From NCBI RefSeq assembly GCF_932294415.1, contig NC_065541.1, forward strand, positions 53,236,290 to 53,300,289: 64,000 nucleotides of DNA. The letters run 5' to 3'. The stretch's first letter is position 1. Each line of letters starts with the position of its first letter. The notes under the pieces are model-generated. The model saw only the letters and a program-made list of their open reading frames with translations, was not told the origin of the DNA and searched no databases. Made by a program: the position numbers and the translations under genes. This document shows, one piece after another, positions 1 to 64,000 of the stretch. Origin of the DNA: Quercus robur. Its lineage: Eukaryota; Streptophyta; Magnoliopsida; Fagales; Fagaceae.

Positions 1-477
1 GTAATTCTCTAATCTTTAGAGGTCAATTGCAATGTGTTGATGGACATTATTGCAATATGTAGAAGTTCAAATATTTTCTTGATATGATTGAGAAAATTAA
101 GAAATAATTTTGGAAAGAATTTCAAGATAAGTCAACAACGTTCAAAAAGTTTTTGATAAAATCCTACAGTTGAAGATTAGGATCCCTAAGGATCCCACGT
201 CCAGTCTCTCTCTAGGGTTTTAGAAGTCTACTATAAAATAAGATTTTATAATATCATATTTAGTGGTTGGCCATCAAAACTACTGTGTGATACTGCAGTC
301 TTCTGAAAACTCAAAAGAAATAGAGAGAGAGACGTGAATACCTTGGGAGGCAACACGCTTGGGTTGCTAAGAGAGGTACGCAATTTTGTTCTATTTAGAA
401 TCCATGGTTGTGTGGTACAACGATCTTTAAATGAAAATATGATTTTTTGTTTTATATTGCTTCAACAAAAGTTTTCA
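1..477 (+). repeat. 5' LTR of the first Copia element (partial)
   Basis: This matches 12831-13309 of the 3' LTR almost base for base and ends in TTTTCA just before the primer-binding site. About 880 bases of the LTR lie beyond the left edge. An ATG-started frame of about 60 codons inside it recurs in the other LTR and is not a gene. Confidence 0.93.
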
Positions 478-478
478 G

Positions 479-490
479 TGGTATCAGAGC
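479..490 (+). other. Primer-binding site of the first Copia element
   Basis: TGGTATCAGAGC lies one base after the LTR end. It is the standard complement of the initiator methionine tRNA 3' end used by plant Copia elements to prime minus-strand DNA synthesis. Confidence 0.9.
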
Positions 491-636
491 AAACCACAAT
501 TAATCATGGATTTTAAATTGTTATTTAATATCAGTATGTTTGCCGAGTTTTTTTCCTCTATGCCGTGATTGATATATATGTGATATGTTAATTGTTTATA
601 TTCGGAGAAGTGGCATATTGATATATGTGTTATAAT

Positions 637-1200
637 CAATGGCAGAGCCAGGATTTGACCTTTAGGGGGGGAAAAATTTATAACTAATATACATGTGTTT
701 CCATAAACAAATACATATTGTGTATGTAGTATACAACATATGCATCATATATACAAAGTATTAACCAAACTTGACAATTAAATGCCAGTAATATGAATAG
801 TAAGTGATCATTCAATATTGAAAGATCCCCTAAAATCATTGCATATCATTATATTTTGTATATTTTATTATTTTTTTTTTTAATATATAGCCAATAAAAT
901 AATCCCCTCATATATTTTATGGAATTTTTCATGTAATTGTTTCCAAATTTTATTGCTTAATACTTTTGAAAGGAAACTTTTTTTTTTGGGATGGTATTTT
1001 CATCTCTTCAATTAAGACTTTTTCTTCTTTATTTAAGTTTATTTTTTATCATTTTTTTTTATAAATTTTGAACTTTAAAAAATACTAATAAAGTAAAAAA
1101 AAGATATGAATATAAAATTTTGATACATAAAAAAGGAAAATTTTGGGCAGGGTCAGGGGGGGCAAGTGCCCCCTCTCGACCCCCCCTGACTCCGCCCCTG
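637..1200. mobile_element. hAT-type MITE nested in the Copia leader
   Basis: This 564-bp element is bounded by a perfect 8-bp duplication GTTATAAT (629-636 and 1201-1208). The left end is CAATGGCAGAGCCAGG; the right end read inward is CAGGGGCGGAGTCAGG, so the imperfect terminal repeats fit the CAGGGGCGGA type of plant hAT ends. The interior is AT-rich with no coding frame. A transposase supplied elsewhere would have moved it. It is inserted in the Copia element and is therefore younger than it. Confidence 0.9.
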
Positions 1201-1839
1201 GTTATAATTGATATTCGGAGAAGTGGCATATTGATATAATCTTGAGTTGTGCGCCGTAGTGCTATAAGCCAAGGTTTTCAGACCCGGACCGTTCATTGAA
1301 CCGTAAAAGGGAGAGGTTCAAGGGTTTTGAGGTCGAACCAAGGTCGAACCGGGGTCGAACCGTGATGACGTCATAATTAATTTAATAATTATTTTAAATA
1401 TATATAAAAACATTAAATTAATAAATAAATAAATAAAAATTAACTAGAATAGTCTAATTCATTTAGAAAATGAAAATGTTCACATTCCCCTATATTTCAG
1501 TTGTATGCCTTGCAATTTTAACAACCAAGAAACCAACCCACAGCCCCGTTGCTTTGTTCAGCACTGATATCAATATTGCATACAACGAATAGCATATTGC
1601 ACTTCCTGTAATGATGAAGCCAAAGTGAAAGAAAGCCCATTTCTTCTTGTAGGCCATGAATGCAGGTGCAATATTATTGAAAACTTTCTTGTCCAGTAGG
1701 AGAATCAAACAAGCCAAGAAAGCAACGTTGAACACTACTGAAATCTGAGTTTACCTGAGCAGCCCCCACAGCTATTGTTACTTCCTCTATAACTTCAACA
1801 GTAGAAGAATTTTCTTCCCAAAAAAACTTGGCCATTCAA

Positions 1840-2420
1840 GTTAGGTAAATTTTCACAACCAATCACCCAAAACAGCCCCCATGAACCCAGAATTTTCACA
1901 ACCAATCACCCAAAACAGCCCCCTTGAACCCAGAAAAATTCACAACCAAAATCCCAGCAAAACCCACTGAATATATCACCCAAAACAGCCCCCATGAACC
2001 CAGAATTTTCACAACCAATCACCCAAAACAGCCCCCTTGAACCCAGAAAAATTCACAACCAAAATCCCAGCAAAACCCACTGATATATCACCCAAAACAG
2101 CCCCCATGAACCCAGAATTTTCACAACCAATCACCCAAAACAGCCCCCTTGAACCCAGAAAAATTCACAACCAAAATCCCAGCAAAACCCACTGATATAT
2201 CACCAAAAACAGCCCTTGTGAACCCAGAATTTTCACAACCAATCACCCAAAACAGCCCCCATAAACCCAGAAAAATTCACAACAATCACCAAAAACAGCC
2301 CCCATGAATCCAGAAAAATTCACAACCAAAATCCCAGCAAAACCCACTGAATATATCACCAAAAACAGCCCCTATGAACCTAGAATTTTCACAACCAATC
2401 ACTCAAAATGAACCTAGAAA
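1840..2420. repeat. Minisatellite of about 112 bp inside the hAT element
   Basis: About five imperfect copies of a 112-113 bp unit, with motifs such as CACCCAAAACAGCCCCC and CCCAGAATTTTCACAACC. The phrase ATGAACCCAG starts at 1881, 1994 and 2106. Each unit contains two related 40-bp halves. It lies between the transposase stop and the left terminus and is absent from ordinary hAT genes, so it expanded within this element. Confidence 0.85.
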
Positions 2421-2735
2421 AATTCAATTAAAACCTCATTGCAAACATAACACAGGACACAAAATTCTTAGCCAAACACCATAGGAAATCAACCAAAAAA
2501 AATTCTCATAATACAACCACACATTGTGTACAACCTTGTTTCTCATCATAATGTTTTCCAAGTTATAGTACACAAACATAATACAAAATATAAAATACAT
2601 AGAAATTATCTCTAAAATGTTACAGTACACAAACAGAATACATAGAAATGTTTTCCAACCTTCTTACAAAGAGACATAGAAATTATCTCTAAAATACAAA
2701 ACATAACTTCAAAGTTCAAACATAATTATCATAAA

Positions 2736-5447
2736 TCATAAATCATCAATGTCCAAATCATCATGCTCATCATCATTCCCTGGAAATCCAGGAGGAGGGC
2801 CAACAGGTTGTCCAAATGTTCCCAAATCAATTCCTTCAACCTCACTGCTATCATCTACAGATTCTATACACAAGGTTGAACAAAATAAAAAGAAAAATCA
2901 TAATAATGTTTGCACAAACTTAAAAAAATAAAAGAAAAATCAATATAAGTTATTATATTTTTTTGCATATAAACTAACCTTCAATATTAGAAGAAGGCCC
3001 TTCACTTGCTGGATATGCACCCTCTTCATAAATTGCATTCTCCAACTCTTCATAATTAAGATATGGGTCCTCCTCTTCCTCAAATACCCAAAAATTGGTT
3101 TTGTCGATACTTGCATAATCAATGGGGTCAAAATTAAACTTTTTGTTGTAAAGCCTGCATCATAAAATGTCATGCTCATTATTGGAATTTGAACATAATT
3201 AGTAACTAACAATTACATTATATAAATGACTTTTTAAAAATTAATATAATGACAAGATATAGCATTTAGTTACCTATGTTTCAATCGCAAGTTATGATGA
3301 ACAAACACAAGATCATTGAGCCTTTGATGCTCCAATCTATTTCTCCTCTTAGAGTGTATTTGGTCAAATAAACTCCAACAACGCTCACATCCAGAAGAAG
3401 CGGAAGTTTGGCTAAGGATTCTAATTGCCAATTTTTGCAAGTTTGGAGCATCAGCACCCCACAACTTCCACCATTCATCTAATTTTCATAACACAACATA
3501 ATCTAATATTAATTAACATAAACATATAGTCCAAGACTAGATTCTCAACATATAGTATTAAAATAATTAGATTCCCAACTACATTACTTGAATGCAACAC
3601 TAATTACTTGAATGCACACTATATCCTTTAATAAACATATGGTATTAAAGTAAACTGATTACTTCACCTGGATGAGTGGTTGTGCTTGTTGACAATGCAA
3701 GCTCTCTATCAAAGCTCCCAATACAGTCTCGAAAATATTGGGTTTCCTTAATAACCTTCTCTTTGTCACCATCATATTTTGTCCCAATATAGTCCAAAAC
3801 AGCCATATGTACTGCTGGTTTCCGGCAAAAATTCTCCTCATCATACTGAAAAGCGGGATTTAACCAATATGCAGCAGCATGAAGATCTTTACGCTAATGT
3901 TTGTCCCAACGGATTTTTATAATTGAAGTGTATGGCTTGTACAAGTGCTTCTTCATTCGGAAGATCTTCTTGATTCCCAACCGTGCTCTATGCATGCCCT
4001 CATACACATATCCTATTGCAGGCCTTTGATCAGAATCAACAATCCGTAACAAACGAATGAGCGGCGATGAAATCCTGACAAGAACATTAATATCATCCCA
4101 AAAAGTATTATCTAAAATGATAGAAACTACTTCTTTTGCCTTTGACTCTCTTGCCAATCTATTGTCCACAAAAAACTTGCTAGTCACTAAGGCTTGCAAG
4201 TCATGCTTATGCACATGAAGACTTCCAAATGAAAGAAAAGTAGTAGCAAATCTTGTTGCTCCTACACGTACAATATATGTCCAACCAGGTCTCTTCCTCA
4301 ACCAAGCAATCAAAGCTACATGATTATAAATAAAAACTGTAACTTTGGATGCACGTTTTTTAAGTCTCTCCACATGAGGCATGTCTCCCATATCCTGCAA
4401 CACAAGATTCAGGCAATGTGCTGCGCAAGGAGACCAACTAATGGTCTTATACTTTTCACACAACAATTTTCCAGCAGATACATAATTGGAAGCATTGTCG
4501 GTAACCATGTGAACTATGTTTTTTGGACCAACCCATGTAACTACTTCATCAAACAATTTATATAAGTTTCTAGTACTCTTCACAATATCTGAGGCATCAA
4601 CTGATTTTACAAACACCATTCCCCTAGGACAATAGACAAGGAAATTAATCAATGACCTATGTCTAGTATCCGTCCAACCATCAGCCATAAGTGTACATCC
4701 AACTTCTGCCCAATGCCTACGTTGTGACTCAACCAACAACTGCACCTCTTTCTTTTGATCCCTCAACAAAGGGACCCGTACAGCATGATAAGATGGAGCT
4801 TTGTAGCCAGGACCAGCAGCAGCTACAGCATCAATCATCTTTTGGTAGTACACTGAATTGACTACATTAAAAGGTATGCAATTGTCATACAAGAACCTTG
4901 CAATAGCCATATCAGCTTGCCTCACCCTTTCTTTACTTTGGAACACACTTTTAAGACCAGGTTGAGCTCCTGGAGTAGTTCTTGGAGCAAAATAATTATC
5001 CACCGGATTTGTACCCTTTCTTTTACCTAAAACAAGTTTTTTAGGCAACCCACTACTATACACCTCTTGAACATCTTCATCTTCTTGTATATCACTATTT
5101 GTGGAAGGCACACTAAACATTTCTGCTTGACGTTGTTTTTCAGCTTTTTTCTTCAACTCAAACTCCTTCACATATTCCAACATTTGGTATCTCACATCAT
5201 GAGAAACCTTTTTACATGATCCAATATCACCTTTTATCCCCGCAAGGTGTTTTTTCATCCTATTAATACCCCCACCTTTATATGTTTGCCTACAATACAT
5301 ACATGTGAAAGTATTTCGTCCCTTCTCATCCACCCCAAGGCTAAAATGTTCCCAAGCCGGATCAACCTTTTCCCTTACTCTAGAGCTAGACTCCATTACA
5401 TTGGAATCAGCTTCATGTGATGGAGTAGACCCGGTCTCTGTTTCCAT
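2736..5447 (-). pseudogene. hAT transposase, four exons, one in-frame nonsense codon
   Basis: Exons on the minus strand are 5447-3668, 3478-3274, 3154-2979 and 2863-2736, joined by GT-AG introns of 189, 119 and 115 bp. They total 2289 bases, exactly 763 codons including the TGA stop, and all phases agree. An alternative last acceptor at 2854 removes three codons. Domains in order are a BED-type zinc finger near residues 30-85 (CMYC, then a later H and C), a DUF659/RNase H-like core with DGWTD and TDNASN near residues 255-325, and the C-terminal hAT dimerisation region with SSGCERCWS in exon 2. The acidic tail is rich in Glu and Asp. TAG at 3894-3896 stops the frame after 517 residues, where relatives have a leucine; everything after it stays in frame. 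Confidence 0.88.
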
Positions 5448-6335
5448 TTTAATCTAAAAAACTAAACAACCAATCAAACACGCATAGACCCATCAATTTT
5501 TGAAATACAAATAGTCAAAGAATCACAACTTCATACACAAAGTCAAATTAACAAACTAACATACACCAAGTCATAGAGTCAAAGAATCACAAATTGATCT
5601 ATAGGTGCTAATATAGAGAGAATCATAAACTAAGCCAAATTGTTGTACCAAGCACAAAATAAAATGAAATGAGAATCCAAACTTTAAGTCTCTCTCTAGC
5701 TCTCAAATTCCCCGATCAACCAAATGTGGGATATAAACCCATTAACTTAGTCCACATATAAGTACAACCAGATAGAATTAAACTCAATCAGAAATTCCAA
5801 TCCTGTCACATTCCAAACTCTTACTACTTCATCACAAAACTCATCAGAATATCGCAATTAAGGTCTAATGCAATAACCAAAGACAACCCACTAAAGGGGA
5901 GTTCAGTCCACAATTCAAATCAATCATACCCATATACACAATTCAGCATAGAAAGGAGATAATTCTTGAAGTAGTAAGATGAATATGCGAAAACCTTGAA
6001 TCAATCCCACCTATTATAAGTGCCACTCTCATCAGTTTGAGGTGCAGCTTCTGGAGTTGAGGTTTGGGTAGGCACCCCAGTAGGTGTAACTGAAAACTTC
6101 TCTCAAATCTATAATTTCTATAACAGAAACTTTGAGAAGAAAAACAGAGAAAAGAAAGAAACACAGAGAGAGAAAAGAAGCTGAAAAATTCTTCAAGAAT
6201 TATCTCATTGAATACATTTCACAATACAATAACAATGGAGGCTACAACAACAAAATCGTGATGCTTTCAGTCCATTCATACACGATATGGTCAAGTTTGA
6301 TGTTCAAAATAAACCATATCTTCCAAATCAACAAT

Positions 6336-6350
6336 GCTTTCAGCAAAAAA
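6336..6350 (+). mobile_element. Ultra-short poly(A) insert with 11-bp duplication
   Basis: The insert GCTTTCAGC(A)6 sits between perfect copies of AAATCAACAAT (6325-6335 and 6351-6361), inside the hAT element. The bases before the tail lack the CTCTC signature of most others in the window. Confidence 0.55.
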
Positions 6351-6599
6351 AAATCAACAATCATCATCCACATTTTCAATTGACCCAAATCATCAACAAT
6401 CAACTTGCAAAAATTAACAAAGAAAAAAAAGATTAGGGGTAATAAAGTACCAGCTGCGACGGCGACGAGGGAGAGAGGCAGAGATGAGCGTGAGTGAGTG
6501 AGCTGCGATCTGGGCTGACTGCGATCTGGGCTGAACTGCGACGGCGAGAGAGTGATCGAACAAAGGTGGAACGACGGCGATCTGGGCTGAGCAAGAACG

Positions 6600-6755
6600 A
6601 CGGTGGAACAAGGGTGGAACGGCGGTAGGATTTTAGATTTAGGGCGATCTGGGCTGAGACAAAAGAAGGGTGGAACGGCGGTGGAACAAGGGAGGAACGG
6701 CGGTAGGATTTATGGTGGAACGGCGGTGGAACAAGGGAGGAACGGCGGCGACGAG
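6600..6755. repeat. GC-rich tandem repeat upstream of the hAT transposase
   Basis: Repeats of GGTGGAACGGCGGT and GGAACAAGGGAGGAACGG, with a 45-bp period between 6669 and 6714. GC content is far above the surrounding DNA. It lies between the element's right end and the transposase start, so it may be promoter or 5' leader of that gene; this is inferred from position only. Confidence 0.7.
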
Positions 6756-8029
6756 GGATAGAGGCAGAGACGAGAGAGTGAATGAGAGAAGTGAGGTTTC
6801 GTGTGATTGAGAGAGTGAGGGTTTCGGAGTGTTCTGGAGACTGGAGAGAGTGTTAAAAAAAAACAAAGGTTGAACGACGCCGTATAGGAAGGAAGGAAAA
6901 AAAAAAAAAAAAAAGGCTGGAACGACGTCGTTTTAAGGCAGAAGTAAGGCACTCGTTCAAACCGTTTGAACCGCTCACGGTTCACAGACCCGGACGGTCG
7001 GACCGCGGTTCAGACGGGTTCATGCTTTTTTCGCATAGAACGGTTCCTTACCTTAAACGGACCGTGAATCTGAACGGTTCCCGGGTTTTACGGTCGAACC
7101 GGACGGTCCGGTCCGGGTTTAACAACCTTGCTATAAGCCTATAATTGCTTTGTAGATTGTCTTTTATGGTTTCAAGTGTATGCTTTATAGATTGTCTTTT
7201 ATGCTTTATAGATTGTCTATTATGAACCAATATACATGTATATGTGCTTAACTGTGTAACCCATATTGATATATATTGGTTTATTGACTCACCTTTTATG
7301 TTAATAAAACCTTGAGTATTACCGAATTGAGGTATTGAATCTCAATTGGTGGGAGTTGTGTCAGATACATAAAGAATGATATTTAGTGCATTGACTCACT
7401 TTACAGTTGCATCCCAATACTGATATATATTAAGTGCTAAATAGGATTATTTTATAAAATAATTCCTATGGCCCTCCATTGTCGGTGAATAAAGGTTCTA
7501 TTAAATTAAAATTTTGTTGAAGCCAAAAGGATAGACTTGATTTTGGTTTAGTAGTTCCTCTTGTTTACTTCTTGGGAAGACAGGTGTGTGTATGACTGGT
7601 GGGAGTGTGGCTAAAATAGCAACATAATCATACTAGTACATATATCACACTCAAATAATGGTTTGCACTTATCCAAATAAACATGACCACTAAAATAGTG
7701 TAAAACATGTTTGATTTGGAGGCCAAAAGTAAATCGGGAGTCTTAGATAAATTAAATAAAATTAGAAACATGAGATGAAATTATGATGAATAGTATCTAT
7801 TTGCCTTTATATGGTGTGCACAGTATATTTCAAAAGAAATTATTGGAGCATGCAAGGTAAGGGTTCCCGATGCCCACTTCGAACTATTTATGAATATAAT
7901 TGTTATATTCTGTTCTGGGAATCTATGATATTTTGTTCTTGTGGGAGGTACCATTAGTTATTCAAAAACCTGAATATGATGGATATATGTATGTGAAAAT
8001 ATTATTTTATATTATTTTGCAGATTCATT

Positions 8030-11000
8030 ATGACCAATTTTAATCCCTTAGCTAAGATTTTGGATGAAAATCGATTGTTTGGACCAAACTATGTAGATTG
8101 GAAAAGGAACCTAATCATTGTTCTCATTGCTGATAAGATAGCTCATGTCCTTAATATTGAGGCACCAAAACTTGCTTTAGCTGATGCCATTAAGGCGCAA
8201 AGAGATGCATTTAATAAGTGGCATGAGGCTGATGAAATGGATAAATGCTACATAATGGCCTCTATGACCAATGTGTTGCAAAAACAATGCCAAAGCCTAG
8301 TTACAGCACAAGATATGATGCTGCACCTCAAAGAGATGTTTGGAGAACAAAGCAGAAGTGCACGACAAATTGCTATGAAAAATCTCATGTCCACCAAAAT
8401 GGTGGAAGGAACTCCAGTTCGGGAACATGTCCTGAAGATGATTTCTTTCATCAATGAACTGGATATGCTTGGTGCAGAAATTGATAGTGAGACCTAAGTT
8501 GATGCAATCCTAGCATCTTTACATGATTCTTTTAATCAGTTTATCATGAACTATAACATGAATAAGATAGTAATGACATTGTCAGAGCTGCTCAATATGT
8601 TGAAAGCATTTGAGGATCTCATCAAGAAAGAAAAGCCTACTGTAATGTTGGCTGAAAAATCTGATACTTCTCTTAAGTTGAAGCCTAAGGGTAAGAACTT
8701 TAAGAGAAAAGGGTCTCAATCATTCAATAAGGCTCAAGGTGACAAAGTGAATAAGGACACTGAGAAAAAGAAAGCAAAAGGAAATTGTTTCCATTGCGGT
8801 AAGCCTGGTCGTTGGAAGAGAAACTGTCGCCATTATTTGGCTTCTCTGAAGAATGACAAACCTGCAGAAGGTATGTCTAATTTGCTCGTTATTGAAACAA
8901 ATTTAATGGATGGTCCATTTGATTCTTGGTGTGTAGATTCTGGTACAATCTCACACATTTGCAATGTGTTGCAGGGGTTCAAGGAGACCCGAAGGCTAAA
9001 TGAAGGGGAGGTGATCCTAAAGATGGGGACTGGTGCAACTGTTGCTGCCACTGCCATTGGAACCTTTTATTTAGAATTATCTTCTAGTAGAACTCTTGTT
9101 TTAGAAGATTGCTTATATGTGCCAGAAGTGCGAAGAAATTTTGTTTCAGTTTCAAAACTTAGTTGTTCAGGATATTCATTTCTTTTTACTTCTAAACTTG
9201 TTGTTAAGTTTAATAATAAATTTGTAACTTCTGGCATTTTACAAGATGGTCTTTATTTTTTGAGTTCTATTGATAATTCTATTAATTGTGTTGAGAATGA
9301 TATTGCTACCAGTGTGTTATCTCTTAAAAGAAAAAGAGATGTTAATCCTAACTATTTGTGGCACTTAAGGCTTGGTCATATCAATATTGACCGAATCAAT
9401 AGATTGGTAAGGGATGGGCCATTGAATCTTTTGAAGGTAGAACCTTATCCAATTTGTGAGACTTGCTTACAAGGGAAAATGACTAAAAGTCCCTTTACAA
9501 GAAAGGGAGCTAAAGCCATTGATGTATTAGGATTAATACACACTGATGTTTGTGGTCCTATGAATCACATGGCAAGAGGTGGTTTCTATTACTTCATTAC
9601 TTTTATTGATGATTATTCTAGGTATGGTTATTTGTACCTAATGAAACATAAATCTGAATCTTTTGAAAAGTTCAAAGAATTTCGTAATGAGGTTGAGAAA
9701 CAAGCTGGAAAATGCATAAAAGTTCTTCGCTCTGATAGATGAGGAGAATACCTCTTGGATCAATTTAAGGAATATCTAAAAGAAAATGGGATTATTTCTC
9801 AATTGACTCCCCCTGCCACACCTCAACATAATGGTGTAGCTGAAAGAAGAAATAGAACCTTATTAGATATGATTCGTTCTATGATGAGCATGTCAGAGTT
9901 GCCAATTTCATTTTGGGGTTATGCTTTGGAGACTGCTATTTATTTATTAAATAGAGTCCCTACCAAATCAGTTTCTAATACCCCATATGAGTTATGGACT
10001 GGTAAGAAACCAAGTCTAAATCACTTAAAGATATGGGGTTGTCCAGCACATGTTAGAAAGTCTAATATGGATAAGCTAGGACGTAGGAGTGATAAATGTT
10101 TATTTGTTGGCTATCCCAAGATGTCTACTAGTTTCTATTTTTACATTCCTAGTGAGCAAAAAGTGTTTGTGAGCAGGAATGCTATTTTTCTTGAGGAAGA
10201 TTATAGCTTAAATGAAAGTAGAGTAAAAGTTTCTCTTGATGAACAAACTGATAACCCAATGGCTGAGTTGAATGAGAATAATGAGGAGCAAATAATAGTG
10301 CCTACTAAACCAAATAAAATACAAGAGACTCGACGTAGTAAAATGACTATCAGGCCTCTAGTTAGACTCAATTTGTTAAATGAGATTTATCTAATGGAGT
10401 CAAAGGAGCATGATAATGATCCTTTTACTTATCAAGAAGCAATGACTGATAAGGACGTTAAGAATTGGAAAAGGGCCATGGAATCAGAGATGGACTCAAT
10501 GTATACCAACCAGGTCTGGACCTTAGTAGACAAACCAGAAGGTATTAAGCCTATTGGTTGTAAATGGGTCTACAAAAGGAAGATAGAACCTAATGGTAAG
10601 GTGGAGACCTATAAAGCTAAGCTAGTGGCAAAAGGGTATAATCAAAAGGCTGGAATTGATTATGAGGAAACTTTTTCGCCAGTAGCCATACTAAAGTCCA
10701 TAAGGATTCTATTGTCAATTGCTGCACATTATGATTATGAGATATGGCAAATGGATGTTAAAACAGCTTTCTTGAATGGACACATTCAAGAAGAAATTTT
10801 TATGGACCAACCAAAAGGTTTCATATCTCATGGTCAAGAATCAAAAGTGTGCAAGTTGATGAGATCTATATACGGCCTAAAGCAAGCATCACGCAGTTGG
10901 AACATCCGTTTTGATGAGGCAATCTAATCGTTTGGTTTCTCACAAAATATGGATGAACCTTGTGTTTACAAAAAGGTTAGTGGGAGCACTATTACATTTT

Positions 11001-11933
11001 TAGTTCTTTATGTAGATGACATACTACTCGTTGGCAATGATGTAGGAGCAATGTCATCTATAAAAGTATGGTTATCTAGTCACTTTGCAATGAAAGATCT
11101 TGGTGAAGCGTCCTATATACTCGGAATTAAATTGTTTAGAGATCGAAAGAAAAGGTTATTGGGACTTTCACAAGTCAATTATATTGACAAGATATTGGCT
11201 AGGTTTAGCATGCAAGATTCCAAGAAAGGATTTTCACCTTTTAGACATGGAGTTCATCTCTCTAATCAAATGTGTCCTAAAACACAAGAAGAGAGAGAGA
11301 AAATGAGAAATTGTCCTTATGCTTCGGCTATAGGAAGTCTCATGTACGCAATACTTTGCGCTAGGCCAGACATTTGTTATGCAGTGAGCATTGTGAGTAG
11401 ATATCAATCCAATCCAGGTTCTGAGCATTAGACAGCAATGAAACATATCCTCAAATATTTAAATAGGACCAAACATTATTTCTTGATGTTTGGTGGTGAG
11501 GATTTGACTATCCAAGGATATACAGATTCTGATTTTCAATCTGATATTGATGATAGAAAATCAATTTCTGGATTTGTGTTCACTCTTGGCAGAGTATATA
11601 GCTACAAGTGAAGCTGCAAAGAAAGCTATGTGGATTTGCAAGTTCATTCAAGAACTTGAAGCTATTCCTTCTATTGAGTCACCCATTACTATCTATTATG
11701 ACAATAGTGGGGCTGTTGCAAATGCAGTAGAACCAAGGGCTCATCAAAGGACAAAACATATTACACGTAAATATCACTTGATACGTGATATTATACAAAG
11801 AGATGATGTAGCAATAACAAAGATTGCCTCTGCCAATAATGTTGCAAATCCACTCACAAAGGCATTGTTTCAAAAGGTGTTTGAGAAACATTTGGAAGCA
11901 ATGGGTATTAAATATATGTATGATTGGTTTTGA
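8030..11933 (+). pseudogene. Copia gag-pol polyprotein, broken
   Basis: One frame covers 8030-11580, interrupted by TAA (8495-8497), TGA (9740-9742), TAA (10925-10927) and TAG (11429-11431). Order of domains: gag; a zinc knuckle near 8785-8830 (CFHC...NC); protease with VDSG near 8935; the GAG-pre-integrase HHCC region with WHLRLGH and CETC near 9360-9465; integrase with HTD and FIDD and a later AERRNR; reverse transcriptase with YVDD at 11009-11020; RNase H to 11933. The zinc-knuckle histidine is replaced by arginine (CGT). Near 11580-11595 the frame shifts and part of RNase H is missing, so the last 128 codons are in another frame. No protein from it should be functional. Confidence 0.93.
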
Positions 11934-11937
11934 GTGT

Positions 11938-11948
11938 AAGTGGGAGAT
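11938..11948 (+). other. Polypurine tract of the first Copia element
   Basis: AAGTGGGAGAT abuts the 3' LTR start, directly after the gag-pol terminal TGA. It is the expected primer for plus-strand synthesis. Confidence 0.8.
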
Positions 11949-12618
11949 TGTTAGAATTATGTGCCCTCAAAAACAATACTATGTATTTTTATTTGATGAT
12001 AAAATTTTATTTTCACATTCATAACTTTTATAGGTATATTTCATTGTTTAAATGTGGCATGTGATGTCACCTCTATAGGAAAAATCATGTTAATGGTTAA
12101 GGAACTAAAGACAGGGAGTAATGATTTTTCATATATTATTAAATTGTTCTAGGTTGTGGATATTAATTGAATATTACCACTGAAACCTACACTTGTTGTG
12201 CTGCTATATGATAGGATGATTTACTCCATCAATGAAGTAGTGACTTTAAGCAAACAAGTGGGTGTAATGTAACAAGTATATACACTGAATTGGATCCGAT
12301 CAAGGACACCTTATGGAGTGATCATTGTTAATTAAAAGGTTGTTCTATCACAATTTTTCTATTGTCCTCAAACATGAGGGGTTTGTGTATATTTATTTAT
12401 TATGCACATAACTTTGACAATGTCAACCGGTGATGCCAATTTTAAAGGTTATATACAGACACGTTGGGTTATGTATGTAATGAGTAAAATATATAAATGC
12501 TCAACAATGAATCCACCAGTCTCTGAAGAAAATAGTATATTCAGTTGATTTTCATATTGAAGTTGGACTCAAAACAAAACCGGCCGGTGACATTTTTCAA
12601 AAATGTTTTTCATATATA

Positions 12619-12658
<40 letters not shown>

Positions 12659-13309
12659 AAGAGTTTTTTAAAAATATTTTGGAGTCCAATAGAAATTATG
12701 AAATCAAGAAATTAAGGGGTCACATAAGCTAGGGACATGACAATGATATTTATCTAGTCCTAGTGGCTTGTGGGAATATAGTATGGTAGAAGGACATAGA
12801 TATAAAATTGTATGAAATGGGACCTCATTTGTAATTCTCTAATCTTTAGGGGTCAATTGCAATGTGTTGATGGACATTATTGCAATATGTAGAAGTTCAA
12901 ATATTTTCTTGATATGGTTGAGAAAATTAAGAAATAATTTTAGAAAGAGTTTCAAGATAAGTCAATAACGTTCAAAAAGTTATTGATAAAATCCTACGGT
13001 TGAAGATTAGGATCCCTAAGGATCCCACGTCCAATCTCTATCTAGGGTTTTAGAAGTCTACTATAAAATAAGATTTTATAATATCATATTTAGTGGTTGG
13101 CCATCAGAACTACTGTGTGATACTGCAGTCTTCTGAAAACTCAAAAGAAATAGAGAGAGAGACACATGAATACCTTGGGAGGCAACACACTTGGGTTGCT
13201 AAGAGAGGTGCGCAATTTTGTTCTATTTAGAATCCATGGTTGTGTGGTACAACGATCTTTAAATGAAAATATGATTTTTTGTTTTATATTACTTCCACAA
13301 AAGTTTTCA
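11949..13309 (+). repeat. 3' LTR of the first Copia element
   Basis: The 1361-bp repeat runs from TGTTAGAATTATG to AAGTTTTCA. Its last 479 bases pair with 1-477. A pure TA run lies at about 12625-12655. Its size puts it among the long-LTR Copia elements. Confidence 0.92.
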
Positions 13310-13855
13310 ATATTTTCATTACTTATTGGCAATATGCAGGTAAAACTTTAATCCTCATCAATTTTGTTGCAATTTAATCTTGTAAATTATAAAATGATTA
13401 TGATTATGATTATACATTTGGGCTTTGTGCATAAGCATATCATCCAAACCTTCCATCGGATGCGATGGGCTTATGACATTTTGTTAAGTTATCCATAAGA
13501 AACATGTATAGTTGTTGCATTTTTCTGCCATCTTCCGTTAATCTCTCTTTGTTGTATTTACTCTCAATGTTTTTGTTGTTCTTATTTAATCTACCAAGTG
13601 CCAAATCTTCTATAAAAACATTATAGAAGAACCCTATTGGACCAAAAGTAAATACAGTTAAAGTCTTTTAAAAGGTTGGTACACTTAAGTCTTTTTCTTT
13701 TGGATTTGATGATGAACTTAATTAAATCAAATGGGAAAGCAAACTCAAAAAAAAAAAAAAATAATAATAATAATAAAGGAAATAGAATATTGACCTTAGT
13801 TGTGAAAGTGATGTGAAAGTGGGATTAAGCTAAGCTTTGAGTTGTTATGTATATT
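13310..13855. other. Intergenic, nothing recognised
   Basis: AT-rich sequence with an ATT/GATTAT-like run near 13392-13412 and an A-rich ATA repeat at 13747-13776. No coding frame of note, terminal repeats or RNA gene seen. Confidence 0.6.
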
Positions 13856-13864
13856 TTGTTTGCC

Positions 13865-14139
13865 GAGATTAAATTCTATATGGATGGGGTGTAAAACCCA
13901 TGTTTTACATTATCCAATAAGTGATTGCCACATCAGCATTTTACTTAAAATTAAATACATCCTACCACACCTAATAACATCTCAATAGATTCCCAATTTG
14001 GTTGGATTTATATATGGGTATTAGAATTGATTAAGTGTGATTATATTTATTCTTAAATATGTGATAAGATGATGTGGCATGTTGGGATTGGAGGGGTAAA
14101 ACATTGGTTTTACACCATGTCCTTATAGAGTTTAATCTC
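13865..14139. mobile_element. Mutator-like MITE, 275 bp
   Basis: A 9-bp duplication flanks it, TTGTTTGCC (13856-13864) and TTGTTTACC (14140-14148), one mismatch. Long terminal inverted repeats start GAGATTAAATTCTATA on the left and GAGATTAAACTCTATA on the right, and both continue through GGTGTAAAACC and ATGTTTTAC. A 9-bp duplication and long repeats are the Mutator/MULE signature. No coding content. Confidence 0.85.
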
Positions 14140-14148
14140 TTGTTTACC

Positions 14149-15486
14149 TTATTGGTTTGAGAAGGTAGATTAAAATAAGTCTTTTAGAGTATTTTTAGTG
14201 ATGTCATATATAAAAATTGTGTTAGAGTCCTCAAAAGGGTGTCTCCCCCAAATTAGGCACTTAATTGCATTTAGGTCCTATGCTCCTTCCATAGTTCCTT
14301 TGAAAAGCCATGGTGGGTTTTTATTGTCCACCATCCAATCAAGCCCAATTAGAGATCCCAACAACTTCCTATGTGCCTATAAAAGTTCTAGCATGTAGTA
14401 ACTAGCAGCTATTTAGCAAAAGGAAGAAGAAAAAAGTATTAGTAACTAGTCACTATACTCATGATTTTCCCTATTTTATTGACTGCAATGGATTGAGATC
14501 ATCATTCTACATATAAGATTAATTCCATAGGACAGAAGAATCTATTTGGCTGCATATCTGAAGAGACTTTTGTCTATTATCTTAACCGACCAAAGTTACA
14601 CTTTCTCCTTTGTAACAAAAAATCTATAATGTAATTCTTATTCCATTGGCAAACACATCCTACAAGGCTTTTATTATATTATCCCTAACTTGTTAGCTTG
14701 CATTCAGCTATTTGAATCCATATAACATTATTTTTTCCCCATTATGTAAGCATACATTTTGTGGAAATACCATCAGTCAATTGGAGAGAGGTGACTGATA
14801 ACTGGTTTGGAAATTGCTTTTGTTCCTTTGGAGGTGTAAGTGAGAAGCTGGTGAATGGGTATGCAAATTATTTGGGTTCTTACATGAAATGGTGTAAATA
14901 ATGAAGTTGTAAGAAAATGTTTTTGCTTTCTCTGTTTGTCAAACTTTAGAACTTAGTTGGATCATTGATAGTTCAGAATCATGGGAGAATTGTTGAGGGG
15001 TAATGTGGTGTGCAAATTTGCTGTGCATTCCTAATTAAATAGAGGGTCCACCCATGGAAAATGCACAATCATTGTAGATGCAAAATAATGTTGACATTTT
15101 TGGGGAGGGATATGTCCATTTGGATTTTGAGTCAGGTTCTATTCCTGGAATTGTCATGCTCTGTCTTGAACTATACATTTTCTGTAAGGGCTTCTCTTGT
15201 TTTCTATTCTTGTATGTTAACAAACCATATATTAGCTTGAAATTAACGAACTTGCAAATTTTTTTGTGATGAACTTGTCAATGTATAGGATCTTTTGGCA
15301 ATGAACTTGTCACACCATTAGTGTTTTTGTTGGGAACTTGCAAAATTTTGGCAATGAACTTCTGAAATTTTTAATTTTAGAAATTTAAGTATCTGTTTAT
15401 GTAATTTGTGATTGGGCGGGAATTTGTGATTGGCAATGAAAGTATTATGATTGGGCAAGAAAAAAAAGAAAAACAAAAAACAAAAC
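14149..15486. other. Intergenic, nothing recognised
   Basis: AT-rich sequence without supported genes. Frames of about 60 codons at 14198 and 15078 show no family resemblance and lack codon or motif support. A loose repetition of GAACTTGT and GGCAATGAACTT occurs at 15250-15365. Confidence 0.55.
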
Positions 15487-15775
15487 CTATAGCCGCATTT
15501 TTAAAAACACGGCTATAGACAAAAATCCTATGGGAGGTGTAGCCGTGTTTCTAAAACGTAGCCCAAACATGGTTTATAGCCGCGTTTTTCAAAACACTGC
15601 TATAGGTCTAAGCCTATAGCCGTGTTTCCATAAACCCAGCTATAGACTCGCAAGAGCTATTGTCGCACAGTATAAGCCACGTTTGCAAACGCGGCTATAA
15701 GAAACATAGCTATAGACTATAGCTGCGTTTTTAGGGTTTATAGCCGTGTTTTATAAACGCAGCTATAAGCCTCGT
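15487..15775. repeat. Cluster of TATAGCCGYGTTT inverted motifs (CACTA-like subterminal region)
   Basis: At least ten copies of TATAGCCGYGTTT or its complement AAACRCGGCTATA occur in both orientations, for example GCCACGTTTGCAAACGCGGC near 15675. Such arrays are typical of the subterminal regions of En/Spm (CACTA) elements, where transposase binds. No CACTACAA terminus or 3-bp duplication was found, so this is probably a fragment; a MULE origin is not excluded. Confidence 0.55.
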
Positions 15776-15782
15776 TTTTTGT

Positions 15783-16035
15783 ACATTGCTATGATGATTT
15801 TCATGTGTGGAGCATTTTAAATATAAAATAAAAAAAGTTTTTAAAAAAACTTCTAAATGTCATTGTTTCTATTAAATATCTCAATTTAGCTTCAAAAGGA
15901 TTCATTTCAAACCTTGCACAAATTCACGGTCCGCAATAATAAGGCCCAATTTAGGACCAACTCGACACATTTTGGAGTTTTCTCTTAATTGAATAATATT
16001 TATGTTTTGATATTTATTTCATTTAAAAAATCTAT
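15783..16035 (+). repeat. Dispersed repeat, copy 1
   Basis: Collinear with 19508-19765: both run ACATTGCTATG, TGTGTGGAGCATTTT, CAATAATAAGGCC, AATTTAGGACCAACTC and TTTTGGAGTTTTCTC. Identity by eye is near 80 percent. Copy 1 starts exactly where the inverted-motif cluster ends. No coding content or identified family. Confidence 0.7.
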
Positions 16036-16114
16036 TATTCAATAAATTGATTGCAATTTACATATTTGGGACTAAAGTTTCAGTTTCATTAAAACTAATC
16101 TCCAATTTCCAAAA

Positions 16115-16296
16115 GAGTAATGCTATATCCACAAACTATTTCATAACATTTTTACAAAATATTGATGTGGTCAATCTTTTATTAGTTTTCATCTAGGCCA
16201 ACCATTAATATTACTTTTTCATTTATCAATAATTACTCATCACATCAGCAGTTTGTAAATTTTTTTGTAAAATTGTTTGTATCTCTAGCATTATTC
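16115..16296. mobile_element. Mutator-like MITE, 182 bp
   Basis: Perfect 9-bp duplication TTTCCAAAA (16106-16114 and 16297-16305). Ends read inward GAGTAATGCTATATCCACAA and GAATAATGCTAGAGATACAA. Internal pieces match the element at 24331-24510, so both belong to one family. Confidence 0.85.
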
Positions 16297-16734
16297 TTTC
16301 CAAAATAAATCAAACTAATAAATTTAAATTGAATTCTTTATTCAAAATAAATCAAACTCCCTTTAAAAAAAAAATCAAAGTAACAAATAATTTTTTTTTT
16401 TAAACAATTAATACAAAGCCTTAAATCAGGTTATTCATTTATTTGTGTGCAAATTTATAAACCCATATCGGCCCAACCCAAGTTTCAATGTGCAGAATCT
16501 GCAGATAAGGTTCAACAAAACATAAATTTTTTTTTTTTTTTTTTTTTGGGGTCTTGTTTGGGATTATCGTTAAGGTTCGGTAAGGAATCAACCAAAACAG
16601 AGTGAATTATTAAAAATAAAAACTTAAATAAATAAACCAAAACAGAGTTAAAACAACATTTAAAAAAAAAAAAATTTAAAAAGTGATTAGGGATCAATCA
16701 TGTTATGTATCAAACTTATATGTTGACAAAACCA

Positions 16735-17165
16735 TAGCGAGACGGAATTCCTTTGTCTAATCAGTAATCATCTTCATAAAAGACGCTTCTAGTTCTAATC
16801 AACAGTTTGGTGCAACTATTTTCTTTAGTTGAATCCTTATTTGTTTCATTCCAATAGTCGTATAGAAACTAGTCTCCAGGAATACATAAAACAAGTGTGA
16901 TAGTAAGAACCCTACAACTAGGAACTCCCAAAGGGGAAGAAGAAAATACAACAAAGTCAGTACTCTGGTTAGCTTCCCTAAACATATGAATAATTTTCTT
17001 GCAGCGAAAGCTGTGAAAGAGAGACTTGCAATCATCAATAAGAGAAAACAATACTAGGTTAACTTCAGTGGAATTATTCAAAAATGAAACCAAAATAAGA
17101 TTATCCAATTCAGCAATCAACCTAATGAATCCCCATAGAAAGAGCTAATTGAAGGCCATCATTAA
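16735..17165 (-). pseudogene. RNase H domain remnant of a non-LTR retroelement
   Basis: On the minus strand the text reads LRDGLQLAL, then AELD, then LIDDCKSL, then HMFREANQSTD, with a frame change between the first two pieces near 17115. This order matches the plant RVT_3-type RNase H domain (PF13456) found behind the reverse transcriptase of many plant LINE-like elements and in small host proteins. No reverse transcriptase is nearby. A fragment of a host RNase H-like gene is the alternative. Confidence 0.7.
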
Positions 17166-17898
17166 GGGTGCATAATGCAGATAAATTTCATTGAGTACCA
17201 TCAAAATTAATCAAAAATATTGTGACTTAAAAATTAAATCATATAGATTTTGTTATCATATGAATGTGTATAACTCAACTAGGTTGGTAACAAAAGTAAG
17301 TTTATTTCACTTGACAATTGTGAAAGGTCCAGCAGATTTTGCTTAATGAATTTGACACCAAAATAGCAAAAAACTACAAACTATCAACAGTTAAACTACA
17401 TTGGACATGGATAGCATTTGCTTATTTACAATAACTAGAAAACCAATCAACAACAATCTAAGATTACAAATTATGATAGAAACTCTAACCATCCACTACT
17501 GTTAAAACGAGTACTTTGATATTGTCGAGGATTCAATTTAATCCTCTTCTTGATTCAAATACACACTACATTCATTGACAAATCAATAAAAAATTCTTGA
17601 ATTTGGAAAGCTGGGCCTCTTGCCTCAGCGCCTTTTTCTATGGCTTGAGGTATTTGTCTGGCTAGCCAAGGCTCTAAATGCAAGCGCCTTGCCTTTAGAG
17701 TTGGGCTACTAAGCGAGTGCCCAGCTCACCTTTAACTACAATGCAATTTTTTTTTTTTGAGAGAGACACTTATATTAGATAAATAAATAAACTAAATCAA
17801 AATACAAGAGGAATTTTCTTTTTCTTGCATATTAGTATACATAAAAAATTATTAAAAAAAAAAAAATCTCTCTATATGAATCACGTATAGTATTTTGG
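17166..17898. other. Intergenic with a T-tract/GAGAGAGAC site
   Basis: No gene seen. 17620-17725 is a GC-richer block with repeated GCGCCTT/GCCTTG and GGGC words. T12 followed by GAGAGAGAC near 17747 has the same junction as the ultra-short inserts elsewhere, but I could not find its flanking duplication. Confidence 0.4.
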
Positions 17899-18068
17899 CA
17901 TAAAAAAACTTATAAAATAACTTTTTAATAATCCTATTAATGAATTGTTGTCATTTTATGTGTTAATATGCATGATTTTTATGCATAAAAAAACTTATAA
18001 AATAACTTTTTAATAATCCTATTAATGAATTGTTGTCATTTTATGTGTTAATATGCATGATTTTTATG
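17899..18068. repeat. Perfect 85-bp tandem duplication
   Basis: Copies 17899-17983 and 17984-18068 are identical, each starting CATAAAAAAACTTATAAAAT and ending GCATGATTTTTATG. Absence of any difference in neutral-looking AT-rich DNA implies a very recent duplication, or a sequence-assembly artefact. Confidence 0.95.
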
Positions 18069-18117
18069 TGATGACTCTTTTAGTGCACAAACAACTGAAA
18101 CAAGTCTAGTGTGAATT

Positions 18118-18132
18118 CCCTCTCAAAAAAAA
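18118..18132 (+). mobile_element. Ultra-short poly(A) insert, CTCTC type
   Basis: CCCTCTC(A)8 lies between AAGTCTAGTGTGAATT (18102-18117) and AAGTCTAGTGTAAATT (18133-18148), 16 bp with one mismatch. Confidence 0.8.
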
Positions 18133-18148
18133 AAGTCTAGTGTAAATT

Positions 18149-20370
18149 GGTTTATACATATAAATTTTAGTTAAGGATGCCAATTTGAGGTAATACAATT
18201 TAAAAAATGAAGCGTTTTAAGTGAAACTCAATTCAAAATCTATATAGATTTAATTTATAACTACCTCAACTACAAGAATAATTATGTAATTTGCTCTTGA
18301 TTATGAATGGCAACATTTTTGTAAATGAACCATTCAAAACTCAGGTACTAACCATTGACCAGTGAGATTTGAGAGGTAATTAACAAAAAATCTGTAAGTA
18401 CGAAATACAATTATGAGAGAAATTGACCGTTTGACATTTTAAGGTGAAAAAATCTGTGGTGATGAGAGAATCTAAGAAGAAAAAATAACGTGCTATTTGT
18501 AATATTGATTAGTCTCACTCCAAATGAAGCATTTGATGTTTGACCTTCAAATAATAAGTTGAAATTTATTCTACAGAGTGTTATAATTTAAATGTTTACC
18601 TTTAAAGAGTAAAAATTTACAAAAGTAAAAAATAAAGGAATTTTCTATGAATAGAAAATAAAAATAGAGCTGACTCACACATTTTGGATCCTAAACAGCA
18701 TGTACATCCATGTTTCTAAAAATTATATGTTTTATACTCCAAAAAACTAATTTATTTATTTTACTAACTCACTTAACAATGCACCCAACATCTCAAATTG
18801 ATCTCCATAGTGCCAAGCCACTATTGATCAAAACCCACCAGAGCTCCACCATGCCTAGCTACCGTTGATCAAAACTCACCACCACCTTTGATTAACCACC
18901 ACAGATTCCGACACTGATTCAAGTTTCAAACTCACAACCACCCAAAATCAACCACAAAATGACATCAAACACCATTGATCTACACCTTGGAGGATGCGGT
19001 GGCAAGGACCCAGAGAAAAGGACAAGACAAAGAGGGGGAAACGAGACACAGAAAGGGAGATTTTGTGAGACTGATAGAGAGAATAAAATAATATATATAA
19101 TTTTACAAACCCAGCAACATTAGTGTGTATATTTCCCCTCTTAGTGTTCGTTGTTGTTTAACACTTTTAGCAATGGCAACTTGGATAAACCAGGTTTTGG
19201 GTGTGTGAGTCTAAAATAGCAATTTAGGGGGTTTTACATCCCAATACTAATGCTCTAAGTCGACAATTTGTCTTTTCTTATAATTTATTTTCTGTGAAAA
19301 TGATTAGTTTCTTCCAATTTCTCAACAATATTCTTTGCTAAACATTTTGTTGTAAAGCCATCAATTTTTAATATTCGTGTGTTTTTAACAATTTTAGCCT
19401 CAACTGAATTAATTTCTTTGTACTAATATAATGATGATCATGCCAAATCATGAAATATTAACCATGTCATTGGCATGTTAAATGCATTTCATTCAAAACA
19501 TGGCCACATTGCTATGTTGATTTTTCATATGTGTGGAGCATTTTAAATATAAAATAAATTTTTTTTTTTAAGAAAACTTATAAATTCTAAATAGTACCGT
19601 TTTTATCAAACACCTTAATTTAGCTATAAACATATTCATTTCAAATCTTGCTCAAATTAATTGTTCGCAATAATAAGGCCTAATTTAGGACCAACTCAAC
19701 AAATTTTGGAGTTTTCTCTTAATTGAATAATATTTATGTTTTGATTTTTATTTATTTAAAAATCTATTTTTCTTACTTTTTGAGATGCAAGATTACTATA
19801 ATTATATTTTTGTGTTCAAGGTTCGCTAAGATTCTCTTTTTAATTGATAATATCGCTATTCACTTAATTTTCTTGTGATATAATTAATCTTAAATAGGAT
19901 GTTATCGATTTTAATTTTTAATAACTTCTTTTTGTATATGCAAATGTAAAATGTATTGTTAGTTATTATTTTATAAGCAAAACATGTTTTAGAAAAAGAA
20001 TCTAGCATTTTTTTTCTTCATAATTTAATATGTTAATTTGACTATTTTCGTCTATTTATAAAAAAATATTTAAAAGTTTTAATTATGAAAATAAATATAA
20101 ACAAGTATAAATTTTTTTTAAAAAAATATCATGTATGAAATTGTCATTGTATTGTGGGTTTCAACAATGAATTTGTCTAAAAAACTATTAATTCCAATTT
20201 TAATTTTAATATAAAGAGAAACAAAGTAAAAATTTTGGGAGAATGAAAATTTTCACAATCTTAAATTGCCACAAACATAATAAAATGTATTAATAGAAGG
20301 GTTTTTTTTTTTTTTTTTTGCTAGGTAAGAGACTTTACTTTTTTAAAATTAATTTTTGCAATACTATAAG

Positions 20371-20411
<41 letters not shown>

Positions 20412-20788
20412 AAGGGATCTTCTTCCATTTAGGGGTCTTAGTGGTTGAGCCACCCCAAAGTAAAAAAATTTATCAATACTTAGAACATTTTTAACTCTAT
20501 AGATACTTAGAGCACTTACATTAGAGGATGTGTAATAAAAAAAGATGTATCAAATTTATCAATTTTTGTTCAAAAACTACTTGTATCAGACAAGCCCAAA
20601 TTGTGTAAATATGCATTGTTGTTATAGTAACAGTGTAAATTTAAACTAACACAATTTATTTTGCATTTTAATTTTTATTCTTTTTTTACGTTTCCCAACG
20701 ATAAAGGGAGAAAGCGGAAGGTTGTTGTTGCTCCTAAAAAAAGATAAACAATTTTAAAAAATCACTAAAATTTGATATTTTAATGAAA
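18149..20788. other. Intergenic, degraded repeats only
   Basis: No gene seen. 18665-19255 may be a degraded non-autonomous DNA element: its right end read inward is GAGCATTAGTATTGGGATGT, and a similar opening GAGCACTTACATTAGAGGAT occurs at 20511. Copy 2 of a dispersed repeat is at 19508-19765. A pure AT run lies at 20375-20408. Confidence 0.45.
19508..19765 (+). repeat. Dispersed repeat, copy 2
   Basis: Collinear with 15783-16035 (see that entry). Upstream of ACATTGCTATG the two loci differ, which marks an insertion boundary at copy 1. Confidence 0.7.
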
Positions 20789-21570
20789 CTAGTTGCTAAC
20801 CTGTACGATGCACGGGAAACCTATTGACTATGAAAAAAAAATCCAACAATGAAAGAAGAATTTAAATTATCATTTATGCAATGTTGTTGATAGTGCCAAA
20901 CAGCCTTAAAAATAAACTTATAGATCATAAAAATATAATTATAAATTAATATAGTATTGATAACACACCTGAACTTTAATATGTTTAATATAGAACTCTT
21001 GATCTAACTTCAAAATAAATTCTACAAAATAGGATTTTTTTATTTTTAAAATCAAGTTAAGAAAATAGAAAAACTATAATTTCATGAAAGCAATCTTAGA
21101 AGAAAGTGAACAAACAATGCTATTTCCATTCAATGACACATATTGAGAGTATATAGGAACAATAACGAAACAACTCAAACTTGTGAGCTACTATGAGTAA
21201 AAAAAAAAAAAAACCTTTGTGTAGTAGCCTCAATTGATGGCTATTACATACTGGATCTATTTCAACTGAGTTTCAATTCAAGTGTTTATCTAAAATTTTA
21301 AAATTTTCATCAATCTTTGGATTGAATTTTTGCATAACTTGGTTAATTGTATAGTCACCCTATTTCTACCCTTAGACACCATAGTAAACACACAACTATG
21401 ATTAATTTGTCACAAAAGGTTTATTTTTTTATTTTTTTACAGTCACATTATTTCCACCAAAGTTTTAAATTCCGTTTTAAAGATTGTTCCGAATTAGTTG
21501 CTGGAACGGAATATTTTGGTATCGGTGTGTGCCAGTGCAACATTTTAGGATTACGCACCAGGTATATATT

Positions 21571-21611
<41 letters not shown>

Positions 21612-22483
21612 AAATTACTATTATTTATTATTATTAAGCTAAATTTTTTTAATTGATTTCTTCAAAAAAAAAGTTTAAAAAATTATTATATATAAAATTC
21701 TAATGAAGGAACATTCAAAAATAAATATGCTATTATTGTAAATAAGCAAGCATAAAAGGGTATTTGTAAAACATGCAACTTTCCTGGAAACTTTCCAAAA
21801 ATTCATCATTCCCAAGCACGTGACTCACCGCTCCATATCTCCTCGGCCACTACCCTTCTTCCTTTCTTATTTTTACTTTTTCATTATCACAGAACCTTTT
21901 CAAACTCTCTCCTCATCTTTTTTCACCTTCCTTTAATTTAGAGTCTTTAGCCAGAACTCTAACCTTCTTGCCAAATCACAATAGTGTTGAGTACCTCACA
22001 ACAATCAGACCTACTCATTCCCCATGATCAACTGAGATCAAGTACACGGAATCGAGCAAATCAGCAAATAAGGCTAGCTTTTTATTTTGGCCTAGAAAGA
22101 GTATTTTGGCCAAAATGCCAAACTTTTTTTTTTTTTTTTTTTCCCCTCTTAGAAGATGTGGGTGGTTTTGGTTTGTATTGGGCTTGTGGTATAAAGGGAG
22201 ATGGGAATGAAAGGAAGCAGAAAGGTCGATCGTGATAGATGAGTGGTGGGGGAATGGCAGAGAGCTATATTGGGTTTGGCTGTGAATCTGCGTTTTAGAG
22301 GAAGGAGAAAGCTATATTGGGTTTGGCTGTGGATCTGCATTTTGGAGGAAGAAAAGGCAGAGCATCGTGAAAGGGAAAGGCAGAGCATCAAGATTTAGAA
22401 AAGTTTTATTACGTTTTTTGTTTTTTTGTTTTTTTTTTAAATTGTGCTGATGTGGAAAATTGCAAGAGCTTCAAAGGTTTCAG

Positions 22484-22514
<31 letters not shown>
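20789..22514 (-). mobile_element. Non-autonomous Helitron, minus strand
   Basis: Read on the minus strand it starts TCTATATATATATATA at 22514 after a host A, and ends with a short hairpin (CCCGTGC, loop AT, CGTACAGG, imperfect stem), TTAGCAA and CTAG at 20789, before a host T. TC start, 3' hairpin, CTRR end and insertion between A and T without duplication are the Helitron rules. There is no Rep/helicase frame. The interior includes a pyrimidine-rich stretch (21840-21960) and GC-richer DNA to 22390 resembling a captured gene 5' region. Simple AT runs lie at 21573-21606 and 22487-22512. Confidence 0.75.
22257..22353. repeat. Tandem duplication of about 48 bp inside the Helitron
   Basis: AGCTATATTGGGTTTGGCTG occurs at about 22263 and 22311, each followed by TG(A/G)ATCTGC(G/A)TTTT and then AGAGGAAG or GGAGGAAG. 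The copies differ at a few positions. Confidence 0.8.
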
Positions 22515-23599
22515 TGTATGGAAAATTGATAATGTGATGACCCATTTCAACCCGCTTAATATTAAGCAGGTTGGGTAGACATAAATTCATTCTATTTAAC
22601 CCGCTTAAAAAAACACCAAATTAATATTGTTATAAATTTAATACAAACTTATAACATCAAAATAACATCAAAGTTCAAAATAATATCAAATACTTAAAAC
22701 ACATAGTCCAAAAATTCAAAATAATATCAAAGCACTTAATAATTATTAAGACCTTAACATATACAGTACCACTCATCTAGAAATAAGTTCTTTGTATCCC
22801 AAAATAAGTGCATATACTTCAACCCAAAATCAAAATAACATAGTTCTATATGAAGGTTTAGAGATTAAGGGTTTGTAAAGTTTCAATTTACAATTATATC
22901 ACTTCTAAGTTTTTGTAATTATTCACTTTTCTTTTTAAATTTAAAATATAGGTTAGATATAAAAAGTTATTTGACAAATTTAAAATAAAAACAAAATTTT
23001 ATTTGTTATAGAACAAGTTAAACGGATTGTGTTAAATGAGTCATTTCGAGTTGACACGAATAAATTGATATGTCAAACATGTCAATTGAACTACATATAA
23101 ACTCATCCCATCTCCACCAAAATAAATTTTTTTAATTATTATTACTATACCCCCCTCAGCCTTGAAATTCTTGTTCCACCCATGCCTACATGTTTCACAA
23201 CGAAATCTCCCACTGCACCAGCCATTTTATTATGGCATAGTTGCTTCCAATATACCTGCCTTAATTAATGAAATAAATAATATAATATAATATAATAAAT
23301 GAAAACAGAGAGAGAGGGAGTTCTTTTTTTTTTCTTCCCTTCCTTTTATTTTTATTTTTTTTTATCTATAAAAGAACCCCACTTCGAACTAGATAAGATG
23401 AGTATTGCAACGATCATTACTGATAGGAAAAACCTTTGGAACAAGAGAGCATAAAAAACAAAGGCTTTTTTCTGTTATCTACCCCCACCCAAAAAAATTA
23501 AAAAAAAAAAAATGTGGGTGTGTCAAAGAATCAGTTTCTGATTAAATTATTAACAGAAAAATTGAAGAATTTAATCAATAAAGCAGAGCAAGATTAGCA
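22515..23599. other. Intergenic downstream of the methyltransferase gene
   Basis: No gene seen. 22545-23110 contains AACCCGCTTAA words in both arms, suggesting a degraded hAT-like or foldback element. 23310-23520 is a set of T- and A-rich runs and probably includes the 3' untranslated region of the minus-strand gene; no clear AATAAA was found. Confidence 0.4.
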
Positions 23600-26500
23600 T
23601 TATGAAGCGTTTTTGCCTTCTTGAGGTGCTGGAGCTGTCCAATACTGCTTGACTGCCAATAAAATCTTCTCTCTCTGATGGGGTCCCATTTCATGGTCTA
23701 CAATTCTGCTATCCCATTGCATTGCATCTAATGTGCTCTTTATTTTTACCAAGTAATCTACATCATCTCTGAATATCACACTACCTTCTGGCCTTAAAAT
23801 CCGATCCATCTCTAAAAGAATATCTTCCATATCACATCTGCAACACAATTAATTTAGTGACCAATTTACAATTCCATAATGTCAAGTAATTGATGTGCAA
23901 TGATATAAATAAATATATAGTTTAAGGTCTAATCTCCAAGAAAAATACTATTATTAAGCTAATGTTACCTGTCTTTGTAGAGGCTAAAAACTGAATCAGC
24001 ATGGATGAAGTCATAAGTACGCGGGTACGTGGACATGGCCTCGCACCTAAGAGAAGACAAGTTATTAGCAGTAATTCTTGCTTGCCAATTACGATGGAGC
24101 AGAGGATAGAGTTATTAGCAACAATTACTGAATATAATAACAAACTTCTAGTTAAAATTTTATAATGCAGATAGTTTAACTATGTAATGCAAATTCAATT
24201 TGGTGAGGTAGGAGAAATTTTTTAATATAATGTTAAGGACAACTTTTTATCAGATATAATTGAACTAATATCACTTTCACTTGAGTCTTATATTGAGTAC
24301 TAATATCACTTTTATTATACATAAATCATAGAGAAATGCTATGTCTACAACATTTCTACAACATTTTTACAACAAATCCTAAGTGGCAAGTTGTTACTGG
24401 TTGTTTTTATTGGGGCAAAAAAGTAATCTTAGTGTTAGTTTTAAATTTGAACCAATAACAACTAACCACCCATGATTTGTTGTAAAAATGTTGTAGACGT
24501 AGCATCTCTCTAAATCATAACGGGTCATATAAACAATTGTGAAAAATATATATACAGTGAAAGATAGGGTTTCCTTAAAGATACTGAAATTGTTATTTGT
24601 GAAAAGGTTGGTTGTCTTGGTATTTAAAACAAAACAACAATGATCCTCTTGGAAGTTTCCAGAAAAGTAAACACAACAATCAAGGATTGCTATCGAATTT
24701 CCTTTTGCTTTTTGCAGTCGTTTATGTTCTACCTAAAGTATCACACTTCACACATTAGTTTAATAAGCAAAATAAAGCTACTTTCTGAGAAACTTCTTTT
24801 ATAAGTGCCTTTTAATTGAACTATTGGATAACCTTAATAATTAGAGAGAAAAAAGCATACCAATTTTGATATGTTCCAATCAATCCACGTTCATAGATGA
24901 CTCCAAGGGTATTGATCTCAGCCTCAACCGGTACAATGTTCATAACCCACACTGGATCATCAACTAGTGCAGCTGCAAATCCTCCTAAGTAAGAATTCAT
25001 ATCCAGCAAGTTACGGTACCTGCCAGGCTCAGCTAGTTGATAGTCCAAGGTCTTATAATGTGCTACTCTGTTTTTCCATAGCTCTGTATTTTCTGTGAAA
25101 GTCTCAGCTGTAATTCCCTTCAAAGTTCCTTCACTAATCCTTGGTGGAATTGAAGTTAGCCTTTCTGGCCATTTTGCTAATGTCCCACCTGACACTTTTT
25201 TAATGTCAGAAACTTCAGGAAGTGGGGTCAAACATTTATCCATTTTAGTGTACCTGCAAAAGGAGCGGATGATATTAAACTCATAGGAACAGAGAAAATA
25301 ATGATTCAATTAGTGCATTAAAAATTTCTTTCAAGTTAAGACTTTAAAGTTGCAATCTTTGAAGCTACCAACCAAACAATTAAACAAAGAATGGTGATGG
25401 AGTAAAGGTCAAGGCATAAGAAAAGCACCAATACAACAAAAAGTTTAGGGGGTGGTTGGATATGCCAACTTAAGAAAAGCTGCATTTCAAATCAACAAAC
25501 AGTTAGCTAAGAACGACATCTAATTCCCACTGCCTTTACCACTCAATCGGTTTTGGTATCACTGCTAAAGTGTTCTCTAGCAGTGAGAAGAACCTGCTTT
25601 AGCCATTTACTTGAAGATCCTACAAAAAGCAGATTTCAATGGGGCAACCAATAATTAATATTTATTTACAACTAGAAGTCAATCATATATTTTATTTCCT
25701 CAAAAACTCAAAAGAAATCAACCAAAAATCAACAATCAAGCTTAGTCCTAAAATTTTAGGGTCAACTATGCATCCTTAACAAATTAATTAGGGTTGACCA
25801 CATGTATAGCGGACACTCCAACGTGAATATGTAGTAAAACTATTCATAATAGAGTGACTAAATATTAGTCTGGTCATTAACTTACCAAAACTCTCCCATT
25901 TTTTTAGGCTTAGAACCCGACATTAATTGAAAAAGAACAAAAATAACACATTAAAATTAAAAGAGCCACATTATTACCAGGCCTTGTCTGGATCCTGTGC
26001 CTGGCAGAATTGTGGTTTCTTGAAAACCTTCCTATTGATCTTGCAATGGATATGATTAGTGGGTTTCTGCCAAATAGCAAGGTCATCCTTCTGTTTTAGT
26101 TTTTTCCAGCATAGACTTTTTGCTACATTCTCAATACCAGTCTGCTCTGCCTTAAGATCTTGTTGTGTTCTGTTCCAGCCTTTCCAGTGTTTCTCCCAGT
26201 TTATTGGTGGCCCAGACAGAATCCAATACCCACCAGGACGTAAAATTCGATCAACTTCAATTAAATAAAGCCCATCTGCACATCCATAATTAAAAAAATT
26301 TACAAGCAAGAAAAAAAAATCCAAATACTAAATGGGGAAATAGTGTAGTTCAGGTAGAAATGAAGAACTTGGGATTACCGTACTGGCCCCAAGGAATGAG
26401 GCAACGTGAGCAGTGAGCCATGTCAAAGGCTCTTGAAGGATAAGGAAGCCTAATTGAAGCAAGAACTCCAATCAATGCTGGTACTCCTCGTTCAAGAGCA

Positions 26501-29245
26501 AATTGGACCTGAGCTTCATGCGTATCTCTTGGTGCAAATGACACTGTCACAATGTTACGTGAAAGAAGATATGCTCCCCAACTAGCAACCTGATTAATTT
26601 TTAGGCCAAAAAAAAAAAAATGTCATTCATGGGTTTTTTTTAGGTGAATCTAATTATTTAAACAAAAATTAATCACAAGCAAAAGTCATGACTAGTGTGG
26701 TTAACGACCTTGATTAAAATATAACTTAAACATGTGGGAAAGTTGAAATTGGTTACAAAGTAACTTGTGAATTAAGAGTGAATGGATGGAGCAGTTACAA
26801 AACGCTATGATTATGAGAAGGTTGAGTAATATAATTAAAGACCATATTAATAAAGATATATTATTAATATTATGACATTGTGCGTTGAACAAACCAATTT
26901 GGTTGGCTCTTTTGTTAGTGCAAGTGTCTTTCCACCAATTAAGAAAAATTAAAGTAAATAAATTTAGGTTTTTCAAGAATTATTATACTTTACTTCAAAT
27001 AGAAGAATTTATAATTTATTTGTGAAACAAATTCCAAAGTTTCTTGTCCTATGAAAAAAAGAATTAAAAAAAAAAAAAAAAAAACATAAAATTGATTTTC
27101 AGTATCTGTCTTTGACAGGCAAATTCTACCAAACTTCTAGTAGTGAGCTTGGCACAGTACAAAGAAATGGGATTTGATTAGGATTTACCTAAATTACATG
27201 GAGCGTCTAAAACATGAATATACACCTAGTTTTGAAAATCCATTGCACCTATCTTACATTTCCTTAAAATAAGCTAATCTCATTAAATACTAGTTTAGCA
27301 TTGATTCTATCAAAAAAAAAAACATTGACGAAATTTATTTACTTTTTTTTTTTTTTTTTTTTTTTTGAGATGACGAAATTTATTTACTAATTTGTCTCTT
27401 GATTTTCTTTTATTAACCTTTAAGAGTCCAGCAATATATTAAACCTTTTATTACCTAACCAAAATTAAAAAATAAAAACTTTACGAGACCAGTCTAGCAA
27501 TGACAATTGGACCCATATCCATCGAATAAAAACACAGCAGAATTAAATTTATATATAAATAAATGAGATCAACATTTAAAACAAAAAATTTGAGAGAAAA
27601 TGGGGATTAATTAATATCTTTGAGGATTTATCTTTTTTAATGGGACATAACTTTAAAAATAAAAATAAATAAATAAATCCATAGACTTACTGAACAGTGT
27701 AAAAGATGCCGCGTTAAATCATCACAATATTTAAATATTACTAAAATAACCAGAGAAATTTATATAAAATCCATAACCTTTATTATTTTATTATTCACAA
27801 AAATTAGAATCAAGGAAAAATCTGAATTCTTCATATCCCATCAACAAAAAGAATTGCTTTTTGTGCACTCCATTGCTTTTTATTTAAGACCTTCTTTAAT
27901 ACTATTCTACAAGTATAGAAAAAGTTTAAACAAGGAAACAAATAAATTCAATAATTCATTCCAACTCAATTTTCCTTTTTCATAACCTACTTTCCATCTT
28001 TTCGATCCTTTCTTATTTCAAAATCAAAATTCACATTAAACAAAAAGAAGAAGAAGAATTTTCTCACATGCAAGGCTAAAACAATTTTTGTTTAACAATC
28101 TAAGAGCTCATTTGGTAATGTTATTCTAGTAACGTTGTTTGTATTTTTTTAAAATAAATATGGATAAAAAATATATATAAAAGTATATATAATATTGTTC
28201 AAAAACTGAAAATTATTATTCAAAATTCTATATCAAACGCCCCTAATATTCTATGAAGTTGTTGTCACTTGTCAGAAACCGGTAGAGCAGCCGGTTCATA
28301 AAGTCAAAAAAACTCATAAAACCATGAAGATTTCTTTTTCCTTTCATAAAACGATGACTATGAGTCATTGACCACTGTTACTCATAAAACAATGACTATG
28401 AGTCATTGACCTCTGTTACTGCAAAAAAATTGAATCAACCACTCGTATATACACAAATACATATATTCATACATATATACACACTCATATAATGAAACTT
28501 TAATAAAAGAAAACTAATCTTTAATGAAAGAAACGTAATGGGGAATGAGAATTGTACGTACCCCGCAACCAGTATCAATGGCGGTTCTTATAGAACCATC
28601 TTTGAGATTAATCAACCTGGAAATATCATCAATGTACGCATCAGCACCGTTGGGGAACATGGTCCCACCGCCAGGGAACTTGAACCGGTCTTTCTCGAAC
28701 CGGACCCAATTCTGTTTCTTCTTCTCGAACGTTAACCATTTATGGGGCACGTTAGCGTACCAAACGTTTTCTCTGCTCTCAGGCCAGTGAAACGGCGCCG
28801 TGTAGCCATGCGGGGCTGAGACGCGACACTTGAGAACCTCGTTGGGTTCAGGGCAGTGTCTCTCTCGATATATCAACATGTTTCTGTCGAACTTCAGGGA
28901 CCTTTTGGCGTCCTCGCATGGCGTGTACTCTGAGAGTTTGGGATCGCAGGGTGGGAGGTGGAGGACACGCGCCGCCGTGGGTGGTGGGTCTGCGGCCATG
29001 TGGTGGGCCCTGAAGTCGAGTGTGACGGCGGCGGATCTTGTGGCGATGAGGGGTTGGAGGGAACATTGGGTCGCGGCGCCGGCGGAGGAGGAGGAGGTGA
29101 TGGGGATGGGGATGATGGTGGAGTGGGTCCAGATTCCGATGAGGTAGAAGAAGGAACAGAGGACGGCTATGAAGGTGAGGCAATAAAGATTGGCTCTTTG
29201 GGTGTTGAAGAACCAGAGATGGTACAGTGGGTTTGGACAAGCCAT
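23600..29245 (-). CDS. Probable SAM-dependent methyltransferase of the plant PMT family (Golgi type)
   Basis: Six exons: 29245-28562, 26589-26379, 26275-25978, 25253-24861, 24046-23969 and 23837-23600. They sum to 1902 bases (633 residues plus TAA); all introns are GT-AG and all phases agree. Residues 1-19 are cytosolic, 20-38 form one hydrophobic segment, and a short variable stem follows, the type II layout of PMT/QUASIMODO2-like proteins. The SAM motif DTGCG ends exon 1 and continues VASWGAYL in exon 2; then [65 protein letters not shown] and [17 protein letters not shown]. Length and motifs match the 615-640 residue family, closest in my judgement to the PMT15-18 group. The family is thought to methylate pectin-type wall polysaccharides in the Golgi; this member's substrate is unknown. 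The ATG at 29245 is chosen because it precedes the membrane segment directly. Confidence 0.93.
24331..24510. mobile_element. Mutator-like MITE, 180 bp, in intron 4 of the methyltransferase
   Basis: Perfect 9-bp duplication TAAATCATA (24322-24330 and 24511-24519). Ends read inward GAGAAATGCTATGTCTACAA and GAGAGATGCTACGTCTACAA, and the repeats continue through ACATTT and TACAACAAATC. Best-preserved member in the window of a family also seen at 16115, 63100 and perhaps 61745. It lies clear of both splice sites. Confidence 0.9.
27344..27370 (-). mobile_element. Ultra-short poly(A) insert, CTCTC type, in intron 1
   Basis: T23 followed by GAGA, i.e. TCTC(A)23 in the poly(A) sense, between perfect 18-bp copies of TGACGAAATTTATTTACT (27326-27343 and 27371-27388). 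This is the longest and cleanest duplication of the class. Confidence 0.9.
28104..28243. mobile_element. PIF/Harbinger-like MITE, 140 bp, in intron 1
   Basis: TAA duplications at 28101-28103 and 28244-28246. Ends read inward GAGCTCATTTGGTA and GGGGCGTTTGATA; the repeats are short and imperfect. A TAA/TTA 3-bp duplication fits PIF/Harbinger. Related TTGTTCAAAAACTGAAAAT-type text recurs near 63390. Confidence 0.55.
28344..28419. repeat. 38-bp tandem duplication in intron 1
   Basis: TCATAAAAC(G/A)ATGACTATG, continuing through AGTCATTGACC, occurs twice with 38-bp spacing and two differences, just downstream of exon 1 on the gene strand. Confidence 0.85.
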
Positions 29246-29277
29246 CGAGACCAAATTTACCAAACCAAACCCCTCTA

Positions 29278-29312
<35 letters not shown>

Positions 29313-29399
29313 CGTACGACTCTGTGTTTGTGTCTGTGACAAATATATATATAGAGAGAGAGAAAATGAGAGAGACGACTTACCAATTGAATTTTCCAT
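29246..29399 (-). promoter_or_regulatory. Leader and core promoter of the methyltransferase gene
   Basis: On the gene strand a CTATATATATATA box (about 29343-29355) lies some 100 bp before the ATG. It is followed by a TC microsatellite of about 14 units (29281-29309) and another CT block upstream of the box. TATA plus pyrimidine patches is the usual plant core promoter form. An upstream ATG at 29399 is out of frame and precedes the TATA box. Confidence 0.6.
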
Positions 29400-29529
29400 G
29401 CTTTGATTTTATTTTGTTTTTTTCTTTTTGGAAATTACATAAAGAGGATTTAAGTTTATACCATTTTCTAGATTACATACCAAATATTTCAGGTTCAGGT
29501 TATCAATTTAAGTCTTGAAAAAAGTATTA

Positions 29530-29887
29530 TACTCTGTTTGTTTTGTTGAGTGTTCGTTTTCATTGTGAAATCTAATCAAATCTGAAAAGATTTAAAGATT
29601 TTACTTTGATCTTAAAATCTTTTGTAAAATTTTGTATAACGTTTTACTAAAAAGAACTTGGTAAAATATTTTACAAAGACATAAAGCAATTTTTCCTCAC
29701 ATCTAGTGACTAGGCCACTAGTTCAGCACTGGTCTAGTGGGTTAAGCTGACAATTCGACTGATAGAGTTGCTGATGGTGGTTGAGAGACTAATTTTGGTG
29801 GTTTGTGCTTTAAAAATTTTACATTAGGCCAAACACAAGTATATTTTCAAATGTTGAAAATATTTTACAGCAAAAACAAACAAAGCG
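29530..29887. mobile_element. PIF/Harbinger-like non-autonomous element, 358 bp
   Basis: TTA duplications at 29527-29529 and 29888-29890. Ends read inward TACTCTGTTTGTTTTG and CGCTTTGTTTGTTTTTG. No coding content. It sits about 280 bp upstream of the methyltransferase start, so it could lie in that gene's promoter. Confidence 0.6.
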
Positions 29888-29890
29888 TTA

Positions 29891-30955
29891 AATTTGTGAC
29901 TTCACTTCTATTTAAAACATTAATAAAATGGAAAAAAGTAAAAAAAAAATGATTTATTAAATTTTACATTTCATATAGGATTATTCAAAAATCAATTTTA
30001 AAAAGGATAGAAAGAGACATCCCTATTTAGAAAAATAAATGTTTGCTTAGAGTAAGAAAGTGATTGCCAAAAAATTAAAATGGATTATATAGGTGAAATA
30101 CAAATTTTTTTCAATCTTTTTTTTCTCACTATTTGTTAGTGCTCAAAATAATGGAAATTAATAATAAAAATGGACATGGGGCTTCAAAATGAAACAATTT
30201 TAAAAATTTAGAACGTTAATTGAGAAAATTAAGACCTGAAGACCTAATCTGAAATAAGATACAACGGTTAAACTTTTTATATGATTTTTTTGTGTGTAAA
30301 AATACACTTTACACCCTATAACTGCAATCAATTGTCATTAGTCCACCAAATTTAAAAATTGTCATTTCAGTTCAACTTTGATCAATTGTCATTTTAGTCC
30401 ACCAAGTTTATAAAACATCATTTGCCAAGTTCAAAAATTGTCAATTTTTTATTTATTTAAATAAAGTAATAAAATTATTTCTTAACGTTGAAAATGTGAA
30501 AAAAAAAAAAATTGTTTTAAGAGAGTTAACGAGACCATTTTGACAATAATAGATGGAAGAACTAAAATGACCATACCAACAAAGTTGATAAACTAAAATG
30601 ACAAATTTTTATATTAAACTAATTAAAATAACAATAGAAATTCTATGCATACAACAAAATTTCACAACGCCATTATTCTTATTGTAATATATTTCAATCT
30701 AACATTTTATTATTTTATTTTAACATATGAATATAAAAGATTCACACATCAACTGTTGTCACAATATTGCGAAAATATCAATTGGAACTACTGATAATTA
30801 TATAATTTTTTTCATTATTATTATTATTAGCGTTGATGTGGGTTTGTGCCTTTGTCATAAAAGAGGTCGTTGGTGAGAAACACGCGAGGACGCGGTTGGC
30901 TCGTGAAATTCAATTGAATAGAAACACAAGACAAGAGGGTAGGCTCTTCCACGAG
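29891..30955. other. Intergenic, degraded repeat content
   Basis: No gene. 30300-30620 repeats words such as ATTGTCATTTTAGTCCACCAA and, inverted, AACTAAAATGAC, which suggests a degraded foldback element. The Mutator-MITE-like opening TTCTATGCATACAACA occurs at 30641. Confidence 0.4.
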
Positions 30956-30969
30956 CGGGTATGTCTGAA

Positions 30970-30990
30970 TTTTTTTATTTTTTTGAGAAT
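30970..30990 (-). mobile_element. Ultra-short poly(A) insert, CTC type
   Basis: T7AT7GAGAAT (ATTCTC plus tail in the poly(A) sense) between CGGGTATGTCTGAA (30956-30969) and CGGGTATATCTGAA (30991-31004), one mismatch. Confidence 0.75.
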
Positions 30991-31004
30991 CGGGTATATC
31001 TGAA

Positions 31005-33348
31005 ATTAATGCACCGAAATTACGACTTTTTAAGGTATCAGAATATTATTATCCTATACAACTCTCTGACACCTCTCTCTCTCTCTAACATCTCTCTTTC
31101 ACTTTATTATTTGAGAAGAAGAAGAAAAATGGTTAACTTGGTGCTGAATTCAACAAAAATCTATGTCTTTTACGCAAGCGTAAGCAAAGCGGCACGCTGC
31201 ATGATAAGGCTTGACCCCCAATCAATCAAGCTCACATGTTGGCCATTAATTCTAGTTCACGTCAGTCCTAGTTTTGGTGAAATACATCAACCTCGAACAA
31301 ATTGTAATGGGCAACAGAACACTTTCGAGAACTATCAATAATGAGACTTGAGAGTATTGGCCCACTTCACACATCTTTTCAATATTAATCATTACTATGG
31401 AAAAAAAAAAAAAATTCACCCCCTTTCTAAGTTTCAGTGAGCGAAAAAGGCAACACGTTATTATAAAAACTAGCAATAAATGGATTCACTTCTATAATCA
31501 CAGAAGATTAGCACAATTGACTGCGGACCATGTCTTGTAAAAGCATATGAGTTATGACACTAGTTTGAATCTCTCCTCTCCAGCCCTTTGGAATCAAAAC
31601 TTACTTATAAGCAATTATGTATTCGATTATGTATTAATTTTCAAAACTAATATATACCTTTTTTTTTCTCAAAAAAAATATATATATACCTTTTTTTCTT
31701 TTTGGTTATAAGTTGGATTAGTTTCCCTTCAGTAATTAAATATACCTTGCAGGGCATAAAAAATTGGTGCTTGTTTGAGAAAGTTTACTTTTATTGACTT
31801 ATTGGACGTAAGGAATAAATTGAAAAGAGTACAATTGCACCCACAAAAAGTAAATCTTTACAAAATTATACATAAGTTAAATAATTTTTTTTTTAAATGA
31901 CAAATATGCTCTTAAGAAAAAAATACATTAAAATACTTTTTTTAAATCATAACAATGATCATAGAGAGAGATAATTCTTAGTTAAGTTATAGAATGTACC
32001 CTTAATTTATCCCTTTATCACATAAATCCCCCAAAAATTATAAAATTACAGTGAGTTGAACCTCACAGTTATTATTATTATTATTATTATTTGTTAACGT
32101 GGGTGTCCAAAGTTCTTTAAGAAAAAATTCCTTAAAAGTGGTTTCAAGATACTAACAATAAATTTTAAATTATAAACTTGCTCATTTTTAAGGAGTATAA
32201 AGTACTATTAGATTACAAGGCCAATTATATTTGAACAATAGAATTGAAGATTCAACATAATCGTATGAAATATTTTTAATTGGTAAAATATTCTTTTAAA
32301 GAAGCAACAAGTGTAGAGTGTAAAAAAAAAAAAAAACATCCTTTTTTAAGAGCAATGAATAAAATTGAGCAAGGAATATAATCTTCTTATAAAAAAGTGA
32401 ATGAAATTATTGCTTTATCTTGAGATGATACTTAACTTGATCAATATACCTCACTGAAAAACATTTTGATTAATCATGGATGATATAATTATAAGTCATC
32501 CTAGCTAGATTGTTCTTTTAAGAAATTATTTGTCAATGTTATCCATGAGGATTCCGCAAATGGCTAATCATCAAAATTTTCAATTAGCTACTTAGTTAGT
32601 TAAGGATTAAGAACATGTAAAAAATTTCACACATGACTTAATTCTTGAAATATATATTGAATTAGATAGCCAATTATATGGGCCAAAGAGATTAAAGCTA
32701 TCTCCTATGAATAACAAAGCTGTATTTCACAATAGGCATTGAATGAAAAAACAACCTAATTGCTCCTTAGTACACTTCTTTCTCTCTTAATACTTTTTTG
32801 GGGGTGACTATCTCGAATATAGTCAAATATCATGTAATTTCCATCCAATTTCATACACTTTTTATCCCTCTCATCAATTTGCATACAATTTTCATTCATC
32901 CCCACTCTCATATTATCTATTGTAGAGAAGGGATAAAACTATTCAAATCCTCTAAAAACAATACCCATTTCTATATCATATGTGATATATTTTACCAAGA
33001 GTTTAATTAGTAAGAGTTACGATTATATGAAAAAAAGATGTTACACTAGAAGTGCTAGGTAATTATGACTCAACAAAAGATAAGTTTATCATTGGCCACA
33101 CCTTCTCCCCTATCCATTTGCATTAATATGGACATACAAAAGGTCGAAAGCCATACCCACCTAAAAATTGTTGCTTACCAATAAGTAGGAAATAAGAGAT
33201 TTGAACACAAAAATTATTTCATGTAAGAACCAACTATCAGAAGACCTTAAGTGCTTACTAGTTTAGAAATTCATGTATCTTTAACTTTTTTTTTTTTTTT
33301 TTTGTTTTGTTTTTTACATTCAAACTCTTTAAGTATTTAACTATTTTC
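31005..33348. other. Intergenic, one doubtful first-exon-like stretch
   Basis: A CT-rich leader at 31070-31128 precedes an ATG in good context at 31131 and about 70 open codons of no recognised family. Otherwise AT-rich DNA with a TTA run at 32070-32090 and no supported gene. Confidence 0.4.
31668..31681 (+). mobile_element. Ultra-short poly(A) insert, CTC type
   Basis: CTC(A)8TAT between ATATATACC plus T9 (31650-31667) and ATATATACC plus T7 (31682-31697). The duplication is low-complexity, so its length is uncertain. Confidence 0.6.
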
Positions 33349-33359
33349 TTTGAATACAG

Positions 33360-33392
33360 TTTTTTTTTTTTTTTTTTTTTTTGTGGGTAAAA
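33360..33392 (-). mobile_element. Ultra-short poly(A) insert
   Basis: T23GTGGGTAAAA between TTTGAATACAG copies (33349-33359 and 33393-33403), perfect 11 bp. In the poly(A) sense the bases before the tail are TTTTACCCAC, not the CTCTC type. Confidence 0.75.
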
Positions 33393-33403
33393 TTTGAATA
33401 CAG

Positions 33404-33417
33404 TTTTTTTTAGAGAG
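33404..33417 (-). mobile_element. Second ultra-short poly(A) insert at the same site, CTCTCT type
   Basis: T8AGAGAG between AATTTGAATACAG (33391-33403) and AATTTGAATATGG (33418-33430). It shares the middle copy of the duplicated word with the insert at 33360, so the site was hit twice. Confidence 0.65.
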
Positions 33418-33439
33418 AATTTGAATATGGTTTAATCTT

Positions 33440-33990
33440 TCATCTTACTTAGGGCTGTACAAATCAGCCGCCCACCCGCTCGGACCCCAACCTAGATCCA
33501 CCTAATCCAATAGTTCTGGTGGTCAGAGTCGAGTCCTAATGTCAAAAACTCGACGCCAGCGGGTCGGTTTTGGATCTCTTCCTCTAAAACTTGTGAAACC
33601 TAACCCGCCCAAAGGCCATTAACCCCAACCATTTTTTCCAGATTTTTGGCCACTTTTTCACTTAAATTCGTCAATTTCTGGCATAATAAACACCGGATAT
33701 GGCTGAACGAGTGATTTCTCCACATGATTTGGCAGAAATCTCGCCAGATCCAACGAGATCTCACCAAATGTTGGATGAATCTGGCAAGATCTCATTGGAT
33801 CTAGTGAGATCTCGCCACATTTTGGCAAATTCCAATGATTATCGGTTTCACCCGAAACTAACAACCACCCACTGGTAACCCGAACCGACAAACCTGTTAC
33901 TATTACTGGTTGGAAAACCACCCCCATGATCTTGTATGGGTTGGTTACGGGTTAGGCAAAAACCCATGGATAGTTATAATCATACCCATA
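33440..33990. repeat. GC-rich dispersed-repeat-like block
   Basis: Opens AGGGCTGTACAAATCAGCC and contains alternating inverted GAGATCTC, GATCCAACGAG and CGCCAGATC words (33730-33830) and CCCGAACCG words. The opening resembles ends of hAT-type MITEs (GGGCTGTNCA), but no matching right end or 8-bp duplication was found. Confidence 0.45.
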
Positions 33991-34087
33991 CCAAATTAAG
34001 CACATATTAAAGTATACTTTAATAATTTTATATCTATTTTAATAAGGATTTAAGTCACTCTTATTCCTAAAGTATAATCAATTAATA

Positions 34088-34435
34088 CTCATTCTGTCCC
34101 AATTTGTTTGTTCTGTTTAAAAAGTCAAACTTTTTAAGGAAATATCATTTATTGTCTTGTCTATTTTATAAAAATATATAAGTTTTCAAAGCTACCCTTA
34201 AGTAAATTTATTAGTTTTTTTTTTTTTTTTAAGAGTTAATCTTAATGAATCAGTGCCCTAATTAGATTGATTTAAAAAAAAATATTTGTTAGTTTTCTTT
34301 TCAAATAATTTTGAAAATAAAGTAAGGATATAATAGGAATATTAGTAAATTAATAATTTCTATTTTTAGAAACAGAATAATATTTTAGGACATCTCAAAA
34401 TAGAATAGAAGACAAACAAATTGAGATAGACTGAT
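34088..34435. mobile_element. Stowaway-like (Tc1/mariner) MITE, 348 bp
   Basis: Flanked by TA (34086-34087 and 34436-34437). Ends read inward CTCATTCTGTCCCAATTTG and ATCAGTCTATCTCAATTTG, with 15 of 19 positions equal and close to the plant Stowaway end CTCCCTCCGTCCCA. Outward divergence shows age. An internal T14/AAGAG junction at 34213-34232 may be another short retroposed insert. Confidence 0.7.
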
Positions 34436-34597
34436 TAATAAATATTGACTTTTACTGTTTTCCAATATAGCTGAAATTAACGCCTTTTTTTTAACGGACA
34501 CCTGTGACCTAACGTCACAGCAAAGATAAACCTAAAAATCAATTTTCTTAATTTCGCCCATACTCGTACACGTCAGTCCATTGAATGAGATAAACCT

Positions 34598-34619
34598 TTT
34601 TTTTTTTTTTTGGTTAAAA
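34598..34619 (-). mobile_element. Ultra-short poly(A) insert
   Basis: T14GGTTAAAA between perfect copies of AATGAGATAAACCT (34584-34597 and 34620-34633). In the poly(A) sense it starts TTTTAACC. Confidence 0.8.
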
Positions 34620-34985
34620 AATGAGATAAACCTATCATTTAACAAAGACGCAGTTACGTCCTGAAACTCAGCCACAGACAATTTGTGACTTGTGAGTTGT
34701 GAGTCTTGTGACAATATCATCCACGATTTTTTTTTTTTTTTTTTTTTTTGAGAAAGTATTATGTACAGTTTTCAGTATACAAATTACAAAGTTATAACTA
34801 AAATTTTGAAAGCTATTCGATAAAAATTGACAGATATAAATTGATGGGCCTAGATGGCCACATCTAATATTGCAAATTTATTGAGACAAAGAGAAGTGTT
34901 ATTATTGCATTCAGAAAGCAAAAACGTTTAATATTTCGCTAGAGTTTTATTGATTTGACGAGGAAGGAGTATATGGGGTAGTGTT

Positions 34986-35010
34986 TTTTATTTTTATTTT
35001 TTTGAGAATC
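34986..35010 (-). mobile_element. Ultra-short poly(A) insert, CTC type
   Basis: T4AT5AT7GAGAATC between perfect copies of TGGGGTAGTGTT (34974-34985 and 35011-35022). In the poly(A) sense it starts GATTCTC. Confidence 0.8.
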
Positions 35011-35378
35011 TGGGGTAGTGTTGAACTGGGGTTTCGTTTTAGGTCGGTTAAAGGGCCCATTTAGATAGGACAAGCTGAGAGAGAGCAGTTGCTTTTATTG
35101 GTTAACTATAACCGTTCAGTTTTGACTTTACACTAATCGTTATAGAATAAGGCATCGCTACAAACACAGTGATCCACCATGCGCGGCTGTATGCTGTATA
35201 CCGTATATTTTTGCACGATTTAGATGTATGGAATCTGTAGCATGTTATTCTTTTTCCACATTAAAAAAGTTATTGTTTTTTTTTAGATTAACCAAACTAA
35301 TCAAGAAAGTCCTTGTCACACTTTTTGCTAACTTCGCTTTTAATTGCATTGTTTATGTTAAAAATTTAAAGAGCTTTA

Positions 35379-36222
35379 GAGGCTGTTTAGATCATCAATT
35401 TCCATAACTCATAACTTTGTTTCCATAACTCGTAACTCAAAAATGGTGGAACCAATAGTCGAGAAGTCCGTTTGACACCATATAACTCTGTTTCTAGTTT
35501 TTTGTTTCCATCACTCAATTCTTTAGTTTTTGAGTTTCGAGTTATGAAAACTAAGAACACATTTTAGCTGTTTTCAGTTTCCATAACTCTGTTTTTAATG
35601 GCATTTTTGTAATTAAACACACATAGAAGGATCCACTATCAGGGTCAGCCGCAACTTTTGACCATTTTTTTTTCTTTCTTCTTTCACTAGTCTCCGTTAG
35701 CTGGGTTCTTTCTTTCTTTCTTTCTTTTCTTCTTCTTTCACTGGTCTCCATTGGCTAGGTTTTTTTTTTTTTTTTTTTTTTTTTGTTCTTTCACTGGGTT
35801 CTTTTTTTGGTTGGGTTTCTTTTGTTCTTCATCGGGTTTCTGGATTCAGTTCTTTCTTTCTTTTTCTTTTTTTCCCCTTCTTCTTTCACTGGGTTTGGGT
35901 TTCTGGGTTTCTTTTCTTTTCTTTTTTAATTCCTTCACTGGGTTCTTTTTTTGGCTGGGTTTCTTTTGTTCTTCATCAGGTTTCTGGGTTTAGTTCTTTC
36001 TTTCTTTCTTTTTTTTTTCTTTTTTTTACTGGGTTCTGTGAGTTTGGGTACTGGAAAAAAAAATACACTGAGTGACAGATATGGGGCCCACAAACAGTGT
36101 AAAAAATATTGAATGATGGCAAGTGAATGATGGTGCCAAACAGGTAGAGTATTTTAAAGTGATGAGTGATGAGTGATAAGTGTCGGAAATTGAGTGATGA
36201 AAAAAAAGATCCAAACAAGGCC
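35379..36222. mobile_element. PIF/Harbinger-like non-autonomous element, 844 bp
   Basis: TTA at 35376-35378 and 36223-36225. Ends read inward GAGGCTGTTTAGATC and GGCCTTGTTTGGATC, the common plant Harbinger end form. The interior is a pyrimidine-rich block (35660-36030) with a 144-bp partial tandem repeat of TCACTGGGTTCTTTTTTTGG (35791 and 35935) followed by CTGGGTTTCTTTTGTTCTTC. No transposase frame. Confidence 0.7.
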
Positions 36223-36485
36223 TTAATTTCTCTCTTAATAGTCTAGTTTTATGGTTCATTCAAAGAGATATGGACATTAGTAGTTTTTGGCACCAGTCTA
36301 TGTTAATGTTATGGACCCATCGGTAAAGTTTGAAAGTGAAATACAATAAATTTTCTTACGCATTTAATTTGAAGAGGATGTAATTTTGATTAGAGAGAAA
36401 AATAATGAGCTGGATTTTTTAATATATAATATACCAATGTTGCCAAGCAAAAATAGACGAAAGCATCACAATCAAAAGTCTCATC

Positions 36486-36509
36486 TCTCTCCAAAAAAAA
36501 AAAAAAAAA
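36486..36509 (+). mobile_element. Ultra-short poly(A) insert, CTCTC type
   Basis: TCTCTCC(A)17 between copies of AAAAGTCTCATC (36474-36485 and 36510-36521), perfect 12 bp. Confidence 0.8.
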
Positions 36510-36620
36510 AAAAGTCTCATCATGAACTCATGTATAGTTTTTTTTTTTTAAATTTTATGTTAGTATATTTTCTATGTGATTAGAGTATGTTTATTAACTT
36601 TATTTTATTTTAAAATGTTA

Positions 36621-36933
36621 CGCTCCGTTTGTTTCAATGGAAAATATTGTGTAAAGATAGTTTTTTGTGTTTTCAAGTGTTTGGTAACATTAGAAAAAAT
36701 GAGTCAAAGGAAAACTATCTTTGGTCAACAAAAAAAATATGGCTTATTTTTATAGATTGTTTTCCACTAATTTTTCATGAAAAATAATTCTATCTTATGG
36801 TAAGCTAAATAAGAGAAGTTAAAAAAATTGTTTTTCAACTCATTTAAGATTACTACCAAACATAGGAAAATGTGATAGCTAGTTTTATAGAAAACAGTTT
36901 TTTGGAAAATATTATTGTCAAAACAAACAGAGC
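36621..36933. mobile_element. TIR element of unassigned family, about 312 bp
   Basis: Ends read inward CGCTCCGTTTGTTTCAATG and AGCTCTGTTTGTTTTGACA, followed by related GGAAAATATT/AATATTTTCC words. The left flank is TTA but the right flank is not, so PIF/Harbinger assignment is only suggested by end similarity to 29530-29887. Confidence 0.5.
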
Positions 36934-37134
36934 TCAGTGTATTTTCACTGTGAGCTCATGTACAGTTTTTTAAAATTTATTTATTTATTTCAGATTTTGT
37001 AGATAGATCTTGAGTGCAGCTTTTGTGCTTTTCCATAACCATTAGTTTAGAAAAAAAAAAAAAAATCATTAAGAGAGATGAGGTTGCAGTGATTTTGAAA
37101 CTAGAATATTGAATTAAACACTCATATTTATTAT

Positions 37135-37154
37135 TATTATTTTTTTGAGAAGAG
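37135..37154 (-). mobile_element. Ultra-short poly(A) insert, CTC type
   Basis: TATTAT7GAGAAGAG between perfect copies of TCATATTTATTAT (37122-37134 and 37155-37167). In the poly(A) sense it starts CTCTTCTC. Confidence 0.7.
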
Positions 37155-37359
37155 TCATATTTATTATCTAATTATCTATTGGGGGATATTTCTTGGACCT
37201 ATTCAATAAGCTTATCTTAAAATTTTAAAGCAAGCTTATCTTAAAAATTTAAAGCAAACTCAATCTGTAGCACCAAGCGCTTTAGCGCGTGACATGGTCT
37301 TTCCTGTTGCCATTGTTTTAAAAATTGTACTAATAAATAAGAGACATCACATAAAACTT

Positions 37360-37378
37360 TTTTTTTTTTTTTGAGAAA
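37360..37378 (-). mobile_element. Ultra-short poly(A) insert, CTC type
   Basis: T13GAGAAA between perfect copies of CACATAAAACTT (37348-37359 and 37379-37390). In the poly(A) sense it starts TTTCTC. Confidence 0.8.
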
Positions 37379-37852
37379 CACATAAAACTTGAGGCTGTTG
37401 AATTGAACGAGGCAAAGTGTCGCTTAAGCTAAACTAATACATTACTCTTATTAAAACCATTGTTTCATTCTAATTGGTGCATCTAGTACGTGCAAGAATA
37501 TTCCAAAAGCCATTTCTTGATCAGGTTAATGGTTTTAAAGTTTTAACTAGTCTACTGTCTGCAACAAAGTTCTAGAACCTTTAAATCATGATAGAGATTA
37601 ATTAAACTTTCAAATATTTTCATTTGATTCAAAATCTACATAAACTGCAAATCTAACTAAAGGACTTTTTATCATTCGAACTTGACTTATCAAACTAGAT
37701 TTTAATTTGATCAATAAGTTATTAATTGTGTCTAAATATCTATATTATTGACCCTACCTCAAAAAATTTCTGACTACACGTAGGCCAATATAATGCTCAG
37801 ACCTCAGAGCTAAGAAGACCCATAAAATTATTTTATAAAGCTCGTCTCCAAA

Positions 37853-37890
<38 letters not shown>

Positions 37891-39482
37891 TAAAAAAGAG
37901 AGCTAAAAAGTAGAAAACTTTATTATATGTGCAAATTGGACAAACCGTGGAAGCTTCTCTAATTTGTTAACTTCTATAAGTTCTAGGAAACTTAGCGGAA
38001 GCCCAATTTTGCAGATCTTTCTGTAGTAGAAATAATTAAGAATGCATGTGCTGTTTGAATGGATAATATAATGATTACTATTGCTTACCGACTCACATGC
38101 TCCACAAGCTGTATCGAGTTTCATGGCCATATTTATGTGAACAAGATTTTTCTTCTTAGAAAAAAATGATATGAGTACTCAATATTATTATGATATTACC
38201 TGAAGAATCTTTATTTTGACAAGTCATAAATGATAAAACTATATATATCATGGGTGCATTATTAAATGGCTAGTCTATTTCACTATGAAAGTGTGTCTGT
38301 ATGAGTCACATGACATCTAAAGTGCTTGCTGAAGTGTGGCCTATTTGTGGTTGTGTTATATATCTACTATAGGAACTGGGTTCTAGTGCAGTTTTCTTGG
38401 ATTCAAGTACACTCCATTTTAGTTTTTAGGTTTCAAATTGCATAACACTTTTATCTAAAGATTAGCTAAGTGTTGGTTCAACATGTACATTGAGAAGATC
38501 ATTTTGCAAAATTGCAAATCAATTAATCATAACAGAAAATCTTATTATACACTCACTATTGCACACTTTGAACACGCTCTATTTTAAGATCGTGTTTTTA
38601 AAACACGATTTTAGTTCATATGACAGTATTAGTATGTATACGAGAAGTGTGTAATAAAGAATATATGATTATCATTACTCTTATTGCCATAACGTGTGAA
38701 ACCCTTTTGAAATCTTTGCATATATTATCACATGAAATGTTTATTACAAATTTGTGTGTCATAAGTTTTAGCCATAATTTAGCCTACCCTACATTATGTA
38801 CCCTTTATGTATTACATTATATTTCCTGTTGGAATGATATATAGCATGACTATAGGGAAATGGTAATCGATCAATCTGCAAGACCACCTAGGACCACTCT
38901 ATCTCTTGGTACGTAGTTGCACACATGACATGTGCAACATGCTAATTTCTTGTTTTTGTTTTTTCAAGTGGTTGAATCAATTAAACATGAGGGTGGGTTC
39001 CTAAGTACGAACAAATTATTGGATTAAATCTTACCGGTGGGAGACCAATTGAAAGAGTTCGCTTTAAGTATAAAAATGTTTATTACTACAAGTTTTGCTA
39101 AAACATGCTTACAAACATCACAATGATTATGATTTATGTCACATAAGTAAAATAATAAAATAAATTATATATTATTAATTACTTTTTTTTGTCTTATATT
39201 TAAAAATTGACATAACAATTTGGAAGATAAATGTAACATAATAAAATTTATAATATTAATAAGTAACATCACTAATTTAAGTATACTATTGCCTTTTTGT
39301 TTTCATTTTTGTTTTGGTTAGGACCGTTAAGAGAATGATTGTGAAGGCTTGAGGGTATTTCTTTATTTATTTCCTTCTGGGTTGTTGATTGAGAAAGATG
39401 TTACAAAAAGGAGAGTTGGCACTTTAGTGTTTCTAATCTCTAACTTGGATCTGAATTTTACAACTGACCCAACATGGATTTG

Positions 39483-39912
39483 AGAAAAATTACACATTAC
39501 CACCTTAAAATTATACCCTCGATTACACTTTGTAGTGTAAAACTTTTGAATGCACATTTTGCATCGTAAACTATGATTTTTGTTAAATTTTACACAACGA
39601 CATCAAGTTTGTTGTTAACTTAGATGAAAATATATGACACTACCTGAAAAAACATAATTGTCCATCTTTTTAACCCTTTAAAAACAAAAGATAAATTACA
39701 TTTCACTACTTTAAACTATATTGATTACACATTGCACTCTAAACTTTGAATTTCCATTTAAGTTAATAGCAAACTTAATGTCGGGATGTAAAGTGTAAGA
39801 AGGACCATAGTTTATGGTGTAAAATGTACATTCAAAAAATTAAGAGTGCAGAGTATAATTTGTAATTTTTTGTATAGTTTAGAGTGATAAAGTATAATTT
39901 TTCCAAAGATTT
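39483..39912. mobile_element. Inverted-repeat (MITE-like) insertion specific to unit A
   Basis: Ends read inward GAAAAATTACACATTACCAC and GGAAAAATTATACTTTATCA, with inverted similarity continuing inward. The segment is missing from the equivalent position of units B and C. The flanking duplication was not resolved. Confidence 0.5.
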
Positions 39913-41343
39913 GGTTGGAAACCCATCAATATTCTTAAATCTTAAGTACATTGAAGGGCTTTTTGCTAAATATCCATATAAAGAGATTTTTAGATTCTTT
40001 ATCAAATTACAGGGTCGTGCTGGTAGGTAGTACCAAGAAAAACGTCAAATATATCCAACTAAGGGCCCATAGTCATTGGGCCAGAAAATATTAAGAGACA
40101 ATAATAAAGAACAAGTACATTCTTGACCCAACAAATAGAACATCTAATTATTATTATTTATAAGCAATGGCAACGCATATATACTCTCAAAGATACAAAG
40201 ATGATAAGTTGACAAGAGTCATGATCTGGGGCTATTCGCAATGTCTGCAACTTCATCAACTGTACTTGGCAAAGAATAATACAAGAAGCTTGCCTCATTA
40301 AAAAAATACTTCAAACCAAAATTAACTAAAGCTTATGTTGCAACCTCTTTTCTGAGCAGATTATACGTTTAAGGTTCTAAGCCCAATACCCATAGTCAAC
40401 CACTATCATGTTACCACTTAAATTAATATTTAATCTTCTAACTTATGGCCCAACCCATAGACAATTTTATGAGTGGTAGACTTGGTGGCCATCTCCTCTG
40501 ACTTTTCAAGAAAGCATCTTTCCCTTTGTAGCTAAAACCAAGTGTTAACCTTCACCTGGATAATTTCTCAACAAGTAATAAAATTAATTCTTTCACAACC
40601 TCTTCCCAACATAAAGAGTCTATTAAATCCCTTCAAATTTACTATCAAAAGTCATGATTTGTCAAGCCGACTAAAGGCATCTCTATTCTATAGAAACCAA
40701 ATCATACCTATTATAAAAGGGAAATTAAAGGGGACCAAAAAAGAAAGGCAAAACAAAGAATGATAATCAAAGAACATCTATCTATTTTGCCTCACTCACA
40801 TTTTCCCCTTCTTATTCTCATTCACTTAACTTATGAAAATATCCCATCAAGCATGCACCCATTAAATCTCACACTATCCCATCCCAACAAATTCTTCTTT
40901 TATTTTATCATATTATTATGTACAATATTTTACTTTCTTGGAGTTTCAATGAAAACTCCTACAAACCAAGTTTATGGTCCGACTGTCTTGAATGTTTTGC
41001 GGCATATTTCATCTTAGTGAAGCAAGGCAAGCCCACTTATTGGTCTCACTATGTGGGCTTGTTTGGCCCTCTAGGCTAAGAATTTGGCTTCACTGGCTTG
41101 AATGTGCTCCTGCATACTAGACTTTTCTGACTTTAACAACTTGATTATTAATTTGCAAAAAAATTGCTCAAGAGCCTATACACTGCAAAATGTCATGTTG
41201 AATGACTCATACAATGCTGCTAACTTCTTCACTATGTTTGCCATTATTTAACGCCACCCATTACAACAAAATACCTCGGCATGTTGCTACCAAATTTATC
41301 TTAAAAAAACAAAAAAAGCTTCCCACCATTGTTGAGATATTGC

Positions 41344-41352
41344 TTTTTTTTT

Positions 41353-41384
<32 letters not shown>

Positions 41385-41418
41385 TTTTTTAAAAGCAACC
41401 CCCCCCCCCCCCCCCCCC
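41344..41418. repeat. T46 and C20 homopolymer expansions at the end of unit A
   Basis: T21-C-T25 (41344-41390) is followed after nine bases by C20 (41399-41418). Units B and C have an ATT run or T6 and only C5-C6 at the same place, so both runs expanded in A or were miscounted by the sequencer. Confidence 0.85.
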
Positions 41419-41805
41419 AACAAACTACAAAATAAGTCTTAAGCATTATTATTATTTTTGGTAGAACAAGATTTTTCTTTTTAGAAAAAACAATTATGTG
41501 GATACTCATTATTATTATGATATTACCTGAATAATCTATATTTTACAGTATTATTAGAGGCCAACAAATGGCTAGTCTGTATGAGTTTCTAGTGTGCTTA
41601 ATTGCTGAACTGTGGCCTGTGGGCTATTTGTGATTGTGTAATATATCTACCATAGGAACTGGGTTCTAGTGCAGTTTTCTTGGATTCAAGTACACTCCAT
41701 TTAATTTTTAAATATCTCATATCTACTACGATAGTCCTTCGTGTGTTTTTTATTATTATTTTGGTTTCAAATTGTATAACAATTTTATCTAAAGATTAAC
41801 GGAGT

Positions 41806-41830
41806 ATTTTTTTTTTTTTTTTTTGAGGAA
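41806..41830 (-). mobile_element. Ultra-short poly(A) insert, verified by empty paralogous site
   Basis: AT18GAGGAA between AAAGATTAACGGAGT (41791-41805) and AAAGATTAACAGAGT (41831-41845). Unit C has AAAGATTAATAGAGTGTTGG once and unit A AAAGATTAGCTAAGTGTTGG once, with no insert and no second copy. Confidence 0.9.
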
Positions 41831-43143
41831 AAAGATTAACAGAGTGTTGGTTCAACATGTAGATCAAGAAGATCATCGTGCAAAACTGAAAATTAATTAT
41901 TCACAACGTTACATCCTTGCTAATTGCTATTGCACACTTTGTACACACTTTATTTTGAGATTGTGGGTTTAAAACATGATTTTAGTCTATGTGACAATAT
42001 ATGTACGGTGAATGTGTAATAAAGAGTGTGTGACTATCATTACTCTTGTCATAACGTGTGAAACCCTTTTGGAATCTTTGCATATATTAGCACAAAAAGT
42101 GTTTATTACACACTTAATTGTAAGTAAATACACACAAGTGTGTCATAAGTTTGAATGATAGAATTAACAATAGAGAAATGGTAGTCAATCTGCAAGACCA
42201 ACCAGGACCACTTTATCTTTTAGTAGTTGCACACAATACACATGACATGTGCAACATGCTAATCTCTTTTCATATTTTTTTTTTTTTTTTTTTTTTGTTA
42301 AAGTGATTGAACTAATTAAAACATGGGCGGTTTGTCAAGTGATTTGTTTTTTCCTAAGTACGAACAAATTTTTGGATTAAATCTTACCGGTGGGAGACCA
42401 ATTGAAAGAGTTCGGTTTATGTTTTTAAGTAAGAAAATGTTTATTACTACAAGTTTGACTAAAAGACGCTTACAAACATCACAATGCTTATGATTTGTGT
42501 GTCACATTAGTAAAATAATTAATAAATTTATTTATTAATTACTTTTTTTGTCTTATATTACTTTTTTTGTCTTATATTTAAAAATTGACATGTCAACTTG
42601 CAAGATAAATGTGATAAAATTTATAATATCCATAAGTAACATCACTAATTTAATATACTTTTCCCTTTTTCTTTTATTTTTTGTATTGGTTACTGGTTAG
42701 TCTGGTTTGGTGAATGATTGTGAAGGCTTGAAGGTATATTTTTTGAAGGGCTTCCTGCTAAATTTTAGATACTTTATCAAATTACAGGGTCTTGATGGTA
42801 GTACCAAGAAAAACGTCAAATATATCCAACTATGGGCCCATAGTCATTGGACTAGAAAAGATTTTTTTTTTTTTTGAGCACATTCTTTACCCAACAAATA
42901 GAACAACCTATTATTTATAAGCAACATTAGCAACGCATATTATATACTCTCAAAGAGACAAAGATGATAAGTTGACAATAGTCATAATCTCCAGTTGGGG
43001 GGCTATTCGCAATGTCTGCAACTTCATCAATAGTACTTGGCAAAGAACAAGACAAGTAGCTCGCTTCATTAAAATAAAAACTTGAAACCAAAAAGTAACT
43101 AACGCTTATGTTGGAATCTCTTTTCTCAGTAGATTATACATTA

Positions 43144-43816
43144 GGGTGCGTTTGTTTTGGGGGAAAATGATTTCAGGAAATCCCTGAAATCATTTTCCCC
43201 CAAACCTGCGTGTTTGGCAGCAACGGAAAATGAAATTTTTTGGAAAATCATTTCCTGTTGACCAAAATTTACTCCTTTGACCCGAAAATGATTTTACACT
43301 CTCATGTTCACTTCAAATCATTTCCAGAGAGAGAGAGAGAGAGAGACTTTGCCGGTGACCACAGACCGAGCTCCAGTCGGACGATCACACCGTGCTGATC
43401 GTCGATCGCAGCACCGCGCCGCTCGTCGATCGCGCCGCTCGTCGATCGCGCCGCTCGATCTCGTCACTCGATCTCGCCTCCACCGCGCGATCTCATCTTC
43501 TCCTCCGCCATGCGATCTCAATTTGACCGGATTTGATGAATTTTTTTGCTGGGTTTTGTTTCTTTTGTGAATGAGTGTGGAATTGATTCATTATCCGCAT
43601 GTTTACAGCTGAGGAAGTGTATGGAAAATTGGGTGGCTTGGCTATGTAAAGCATTTTCTGTAAAAATGTTTGAACGAACCAAAAACCGAAATTGATTTTC
43701 CGTAAAACGATTTCCGAGACAGCCAAACATCCTGAATACATTTTCCTTTTTCAGAAATTAGCATTTCCGGAAAATATGTATTTTTCGGAAAACATTTTAC
43801 GGGAACCAAACACACC
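43144..43816. mobile_element. PIF/Harbinger-like element, 673 bp, verified by empty site
   Basis: TTA at 43141-43143 and 43817-43819. Ends read inward GGGTGCGTTTGTTTTGGGGG and GGTGTGTTTGGTTCCCGTAA. Unit C at 52491-52510 reads AGATTATACATTAAGGTTCG and unit A at 40367-40385 is similar, so the empty site is known exactly. The interior has a GA run (43325-43346), then GATCG-rich DNA with three copies of CGCGCCGCTCGTCGATCG-like text (43414-43462). No transposase. Confidence 0.9.
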
Positions 43817-44638
43817 TTAAGGTTCAAAGCTCAATACTCAAAGTCAACCACAGACAAAACACATGGCTATTTGTAATAAGCGCGCATGAGCCCTGCCTAA
43901 ATTAATATTTAATGTTCTAACTTATGGCCTAGTCTATGGACAATTTTATGAGTGGAAGATTTGGTGGTTATCTCCTTTAACTTTTCAAGAAAGCATCTTT
44001 TCCTTTGTAGTTAAAATCAAGTTTAACTTTCACCTTAATAATTTTCCCAATTAAGTTATAAAGCTACGTCTTCCACAACCCTCTCCCCAACATAAAGAGT
44101 GCTCAAATTTACTATCAAAAATTATGATTTGTCAAGTGGACTAAAGGCATCTCTATTTTGTAGAAACCAAATTGTACCTATTATAAAAGGGAAATTAAAG
44201 GGGACCAAAAAAGAAAGGCAAAACATAAATGACAATCAAAGAACATCTATCTATCTTGCCTCATTTATATTTTCCCCTTCTTATTCTCATTCATTTAACT
44301 TATGAAAACATCCCATCAAGCATGCACCCATTAGATCTCACGCTATCCCTTCCAAACAAATTCTTCTTTTATTTTATCATATTATTGTGTAAAATATTTT
44401 ACTTTCCTAGAGTTTCAATGAAAACTACTACGAACTAAGTTTATGGCCTAACTGACTTGAATGTTCTATGTCATACTTCATCTTACTAAGTTGAAAGAGG
44501 ACTTGTGAGGCAAAGCACGCTCACTTATTGATTTTACTATGTGAGTATGTGGGCTTGTGAGGCATGTTTAGGCTAAGATTGACTTCACTGACTCGAATAT
44601 GCTCCTGCGTACTAGACTTTTATGACTTTAATTATTAA

Positions 44639-45465
44639 CTAGCTAAATTTCCGCACGATGTGCAGTGCAACTTATTATTAGTTTTCTCCAATATTTCAAT
44701 AAGTTTATTAAGAATCTTGTATATTAATTGGTTGGCACCTCAATTTCCAATAAAGATATTCATGATTCAGACTCCCCAACTATTGATGTATAAAAATATT
44801 TTGAATAAATTTCCTTGTAAAAAAATTGTAATATTTAGTTATTTTATAGACAAAATAGAAATCACACTATATATATGTGTGTTCGCAAATTGAAAATTGC
44901 ATGATATAGTGATTAATAGATAAGCATGTTTCATGCCTACTAAAAAAATGCATATATCCTTCAATTATTATTTTTTGTTACATTCTTGATTATGTTTTAC
45001 TAATTTTTTCCCCTTTTTGTTGGACATTGCTTCAATTGTTGCATGATATAGTGTTTCAATTGTTTCTCATATAGATCTTAGAAAAATTATATTAAAATTT
45101 CATTATACTATAATAAAATAAATATATTTATTCTATTACGCGCGCATGCACACACACACATATATATTACGTGTGACTGAAAGGAGTTAGGAAATTTAAA
45201 AAACTAAGATTTATTTTAGTGAATTCACAAATATTTAATTTTTATGGATTTTGTATCAATTGTTGTCAATGCAACTAAACATGAATAAAAAAGTCATATT
45301 CTAAATTTATTATTATTATTCCAACTAAAAATTATCTTATATAGAGTTTATAAAAAAAAAATCATATAAATGCATTTAATATAAATAATTAATGCACAAC
45401 TATAGATAATTAATATATGCATTTACTCTATTGGCTAATTTAAAAAACTAATACTTTGATATAAA
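44639..45465 (-). mobile_element. Helitron 3' part, 5' end uncertain, in unit B
   Basis: On the minus strand it ends with hairpin CTGCACATCGTGCGG, AAATTTAG and CTAG at 44639, before a host T, as a Helitron 3' end should. The other boundary cannot be fixed: where unit B resumes, about 95 bp present in A and C are missing, so a deletion removed host DNA and probably the 5' TC end. The interior is AT-rich and noncoding. Confidence 0.6.
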
Positions 45466-45560
45466 TGACCCATCACAACAAAATACCTTGGCATGTTGCT
45501 ACCAAATTCTTCTATAATTTTTTTTTTTTTAAAAGCTTCCCACCATGGTTAAGATATTGC

Positions 45561-45591
<31 letters not shown>

Positions 45592-45825
45592 GTAAAAGCA
45601 ACCCCCCAACAAACTACAAAATTAAGTCTTAAGAATATATTTTTTTTTTTGGGTAGAACAAGATTTTTCTTTTTAGAAAAAACAATTATGTGGATACTCA
45701 TTATTATTATTATGATATTATTTGAATAATATTTATTTTACAATATTATTAAAGGCCAACAACTGGCTAGTCTGTATGAGTTTCTGGTGTGCTTGCAAAA
45801 CTGTGGCCTGTGGGCTATCTATGAT

Positions 45826-45854
45826 TGAAAGAACACAGAGGAAAACCAAAGAAA

Positions 45855-45946
<92 letters not shown>

Positions 45947-46268
45947 TCCGGTATTGAATGAATACTGAGATTGATGAATGAAAGCTTGATTACAATTAAG
46001 TTTGTTATGTACAATATATATACCATCAAGAAAGCATAGAAAAATATCTTAGAAAATATCTCACAAACTGAGACTCACTCTAACAAAACAATAACTAACT
46101 CCCACACGTGCACACTTATAAACAATTAGCCAAGCCTGATTTACATAACATAAATGACATGCGTTTTATTTACTCTTCTTAGACGACACTGGTTTTGGTG
46201 TTACTGTTGGAATTGTAGTTGCTTCATCTGTGTCATGAAGCTCTTCAATTTTACAGCTTGAGCTTTCA
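45826..46268 (-). repeat. 3' LTR of the second Copia element, with GA expansion
   Basis: 443 bp. It contains about 42 GA units (45859-45942) where the other LTR has only GAGACAGAGACAGAGACAG-like text, which accounts for the 76-bp length difference. The rest aligns with 50649-51015. Confidence 0.92.
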
Positions 46269-49200
46269 TCTCCCCTCAAACAAAAGGGGAATTTCCACAT
46301 GAGTTTGGATGTAAGCCAATGAAACCAAGGAGAAGGTAACCCCTTAATAAAAATGTCAGCAATTTGATCATGAGTAGAAATAAACTTCACCAAAAGATCA
46401 CACTTAAGAACCCTTTCTCGCACAAAATGGTAGTCAACCTCTATGTGCTTGGTCCGAGCATGAAACACAAGGTTTGAAGCAATAACCAAAGCACTAACAT
46501 TATCACACCACAATAATGGAAGCTGAGGAAGAAAGACACCCAAATCTCAAAGAAGCATACGAATCCAACAAAGTTCAACATCTGAAGAGGCCAATGCTCT
46601 ATACTCAGCCTCAGTAGAAGATCTAGACACAATAGCTTATTTCTTGGCAGACCAAGTAATAGGACAATTCCCAAAGAATACAACAATCCCAATAATGGAC
46701 CTACGATCAACAGGATCCCCTGCCCAATCTACATCACTATAAGCAGATAAAGAGATAGGGCCAGGGGTAAAAGCAAGACCATAGTGTAAAGTCCCTTGAA
46801 TGTATCTCAAAATATGCTTAGCAGCTTAAAGATGGTTCTGAGTAGGAAAACTCATAAATTGGCAAGCCTACTAGACTGCAAAAGACAAGTCAGGCCGTGT
46901 GAAAGTAAGATACTGAAGGGCACTAACAAGACTTCTGTATGGAGTAGGATCAACAAGAAGGGAACTGTCATGAGGAAGAAGGTGCTGATTAGGGGAGCAA
47001 GGAGTCTTGCAAGGTTTGCAATCAATCATTGCAAACTTAGCCAACAAATCTAAGGCATACTTTGTCTAATGCACAAATAAACCATTGGATGTATAGTCAA
47101 TCTGAAGGCCAAGAAAGTAAAGAAGAGGGCCTAGATCCTTGAGATCAAATTCAGAACCCAACTGATGAATGAGAGAAGCAGTAAAGGAAGAATCATTGCC
47201 AATGAGAATGATATCATCAACATACAACAAAAGGAAGACCAAATGACAACCATGCTTGTAAATGAAGAGACTACCATCAGCACCTGAGGCAAAGAAACCA
47301 ATGTGAAACAATTGAGAGGTAAACCTCTCAAACCAGGCCTTAGAGGCTTGCTTAAGACCATAGAGAGCCTTATGGAGGAGGCAGGCATGCTTAGGAAATT
47401 TAGAGTCAACATGCCCTTGAGGTTGAGCCATATAAATTCCTCCTTTAAAAAACCATGTAGGAAAGCATTACTCACATCAAGCTGTCTGAGTTCCCAATGT
47501 TGATTCACAACCAAAGCCAAGAGCAACCTAACAGTGGCAGGCTTCAGAATAAGACTAAAAGTCTCCTCATAGTCCAACCCATACTGCTGAAGATAGCCCC
47601 TAGCAACCAACCTAGCCTTGTATCTAGCAATGGACCCATCACTGTTCCTTTTCAATTTATACACCCATTTATAGGTAACAATATTCTTATTAGCTGGGCT
47701 AGGAACCAAAGACCAAGTCTTTTGTTGCTGAAGAGATTTAAATTCAGAATCCATGGCTGCAACCCATTGAGGATGAGCAATGGCAAAAGATGGTGGTTTT
47801 GTCATAGTGTAGTCATGAGTAACCTGCAAAGCTTTAGGCTTATATATACGATGTTTTGATCTTGTAACCATAGAATGATTATTATGAGTGACAGGTAAAG
47901 AAAAAGCAAAAGGAAGGGCTAGAGTTGAAGAAGAAGAAGCAAGTGGCGAGGAAGATGAATCAGGTAGAGAGGCAGGGACATCAAGTATAAGTGGTGCATC
48001 AGGTGGAGAGGGAACAACATGTATAGGCAATGAAGAAGCTAGAGCATATGGTAATAGAGAAGTAGTGAGATCCAAAGGAATGGAAGAAGGAACATTAGTA
48101 GGATCAGAAATGGGAAAGGAGGAAGGAAACCAATGAGAAAAATCTGAAGTGAAAGGAATATAAGGATTAGTGCAGGCAGAATTATGAGTAAAAGGAAAAA
48201 GGGATTCATTGAACAAAACAAAACAAGCAATGTAAATTCTATTAGAAGAAGGATCAAGATAGATATAACCCTTGGATAATGGAGGATATTCAAGAAAGAT
48301 GCACTCTTTGGACTTAGGTTGAAGCTTATTTTTATTATAAGGTGTCAGGTATGGATCGCAAGCACAACCAAATGATTTAAGAGCATGAATAGGAGGATGT
48401 CTGGAATAAAGGGACTACCAAGGAGACTTGAAGTTCAAAACAAAAGAAGGCAACCTATTGATAAGATACACAGCAGTGGAAAAAGCATAAGACCAGTAGT
48501 TATAGGGAAGATTGGATTTGTAGAGGAGAGAAAGGCCAGTTTCAACTATATGCCTATGTTTTCTCTCAAAAACACCATTTTGCTGTGGAGTATGGGGACA
48601 TGAGGTCTGATGAAGAATGCCATTAGAAGAACAAAATGCTTGAAAAATAGTGTTAGTGTACTCAGTACCATTATCAGTCCTAAAGACCTTAATCTTGGTA
48701 GAGTATTGAGTTTCAACAAGAGCTTTAAAATGTTTAAACACAAAAAGAACTTCATGCTTATGTTTCAATAGAAATAACCATGTAAATCTTGTACAATCAT
48801 CAACAAAAATCACATAGTAGTTGAAACCAAGGACATATGTGAGAAGGGCAAGACCCCAAACATCACTATGAACAATATCCAAGATAGAATTAGACATAAT
48901 GGAAGTTTTATTCAAAGATGACTTGTGCATTTTAGCACTTATACAATATGTATAGGAAGAGCAAAGTTTTTCAATCTGAGACAAAGACACATTCTTTATT
49001 ACATTTTGCAAGGTAGAATATAAAATTCTAGAACTTGGATGTCCAAGTCTATGATGCCAAAGCAAGATCAGATCAGGTTTGATAGAAGCAAAGGCAAACA
49101 CACTCGACTTAGAGTTGAAAGTAGCAGAAGATGAAAGTGTAGAAGCAATTGGAATGGGATACACTCCAGCCTTACTTAACCCTTTGTAGAGGATCCTCCC

Positions 49201-50622
49201 CAAAGGCAAATCCTGAATTGTGAACTTCTCAACATCAAAATAACAAAATGCATTATTTTGAAGACACAATTTATGAACAGACAAGAGATTGGATGCAAGA
49301 TCAAGAACTCTAAGTATATTATTAAGCCTAAAATTATGAGTATAAGTTTGAAGTTCACCATGACCCACATGAGTGACAGGAAGCTCTTGTCCATTGCCTA
49401 CAATAACTGTCTCATTGCCCTGAACTGGTTGTTGATGCAGTGACAACTGAGATAGATTGGGAGTAACATGATCTGAGCATCCAGTATCAGTAAGTCAACC
49501 ATTGCAAGACTGCACTTGTGAAGAGTTAGCTACCATTGAAGCTAACTTAGCAGGAGCATGTTTTCCCTGATTTAAGAAGTCCATCTTGTGATAGCAATCA
49601 ACTGCTATATGACCATTTTTACCACAAATTTGGCAAATTTGCCTATTGGATTGACCTTGTCCTCCTTGAGACTTAGATTGATTATACTGTGAACCTGAAT
49701 TAGGATTGTAACCTGAATTGTCATATCCTCCAAAATTAGGATTATAACCTGAATTACCATATCCACCAGAATTGTGACCACCATTAGCATTATATCCACG
49801 ACCTCCCCTTCCTCTCTGATTATTGTTTCTACCACCTCTTCCTCGAGGAAAACCCTAATTCTGAGGTTGAAAATTCATTGCCATGGCCACTAAATTAGGA
49901 TCAACAGCATTAGCTTTAGATCTCTTTTTAATCACTCTCTCTTCAGAATTGAGTAGAGTGTTTAGTTCTTCAATAGACAAAACATCACTACGAGTCCTGA
50001 TTGCAGAATTGAAAGAATCATATTCAGATGGCAATCCATCAAGAGCCATATGAAGAAACTCTTCATCATCAAGAAACACTGAAACAGCAGCAAGCTTATC
50101 ATGAGTCTACTTGATCTTTTGAAAATAACTATCAATTGAATCAGAACCTTTCTTGATTGCATTCAATTCATTTCGAAGACTCATCACATGAGATCTTGAA
50201 ATTGAAGCAAATCTCTTTTCTACTACTTTCCAAACTCCCTTCGCAGATTTTTGCCCAACAGTGAGAGCAAGAATTAAAGGAGACAGAGTTGAATTGATAA
50301 AAGTAAACATAGCTTGCTCACAGTTTTTCGAGGAAATGAAACTAGGGTTAATCTCAGTAGTGAAATTACCAGAAGAATCTTTGAGATAACGATCTGGAGC
50401 TATAACAAAATCATCAATCACATCAATCATTGAGTAAGTTTCAAGAATTACCTCAATTTGATGCTTCCAAACAATGTAATTGCCATAATCAAGCTTGACA
50501 GTCATCATCAAAGACATATTGGATAGCAAAAGCAGTGAGGTATTAGTAGGTAAAGTTGTATTAGCTATAGCAAGTATTGAATTTGAAGTAGAAGACGAAG
50601 AAGTTGCATTTGTGGAAGCCAT
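46166..50622 (-). pseudogene. Copia gag-pol polyprotein, broken (second element)
   Basis: Gag starts at 50622 (ATG, serine- and threonine-rich start). In-frame stops are at 50107, 49855, about 49491 and 48415; a one-base frameshift lies near 47431-47437; further stops follow at 47066, in the RNase H region and near 46544. The order is gag, a Gly/Asn/Tyr-rich stretch, an intact zinc knuckle (CQIC...GH...DC) near 49585-49630, protease with DTG, GAG-pre-integrase with HHRLGHP, integrase with VDDCTR and a later ERKHR, reverse transcriptase with YVDD at about 47213-47224, and RNase H with SSTEAEYRAL. The frame after the shift runs into the LTR and ends at 46166. Most stops replace glutamine or tryptophan codons, the pattern expected from C-to-T decay of methylated DNA. 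Confidence 0.93.
46269..46279 (-). other. Polypurine tract of the second Copia element
   Basis: Minus strand TTGAGGGGAGA directly before the 3' LTR. Confidence 0.8.
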
Positions 50623-50636
50623 TGTTTTGGATTCAA

Positions 50637-50648
50637 GCTTTGATACCA
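50637..50648 (-). other. Primer-binding site of the second Copia element
   Basis: Minus strand TGGTATCAAAGC directly after the 5' LTR. It matches the methionine-tRNA primer word TGGTATCAGAGC with one change. Confidence 0.85.
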
Positions 50649-51015
50649 TGAAAGAACACAGAGGAAAACCAGAGAAAATAGAGAAAGTCAGAGACAGAGA
50701 CAGAGACAGAAATTTTGGTATTGAATGAAAGCTTGATTACAATTGAGTTTGTTATGTACAATATATATACCGTCAAGAAAGCATAGAGAAATATCTAAGA
50801 AAGTATCTCACAAACTGAGACTCACTCTAACAAAACAATAACTAACTCTTACACATGCACACGTATAAACACTAAGCCAAGTCTGATTTACATAACATAA
50901 ACGACATGCGTTTTATTTACTCTTCTTAGATGACATTGGTTTTGGTGTTACTATTGGAATTGTAGTTGCTTCATCTGTGTCATGAAACCCTTCAATTTTA
51001 CAGCTTGAGCTTTCA
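50649..51015 (-). repeat. 5' LTR of the second Copia element
   Basis: 367 bp, ends TGAAAG and GCTTTCA in plus-strand order; pairs with 45826-46268. Confidence 0.92.
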
Positions 51016-52954
51016 ATGATTGTGTAATATATCTACCATAGGAATTGGGCTCTAGTGCAGTTTTCTTGGATTCAAGTACACTCCATTTAGTTTTTAAATA
51101 TCTCATTTCTAATACGATGGTCCTTCGTGTGTTTTTATTGTTTGGTTTCAAATTGTATAACAATTTTATCTAAAGATTAATAGAGTGTTGGTTCAACATG
51201 TAGATCAAGAAGATTATCGTGCAAAACTGAAAATTAATTATTCACAACGAAAAATCTTATTACATCCTTGCTAATTGCTATTGCACACTTTGTACCCACT
51301 TCATTTTGATATCGTGTTTTTAAAACACAATTTTAGTCTATGTGACAATGTGTGTACAATGAATGTGTAATAAAGAATGTGTAACTATCATTACTCTTTC
51401 CATTATGTGTGAAACCCTTCTGAAATCTTTGCACATATCAGCACAAGAAGTGTTTATTACACACTTAATTGTGAGTAAGTACACACAAGTGTGTCATAAG
51501 TTTGAATGATAGAATTACCTATAGGGAAATGGTAGTCAATATGCAAGACCACCCAGGACCATTCTATCTTTAGTAGTTGCACACAATACACATGACATGT
51601 GCAACATGCTAATTTCTTGATTTTTGTTGTTTCTTGTTAAAGTGATTCATTGAACTAATTTAAACAAGGGCGGTTTGTCAAGTGGTTTGTTTTTTCCTAA
51701 GTACGAACAAATTTTTGGATTAAATCTTACCAATGGAAGGCCAATTGAAAGAGTTCGCTTTATGTTTTTAAGTAAGAAAATGTTTATTACTACAAGTTTT
51801 GCTAAAAGACGCTTACAAACATCACAATGATTATGATTTGTGTGTCACATTAGTAAAATAATAAATAAATTTATTTATTAATTACTTTTTTGTCTTATAT
51901 TTAAAAATTGACACATCAACTTGCAAGATAAATGTGATAAAATTTATGATATCCATAAGTAACATCACTAATTTAATATACATTTCTCTTTTTCTTTTAT
52001 TTTTTGTATTGGTTACTGGTTAGGTGAATGATTGTGAAGGCTTGAAGGTATATTTTTTGAAGGGCTTCCTGCTAAATATCCATAAAAAGAGATTTTTAGA
52101 TACTTTATCAAATTACAGGGTCTTGCTGGTAGTACCAAGAAAAACGTCAAATATATCCAACTAAGGACCCATAGTCATTGGACCAGAAAAGATTTTTTTT
52201 TTTTTTTTTGAGCACATTCTTGACCCAACAGATAGAACAACCAATTATTTATAAGCAACATGCAATGCATATTATATTATCATATACTCTCAAAGAGACA
52301 AAGATGATAAGTTGACAATAGTCATGATCTCCAGTTGGGGGCTATTCGCAATGTCTGCAACTTCATCAATAGTACTTGGCAAAGAACAAGACAAGTGGCT
52401 CGCTTAATTTATAAAATAAAAATAAAATAAAATAAAATAAAACTTGAAACCAAAATTAACTAACGCTTATGTTGGAGCCTCTTTTCTCAGCAGATTATAC
52501 ATTAAGGTTCGAAGTCCAATACTCAGAATCAACCACAGACAACCCACGTGGCTATTTGTAATAAGGGCGTGAGCCCTGCCTAAATTAATATTTAATGTTC
52601 TAACTTATGGCCCAACCTATGGACAATTTTATGAGTAGAAAACTTGGTGGTCATCTCCTTTAACTTTTCGAGAAAGTATCTCTCCCTTTGTAGTTAAAAT
52701 CAAGTGTAACCTTCACCTTAATAATTTCTCAACCAAGTAATAAAGCCAAGTTTTCCACAACCCTCTCCCGAACATAAAGAGTGCTTTGAACCCCTTCGAA
52801 TTTACTATCAAGTGATTTGTCGAATGGACTAAAGACATCTCTATTTTGTAGAAACCAAATCGTACCTATTATAAAAGGGAAATTAAAGGGGACCAAAAAA
52901 GAAAGGCAAAACATAAATGGCAATCAAAGAATACCTATCTATATTGCCTCATTC

Positions 52955-52967
52955 TCTCTAAAAAAAA
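52955..52967 (+). mobile_element. Ultra-short poly(A) insert, verified by empty paralogous site
   Basis: TCTCT(A)8 between ATCTATATTGCCTCATTC (52937-52954) and ATCAATCTTGCCTCATTC (52968-52985). Unit B has ATCTATCTTGCCTCATTT once, from which each copy differs at one internal base, so an 18-bp duplication followed by independent point changes is the simplest history. Confidence 0.9.
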
Positions 52968-53349
52968 ATCAATCTTGCCTCATTCACATTTTCCCCTTCT
53001 TATTCTCATTCACTTAACTTATATGAAAACATTCCATCAAGCATGCACCCATTAGATCTCACATTATCCATTCCAAACAAATTCTTCTTTTATTTTATCA
53101 TATTACTATGTACAATATTTTACTTTCCCCGAGTTTCAACGAAAACTATTATGAACCAAGTTCATGGTCTGACTGATTCGGATGTTCTTCTACGACGTAC
53201 TTCATCTTACCAAGTTGAATGAGGACTTGTGAGGCAAAGCATGCACACCCACTTATTGGTTTCACTATGTGGGCTTGTGAGGTGTGTTTAGGCTAAGATT
53301 GACTTCACTGACTCGAATGTGCTCTGCATATACTAGACTTTTATGATTT

Positions 53350-53384
53350 TTTTTTTTTTTTTTTAAGAGTTTCAACCTATGGCA
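53350..53384 (-). mobile_element. Short poly(A) insert with longer body, AACTCTT type
   Basis: T15 followed by AAGAGTTTCAACCTATGGCA, between TTATGATTT (53341-53349) and TTATAACTT (53385-53393). Unit B has TTATGACTT once without the insert. In the poly(A) sense the body is 20 bases ending AACTCTT, which may show more of the source RNA's 3' end. Confidence 0.65.
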
Positions 53385-53665
53385 TTATAACTTCAATTAT
53401 TAATTGGCAAAAACTTGCTCAAGAGCCTATACACTGCAAAATGCCACGCTGAATGACTCATACGATTCTGCTAACTTCTTCATTATGTTTGCCAGTTGCC
53501 ACTATTTAATGCCACCCACTACGACGAAATACCTCGGCATGTCGCTACCAAATTCTTCTTTAAAAAAAAAGCTTCCCACCATTGTTGAGCTTTATATATA
53601 TTGCTTTTTTATTGTAAAAGTAACCCCCAACAAACTATAAAATAAACCTTAAACATTATTATTTT

Positions 53666-54200
53666 CACTATCCTTTATATTATGAACATTATAAATCCTT
53701 ACTTATTCTATAAGGGAAAAATATTTTTGAAATTATTCAAATATTTATTTATGTTATTTCATTGTTTAAGGGAAACATGGAAAATTATTAGGTACCTTGG
53801 AAGACTATAAATGCATACTTCCTCCTCTCATATGAACGGTGGGTCCCATCATAAATTTAATTAGTAGGACCTACCATTCATGTGAGATGAGAGAATACGT
53901 ATTTATGGTATTATGGAAGTACACAATAATTTCTCAAGAAACACAATGATAAAGGGTGATCCATTGGCAAGAGCTATGGACTCGACTTGCAGAACAACTT
54001 CAGGTCCAACCACCGTCATGAGTGAAATACCCATATTCCTAGACCAAAATAGAGTAGTAGAATTGTCCCAGTTTCCCAAAATTTTCTGCCATCACTGGAG
54101 ATGATTAAAATACAAGTATGGAACATATTTTAAGGTTCACCGTTCACCTATATAGTCGGGAGCTGTCAAATCACAATTTTGTAAGTTGAGAACGCTACCA
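53666..54200. other. Intergenic, start of a Gypsy-like remnant
   Basis: No intact gene. An open stretch at 53940-54100 may be upstream gag or leader of the Gypsy remnant that follows; it matches nothing I recognise. Confidence 0.35.
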
Positions 54201-55040
54201 AATTCTTTAACAGGACAAGCAATTATGTGGCATACAAATTCACCATCAAATTTGATCCATGCCTGGGTTGAAATGGAAAAAATTTTCTCACATAAATGAT
54301 AAAGTAACCTTTTGAGATAGTAAAATATGATGGGATGACAAAACCAGTTAGAGATACTCTTACAGATTTGGAAATAGCACAATAGCAGACTTGGCTTGAT
54401 TGGAGGAAAGAGTAGGGGTAGTCGCAAAATAGTGCTTATACTTTATGCCATGATAATTAAGGAATCTAGAATGAGATGTCTAATCACACCACTTGAAGCA
54501 GAAAATGTCAAATTAGCTCAAGATGGCTTAGATTTTGAATTAAGAAAGAAATTCAAGGGAATGACTTTCTTATATTTGTATGAATTATCTGAAAAGGGTA
54601 ACTAGATACGAGAACATCTTGAAAAGGAGGAATTCATCATTTGGAACCTTTTATCAAGACCCAAAAAGAAATTGACAATGTTGAGGGACATTAGTAAAAA
54701 GGAAATGTCCAAAAACACAAGAGCCTAATAAACCTACACCCCAACTTAGACATATTCTTTGATTTAAATATGGCTAATGAAATGTTTAAGTTGTTACTTG
54801 AACAAAAACAGATTAAATTGATAGGTAAACACAAGGTGCCATTGCAAGAAGAGTTTTGAGGAAAAAACTAGTATAATGGCATAATTCATTTGCACATTCA
54901 ACCAAAAAATGCATACAATTTAGAAATATTATACAGGACAAAATTGAGAGAATGATAGTGAAGCCCCCTAGGAAAACGATGGAAGCATATGTGAACCCAT
55001 TTCCTCAATAGTTAATATCGATGTCATATCATCATAAGTA
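54201..55040 (+). pseudogene. Ty3/Gypsy gag remnant
   Basis: Readable pieces in order, in changing frames: WHTNSPSNLIHAWVEMEKIF near 54220, RMRCLITPLEAENVKLAQDG then LDFELRKKF near 54470, and WHNSFAHSTKKCIQFRN with IQDKIERM near 54885-54955. These match in order the retrotrans_gag domain and the WHN...C region upstream of protease in plant Gypsy elements. Many stops and shifts; no polymerase remains. It is broken further by the two LTRs at 55272 and 56066. Confidence 0.7.
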
Positions 55041-55146
55041 AGTTTTGTCATTATTGCAGATACAAGCTTTAAAGATAAGGTAGAAGCCAGATGTTTAATA
55101 TGCAAAAGAAGTGTGTTTTACAATTGGTTCAAGATAAGGAACACCT

Positions 55147-55163
55147 GTTTCTCAAAAAAGAAA
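55147..55163 (+). mobile_element. Ultra-short poly(A) insert, CTC type, first of two at one site
   Basis: GTTTCTC(A)6GAAA between AAGATAAGGAACACCT copies (55131-55146 and 55164-55179), perfect 16 bp. Confidence 0.8.
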
Positions 55164-55179
55164 AAGATAAGGAACACCT

Positions 55180-55193
55180 TTTTTTTTAATACC
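55180..55193 (-). mobile_element. Ultra-short poly(A) insert, second at the same site
   Basis: T8AATACC between AAGATAAGGAACACCT (55164-55179) and AAGATAAGGAACACTT (55194-55209), one mismatch. Its orientation is opposite to the insert at 55147. Confidence 0.75.
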
Positions 55194-55271
55194 AAGATAA
55201 GGAACACTTGCTTAAGTAGCCATTCAGAGTGTTTCATCGAGCTCATCTGGCAAGAGGACCTTTTTCCAGGG

Positions 55272-55758
55272 TGTTAGAAATTGGGCTGGTTTTGGTTCAA
55301 CCCATAAACCATGGCCCATGGATCGTCCACATGGGTTATCTGATAAGTAAGTTTAAATTTGAACTTAACAGATATTGATATGAGTTATCAATATCAGTAG
55401 TGGAGTAATTTAAATTTAACAGATGAGATCTTTTAGGGATCACATATATCTAATAGTAAGTGAATCTCTACTAGTATTTAAATCACATTCTTGTGAATAT
55501 ACGTATAGTTTTTGAGTGCTCTCTAAAATAAGAGATCTCTCTGGGACACCATCTACTGTTCCCTAGAATTTGGAGAATTTGGAGCGTGGAAATTAGGAAA
55601 GACTCTAGTAGCCTCTCCTGCGACTTGGAGGTGTTCCACAAAGGAGATCGTGAGGAGTTCGTAAAGCAAGCAAAGAATAAGATCCGGCAATTTGGTGATC
55701 TATTCCACCAAAGGTATATGTCTATATGACCTCTAGTAAAGTATATAATTGTTCAACA
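55272..55758 (+). repeat. Solo LTR, 487 bp
   Basis: Starts TGTTAGAAATTGGGC and ends ATAATTGTTCAACA, with TGTT/AACA ends. Flanks CAGGG (55267-55271) and TAGGG (55759-55763) would be a 5-bp duplication with one change. No internal region follows, so it is probably the product of recombination between two LTRs. It lies in the Gypsy remnant. Confidence 0.65.
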
Positions 55759-56065
55759 TAGGGCAAGAATGCCATTTTTCTAGAAATGGAGAGGATCTTG
55801 TTCCCTTTTCATGAAGGGTTCTTGCTAGGCTATCAGGAATGGTTAAAACACCAGAATTTGACATGATAATGCGCTTGCAAAAGATGCCATAAGAAGTCGC
55901 CTAGTGCGTCCATTGTTTCCCCCCAAGAAGATGACCTTATTGTGAAAAACTTGTTAGGCCATGGATTGGTCGATTTGAGAGAAAATTATAAAGTACTCTG
56001 GAATTACCGCAAATGTGTACTCTCTCATTCTCTTATGAGATCTACCCAATGAGAGATTTTGGTAC

Positions 56066-56982
56066 TGTAAGCGACTAAATTTCTAGTTTGAAATTAATCA
56101 AACAAGTAAAATAGTTTCACAAATGCGAATTTTGTATTGATGATTGTGTGGTACAATTCTCTGGAATTACAAAAGAGTGATCCTCTGATTCGATCTCCTT
56201 GCAAAACTTACTGATTAGATTTACGGTAATGTGGATTTGACTTGAACACAAAATATCCTTCAATTTGGTTGAGGGATGGATTGAAGATTACTGAAAATGG
56301 AATTACAATGAATCTCTGGCTATGAGCTTGTTTAGAAATCCTTTGTTCTTCGCGTTCTTCGTGTTCTTCGTGCGTTCTTCGTCTTCGAAGGTTTTGTGGT
56401 GGGAGTTCTTCGGAGCTTTAGAGGCTTGAATCCGTTGAGCTTCAATGATTTGTGATTTATTGATGTTTTCAGACACTTTTGGCCGGATTCCTGTGAACTT
56501 TAGGATCTAGGCAGATGATTTGGATGATTCTGCTTCGAATGTTCTCCGATTTTGGGGTTGAAGTTCTTGAAGGCTTTGAGGCTTGATCTTTGCAGAGCTT
56601 CTTCACTTCTAAATTTTTTTGGTCCCCCTCAATGTCTCAGGAAGGCTTCTATTTATAGGAGTTTTGGGGTGGGTGAGCGACACGTGGCGGAGCTTGATTG
56701 GTGACACATGTCACAGCTTGATTGGTCCGCTTAAGTCATCGCTTACACGTGCGAGGTTGCTTGAGTCATTGCTTACACGTGCGAGGCTGCTTGAGTCATC
56801 GCTTACACGTGCACTGATGCGTGATTGGCTCTTGCATGACACTTGGCAAATTTCTGTTGGCTTCTGAATAGTGATAGCAAAACCTAGCAACAATACATGG
56901 TGTTCTGTAATTGGCTGTATTTTGTGGACTTGATAATGTGATGTGTCAGCTTGTGATAGGTCGGGAATTTTCCCTCTCTACA
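56066..56982 (-). repeat. Solo LTR, 917 bp, perfect 5-bp duplication
   Basis: GGTAC at 56061-56065 and 56983-56987. Ends TGTAAGCGAC and CCCTCTCTACA. The minus strand carries a TATA box, CCTATAAATAG (about 56648-56660), so the LTR probably reads leftward. Three copies of TTACACGTGCGAGGCTGC-like text lie at 56736-56812, and a TTCTTCG run at 56345-56385. No primer site or coding region adjoins it. Confidence 0.88.
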
Positions 56983-56987
56983 GGTAC

Positions 56988-59946
56988 TATTAGCCTTCCC
57001 AAGAATCTAGCCGTAAAATCACTAAATCTCCTTACAAGCAAAAACCAGAAAAGCAAAGAAAAAAGTTAATCGTGCAGAATTCACCAATCCATAGTGCATG
57101 GCTCTTTGGGATCAGAAATTTTCCTCCACTAAGGTCTCACTTGATGTCAATCCGAAGTGCATGTCAATCAAAGAAGACGGCCTCTTCAAGTGCATGTTAA
57201 TCGATCCTGTTTTAGATATAGGAACAGTAGGTGAAGATAATGATCAAAATTCAAATGGGCCTTATCAAGATAACAAGCTACACCACAATGAGAGATAATA
57301 GGGATAGAAATTCAATTCAATTCAAATACTTGTACTTATCTGATTTACTCAAGTCATGTATATCTAATATACTATATATATTAACAATAGCAACAGAGAA
57401 CATTTATTCGGCCAAAAGCAATTTATTACTTTACTGTTTTATTTGAAACATGGGTCGTAATTAAGTCATAAGTCATAACCAATAAGGAAAAAGCCCCATG
57501 TGGCCATGTTCCTATGTATGTTAAATGCAATTGTTCATGTTTGACTTGAGGCATCATATTTGACCCTGAACATAATGTATCTTTTGATTCTTTTTCATAT
57601 GATCTATTATTACGTGAGAGGCGGGAGAACAAAGTTATTCTAGAATTACTAAATAATAAGTCATTAATTTGGGAGTTATTGAGAGTTAGAGAATTGAGGA
57701 TTCAATAATATTGTTTCAATTTGAGAAGCATAATAATGCATGCATATTTGAAACGTGATTGAGCATGACTAGATTAAACGTGATTGAATTCTAAATTGAA
57801 CTAACCCAAACGAATGAAGTAATAAGGCATAAAATAAAATTTGAATAAGAAATTAAAGTATTGCAATTAAACTTGCTTACATTAATGAAACAAAACTGAA
57901 AACTCACTACAAGAGAAGCTTAAATTTCTGTGGAGTGACTTGTAAGTGATATTACAAAGGATAAACAAACAAAGTTTTGGTATTGACTATTGGATTGAAT
58001 TTGAAATATGTTTCTCCTACACAAATGAAACTCAAAAAATTAATGAGTACAAGATTTGAGTATAGAAAATGAGTACAGAAAATGAAAATAGAAAATGAAT
58101 ACAATCTCAATACAAACCAAACAGGCCCTTAGATTCAAATCTTTATTTTCCTATTTTAATTATCCAAAAAAAAAAAAAAAAATGTATATGAATTGAAGGG
58201 TTAAGCTTGTTTGTATATGAATGTATGTGCGTAGATTGATGTACTGAACACAAGCTCTGTCGTTCACGACTGAAACACCAGCTATCAAACATTAGAGACA
58301 GCTTTGAGCTCTCCACTTGCGGTCGGTGAGGATGTGTTCGCAATGGTTATCTCCTTATGCAGGTGATCTGACTCAGCTCAAAAACGATTGACATTGACAA
58401 AAATTAGTTTATACTACTTATCATGTTTTTTGTGTTGGTCAACGAAAACTCTCATTATCTCATATACACAAATGGAGATTAAATTACTTACGTCCAATTT
58501 AGCAAAAGAAACAACGTATCATTTTCCTAATGGGTTTATTAATTAATTGTAAAGTAATCCTGCCTTATTAATTTACGTCTTTTCAATCAACAAAAGTTGT
58601 GGCTCAGAGGAAAAATTAAAGTAAAGAAGATAACTTTTTTCGTTGTGAAGTTGAGAGGATAAAGCCTACATCCTTTTCACTTGAAACTTGAAAGGAAATT
58701 AAACGTTTTTTTTTTTTTTTTTTTCCCTTGATGTGAAAGGTGGAACGTTAAAGGGAACAAGGTGGACTCTTTCACTGTTATTACTTATTAAGGAAATAAA
58801 ATATAACATAAATGATAACTTTGGTAACCTTTAAAATTTGGATAAGATCTTGAATATGGTTTATTTTCAGTATTTTTTTATTTGAAAATTTTTTTTATTT
58901 TAATAAAAAATTATCACATCACCGATTATCTAAATAAAAGATGAAGATTAAAACTCACTACTATTTGTTATTATATATTTAAAATAAAAGAAGATCTTCA
59001 GTTAAAAATGTACTAAAAATAAACCAAACCCTAAGATCTGAATAATCAAATAATATGAACAGAGATGTTAGTTAGAAAACTAAAGATTTGTTTGGAAAAA
59101 TGAGAAATGAGGAGAGGTTATACGGTGCAACATCAATGTAAATAGGGCCAACTGGTCAACCCATTTTATGGGTAATGGTTAATGCCTAATGGTGAATTCC
59201 TTCTTGTTATTTTGTGTTAGGAAAATCATACCCTAAGAAGCTTAAAACAAATGTAGGCTCACGTATTTGAAGAACAATATACTAATCATGAATTAATCTA
59301 GGATTTAACTTAGGGTTCTCTAGTATATTGATAAAAAAAAATCCTACATGCCACAATAGTTTTACCATGTTAAATAGATGTCTAGCCTATCATTAGTATC
59401 ATGTTTGGGACACAAGATCATGCTATGTTAGCTAGACAACATAGGTGCCATATCAGTTGCCTTGTCAATCTCATGTAACATGTCGCATGTGTTCTTAGCA
59501 ATGCTAGTCTCACACACAAAAAAGGGGCTTACTTTATCTTGGATATAAGACAATACATAATTAAGTAATTAAAGTTGCAATTTTTCTATTAAAAAAGAAA
59601 AAGAAAAAAGAAGTAAAGTTGCAATCTAATTTCTAATTTTATATCTTGTCGTTAAGAGAAAGATAGATATTGTTTGGTGTATGGCTTTGTAGGAGATTAG
59701 ATGACTAATGTTAACAATCTATCACTTAGAACATTAGTTTACAAAAATTAAAGTCTCAGACTATTAAGTTAGATTAATTATCATTGATTATCTAACACAT
59801 TTGTAATATATATTTTTGAAACAATTTAAGGTTTCAGTTAAGTTAAGTTTCTATTAGTCTTGTATTTTAGAGGCCTTGTTAAAAATGATAAAGGAAAATG
59901 TTAAAACTACTACAAAATGTTTACAATATGATGTGACAATGACTCT
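56988..59946. other. Intergenic, no supported gene
   Basis: A frame of 66 codons at 57098 matches nothing I know and may belong to the Gypsy remnant. 58129 has an outward PIF-like end (CAAACAGGCCC followed by TTA) without a partner on the left. CACTACAAGAGAAGC at 57906 resembles a CACTA end but has no partner. TGTTAGGAAAATCATACCC at 59214 could be an LTR start without a visible end. Confidence 0.4.
59582..59613 (+). mobile_element. Ultra-short A-rich insert
   Basis: TTTTCTATT followed by an interrupted A-rich tail to AAGAAG, between perfect copies of TAAAGTTGCAAT (59570-59581 and 59614-59625). Confidence 0.65.
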
Positions 59947-60738
59947 TGTAAGAACCAGAGTTGAGTCCCTAGCCCAAAAGATAGATGGACTTAGGCCCAA
60001 AAAACCCAAAATAATGAATTTGTAGAGAGTAGGTTGGAAAGCTGGGCTAAAATGAGCTGGATAACAAATAAAGTGGGCTTAAATGATAAAAACAGGAAGA
60101 TATATTGATTTAAAGTAAAGAAAACCATCCTCAGCACAATCCGAGGAGATCAGTTCTTATATGTTTCTCACAAGTTTGATTACAGATTTGATTTCTGATT
60201 GCTCCGATGTTTCTCTCTTGATTTCCCGATCCACCCTCCATGGAGGGTCTCTTACATTATATAGTTTTCTTTGAACGATCTTGGCCCCATACTTGTTGAT
60301 CATCTAAGCCACTACTTGAGTGTTTGTCCTATCGGACACCCTCTTAGGCCCTCTATGAGTTGGGGTAGCCAAGGCAGCATTGTTCAAGAGTCTTCTTCAC
60401 ATTAATGCAGCCAGAAAGTTAGCTGCAGAGCATTTAATGCAGTGGCAACAGCTTTTCTTTAGATATTTCTTAGCTTCCATCCTTCCTGTACGTTCATAAT
60501 GCATGTTCCTATTAGTGAAATTTCCTGAAAGGTCACTTTGAACGAGAGGATAAGCATTTGGTATGTGCTTCGTTTATCCGAGGAGATACTCTCCCTCGGA
60601 CCACCTCCCCCAACCTTTCCATTTGCAACATACTCATGGGACTCTAAACTTGACACTCTCACTACTGTTTATTCGCCCTCGGACCAACCAACGTCCTCGA
60701 CCAAGGCCCAAGGCTCAACATATAATTTTGGGCCCTTA
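59947..60738 (-). repeat. LTR-like sequence, probably a Ty3/Gypsy LTR
   Basis: Plus-strand left end TGTAAGAACCAGAGTTGAG. The minus strand has a TATA-like CTATATAATGTAAG (about 60252-60266) and GGCC/CCGAGG-rich text. Overall it resembles a common LTR type in oak-family genomes, from memory. No duplication was found, the right end is uncertain, and no internal region adjoins it. Confidence 0.45.
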
Positions 60739-61557
60739 TCCCTAAAACTCTAATTGATGAACTTCAACAACCTAATTAATGAATGTTCAAATTATTTTTT
60801 ATAATTAGTGACATTTTAGTTTTTAAGCTTATAGTAAAATTTATAATATCTTTAACACCACTCTTTAAAAAAAAAAAAAAAGTACATAACAATTTTTTTT
60901 TAAATGTATTATTATAAAATTTTGGGACTTTTACAACAAGGGACGAGACCTTTTTTTGCCAAGGGTAAAAACATTTTGTAGTGAGAGCCTTAGGCTTAGG
61001 CCTTGGGTTAGACTTATTTTTTTTCACAATTATCCCATGTAACATATAGTAATATTGACTACTTTATCGCTTTACATGGACTCATTATTTATAAATTGTG
61101 GCACATCATATTGTTGCACAAAAGAATGTAGTTGTAGATTTGAAAATGTATGGAACCGGGGCAGATCACACTGAGATAACAAAGGACAAAAAATGTGTGT
61201 CTCCAACCATTTTGACTATCTAAATTTTGGGAGGAAACTGTTAGTCCTTTTTATCAAGGACGACATGACCTTGAAACTAACGACCACATGGTACAGTAAA
61301 TTGGGCTGCTGCTTCAAGACAAGTGGCTTTTGTTGGGGTTTTTTCTACAAGTTTTTATGGAGAGGAACAATGAGCATGCCTACTTCTAGGTGACATAAAT
61401 TTTCTTCTTCTCCTCCTCCACCCATAACCAAGCAATACATTTTTCTTTTTCTGAATAACCAATACAATCACTCAATGAATGCAATTATAAAAGTCAAAAG
61501 CGAATCTTAAACCCCCTATATAAAAAAAAAGGGAAATCTTAAACAAGTAATTTATTA
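60739..61557. other. Intergenic, no supported gene
   Basis: AT-rich. A 66-codon frame at 61193-61393 has several Cys and Trp but no recognised family; it is not called as a gene. Confidence 0.4.
61513..61534 (+). mobile_element. Ultra-short poly(A) insert
   Basis: CCCCTATAT(A)9GGGA between perfect copies of AATCTTAAAC (61503-61512 and 61535-61544). Extra bases after the tail make this a weaker member. Confidence 0.5.
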
Positions 61558-62625
61558 GAGCATTTCCAGCAGCTTCTCTAAATTTTTGTATTGTTTGGAG
61601 AATGAACAGTGATATTTAACTTTTATATACCCACTTTTTCAAATACACTTCCAATAAATTCTCTATCCTATTCTCTATCTCATTTAAATATTATTTCTTC
61701 ATTCATTATTTATTCTTTTTTTAACAACTATATTTTTCAATAAAAAGCGTTATATTCACAACATTTTTCACAATACTTTCACAAGAATCACATCAAAATC
61801 TTATGTGGAAAGTTATTACTAGTTCTGATTTGAATCCACAACTAAAATTATATTTTTACTCACCAATATTAGTTAATAACAATATACTACTTAAAATTTA
61901 TTGTGAAAATATTATAATAGCTAAATTGTATTTTTCCTTTGTTTCTTTCAACCGGCCATACGTTTCCTTTTTTTTTTTTATCTATTTCTTTTCTCTTGAT
62001 TTTCCTCCACCACACACGTATACCCTTATCTCCACCCTCTCCTTTTTTTTCTCTACTTTCCTGTTTCCACTTCATTCCAGAACATCCCTCCCTCTTTCTT
62101 TCTCCAGCTCCCTTTCTCTACTTTTTTTTTTCTTTTTCTACTTGATTCCAAACGGAGAAAGAGAAAGAACAGATGGGTTAGATGGCTCCGCTCTCTGTGC
62201 CGCCACGCCTTTCGCTCCGCCGTTGCCGCTCATCTTCCTCCCAACGCAACTCAGATGGTAGATAGCTTGTGTCTTTTTTTCTTTTTCTTTTTCTTTTTTT
62301 CATATTTGCTTGTTCTGATTCAATTTTATTTTAAAGAATTGGATTTTTTTTTTTTTTTTTTTGTGTTTGGATTATGTGAGAAACGGAGAGAATGAGAGAA
62401 AAAAAAATCGGAAGAGAGAGAAAGAATTGATATAATAGTAGCTGGATAATTTTTTAAGCAGAAAAATTGGTTTGGAGTTGCTACAGTGTTCTCTAAATTA
62501 AGAGAATTACTGTAGCAATTCAAAAATAAATTTGGAGAATTTGGACATTTGGAGAATCGGCTGGAGCATGAATAGTAGACTTTGGTGCTCCAAAAATAGC
62601 TATACAAAGACTGTTGGAGATGCTC
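61558..62625. mobile_element. PIF/Harbinger-like non-autonomous element, 1068 bp
   Basis: TTA at 61555-61557 and 62626-62628. Ends read inward GAGCATTTCCAGCAG and GAGCATCTCCAACAG, the widespread plant form of this family. Subterminal GAATGAACAGTGAT and ATGAATAGTAGAC words pair across the element. 61950-62260 is pyrimidine-rich followed by a GC-richer open stretch with ATG at 62181 and a GT-like donor at about 62258, like a captured or original first exon. A degraded Mutator-MITE-like stretch lies at 61745-61920. Confidence 0.85.
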
Positions 62626-62710
62626 TTATCTATGCATATTTCGTGGCAGGTGATTCTAACAGAAAACACTTTAAAAGAACAAACTTTAGGTTATTAACAA
62701 TAAAAGTTGA

Positions 62711-62733
62711 AACTCTCTCTTAAAAAAAAAAAA
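62711..62733 (+). mobile_element. Ultra-short poly(A) insert, CTCTC type
   Basis: AACTCTCTCTT(A)12 between perfect copies of AACAATAAAAGTTGA (62696-62710 and 62734-62748), 15 bp. Confidence 0.85.
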
Positions 62734-63005
62734 AAACAATAAAAGTTGATTCCTTTGGAAAACTGATTTAATAATTATTTAACATGCATTGACAATTTCA
62801 AAGGAAGACCACAGTTGGTTGACAATCAATTGTTTAGTTTGTTTAAAATTAAATAAAATCCTCAAATGATTAAACATATTAGATATAGATCAAATTCAAG
62901 ATTGGTGGGTGAATTTATTAAGTACTATTAAACTCAATAAACTAAGCATAATCTATGTTTAGTTGTTTACTAATACTTATCCACAATCACAATACTGCAT
63001 TAATA

Positions 63006-63022
63006 CCTTATCAAAAAAAGAT
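63006..63022 (+). mobile_element. Ultra-short poly(A) insert
   Basis: CCTTATC(A)7GAT between perfect copies of TGCATTAATA (62996-63005 and 63023-63032). Confidence 0.6.
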
Positions 63023-63099
63023 TGCATTAATAATGAGTCCCCAGAATAAAAAGGCAAAAGCAAAGCAACCAATTAAAAAATAAAAAAATAAAAAAAAAA

Positions 63100-63262
63100 C
63101 GCTATATCCACAATATTTTTACAATAAATTCTAGTTGTTAGATTGTTTTAGGTTTTAAATTTAAATCCACCACTGAAATTACTTTTTCATCCACTAATAA
63201 TTACAAGAAACAACTTATTATATAAAATTTGCTATGAAAATGTTATAGACATAATTTTTTTT
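63100..63262. mobile_element. Degraded Mutator-like MITE
   Basis: Left text CGCTATATCCACAATATTTT and the inward-read right text ATTATGTCTATAACATTTTC match the ends of the 24331-24510 family. The flanks are A- and T-rich, so the 9-bp duplication cannot be resolved. Confidence 0.55.
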
Positions 63263-64000
63263 TAATTTTAAAAAAATGTCACTCCTTAACTGTGTCAAAG
63301 AGGATCCGTTTGATAGATGAATTTGAATAATATTATTTGTAATTTTTTGAAATATGTGTTGATGAAAAAGTATGAAAATATATATAATATTATTTAAAAA
63401 CTGAAAATAGATTGTTTAGTTAGTCAAATAGAAACTGAACACGTATCCGAAAGTCACTCCACACAAGCTCCATCCGTTAGTTCTATCCACTTGGTCGTTG
63501 ATAGTACCTACGTAGCGTAAATAACCTCACTACCACCGCCAGATTTTGGCGCGTATATGCCACTCTCGTTCAGAACCTCAAAACATATATCGTTCTCGTT
63601 CCCCCGCTTCCAATGTTGTAGACTTTGTAGTAATAGTCTGATAGATAGATGAGAAGATTAAATAGTAAACTTCATGATACCTACGCAAAACCAGGAATGA
63701 TGAAACTCAGTAAAACCTTTCTCCATCGATGTACAATTTGCTTGTCTTGTCGGCTGAGTATCGTATTTTGTCCGTACGCGTCAGCCTAGTTGGTGTACTC
63801 TCTACTTTCTAGTAATCACACCCAACCAATCCGACGTTTGTTTCCCACCACAGATTCAGATATTTCAATATCTCTGTCTGAATAAATACTCAAAAGGTTA
63901 TAAGCTTTCTGGAGTTCCGATGGTTTTTTTGTTATTCAATATCTATTGGTGCTAAATTGTTGGGTTTACAAGATTCTCTCTGAAAATCTGACCAAGACAG
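63263..64000. other. Intergenic, possible promoter of a gene to the right
   Basis: 63303-63440 resembles the small element of intron 1 (TATATATAATATTATTTAAA before AACTGAAAAT). From 63440 on, base composition is less AT-rich and lacks repeats, as in a plant promoter. No coding start is supported before the edge. Confidence 0.4.
63545..63552 (+). promoter_or_regulatory. E2F-like site
   Basis: TTTGGCGC fits the E2F consensus TTTSSCGC. If a gene starts just beyond the right edge, S-phase regulation would be suggested; the site alone proves nothing. Confidence 0.3.

Follow-up and report, generated by a model that had tools for sequence, protein, structure and literature searches.

Short A-tailed insertions in the window

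The window, a stretch of 64,000 nucleotides of plant nuclear DNA with a GC content of 33% (C37:53236290-53300289 in an assembly of 786 Mb), carries copia-like ORFs, one exon (PMT exon) whose named relatives in a protein search are angiosperm methyltransferases, and a segment that is present three times in diverged form (38139-41352, 41464-45646, and 51017-53665). An Rfam search of the window gave no lead, and scans of IMG/VR confirmed no plant contig with copia proteins. It also harbors a class of very short insertions, each consisting of an A-run and a body of about 4-11 other bases between target-site duplications (TSDs). A sequence-only reading had put the number of these scars at about 21, which was roughly right: 18 remained after curation, 13 of them with CTC before the tail, and two weak candidates, at 61522 and 63013, scored 16.3 bits apiece. 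Curation removed double readings and a repeat stretch and added 6345, 33360, and 33404, which were sub-threshold or filtered. The scars and the sites compared with them are as follows.

6325..6361, plus strand: scar, TSD AAATCAACAAT, body GCTTTCAGC, A9, non-CTC; 17.7 bits
18102..18148, plus strand: scar, body CCCTCTC, A10; 24.0 bits
27326..27388, minus strand: scar, body TCTC, A24, perfect 18-bp TSD; 29.7 bits
30953..31007, minus strand: scar, body ATTCTC, A7TA7; 21.9 bits
31650..31697, plus strand: scar, body TTCTC, A8; 24.8 bits
33349..33427, minus strand: two nested scars in one target with three target copies, body TTTTACCCAC with A23 (checked by hand) and body CTCTCT with A8 (only 15.2 bits)
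34584..34633, minus strand: scar, body TTTTAACC, A15, non-CTC; 24.0 bits
34974..35022, minus strand: scar, body GATTCTC, A7TA5TA6; 26.8 bits
36474..36521, plus strand: scar, body TCTCTCC, A21; 21.2 bits
37122..37167, minus strand: scar, body CTCTTCTC, A7; 19.5 bits
37348..37390, minus strand: scar, body TTTCTC, A15; 20.2 bits
38450..38465, no strand: empty site of the scar at 41791-41845 in paralog A (paralog comparison); the other, in paralog C, at 51165-51183
40690..40900, no strand: paralogous segment with the empty site of the scar at 52937-52985 (paralog comparison); the other in 44160-44380
41791..41845, minus strand: scar, body TTCCTC, A18, two paralogous empty sites; scored and compared with paralogs
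52937..52985, plus strand: scar, body TCTCT, A9, two paralogous empty sites; scored and compared with paralogs
53347..53388, minus strand: insertion relative to both paralogs, without TSD, body of about 24 nt ATAATGCCATAGGTTGAAACTCTT, A18, reaching further than the stubs into the SINE from its 3' end (paralog comparison)
55131..55207, both strands: two scars of opposite orientation in one target, (GTTT)CTC with A6GA5 on plus (30.4 bits) and GGTATT with A9 on minus (25.1 bits)
59570..59625, plus strand: scar, body TTTTCTATT, A6GA5GA6, non-CTC; 20.2 bits
62696..62749, plus strand: scar, body AACTCTCTCTT, A15, in which AACTCTCTC equals the final 9 nt of the SINE consensus; 24.4 bits

Twelve of the 14 positions at which the sequence-only reading had seen CTC-like bases before a tail score at least 18 bits. 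The thirteenth, 33404, reaches 15.2 bits as one half of the nested double insertion, and 53350, at 6.7 bits, has no duplication. The scars at 6345 (17.7 bits), 33360, 34597, 55179, and 59591 lie beyond these 14; that at 33360, lost to the low-complexity filter of the scored scan, was verified by hand. Several tracts were left uncounted: 31659 and 34616 are other loci of the list read on the opposite strand, 6897 lies in a repeat-rich stretch, 17987, 35853, and 35908 belong to tandem arrays, and 14430 and 42562 (16-17 bits) were unconvincing by eye.

For the scoring, every tract of at least six A on either strand was assigned its best direct duplication, one copy ending at most 30 nt upstream and the other starting near the tract end. 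With arrays and double readings still included, 20 of 262 window tracts had duplications of at least 18 bits, where swapping the flanks left 0.35 on average. Listed tandem arrays were taken out before the counts by body length, CTC junction, and random anchor. Among the 246 tracts then scanned by body length, 16 were duplicated with bodies of 0-12 nt, compared to none in three rounds of flank swapping. The sequence-only reading had staked its case on two excesses over background, and both were found. Strong duplications with bodies of at most 12 nt accompany 16 of 233 A-tracts outside the listed arrays, but only 12 of 1500 random anchors and one of 60 other simple repeats used as anchors. CTC stands at the tail junction in 12 of 18 duplicated tracts (a set still containing the opposite-strand readings 31659 and 34616 as well as 6897) and in 13 of 233 unduplicated ones (P 7e-10). 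A tandem-repeat artefact was rejected as the general cause, since the counts hold with the listed arrays removed. Genome-wide, CTCTCA14 occurs 1514 times and the reversed pattern 469 times.

Empty sites and target preference

The diverged segment copies demonstrate insertion directly. The scar at 41807 is confined to the second copy and that at 52960 to the third, and in each case the two remaining copies hold a single target sequence and no tail. An empty site together with a TSD, and an A-tail at one end, are the marks of L1-type target-primed reverse transcription (TPRT); the search was itself anchored on A-tracts, and these exceed both random anchors and other simple repeats. The TSDs are 10-18 bp long and, in 14 of the 16 scars examined (33360 and 33404 lie outside this set), begin with A. 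Because the tail too is made of A's, the leading A's were tested against a geometric null: the 16 duplications have a mean of 1.63 where 0.53 is expected (P 2e-4; P 0.014 with local A set to 45%), while P values from the plain count of A starts are smaller but biased by the A-tail. The scars thus show the run of A's in the endonuclease preference of L1-type TPRT (a pyrimidine, then A's), and the empty sites, the 10-18 bp duplications, and their tendency to begin with A support the target-primed retroposition that had been proposed from the sequence alone. Two targets in the window were struck twice, at 33349-33427 and, in opposite orientation, at 55131-55207. By eye, junction microhomology seems present at 62722 and at locus L096 and rare elsewhere.

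Scars elsewhere in the genome

Twenty 10-kb stretches spaced on contigs C1 and C37 of the same genome served as a replication sample. In these 200 kb, 20 of 634 tracts were duplicated at 18 bits or more, compared to one in a single swap control. About 12 of the 20 are clean by eye, the rest being tandem or doubtful; with one stub of 17-nt body added, the sample holds 13 clean stubs, or about 65 per Mb, nine of them with CTC. The window is richer in scars, with 18 in 64 kb. The association of CTC with duplication is weaker in the sample than in the window (8 of 26 vs. 38 of 608, P 2e-4, tandem rows kept).

A tRNA-like SINE as candidate source

Of the eight CTCTCA14 loci first fetched, one (L013) has longer sequence upstream of its tail, and the end of this sequence is also seen at 53350. 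The L013 sequence is repeated across the genome (4329 first-look candidates), and the 40 copies scored are 91-100% identical. A consensus built from 20 of these 40, fetched with flanks and chosen as closest to L013 rather than at random, is 152 nt long, begins with GTGGGTTCC, and ends in GGTTGAAACTCTCTC-A(n); TSDs flank 19 of the 20 copies. This short element with an A-tail and TSDs in many copies is a SINE. Its 5' part contains box A- and box B-like stretches recognized by eye (TAGCTCAACTGG and GGTTCAATCC), has a cloverleaf-like fold, and ends in CCTACACCA; ARAGORN called a tRNA in none of five loci, and Rfam returned no match for the L033 stretch. For the wider affiliation of the element, the Angio-domain superfamily with its conserved 3' domain is presumably a lead.

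Judged by its 3' end, this 152-nt tRNA-like SINE is the likely source of the stubs, and it probably served as template of those of the CTC type. At least four terminal nucleotides are common to the body and one of 11 SINE linker variants in 20 of 35 compiled bodies, compared to a mean of 6.8 (maximum 15) after shuffling; bodies of 7 nt are too short for their origin to be provable one by one. Variant SINE ends also match variant stubs, namely ACTTTCTC-A and TTATCTC-A (two of 10 sites, atypical, from a pattern with a spacer one base too long), and other ends occurring in SINE copies are GAAACTTTCT-A (L057) and AATCTCT-A (L020). No SINE copy with the TTCTC-A7-T tail common to three scars is among the copies found; TTCTCA7TA7 hit six loci in IMG/VR, by eye without flanking duplication. 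Non-CTC bodies, about 30%, are unexplained by the SINE end, as are the extra nucleotides at the 5' junction, where the 1-4 nt before TCTC in many bodies differ from the consensus (GAT, CTCT, CC, CGA).

The SINE provides the longer insertions with a shared 3' end that the sequence-only reading had called for. That reading had further suggested that a single dominant RNA was copied over no more than its terminal bases, or that tail priming met a fixed stop. The matching SINE end and the two size classes described below agree with it, but five of the 18 window bodies lack CTC, and one source may therefore not explain all. It had also known of no named family of this kind; given that the likely source is a tRNA-like SINE, and so of a known kind, the stubs are better regarded as its truncation product than as an independent family.

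Size classes

We classified 68 CTCTCA14 sites, comprising the eight initial loci and the next 60 listed on C1 taken in order, requiring 16 bits for a stub and 18 bits for a longer body. They divide into 21 SINE copies, 19 duplication-flanked stubs, 10 CT runs, four sites with a more distant duplication, and 14 unclassified sites without duplication. The SINE copies start at consensus position 0 or 1 in 17 cases (full length) and at 18, 56, 71, and 84 in the other four; the stub bodies measure 3-9 nt in 18 cases and 15 nt in one. Swapped flanks yielded 0.15 stubs per 68 sites. If the stubs are included among the SINE copies, the first 48 sites hold 18 truncated copies, of which 14 keep at most 9 nt (P 8e-13 against uniform truncation, a test picked post hoc). 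SINE truncation therefore looks bimodal, giving either full length or a stub, in a sample that is blind to non-CTC stubs because the CTCTC-A14 query misses bodies lacking CTCTC. The TSDs of both classes are alike: those of stubs average 14.4 bp and begin with A in 15 of 19 cases, those of full-length SINEs average 15.8 bp and do so in 16 of 19. L130, one of the four sites with a more distant duplication, resembles the SINE. Some of the 14 unclassified sites could represent aged stubs or small fragments of the SINE, and L115 keeps about 15 nt by eye.

The 35 compiled bodies measure 4-11 nt with a mode of 6-7; since most were collected with a limit of 12, the search itself accounts in part for the upper bound. 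L025 1505 (17 nt), L023 5810 (2 nt), L028 9828 (doubtful), and L010 (12.0 bits) were left out, as were the stubs of the 68 sites except L008 and L011, while four doubtful sample bodies were kept in. Searches with wider limits, namely the 68 sites and the body-length scan of the window, found few longer bodies. Bodies of 13-30 nt were duplicated in four of the 246 window tracts (none with swapped flanks), two of them being other-strand readings of counted loci and two lying in the repeat-rich 6.8-7.1 kb. At 31-320 nt the scan found nine duplicated tracts at 18 bits and 1.0 in the control; four of the eight printed lie in the repeats at 6.5-6.9 kb. These longer bodies are somewhat above controls, which we count against the SINE-stub explanation.

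Predicted fold and proposed mechanism

The consensus is predicted to fold into a tRNA-like half and a long compound 3' hairpin closed by AACU/GGUU; between this hairpin and the tail lie 11 unpaired nucleotides (GAAACUCUCUC). In the predicted folds of the consensus and of copy L033 the linker GAAACTCTCTC is unpaired after the 3' hairpin; copies L013 and L024 fold differently, with the linker partly paired. Changes on both sides occur in six of 47 pairs (2.0 in shuffles, still five in the structure slid by +1), and the covariation score is 0.084 against at most 0.050 for slid structures, support that is modest because the copies are close to one another.

In our view the stubs are retroposed tail ends of the tRNA-like SINE, produced by L1-type TPRT that usually copies 4-9 nt past the tail, a reading to which we assign a probability of roughly 0.7. 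The L1-type machinery would nick the target and prime on the A-tail of the SINE, and the reverse transcriptase would copy the tail and usually just 4-9 further nucleotides, the CTCTC end, before arresting within the 11-nt linker that joins the 3' hairpin to the tail. The resulting short cDNA would then be joined to the opposite end of the target, giving the 10-18 bp duplication. Since the predicted hairpin follows the linker, at most 11 nt would be copied from the tail onward. The stop might be due to this hairpin just upstream or to a protein on it, an attribution that we offer at slightly under even odds. Most stubs break off some 4 nt before the base of the predicted hairpin is reached, a distance that would accommodate a bound protein or fit a cleaved template.

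Alternative templates and origins

A separate, very short RNA could serve as template instead, for example a tail fragment released when the SINE RNA is cut between its hairpin and its tail, and the reverse transcriptase would simply run off the 5' end of that RNA. The narrow body lengths and the gap between stub and full-length SINE sizes would fit such a defined 5' end, but body starts are spread across several nucleotides, and we consider this template unlikely. It is also rather unlikely, if a little less so, that any polyadenylated RNA, be it mRNA or LINE RNA, leaves stubs and that the SINE is just the commonest template. The bodies without CTC (five of 18 in the window, four of 13 clean ones in the sample) speak for it, the enrichment of CTC at duplicated sites against it. 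LINEs offer a direct comparison, as zf-RVT has 11838 first-look candidates genome-wide. Among 21 stretches downstream of zf-RVT matches, 14 LINE 3' ends were placed by alignment of relatives and five guessed from the first A-tail; the other two stretches showed no tail there. The ends before the A's read TTACTTATC (or TTACTTAT), TTACCTATC, GGTATC, CCAATC, GGTAAC, GGTG, and a few single ones (also written as TTATC, CTATC, GGTATC, CAATC, and the like), and none of those placed or guessed carries CTC. Despite the many candidates, only two of the 35 bodies share three terminal nucleotides with one of five LINE ends compared, and none shares more. The stubs as 5'-truncated LINE copies were therefore rejected.

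Two origins other than truncated reverse transcription can be set against the empty sites. Stubs might be deletion remnants of formerly full-length SINEs, whose duplications and 3' end they share; however, a similarly precise internal deletion sparing the 5' duplication would be needed many times, and at both testable places the paralogs show empty sites instead of SINEs. We rejected this origin as very improbable. Chance or replication slippage, with A-tracts merely caught between small tandem duplications, can point to the short duplications that also occur away from A-tracts (the 12 random anchors), but it runs counter to the swap, random-anchor, and 68-site controls as well as to the empty sites, and slippage predicts neither CTC nor duplications starting with A. 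For the class as a whole it is refuted and deserves hardly any credence; single weak sites may still be chance.

Returning to retroposed SINE ends, we would tentatively go one step further, although we are marginally more doubtful than convinced. The tail stub rather than a SINE, through a hairpin or protein stop in the 11-nt linker, might be a main product of SINE retroposition in this plant, with a hidden population of maybe tens of thousands (roughly extrapolated from the 13 clean stubs counted in 200 kb of two contigs) seeding A-tracts with target duplications genome-wide.

Relation to known retroposons

TPRT, SINEs, and 5' truncation are already known; what looks new is the stub class as a product of SINE retroposition with strongly bimodal truncation. 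Poly(A)-only somatic LINE-1 insertions occur in human tumours, and they resemble the stubs as tail-dominated insertions with a TSD, but the stubs are fixed in a plant assembly and carry a recurrent SINE 3' end. Like the poly(A)-tailed, tRNA-derived SINEs of plants, the likely source element has a box A/B-like head, a body, an A-tail, TSDs, and many copies; in contrast to them, stubs of at most 9 nt are here about as common as SINE copies (68 CTCTCA14 sites). A survey of human and chimpanzee reports full-length, 5'-truncated, and inverted insertions, with a TSD peak at 14-16 bp for full-length L1 (PMC2912911). Its 5'-truncated L1, Alu, and mRNA retrocopies share TPRT, TSDs, and truncation from the 5' side with the stubs, whereas the truncation points seen here cluster within the final 9 nt and the excerpted parts of that survey describe no tail-only class. 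For plants, L1-clade LINEs and A-tailed SINEs have been reviewed, including stringent-type pairs of an L1 and a SINE in maize and sorghum that have a 3' hairpin (PMC3747384). These pairs resemble the present case in the position of the hairpin, close to the 3' terminus of the template RNA, but no CTC-type end is among the LINE ends read here.

A literature search with narrow terms and limited journal coverage listed no title or abstract opening on a tail-stub or tail-only insertion class in plants, which is weak evidence of absence, and excerpts of PMC9599045 and PMC7156093 contain nothing bearing on tail-only insertions. A plant SINE finder works with box spacing, TSDs, and copy-number profiles (PMC8825457), and such a box-based tool would presumably miss stubs. 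Insertions of 20-60 bp made up of a tail and target copies are hard to mask by repeat libraries, and SINE activity, the birth of A-tract microsatellites, and short indel polymorphism may therefore be undercounted in plants. Stubs could be used as presence/absence markers, with the caution that two window targets were hit twice and single hits should not be assumed. The bimodal outcome of stub or full-length copy would also constitute a natural assay of where LINE reverse transcriptases stop on a structured template.

Recurrent bodies and targets

Three of the scars (30953-31007, 34974-35022 and 37122-37167) have in common the sequence TTCTC with a tail that reads precisely A7 T A, and this shared junction suggests that a single source copy with an interrupted tail gave rise to them. 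Such a source was not found among the SINE copies examined. On contig C1, the stubs at two further loci of the genome, L114 and L020 (near 1193), both near 22 Mb, share the target GTTTCATTTTCCTC and carry the bodies ATCTCTC and ATCTCT. Because both have this target and nearly the same body, the stub probably sits within a duplicated stretch, in which case it could be dated.

Stacked scars were present at two places in the window, 33349-33427 and 55131-55207, each with two scars at one target, as if the tail and duplication create a preferred new target. At another fetched locus, L015, a 5'-truncated SINE of approximately 81 nt and an ultra-short stub occur near 2600-2770, at two copies of a near-identical target sequence.

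Paralogous segments and other repeats

One segment of the window is present in three diverged copies (identity approximately 71-85%), the second and third of which are separated by a copia-type element:

38139-41352, first segment copy
41464-45646, second segment copy
45975-46268 and 50722-51015, LTRs of the copia-type element (93.9% identity)
51017-53665, third segment copy

GTGCTC-A14 (42862-42875) and GTGCTC-A17 (52193-52209) occupy the equivalent position in two paralogs, without a duplication; in the remaining paralog the sequence at this position differs.

Further repeats lie towards the window start, where the outer pair, probably LTRs, flanks copia-like ORFs:

1-477 and 12831-13309, repeat pair (96.5% identity)
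1847-2426, compound tandem repeat (units of 43, 112 and 155 bp)
3894-5453, minus strand, hAT-transposase-like ORF
7997-11933, copia-like ORFs

The minus-strand ORF, inside the interval between the paired repeats, presumably resembles a BED-zinc-finger hAT transposase, judging from its sequence.
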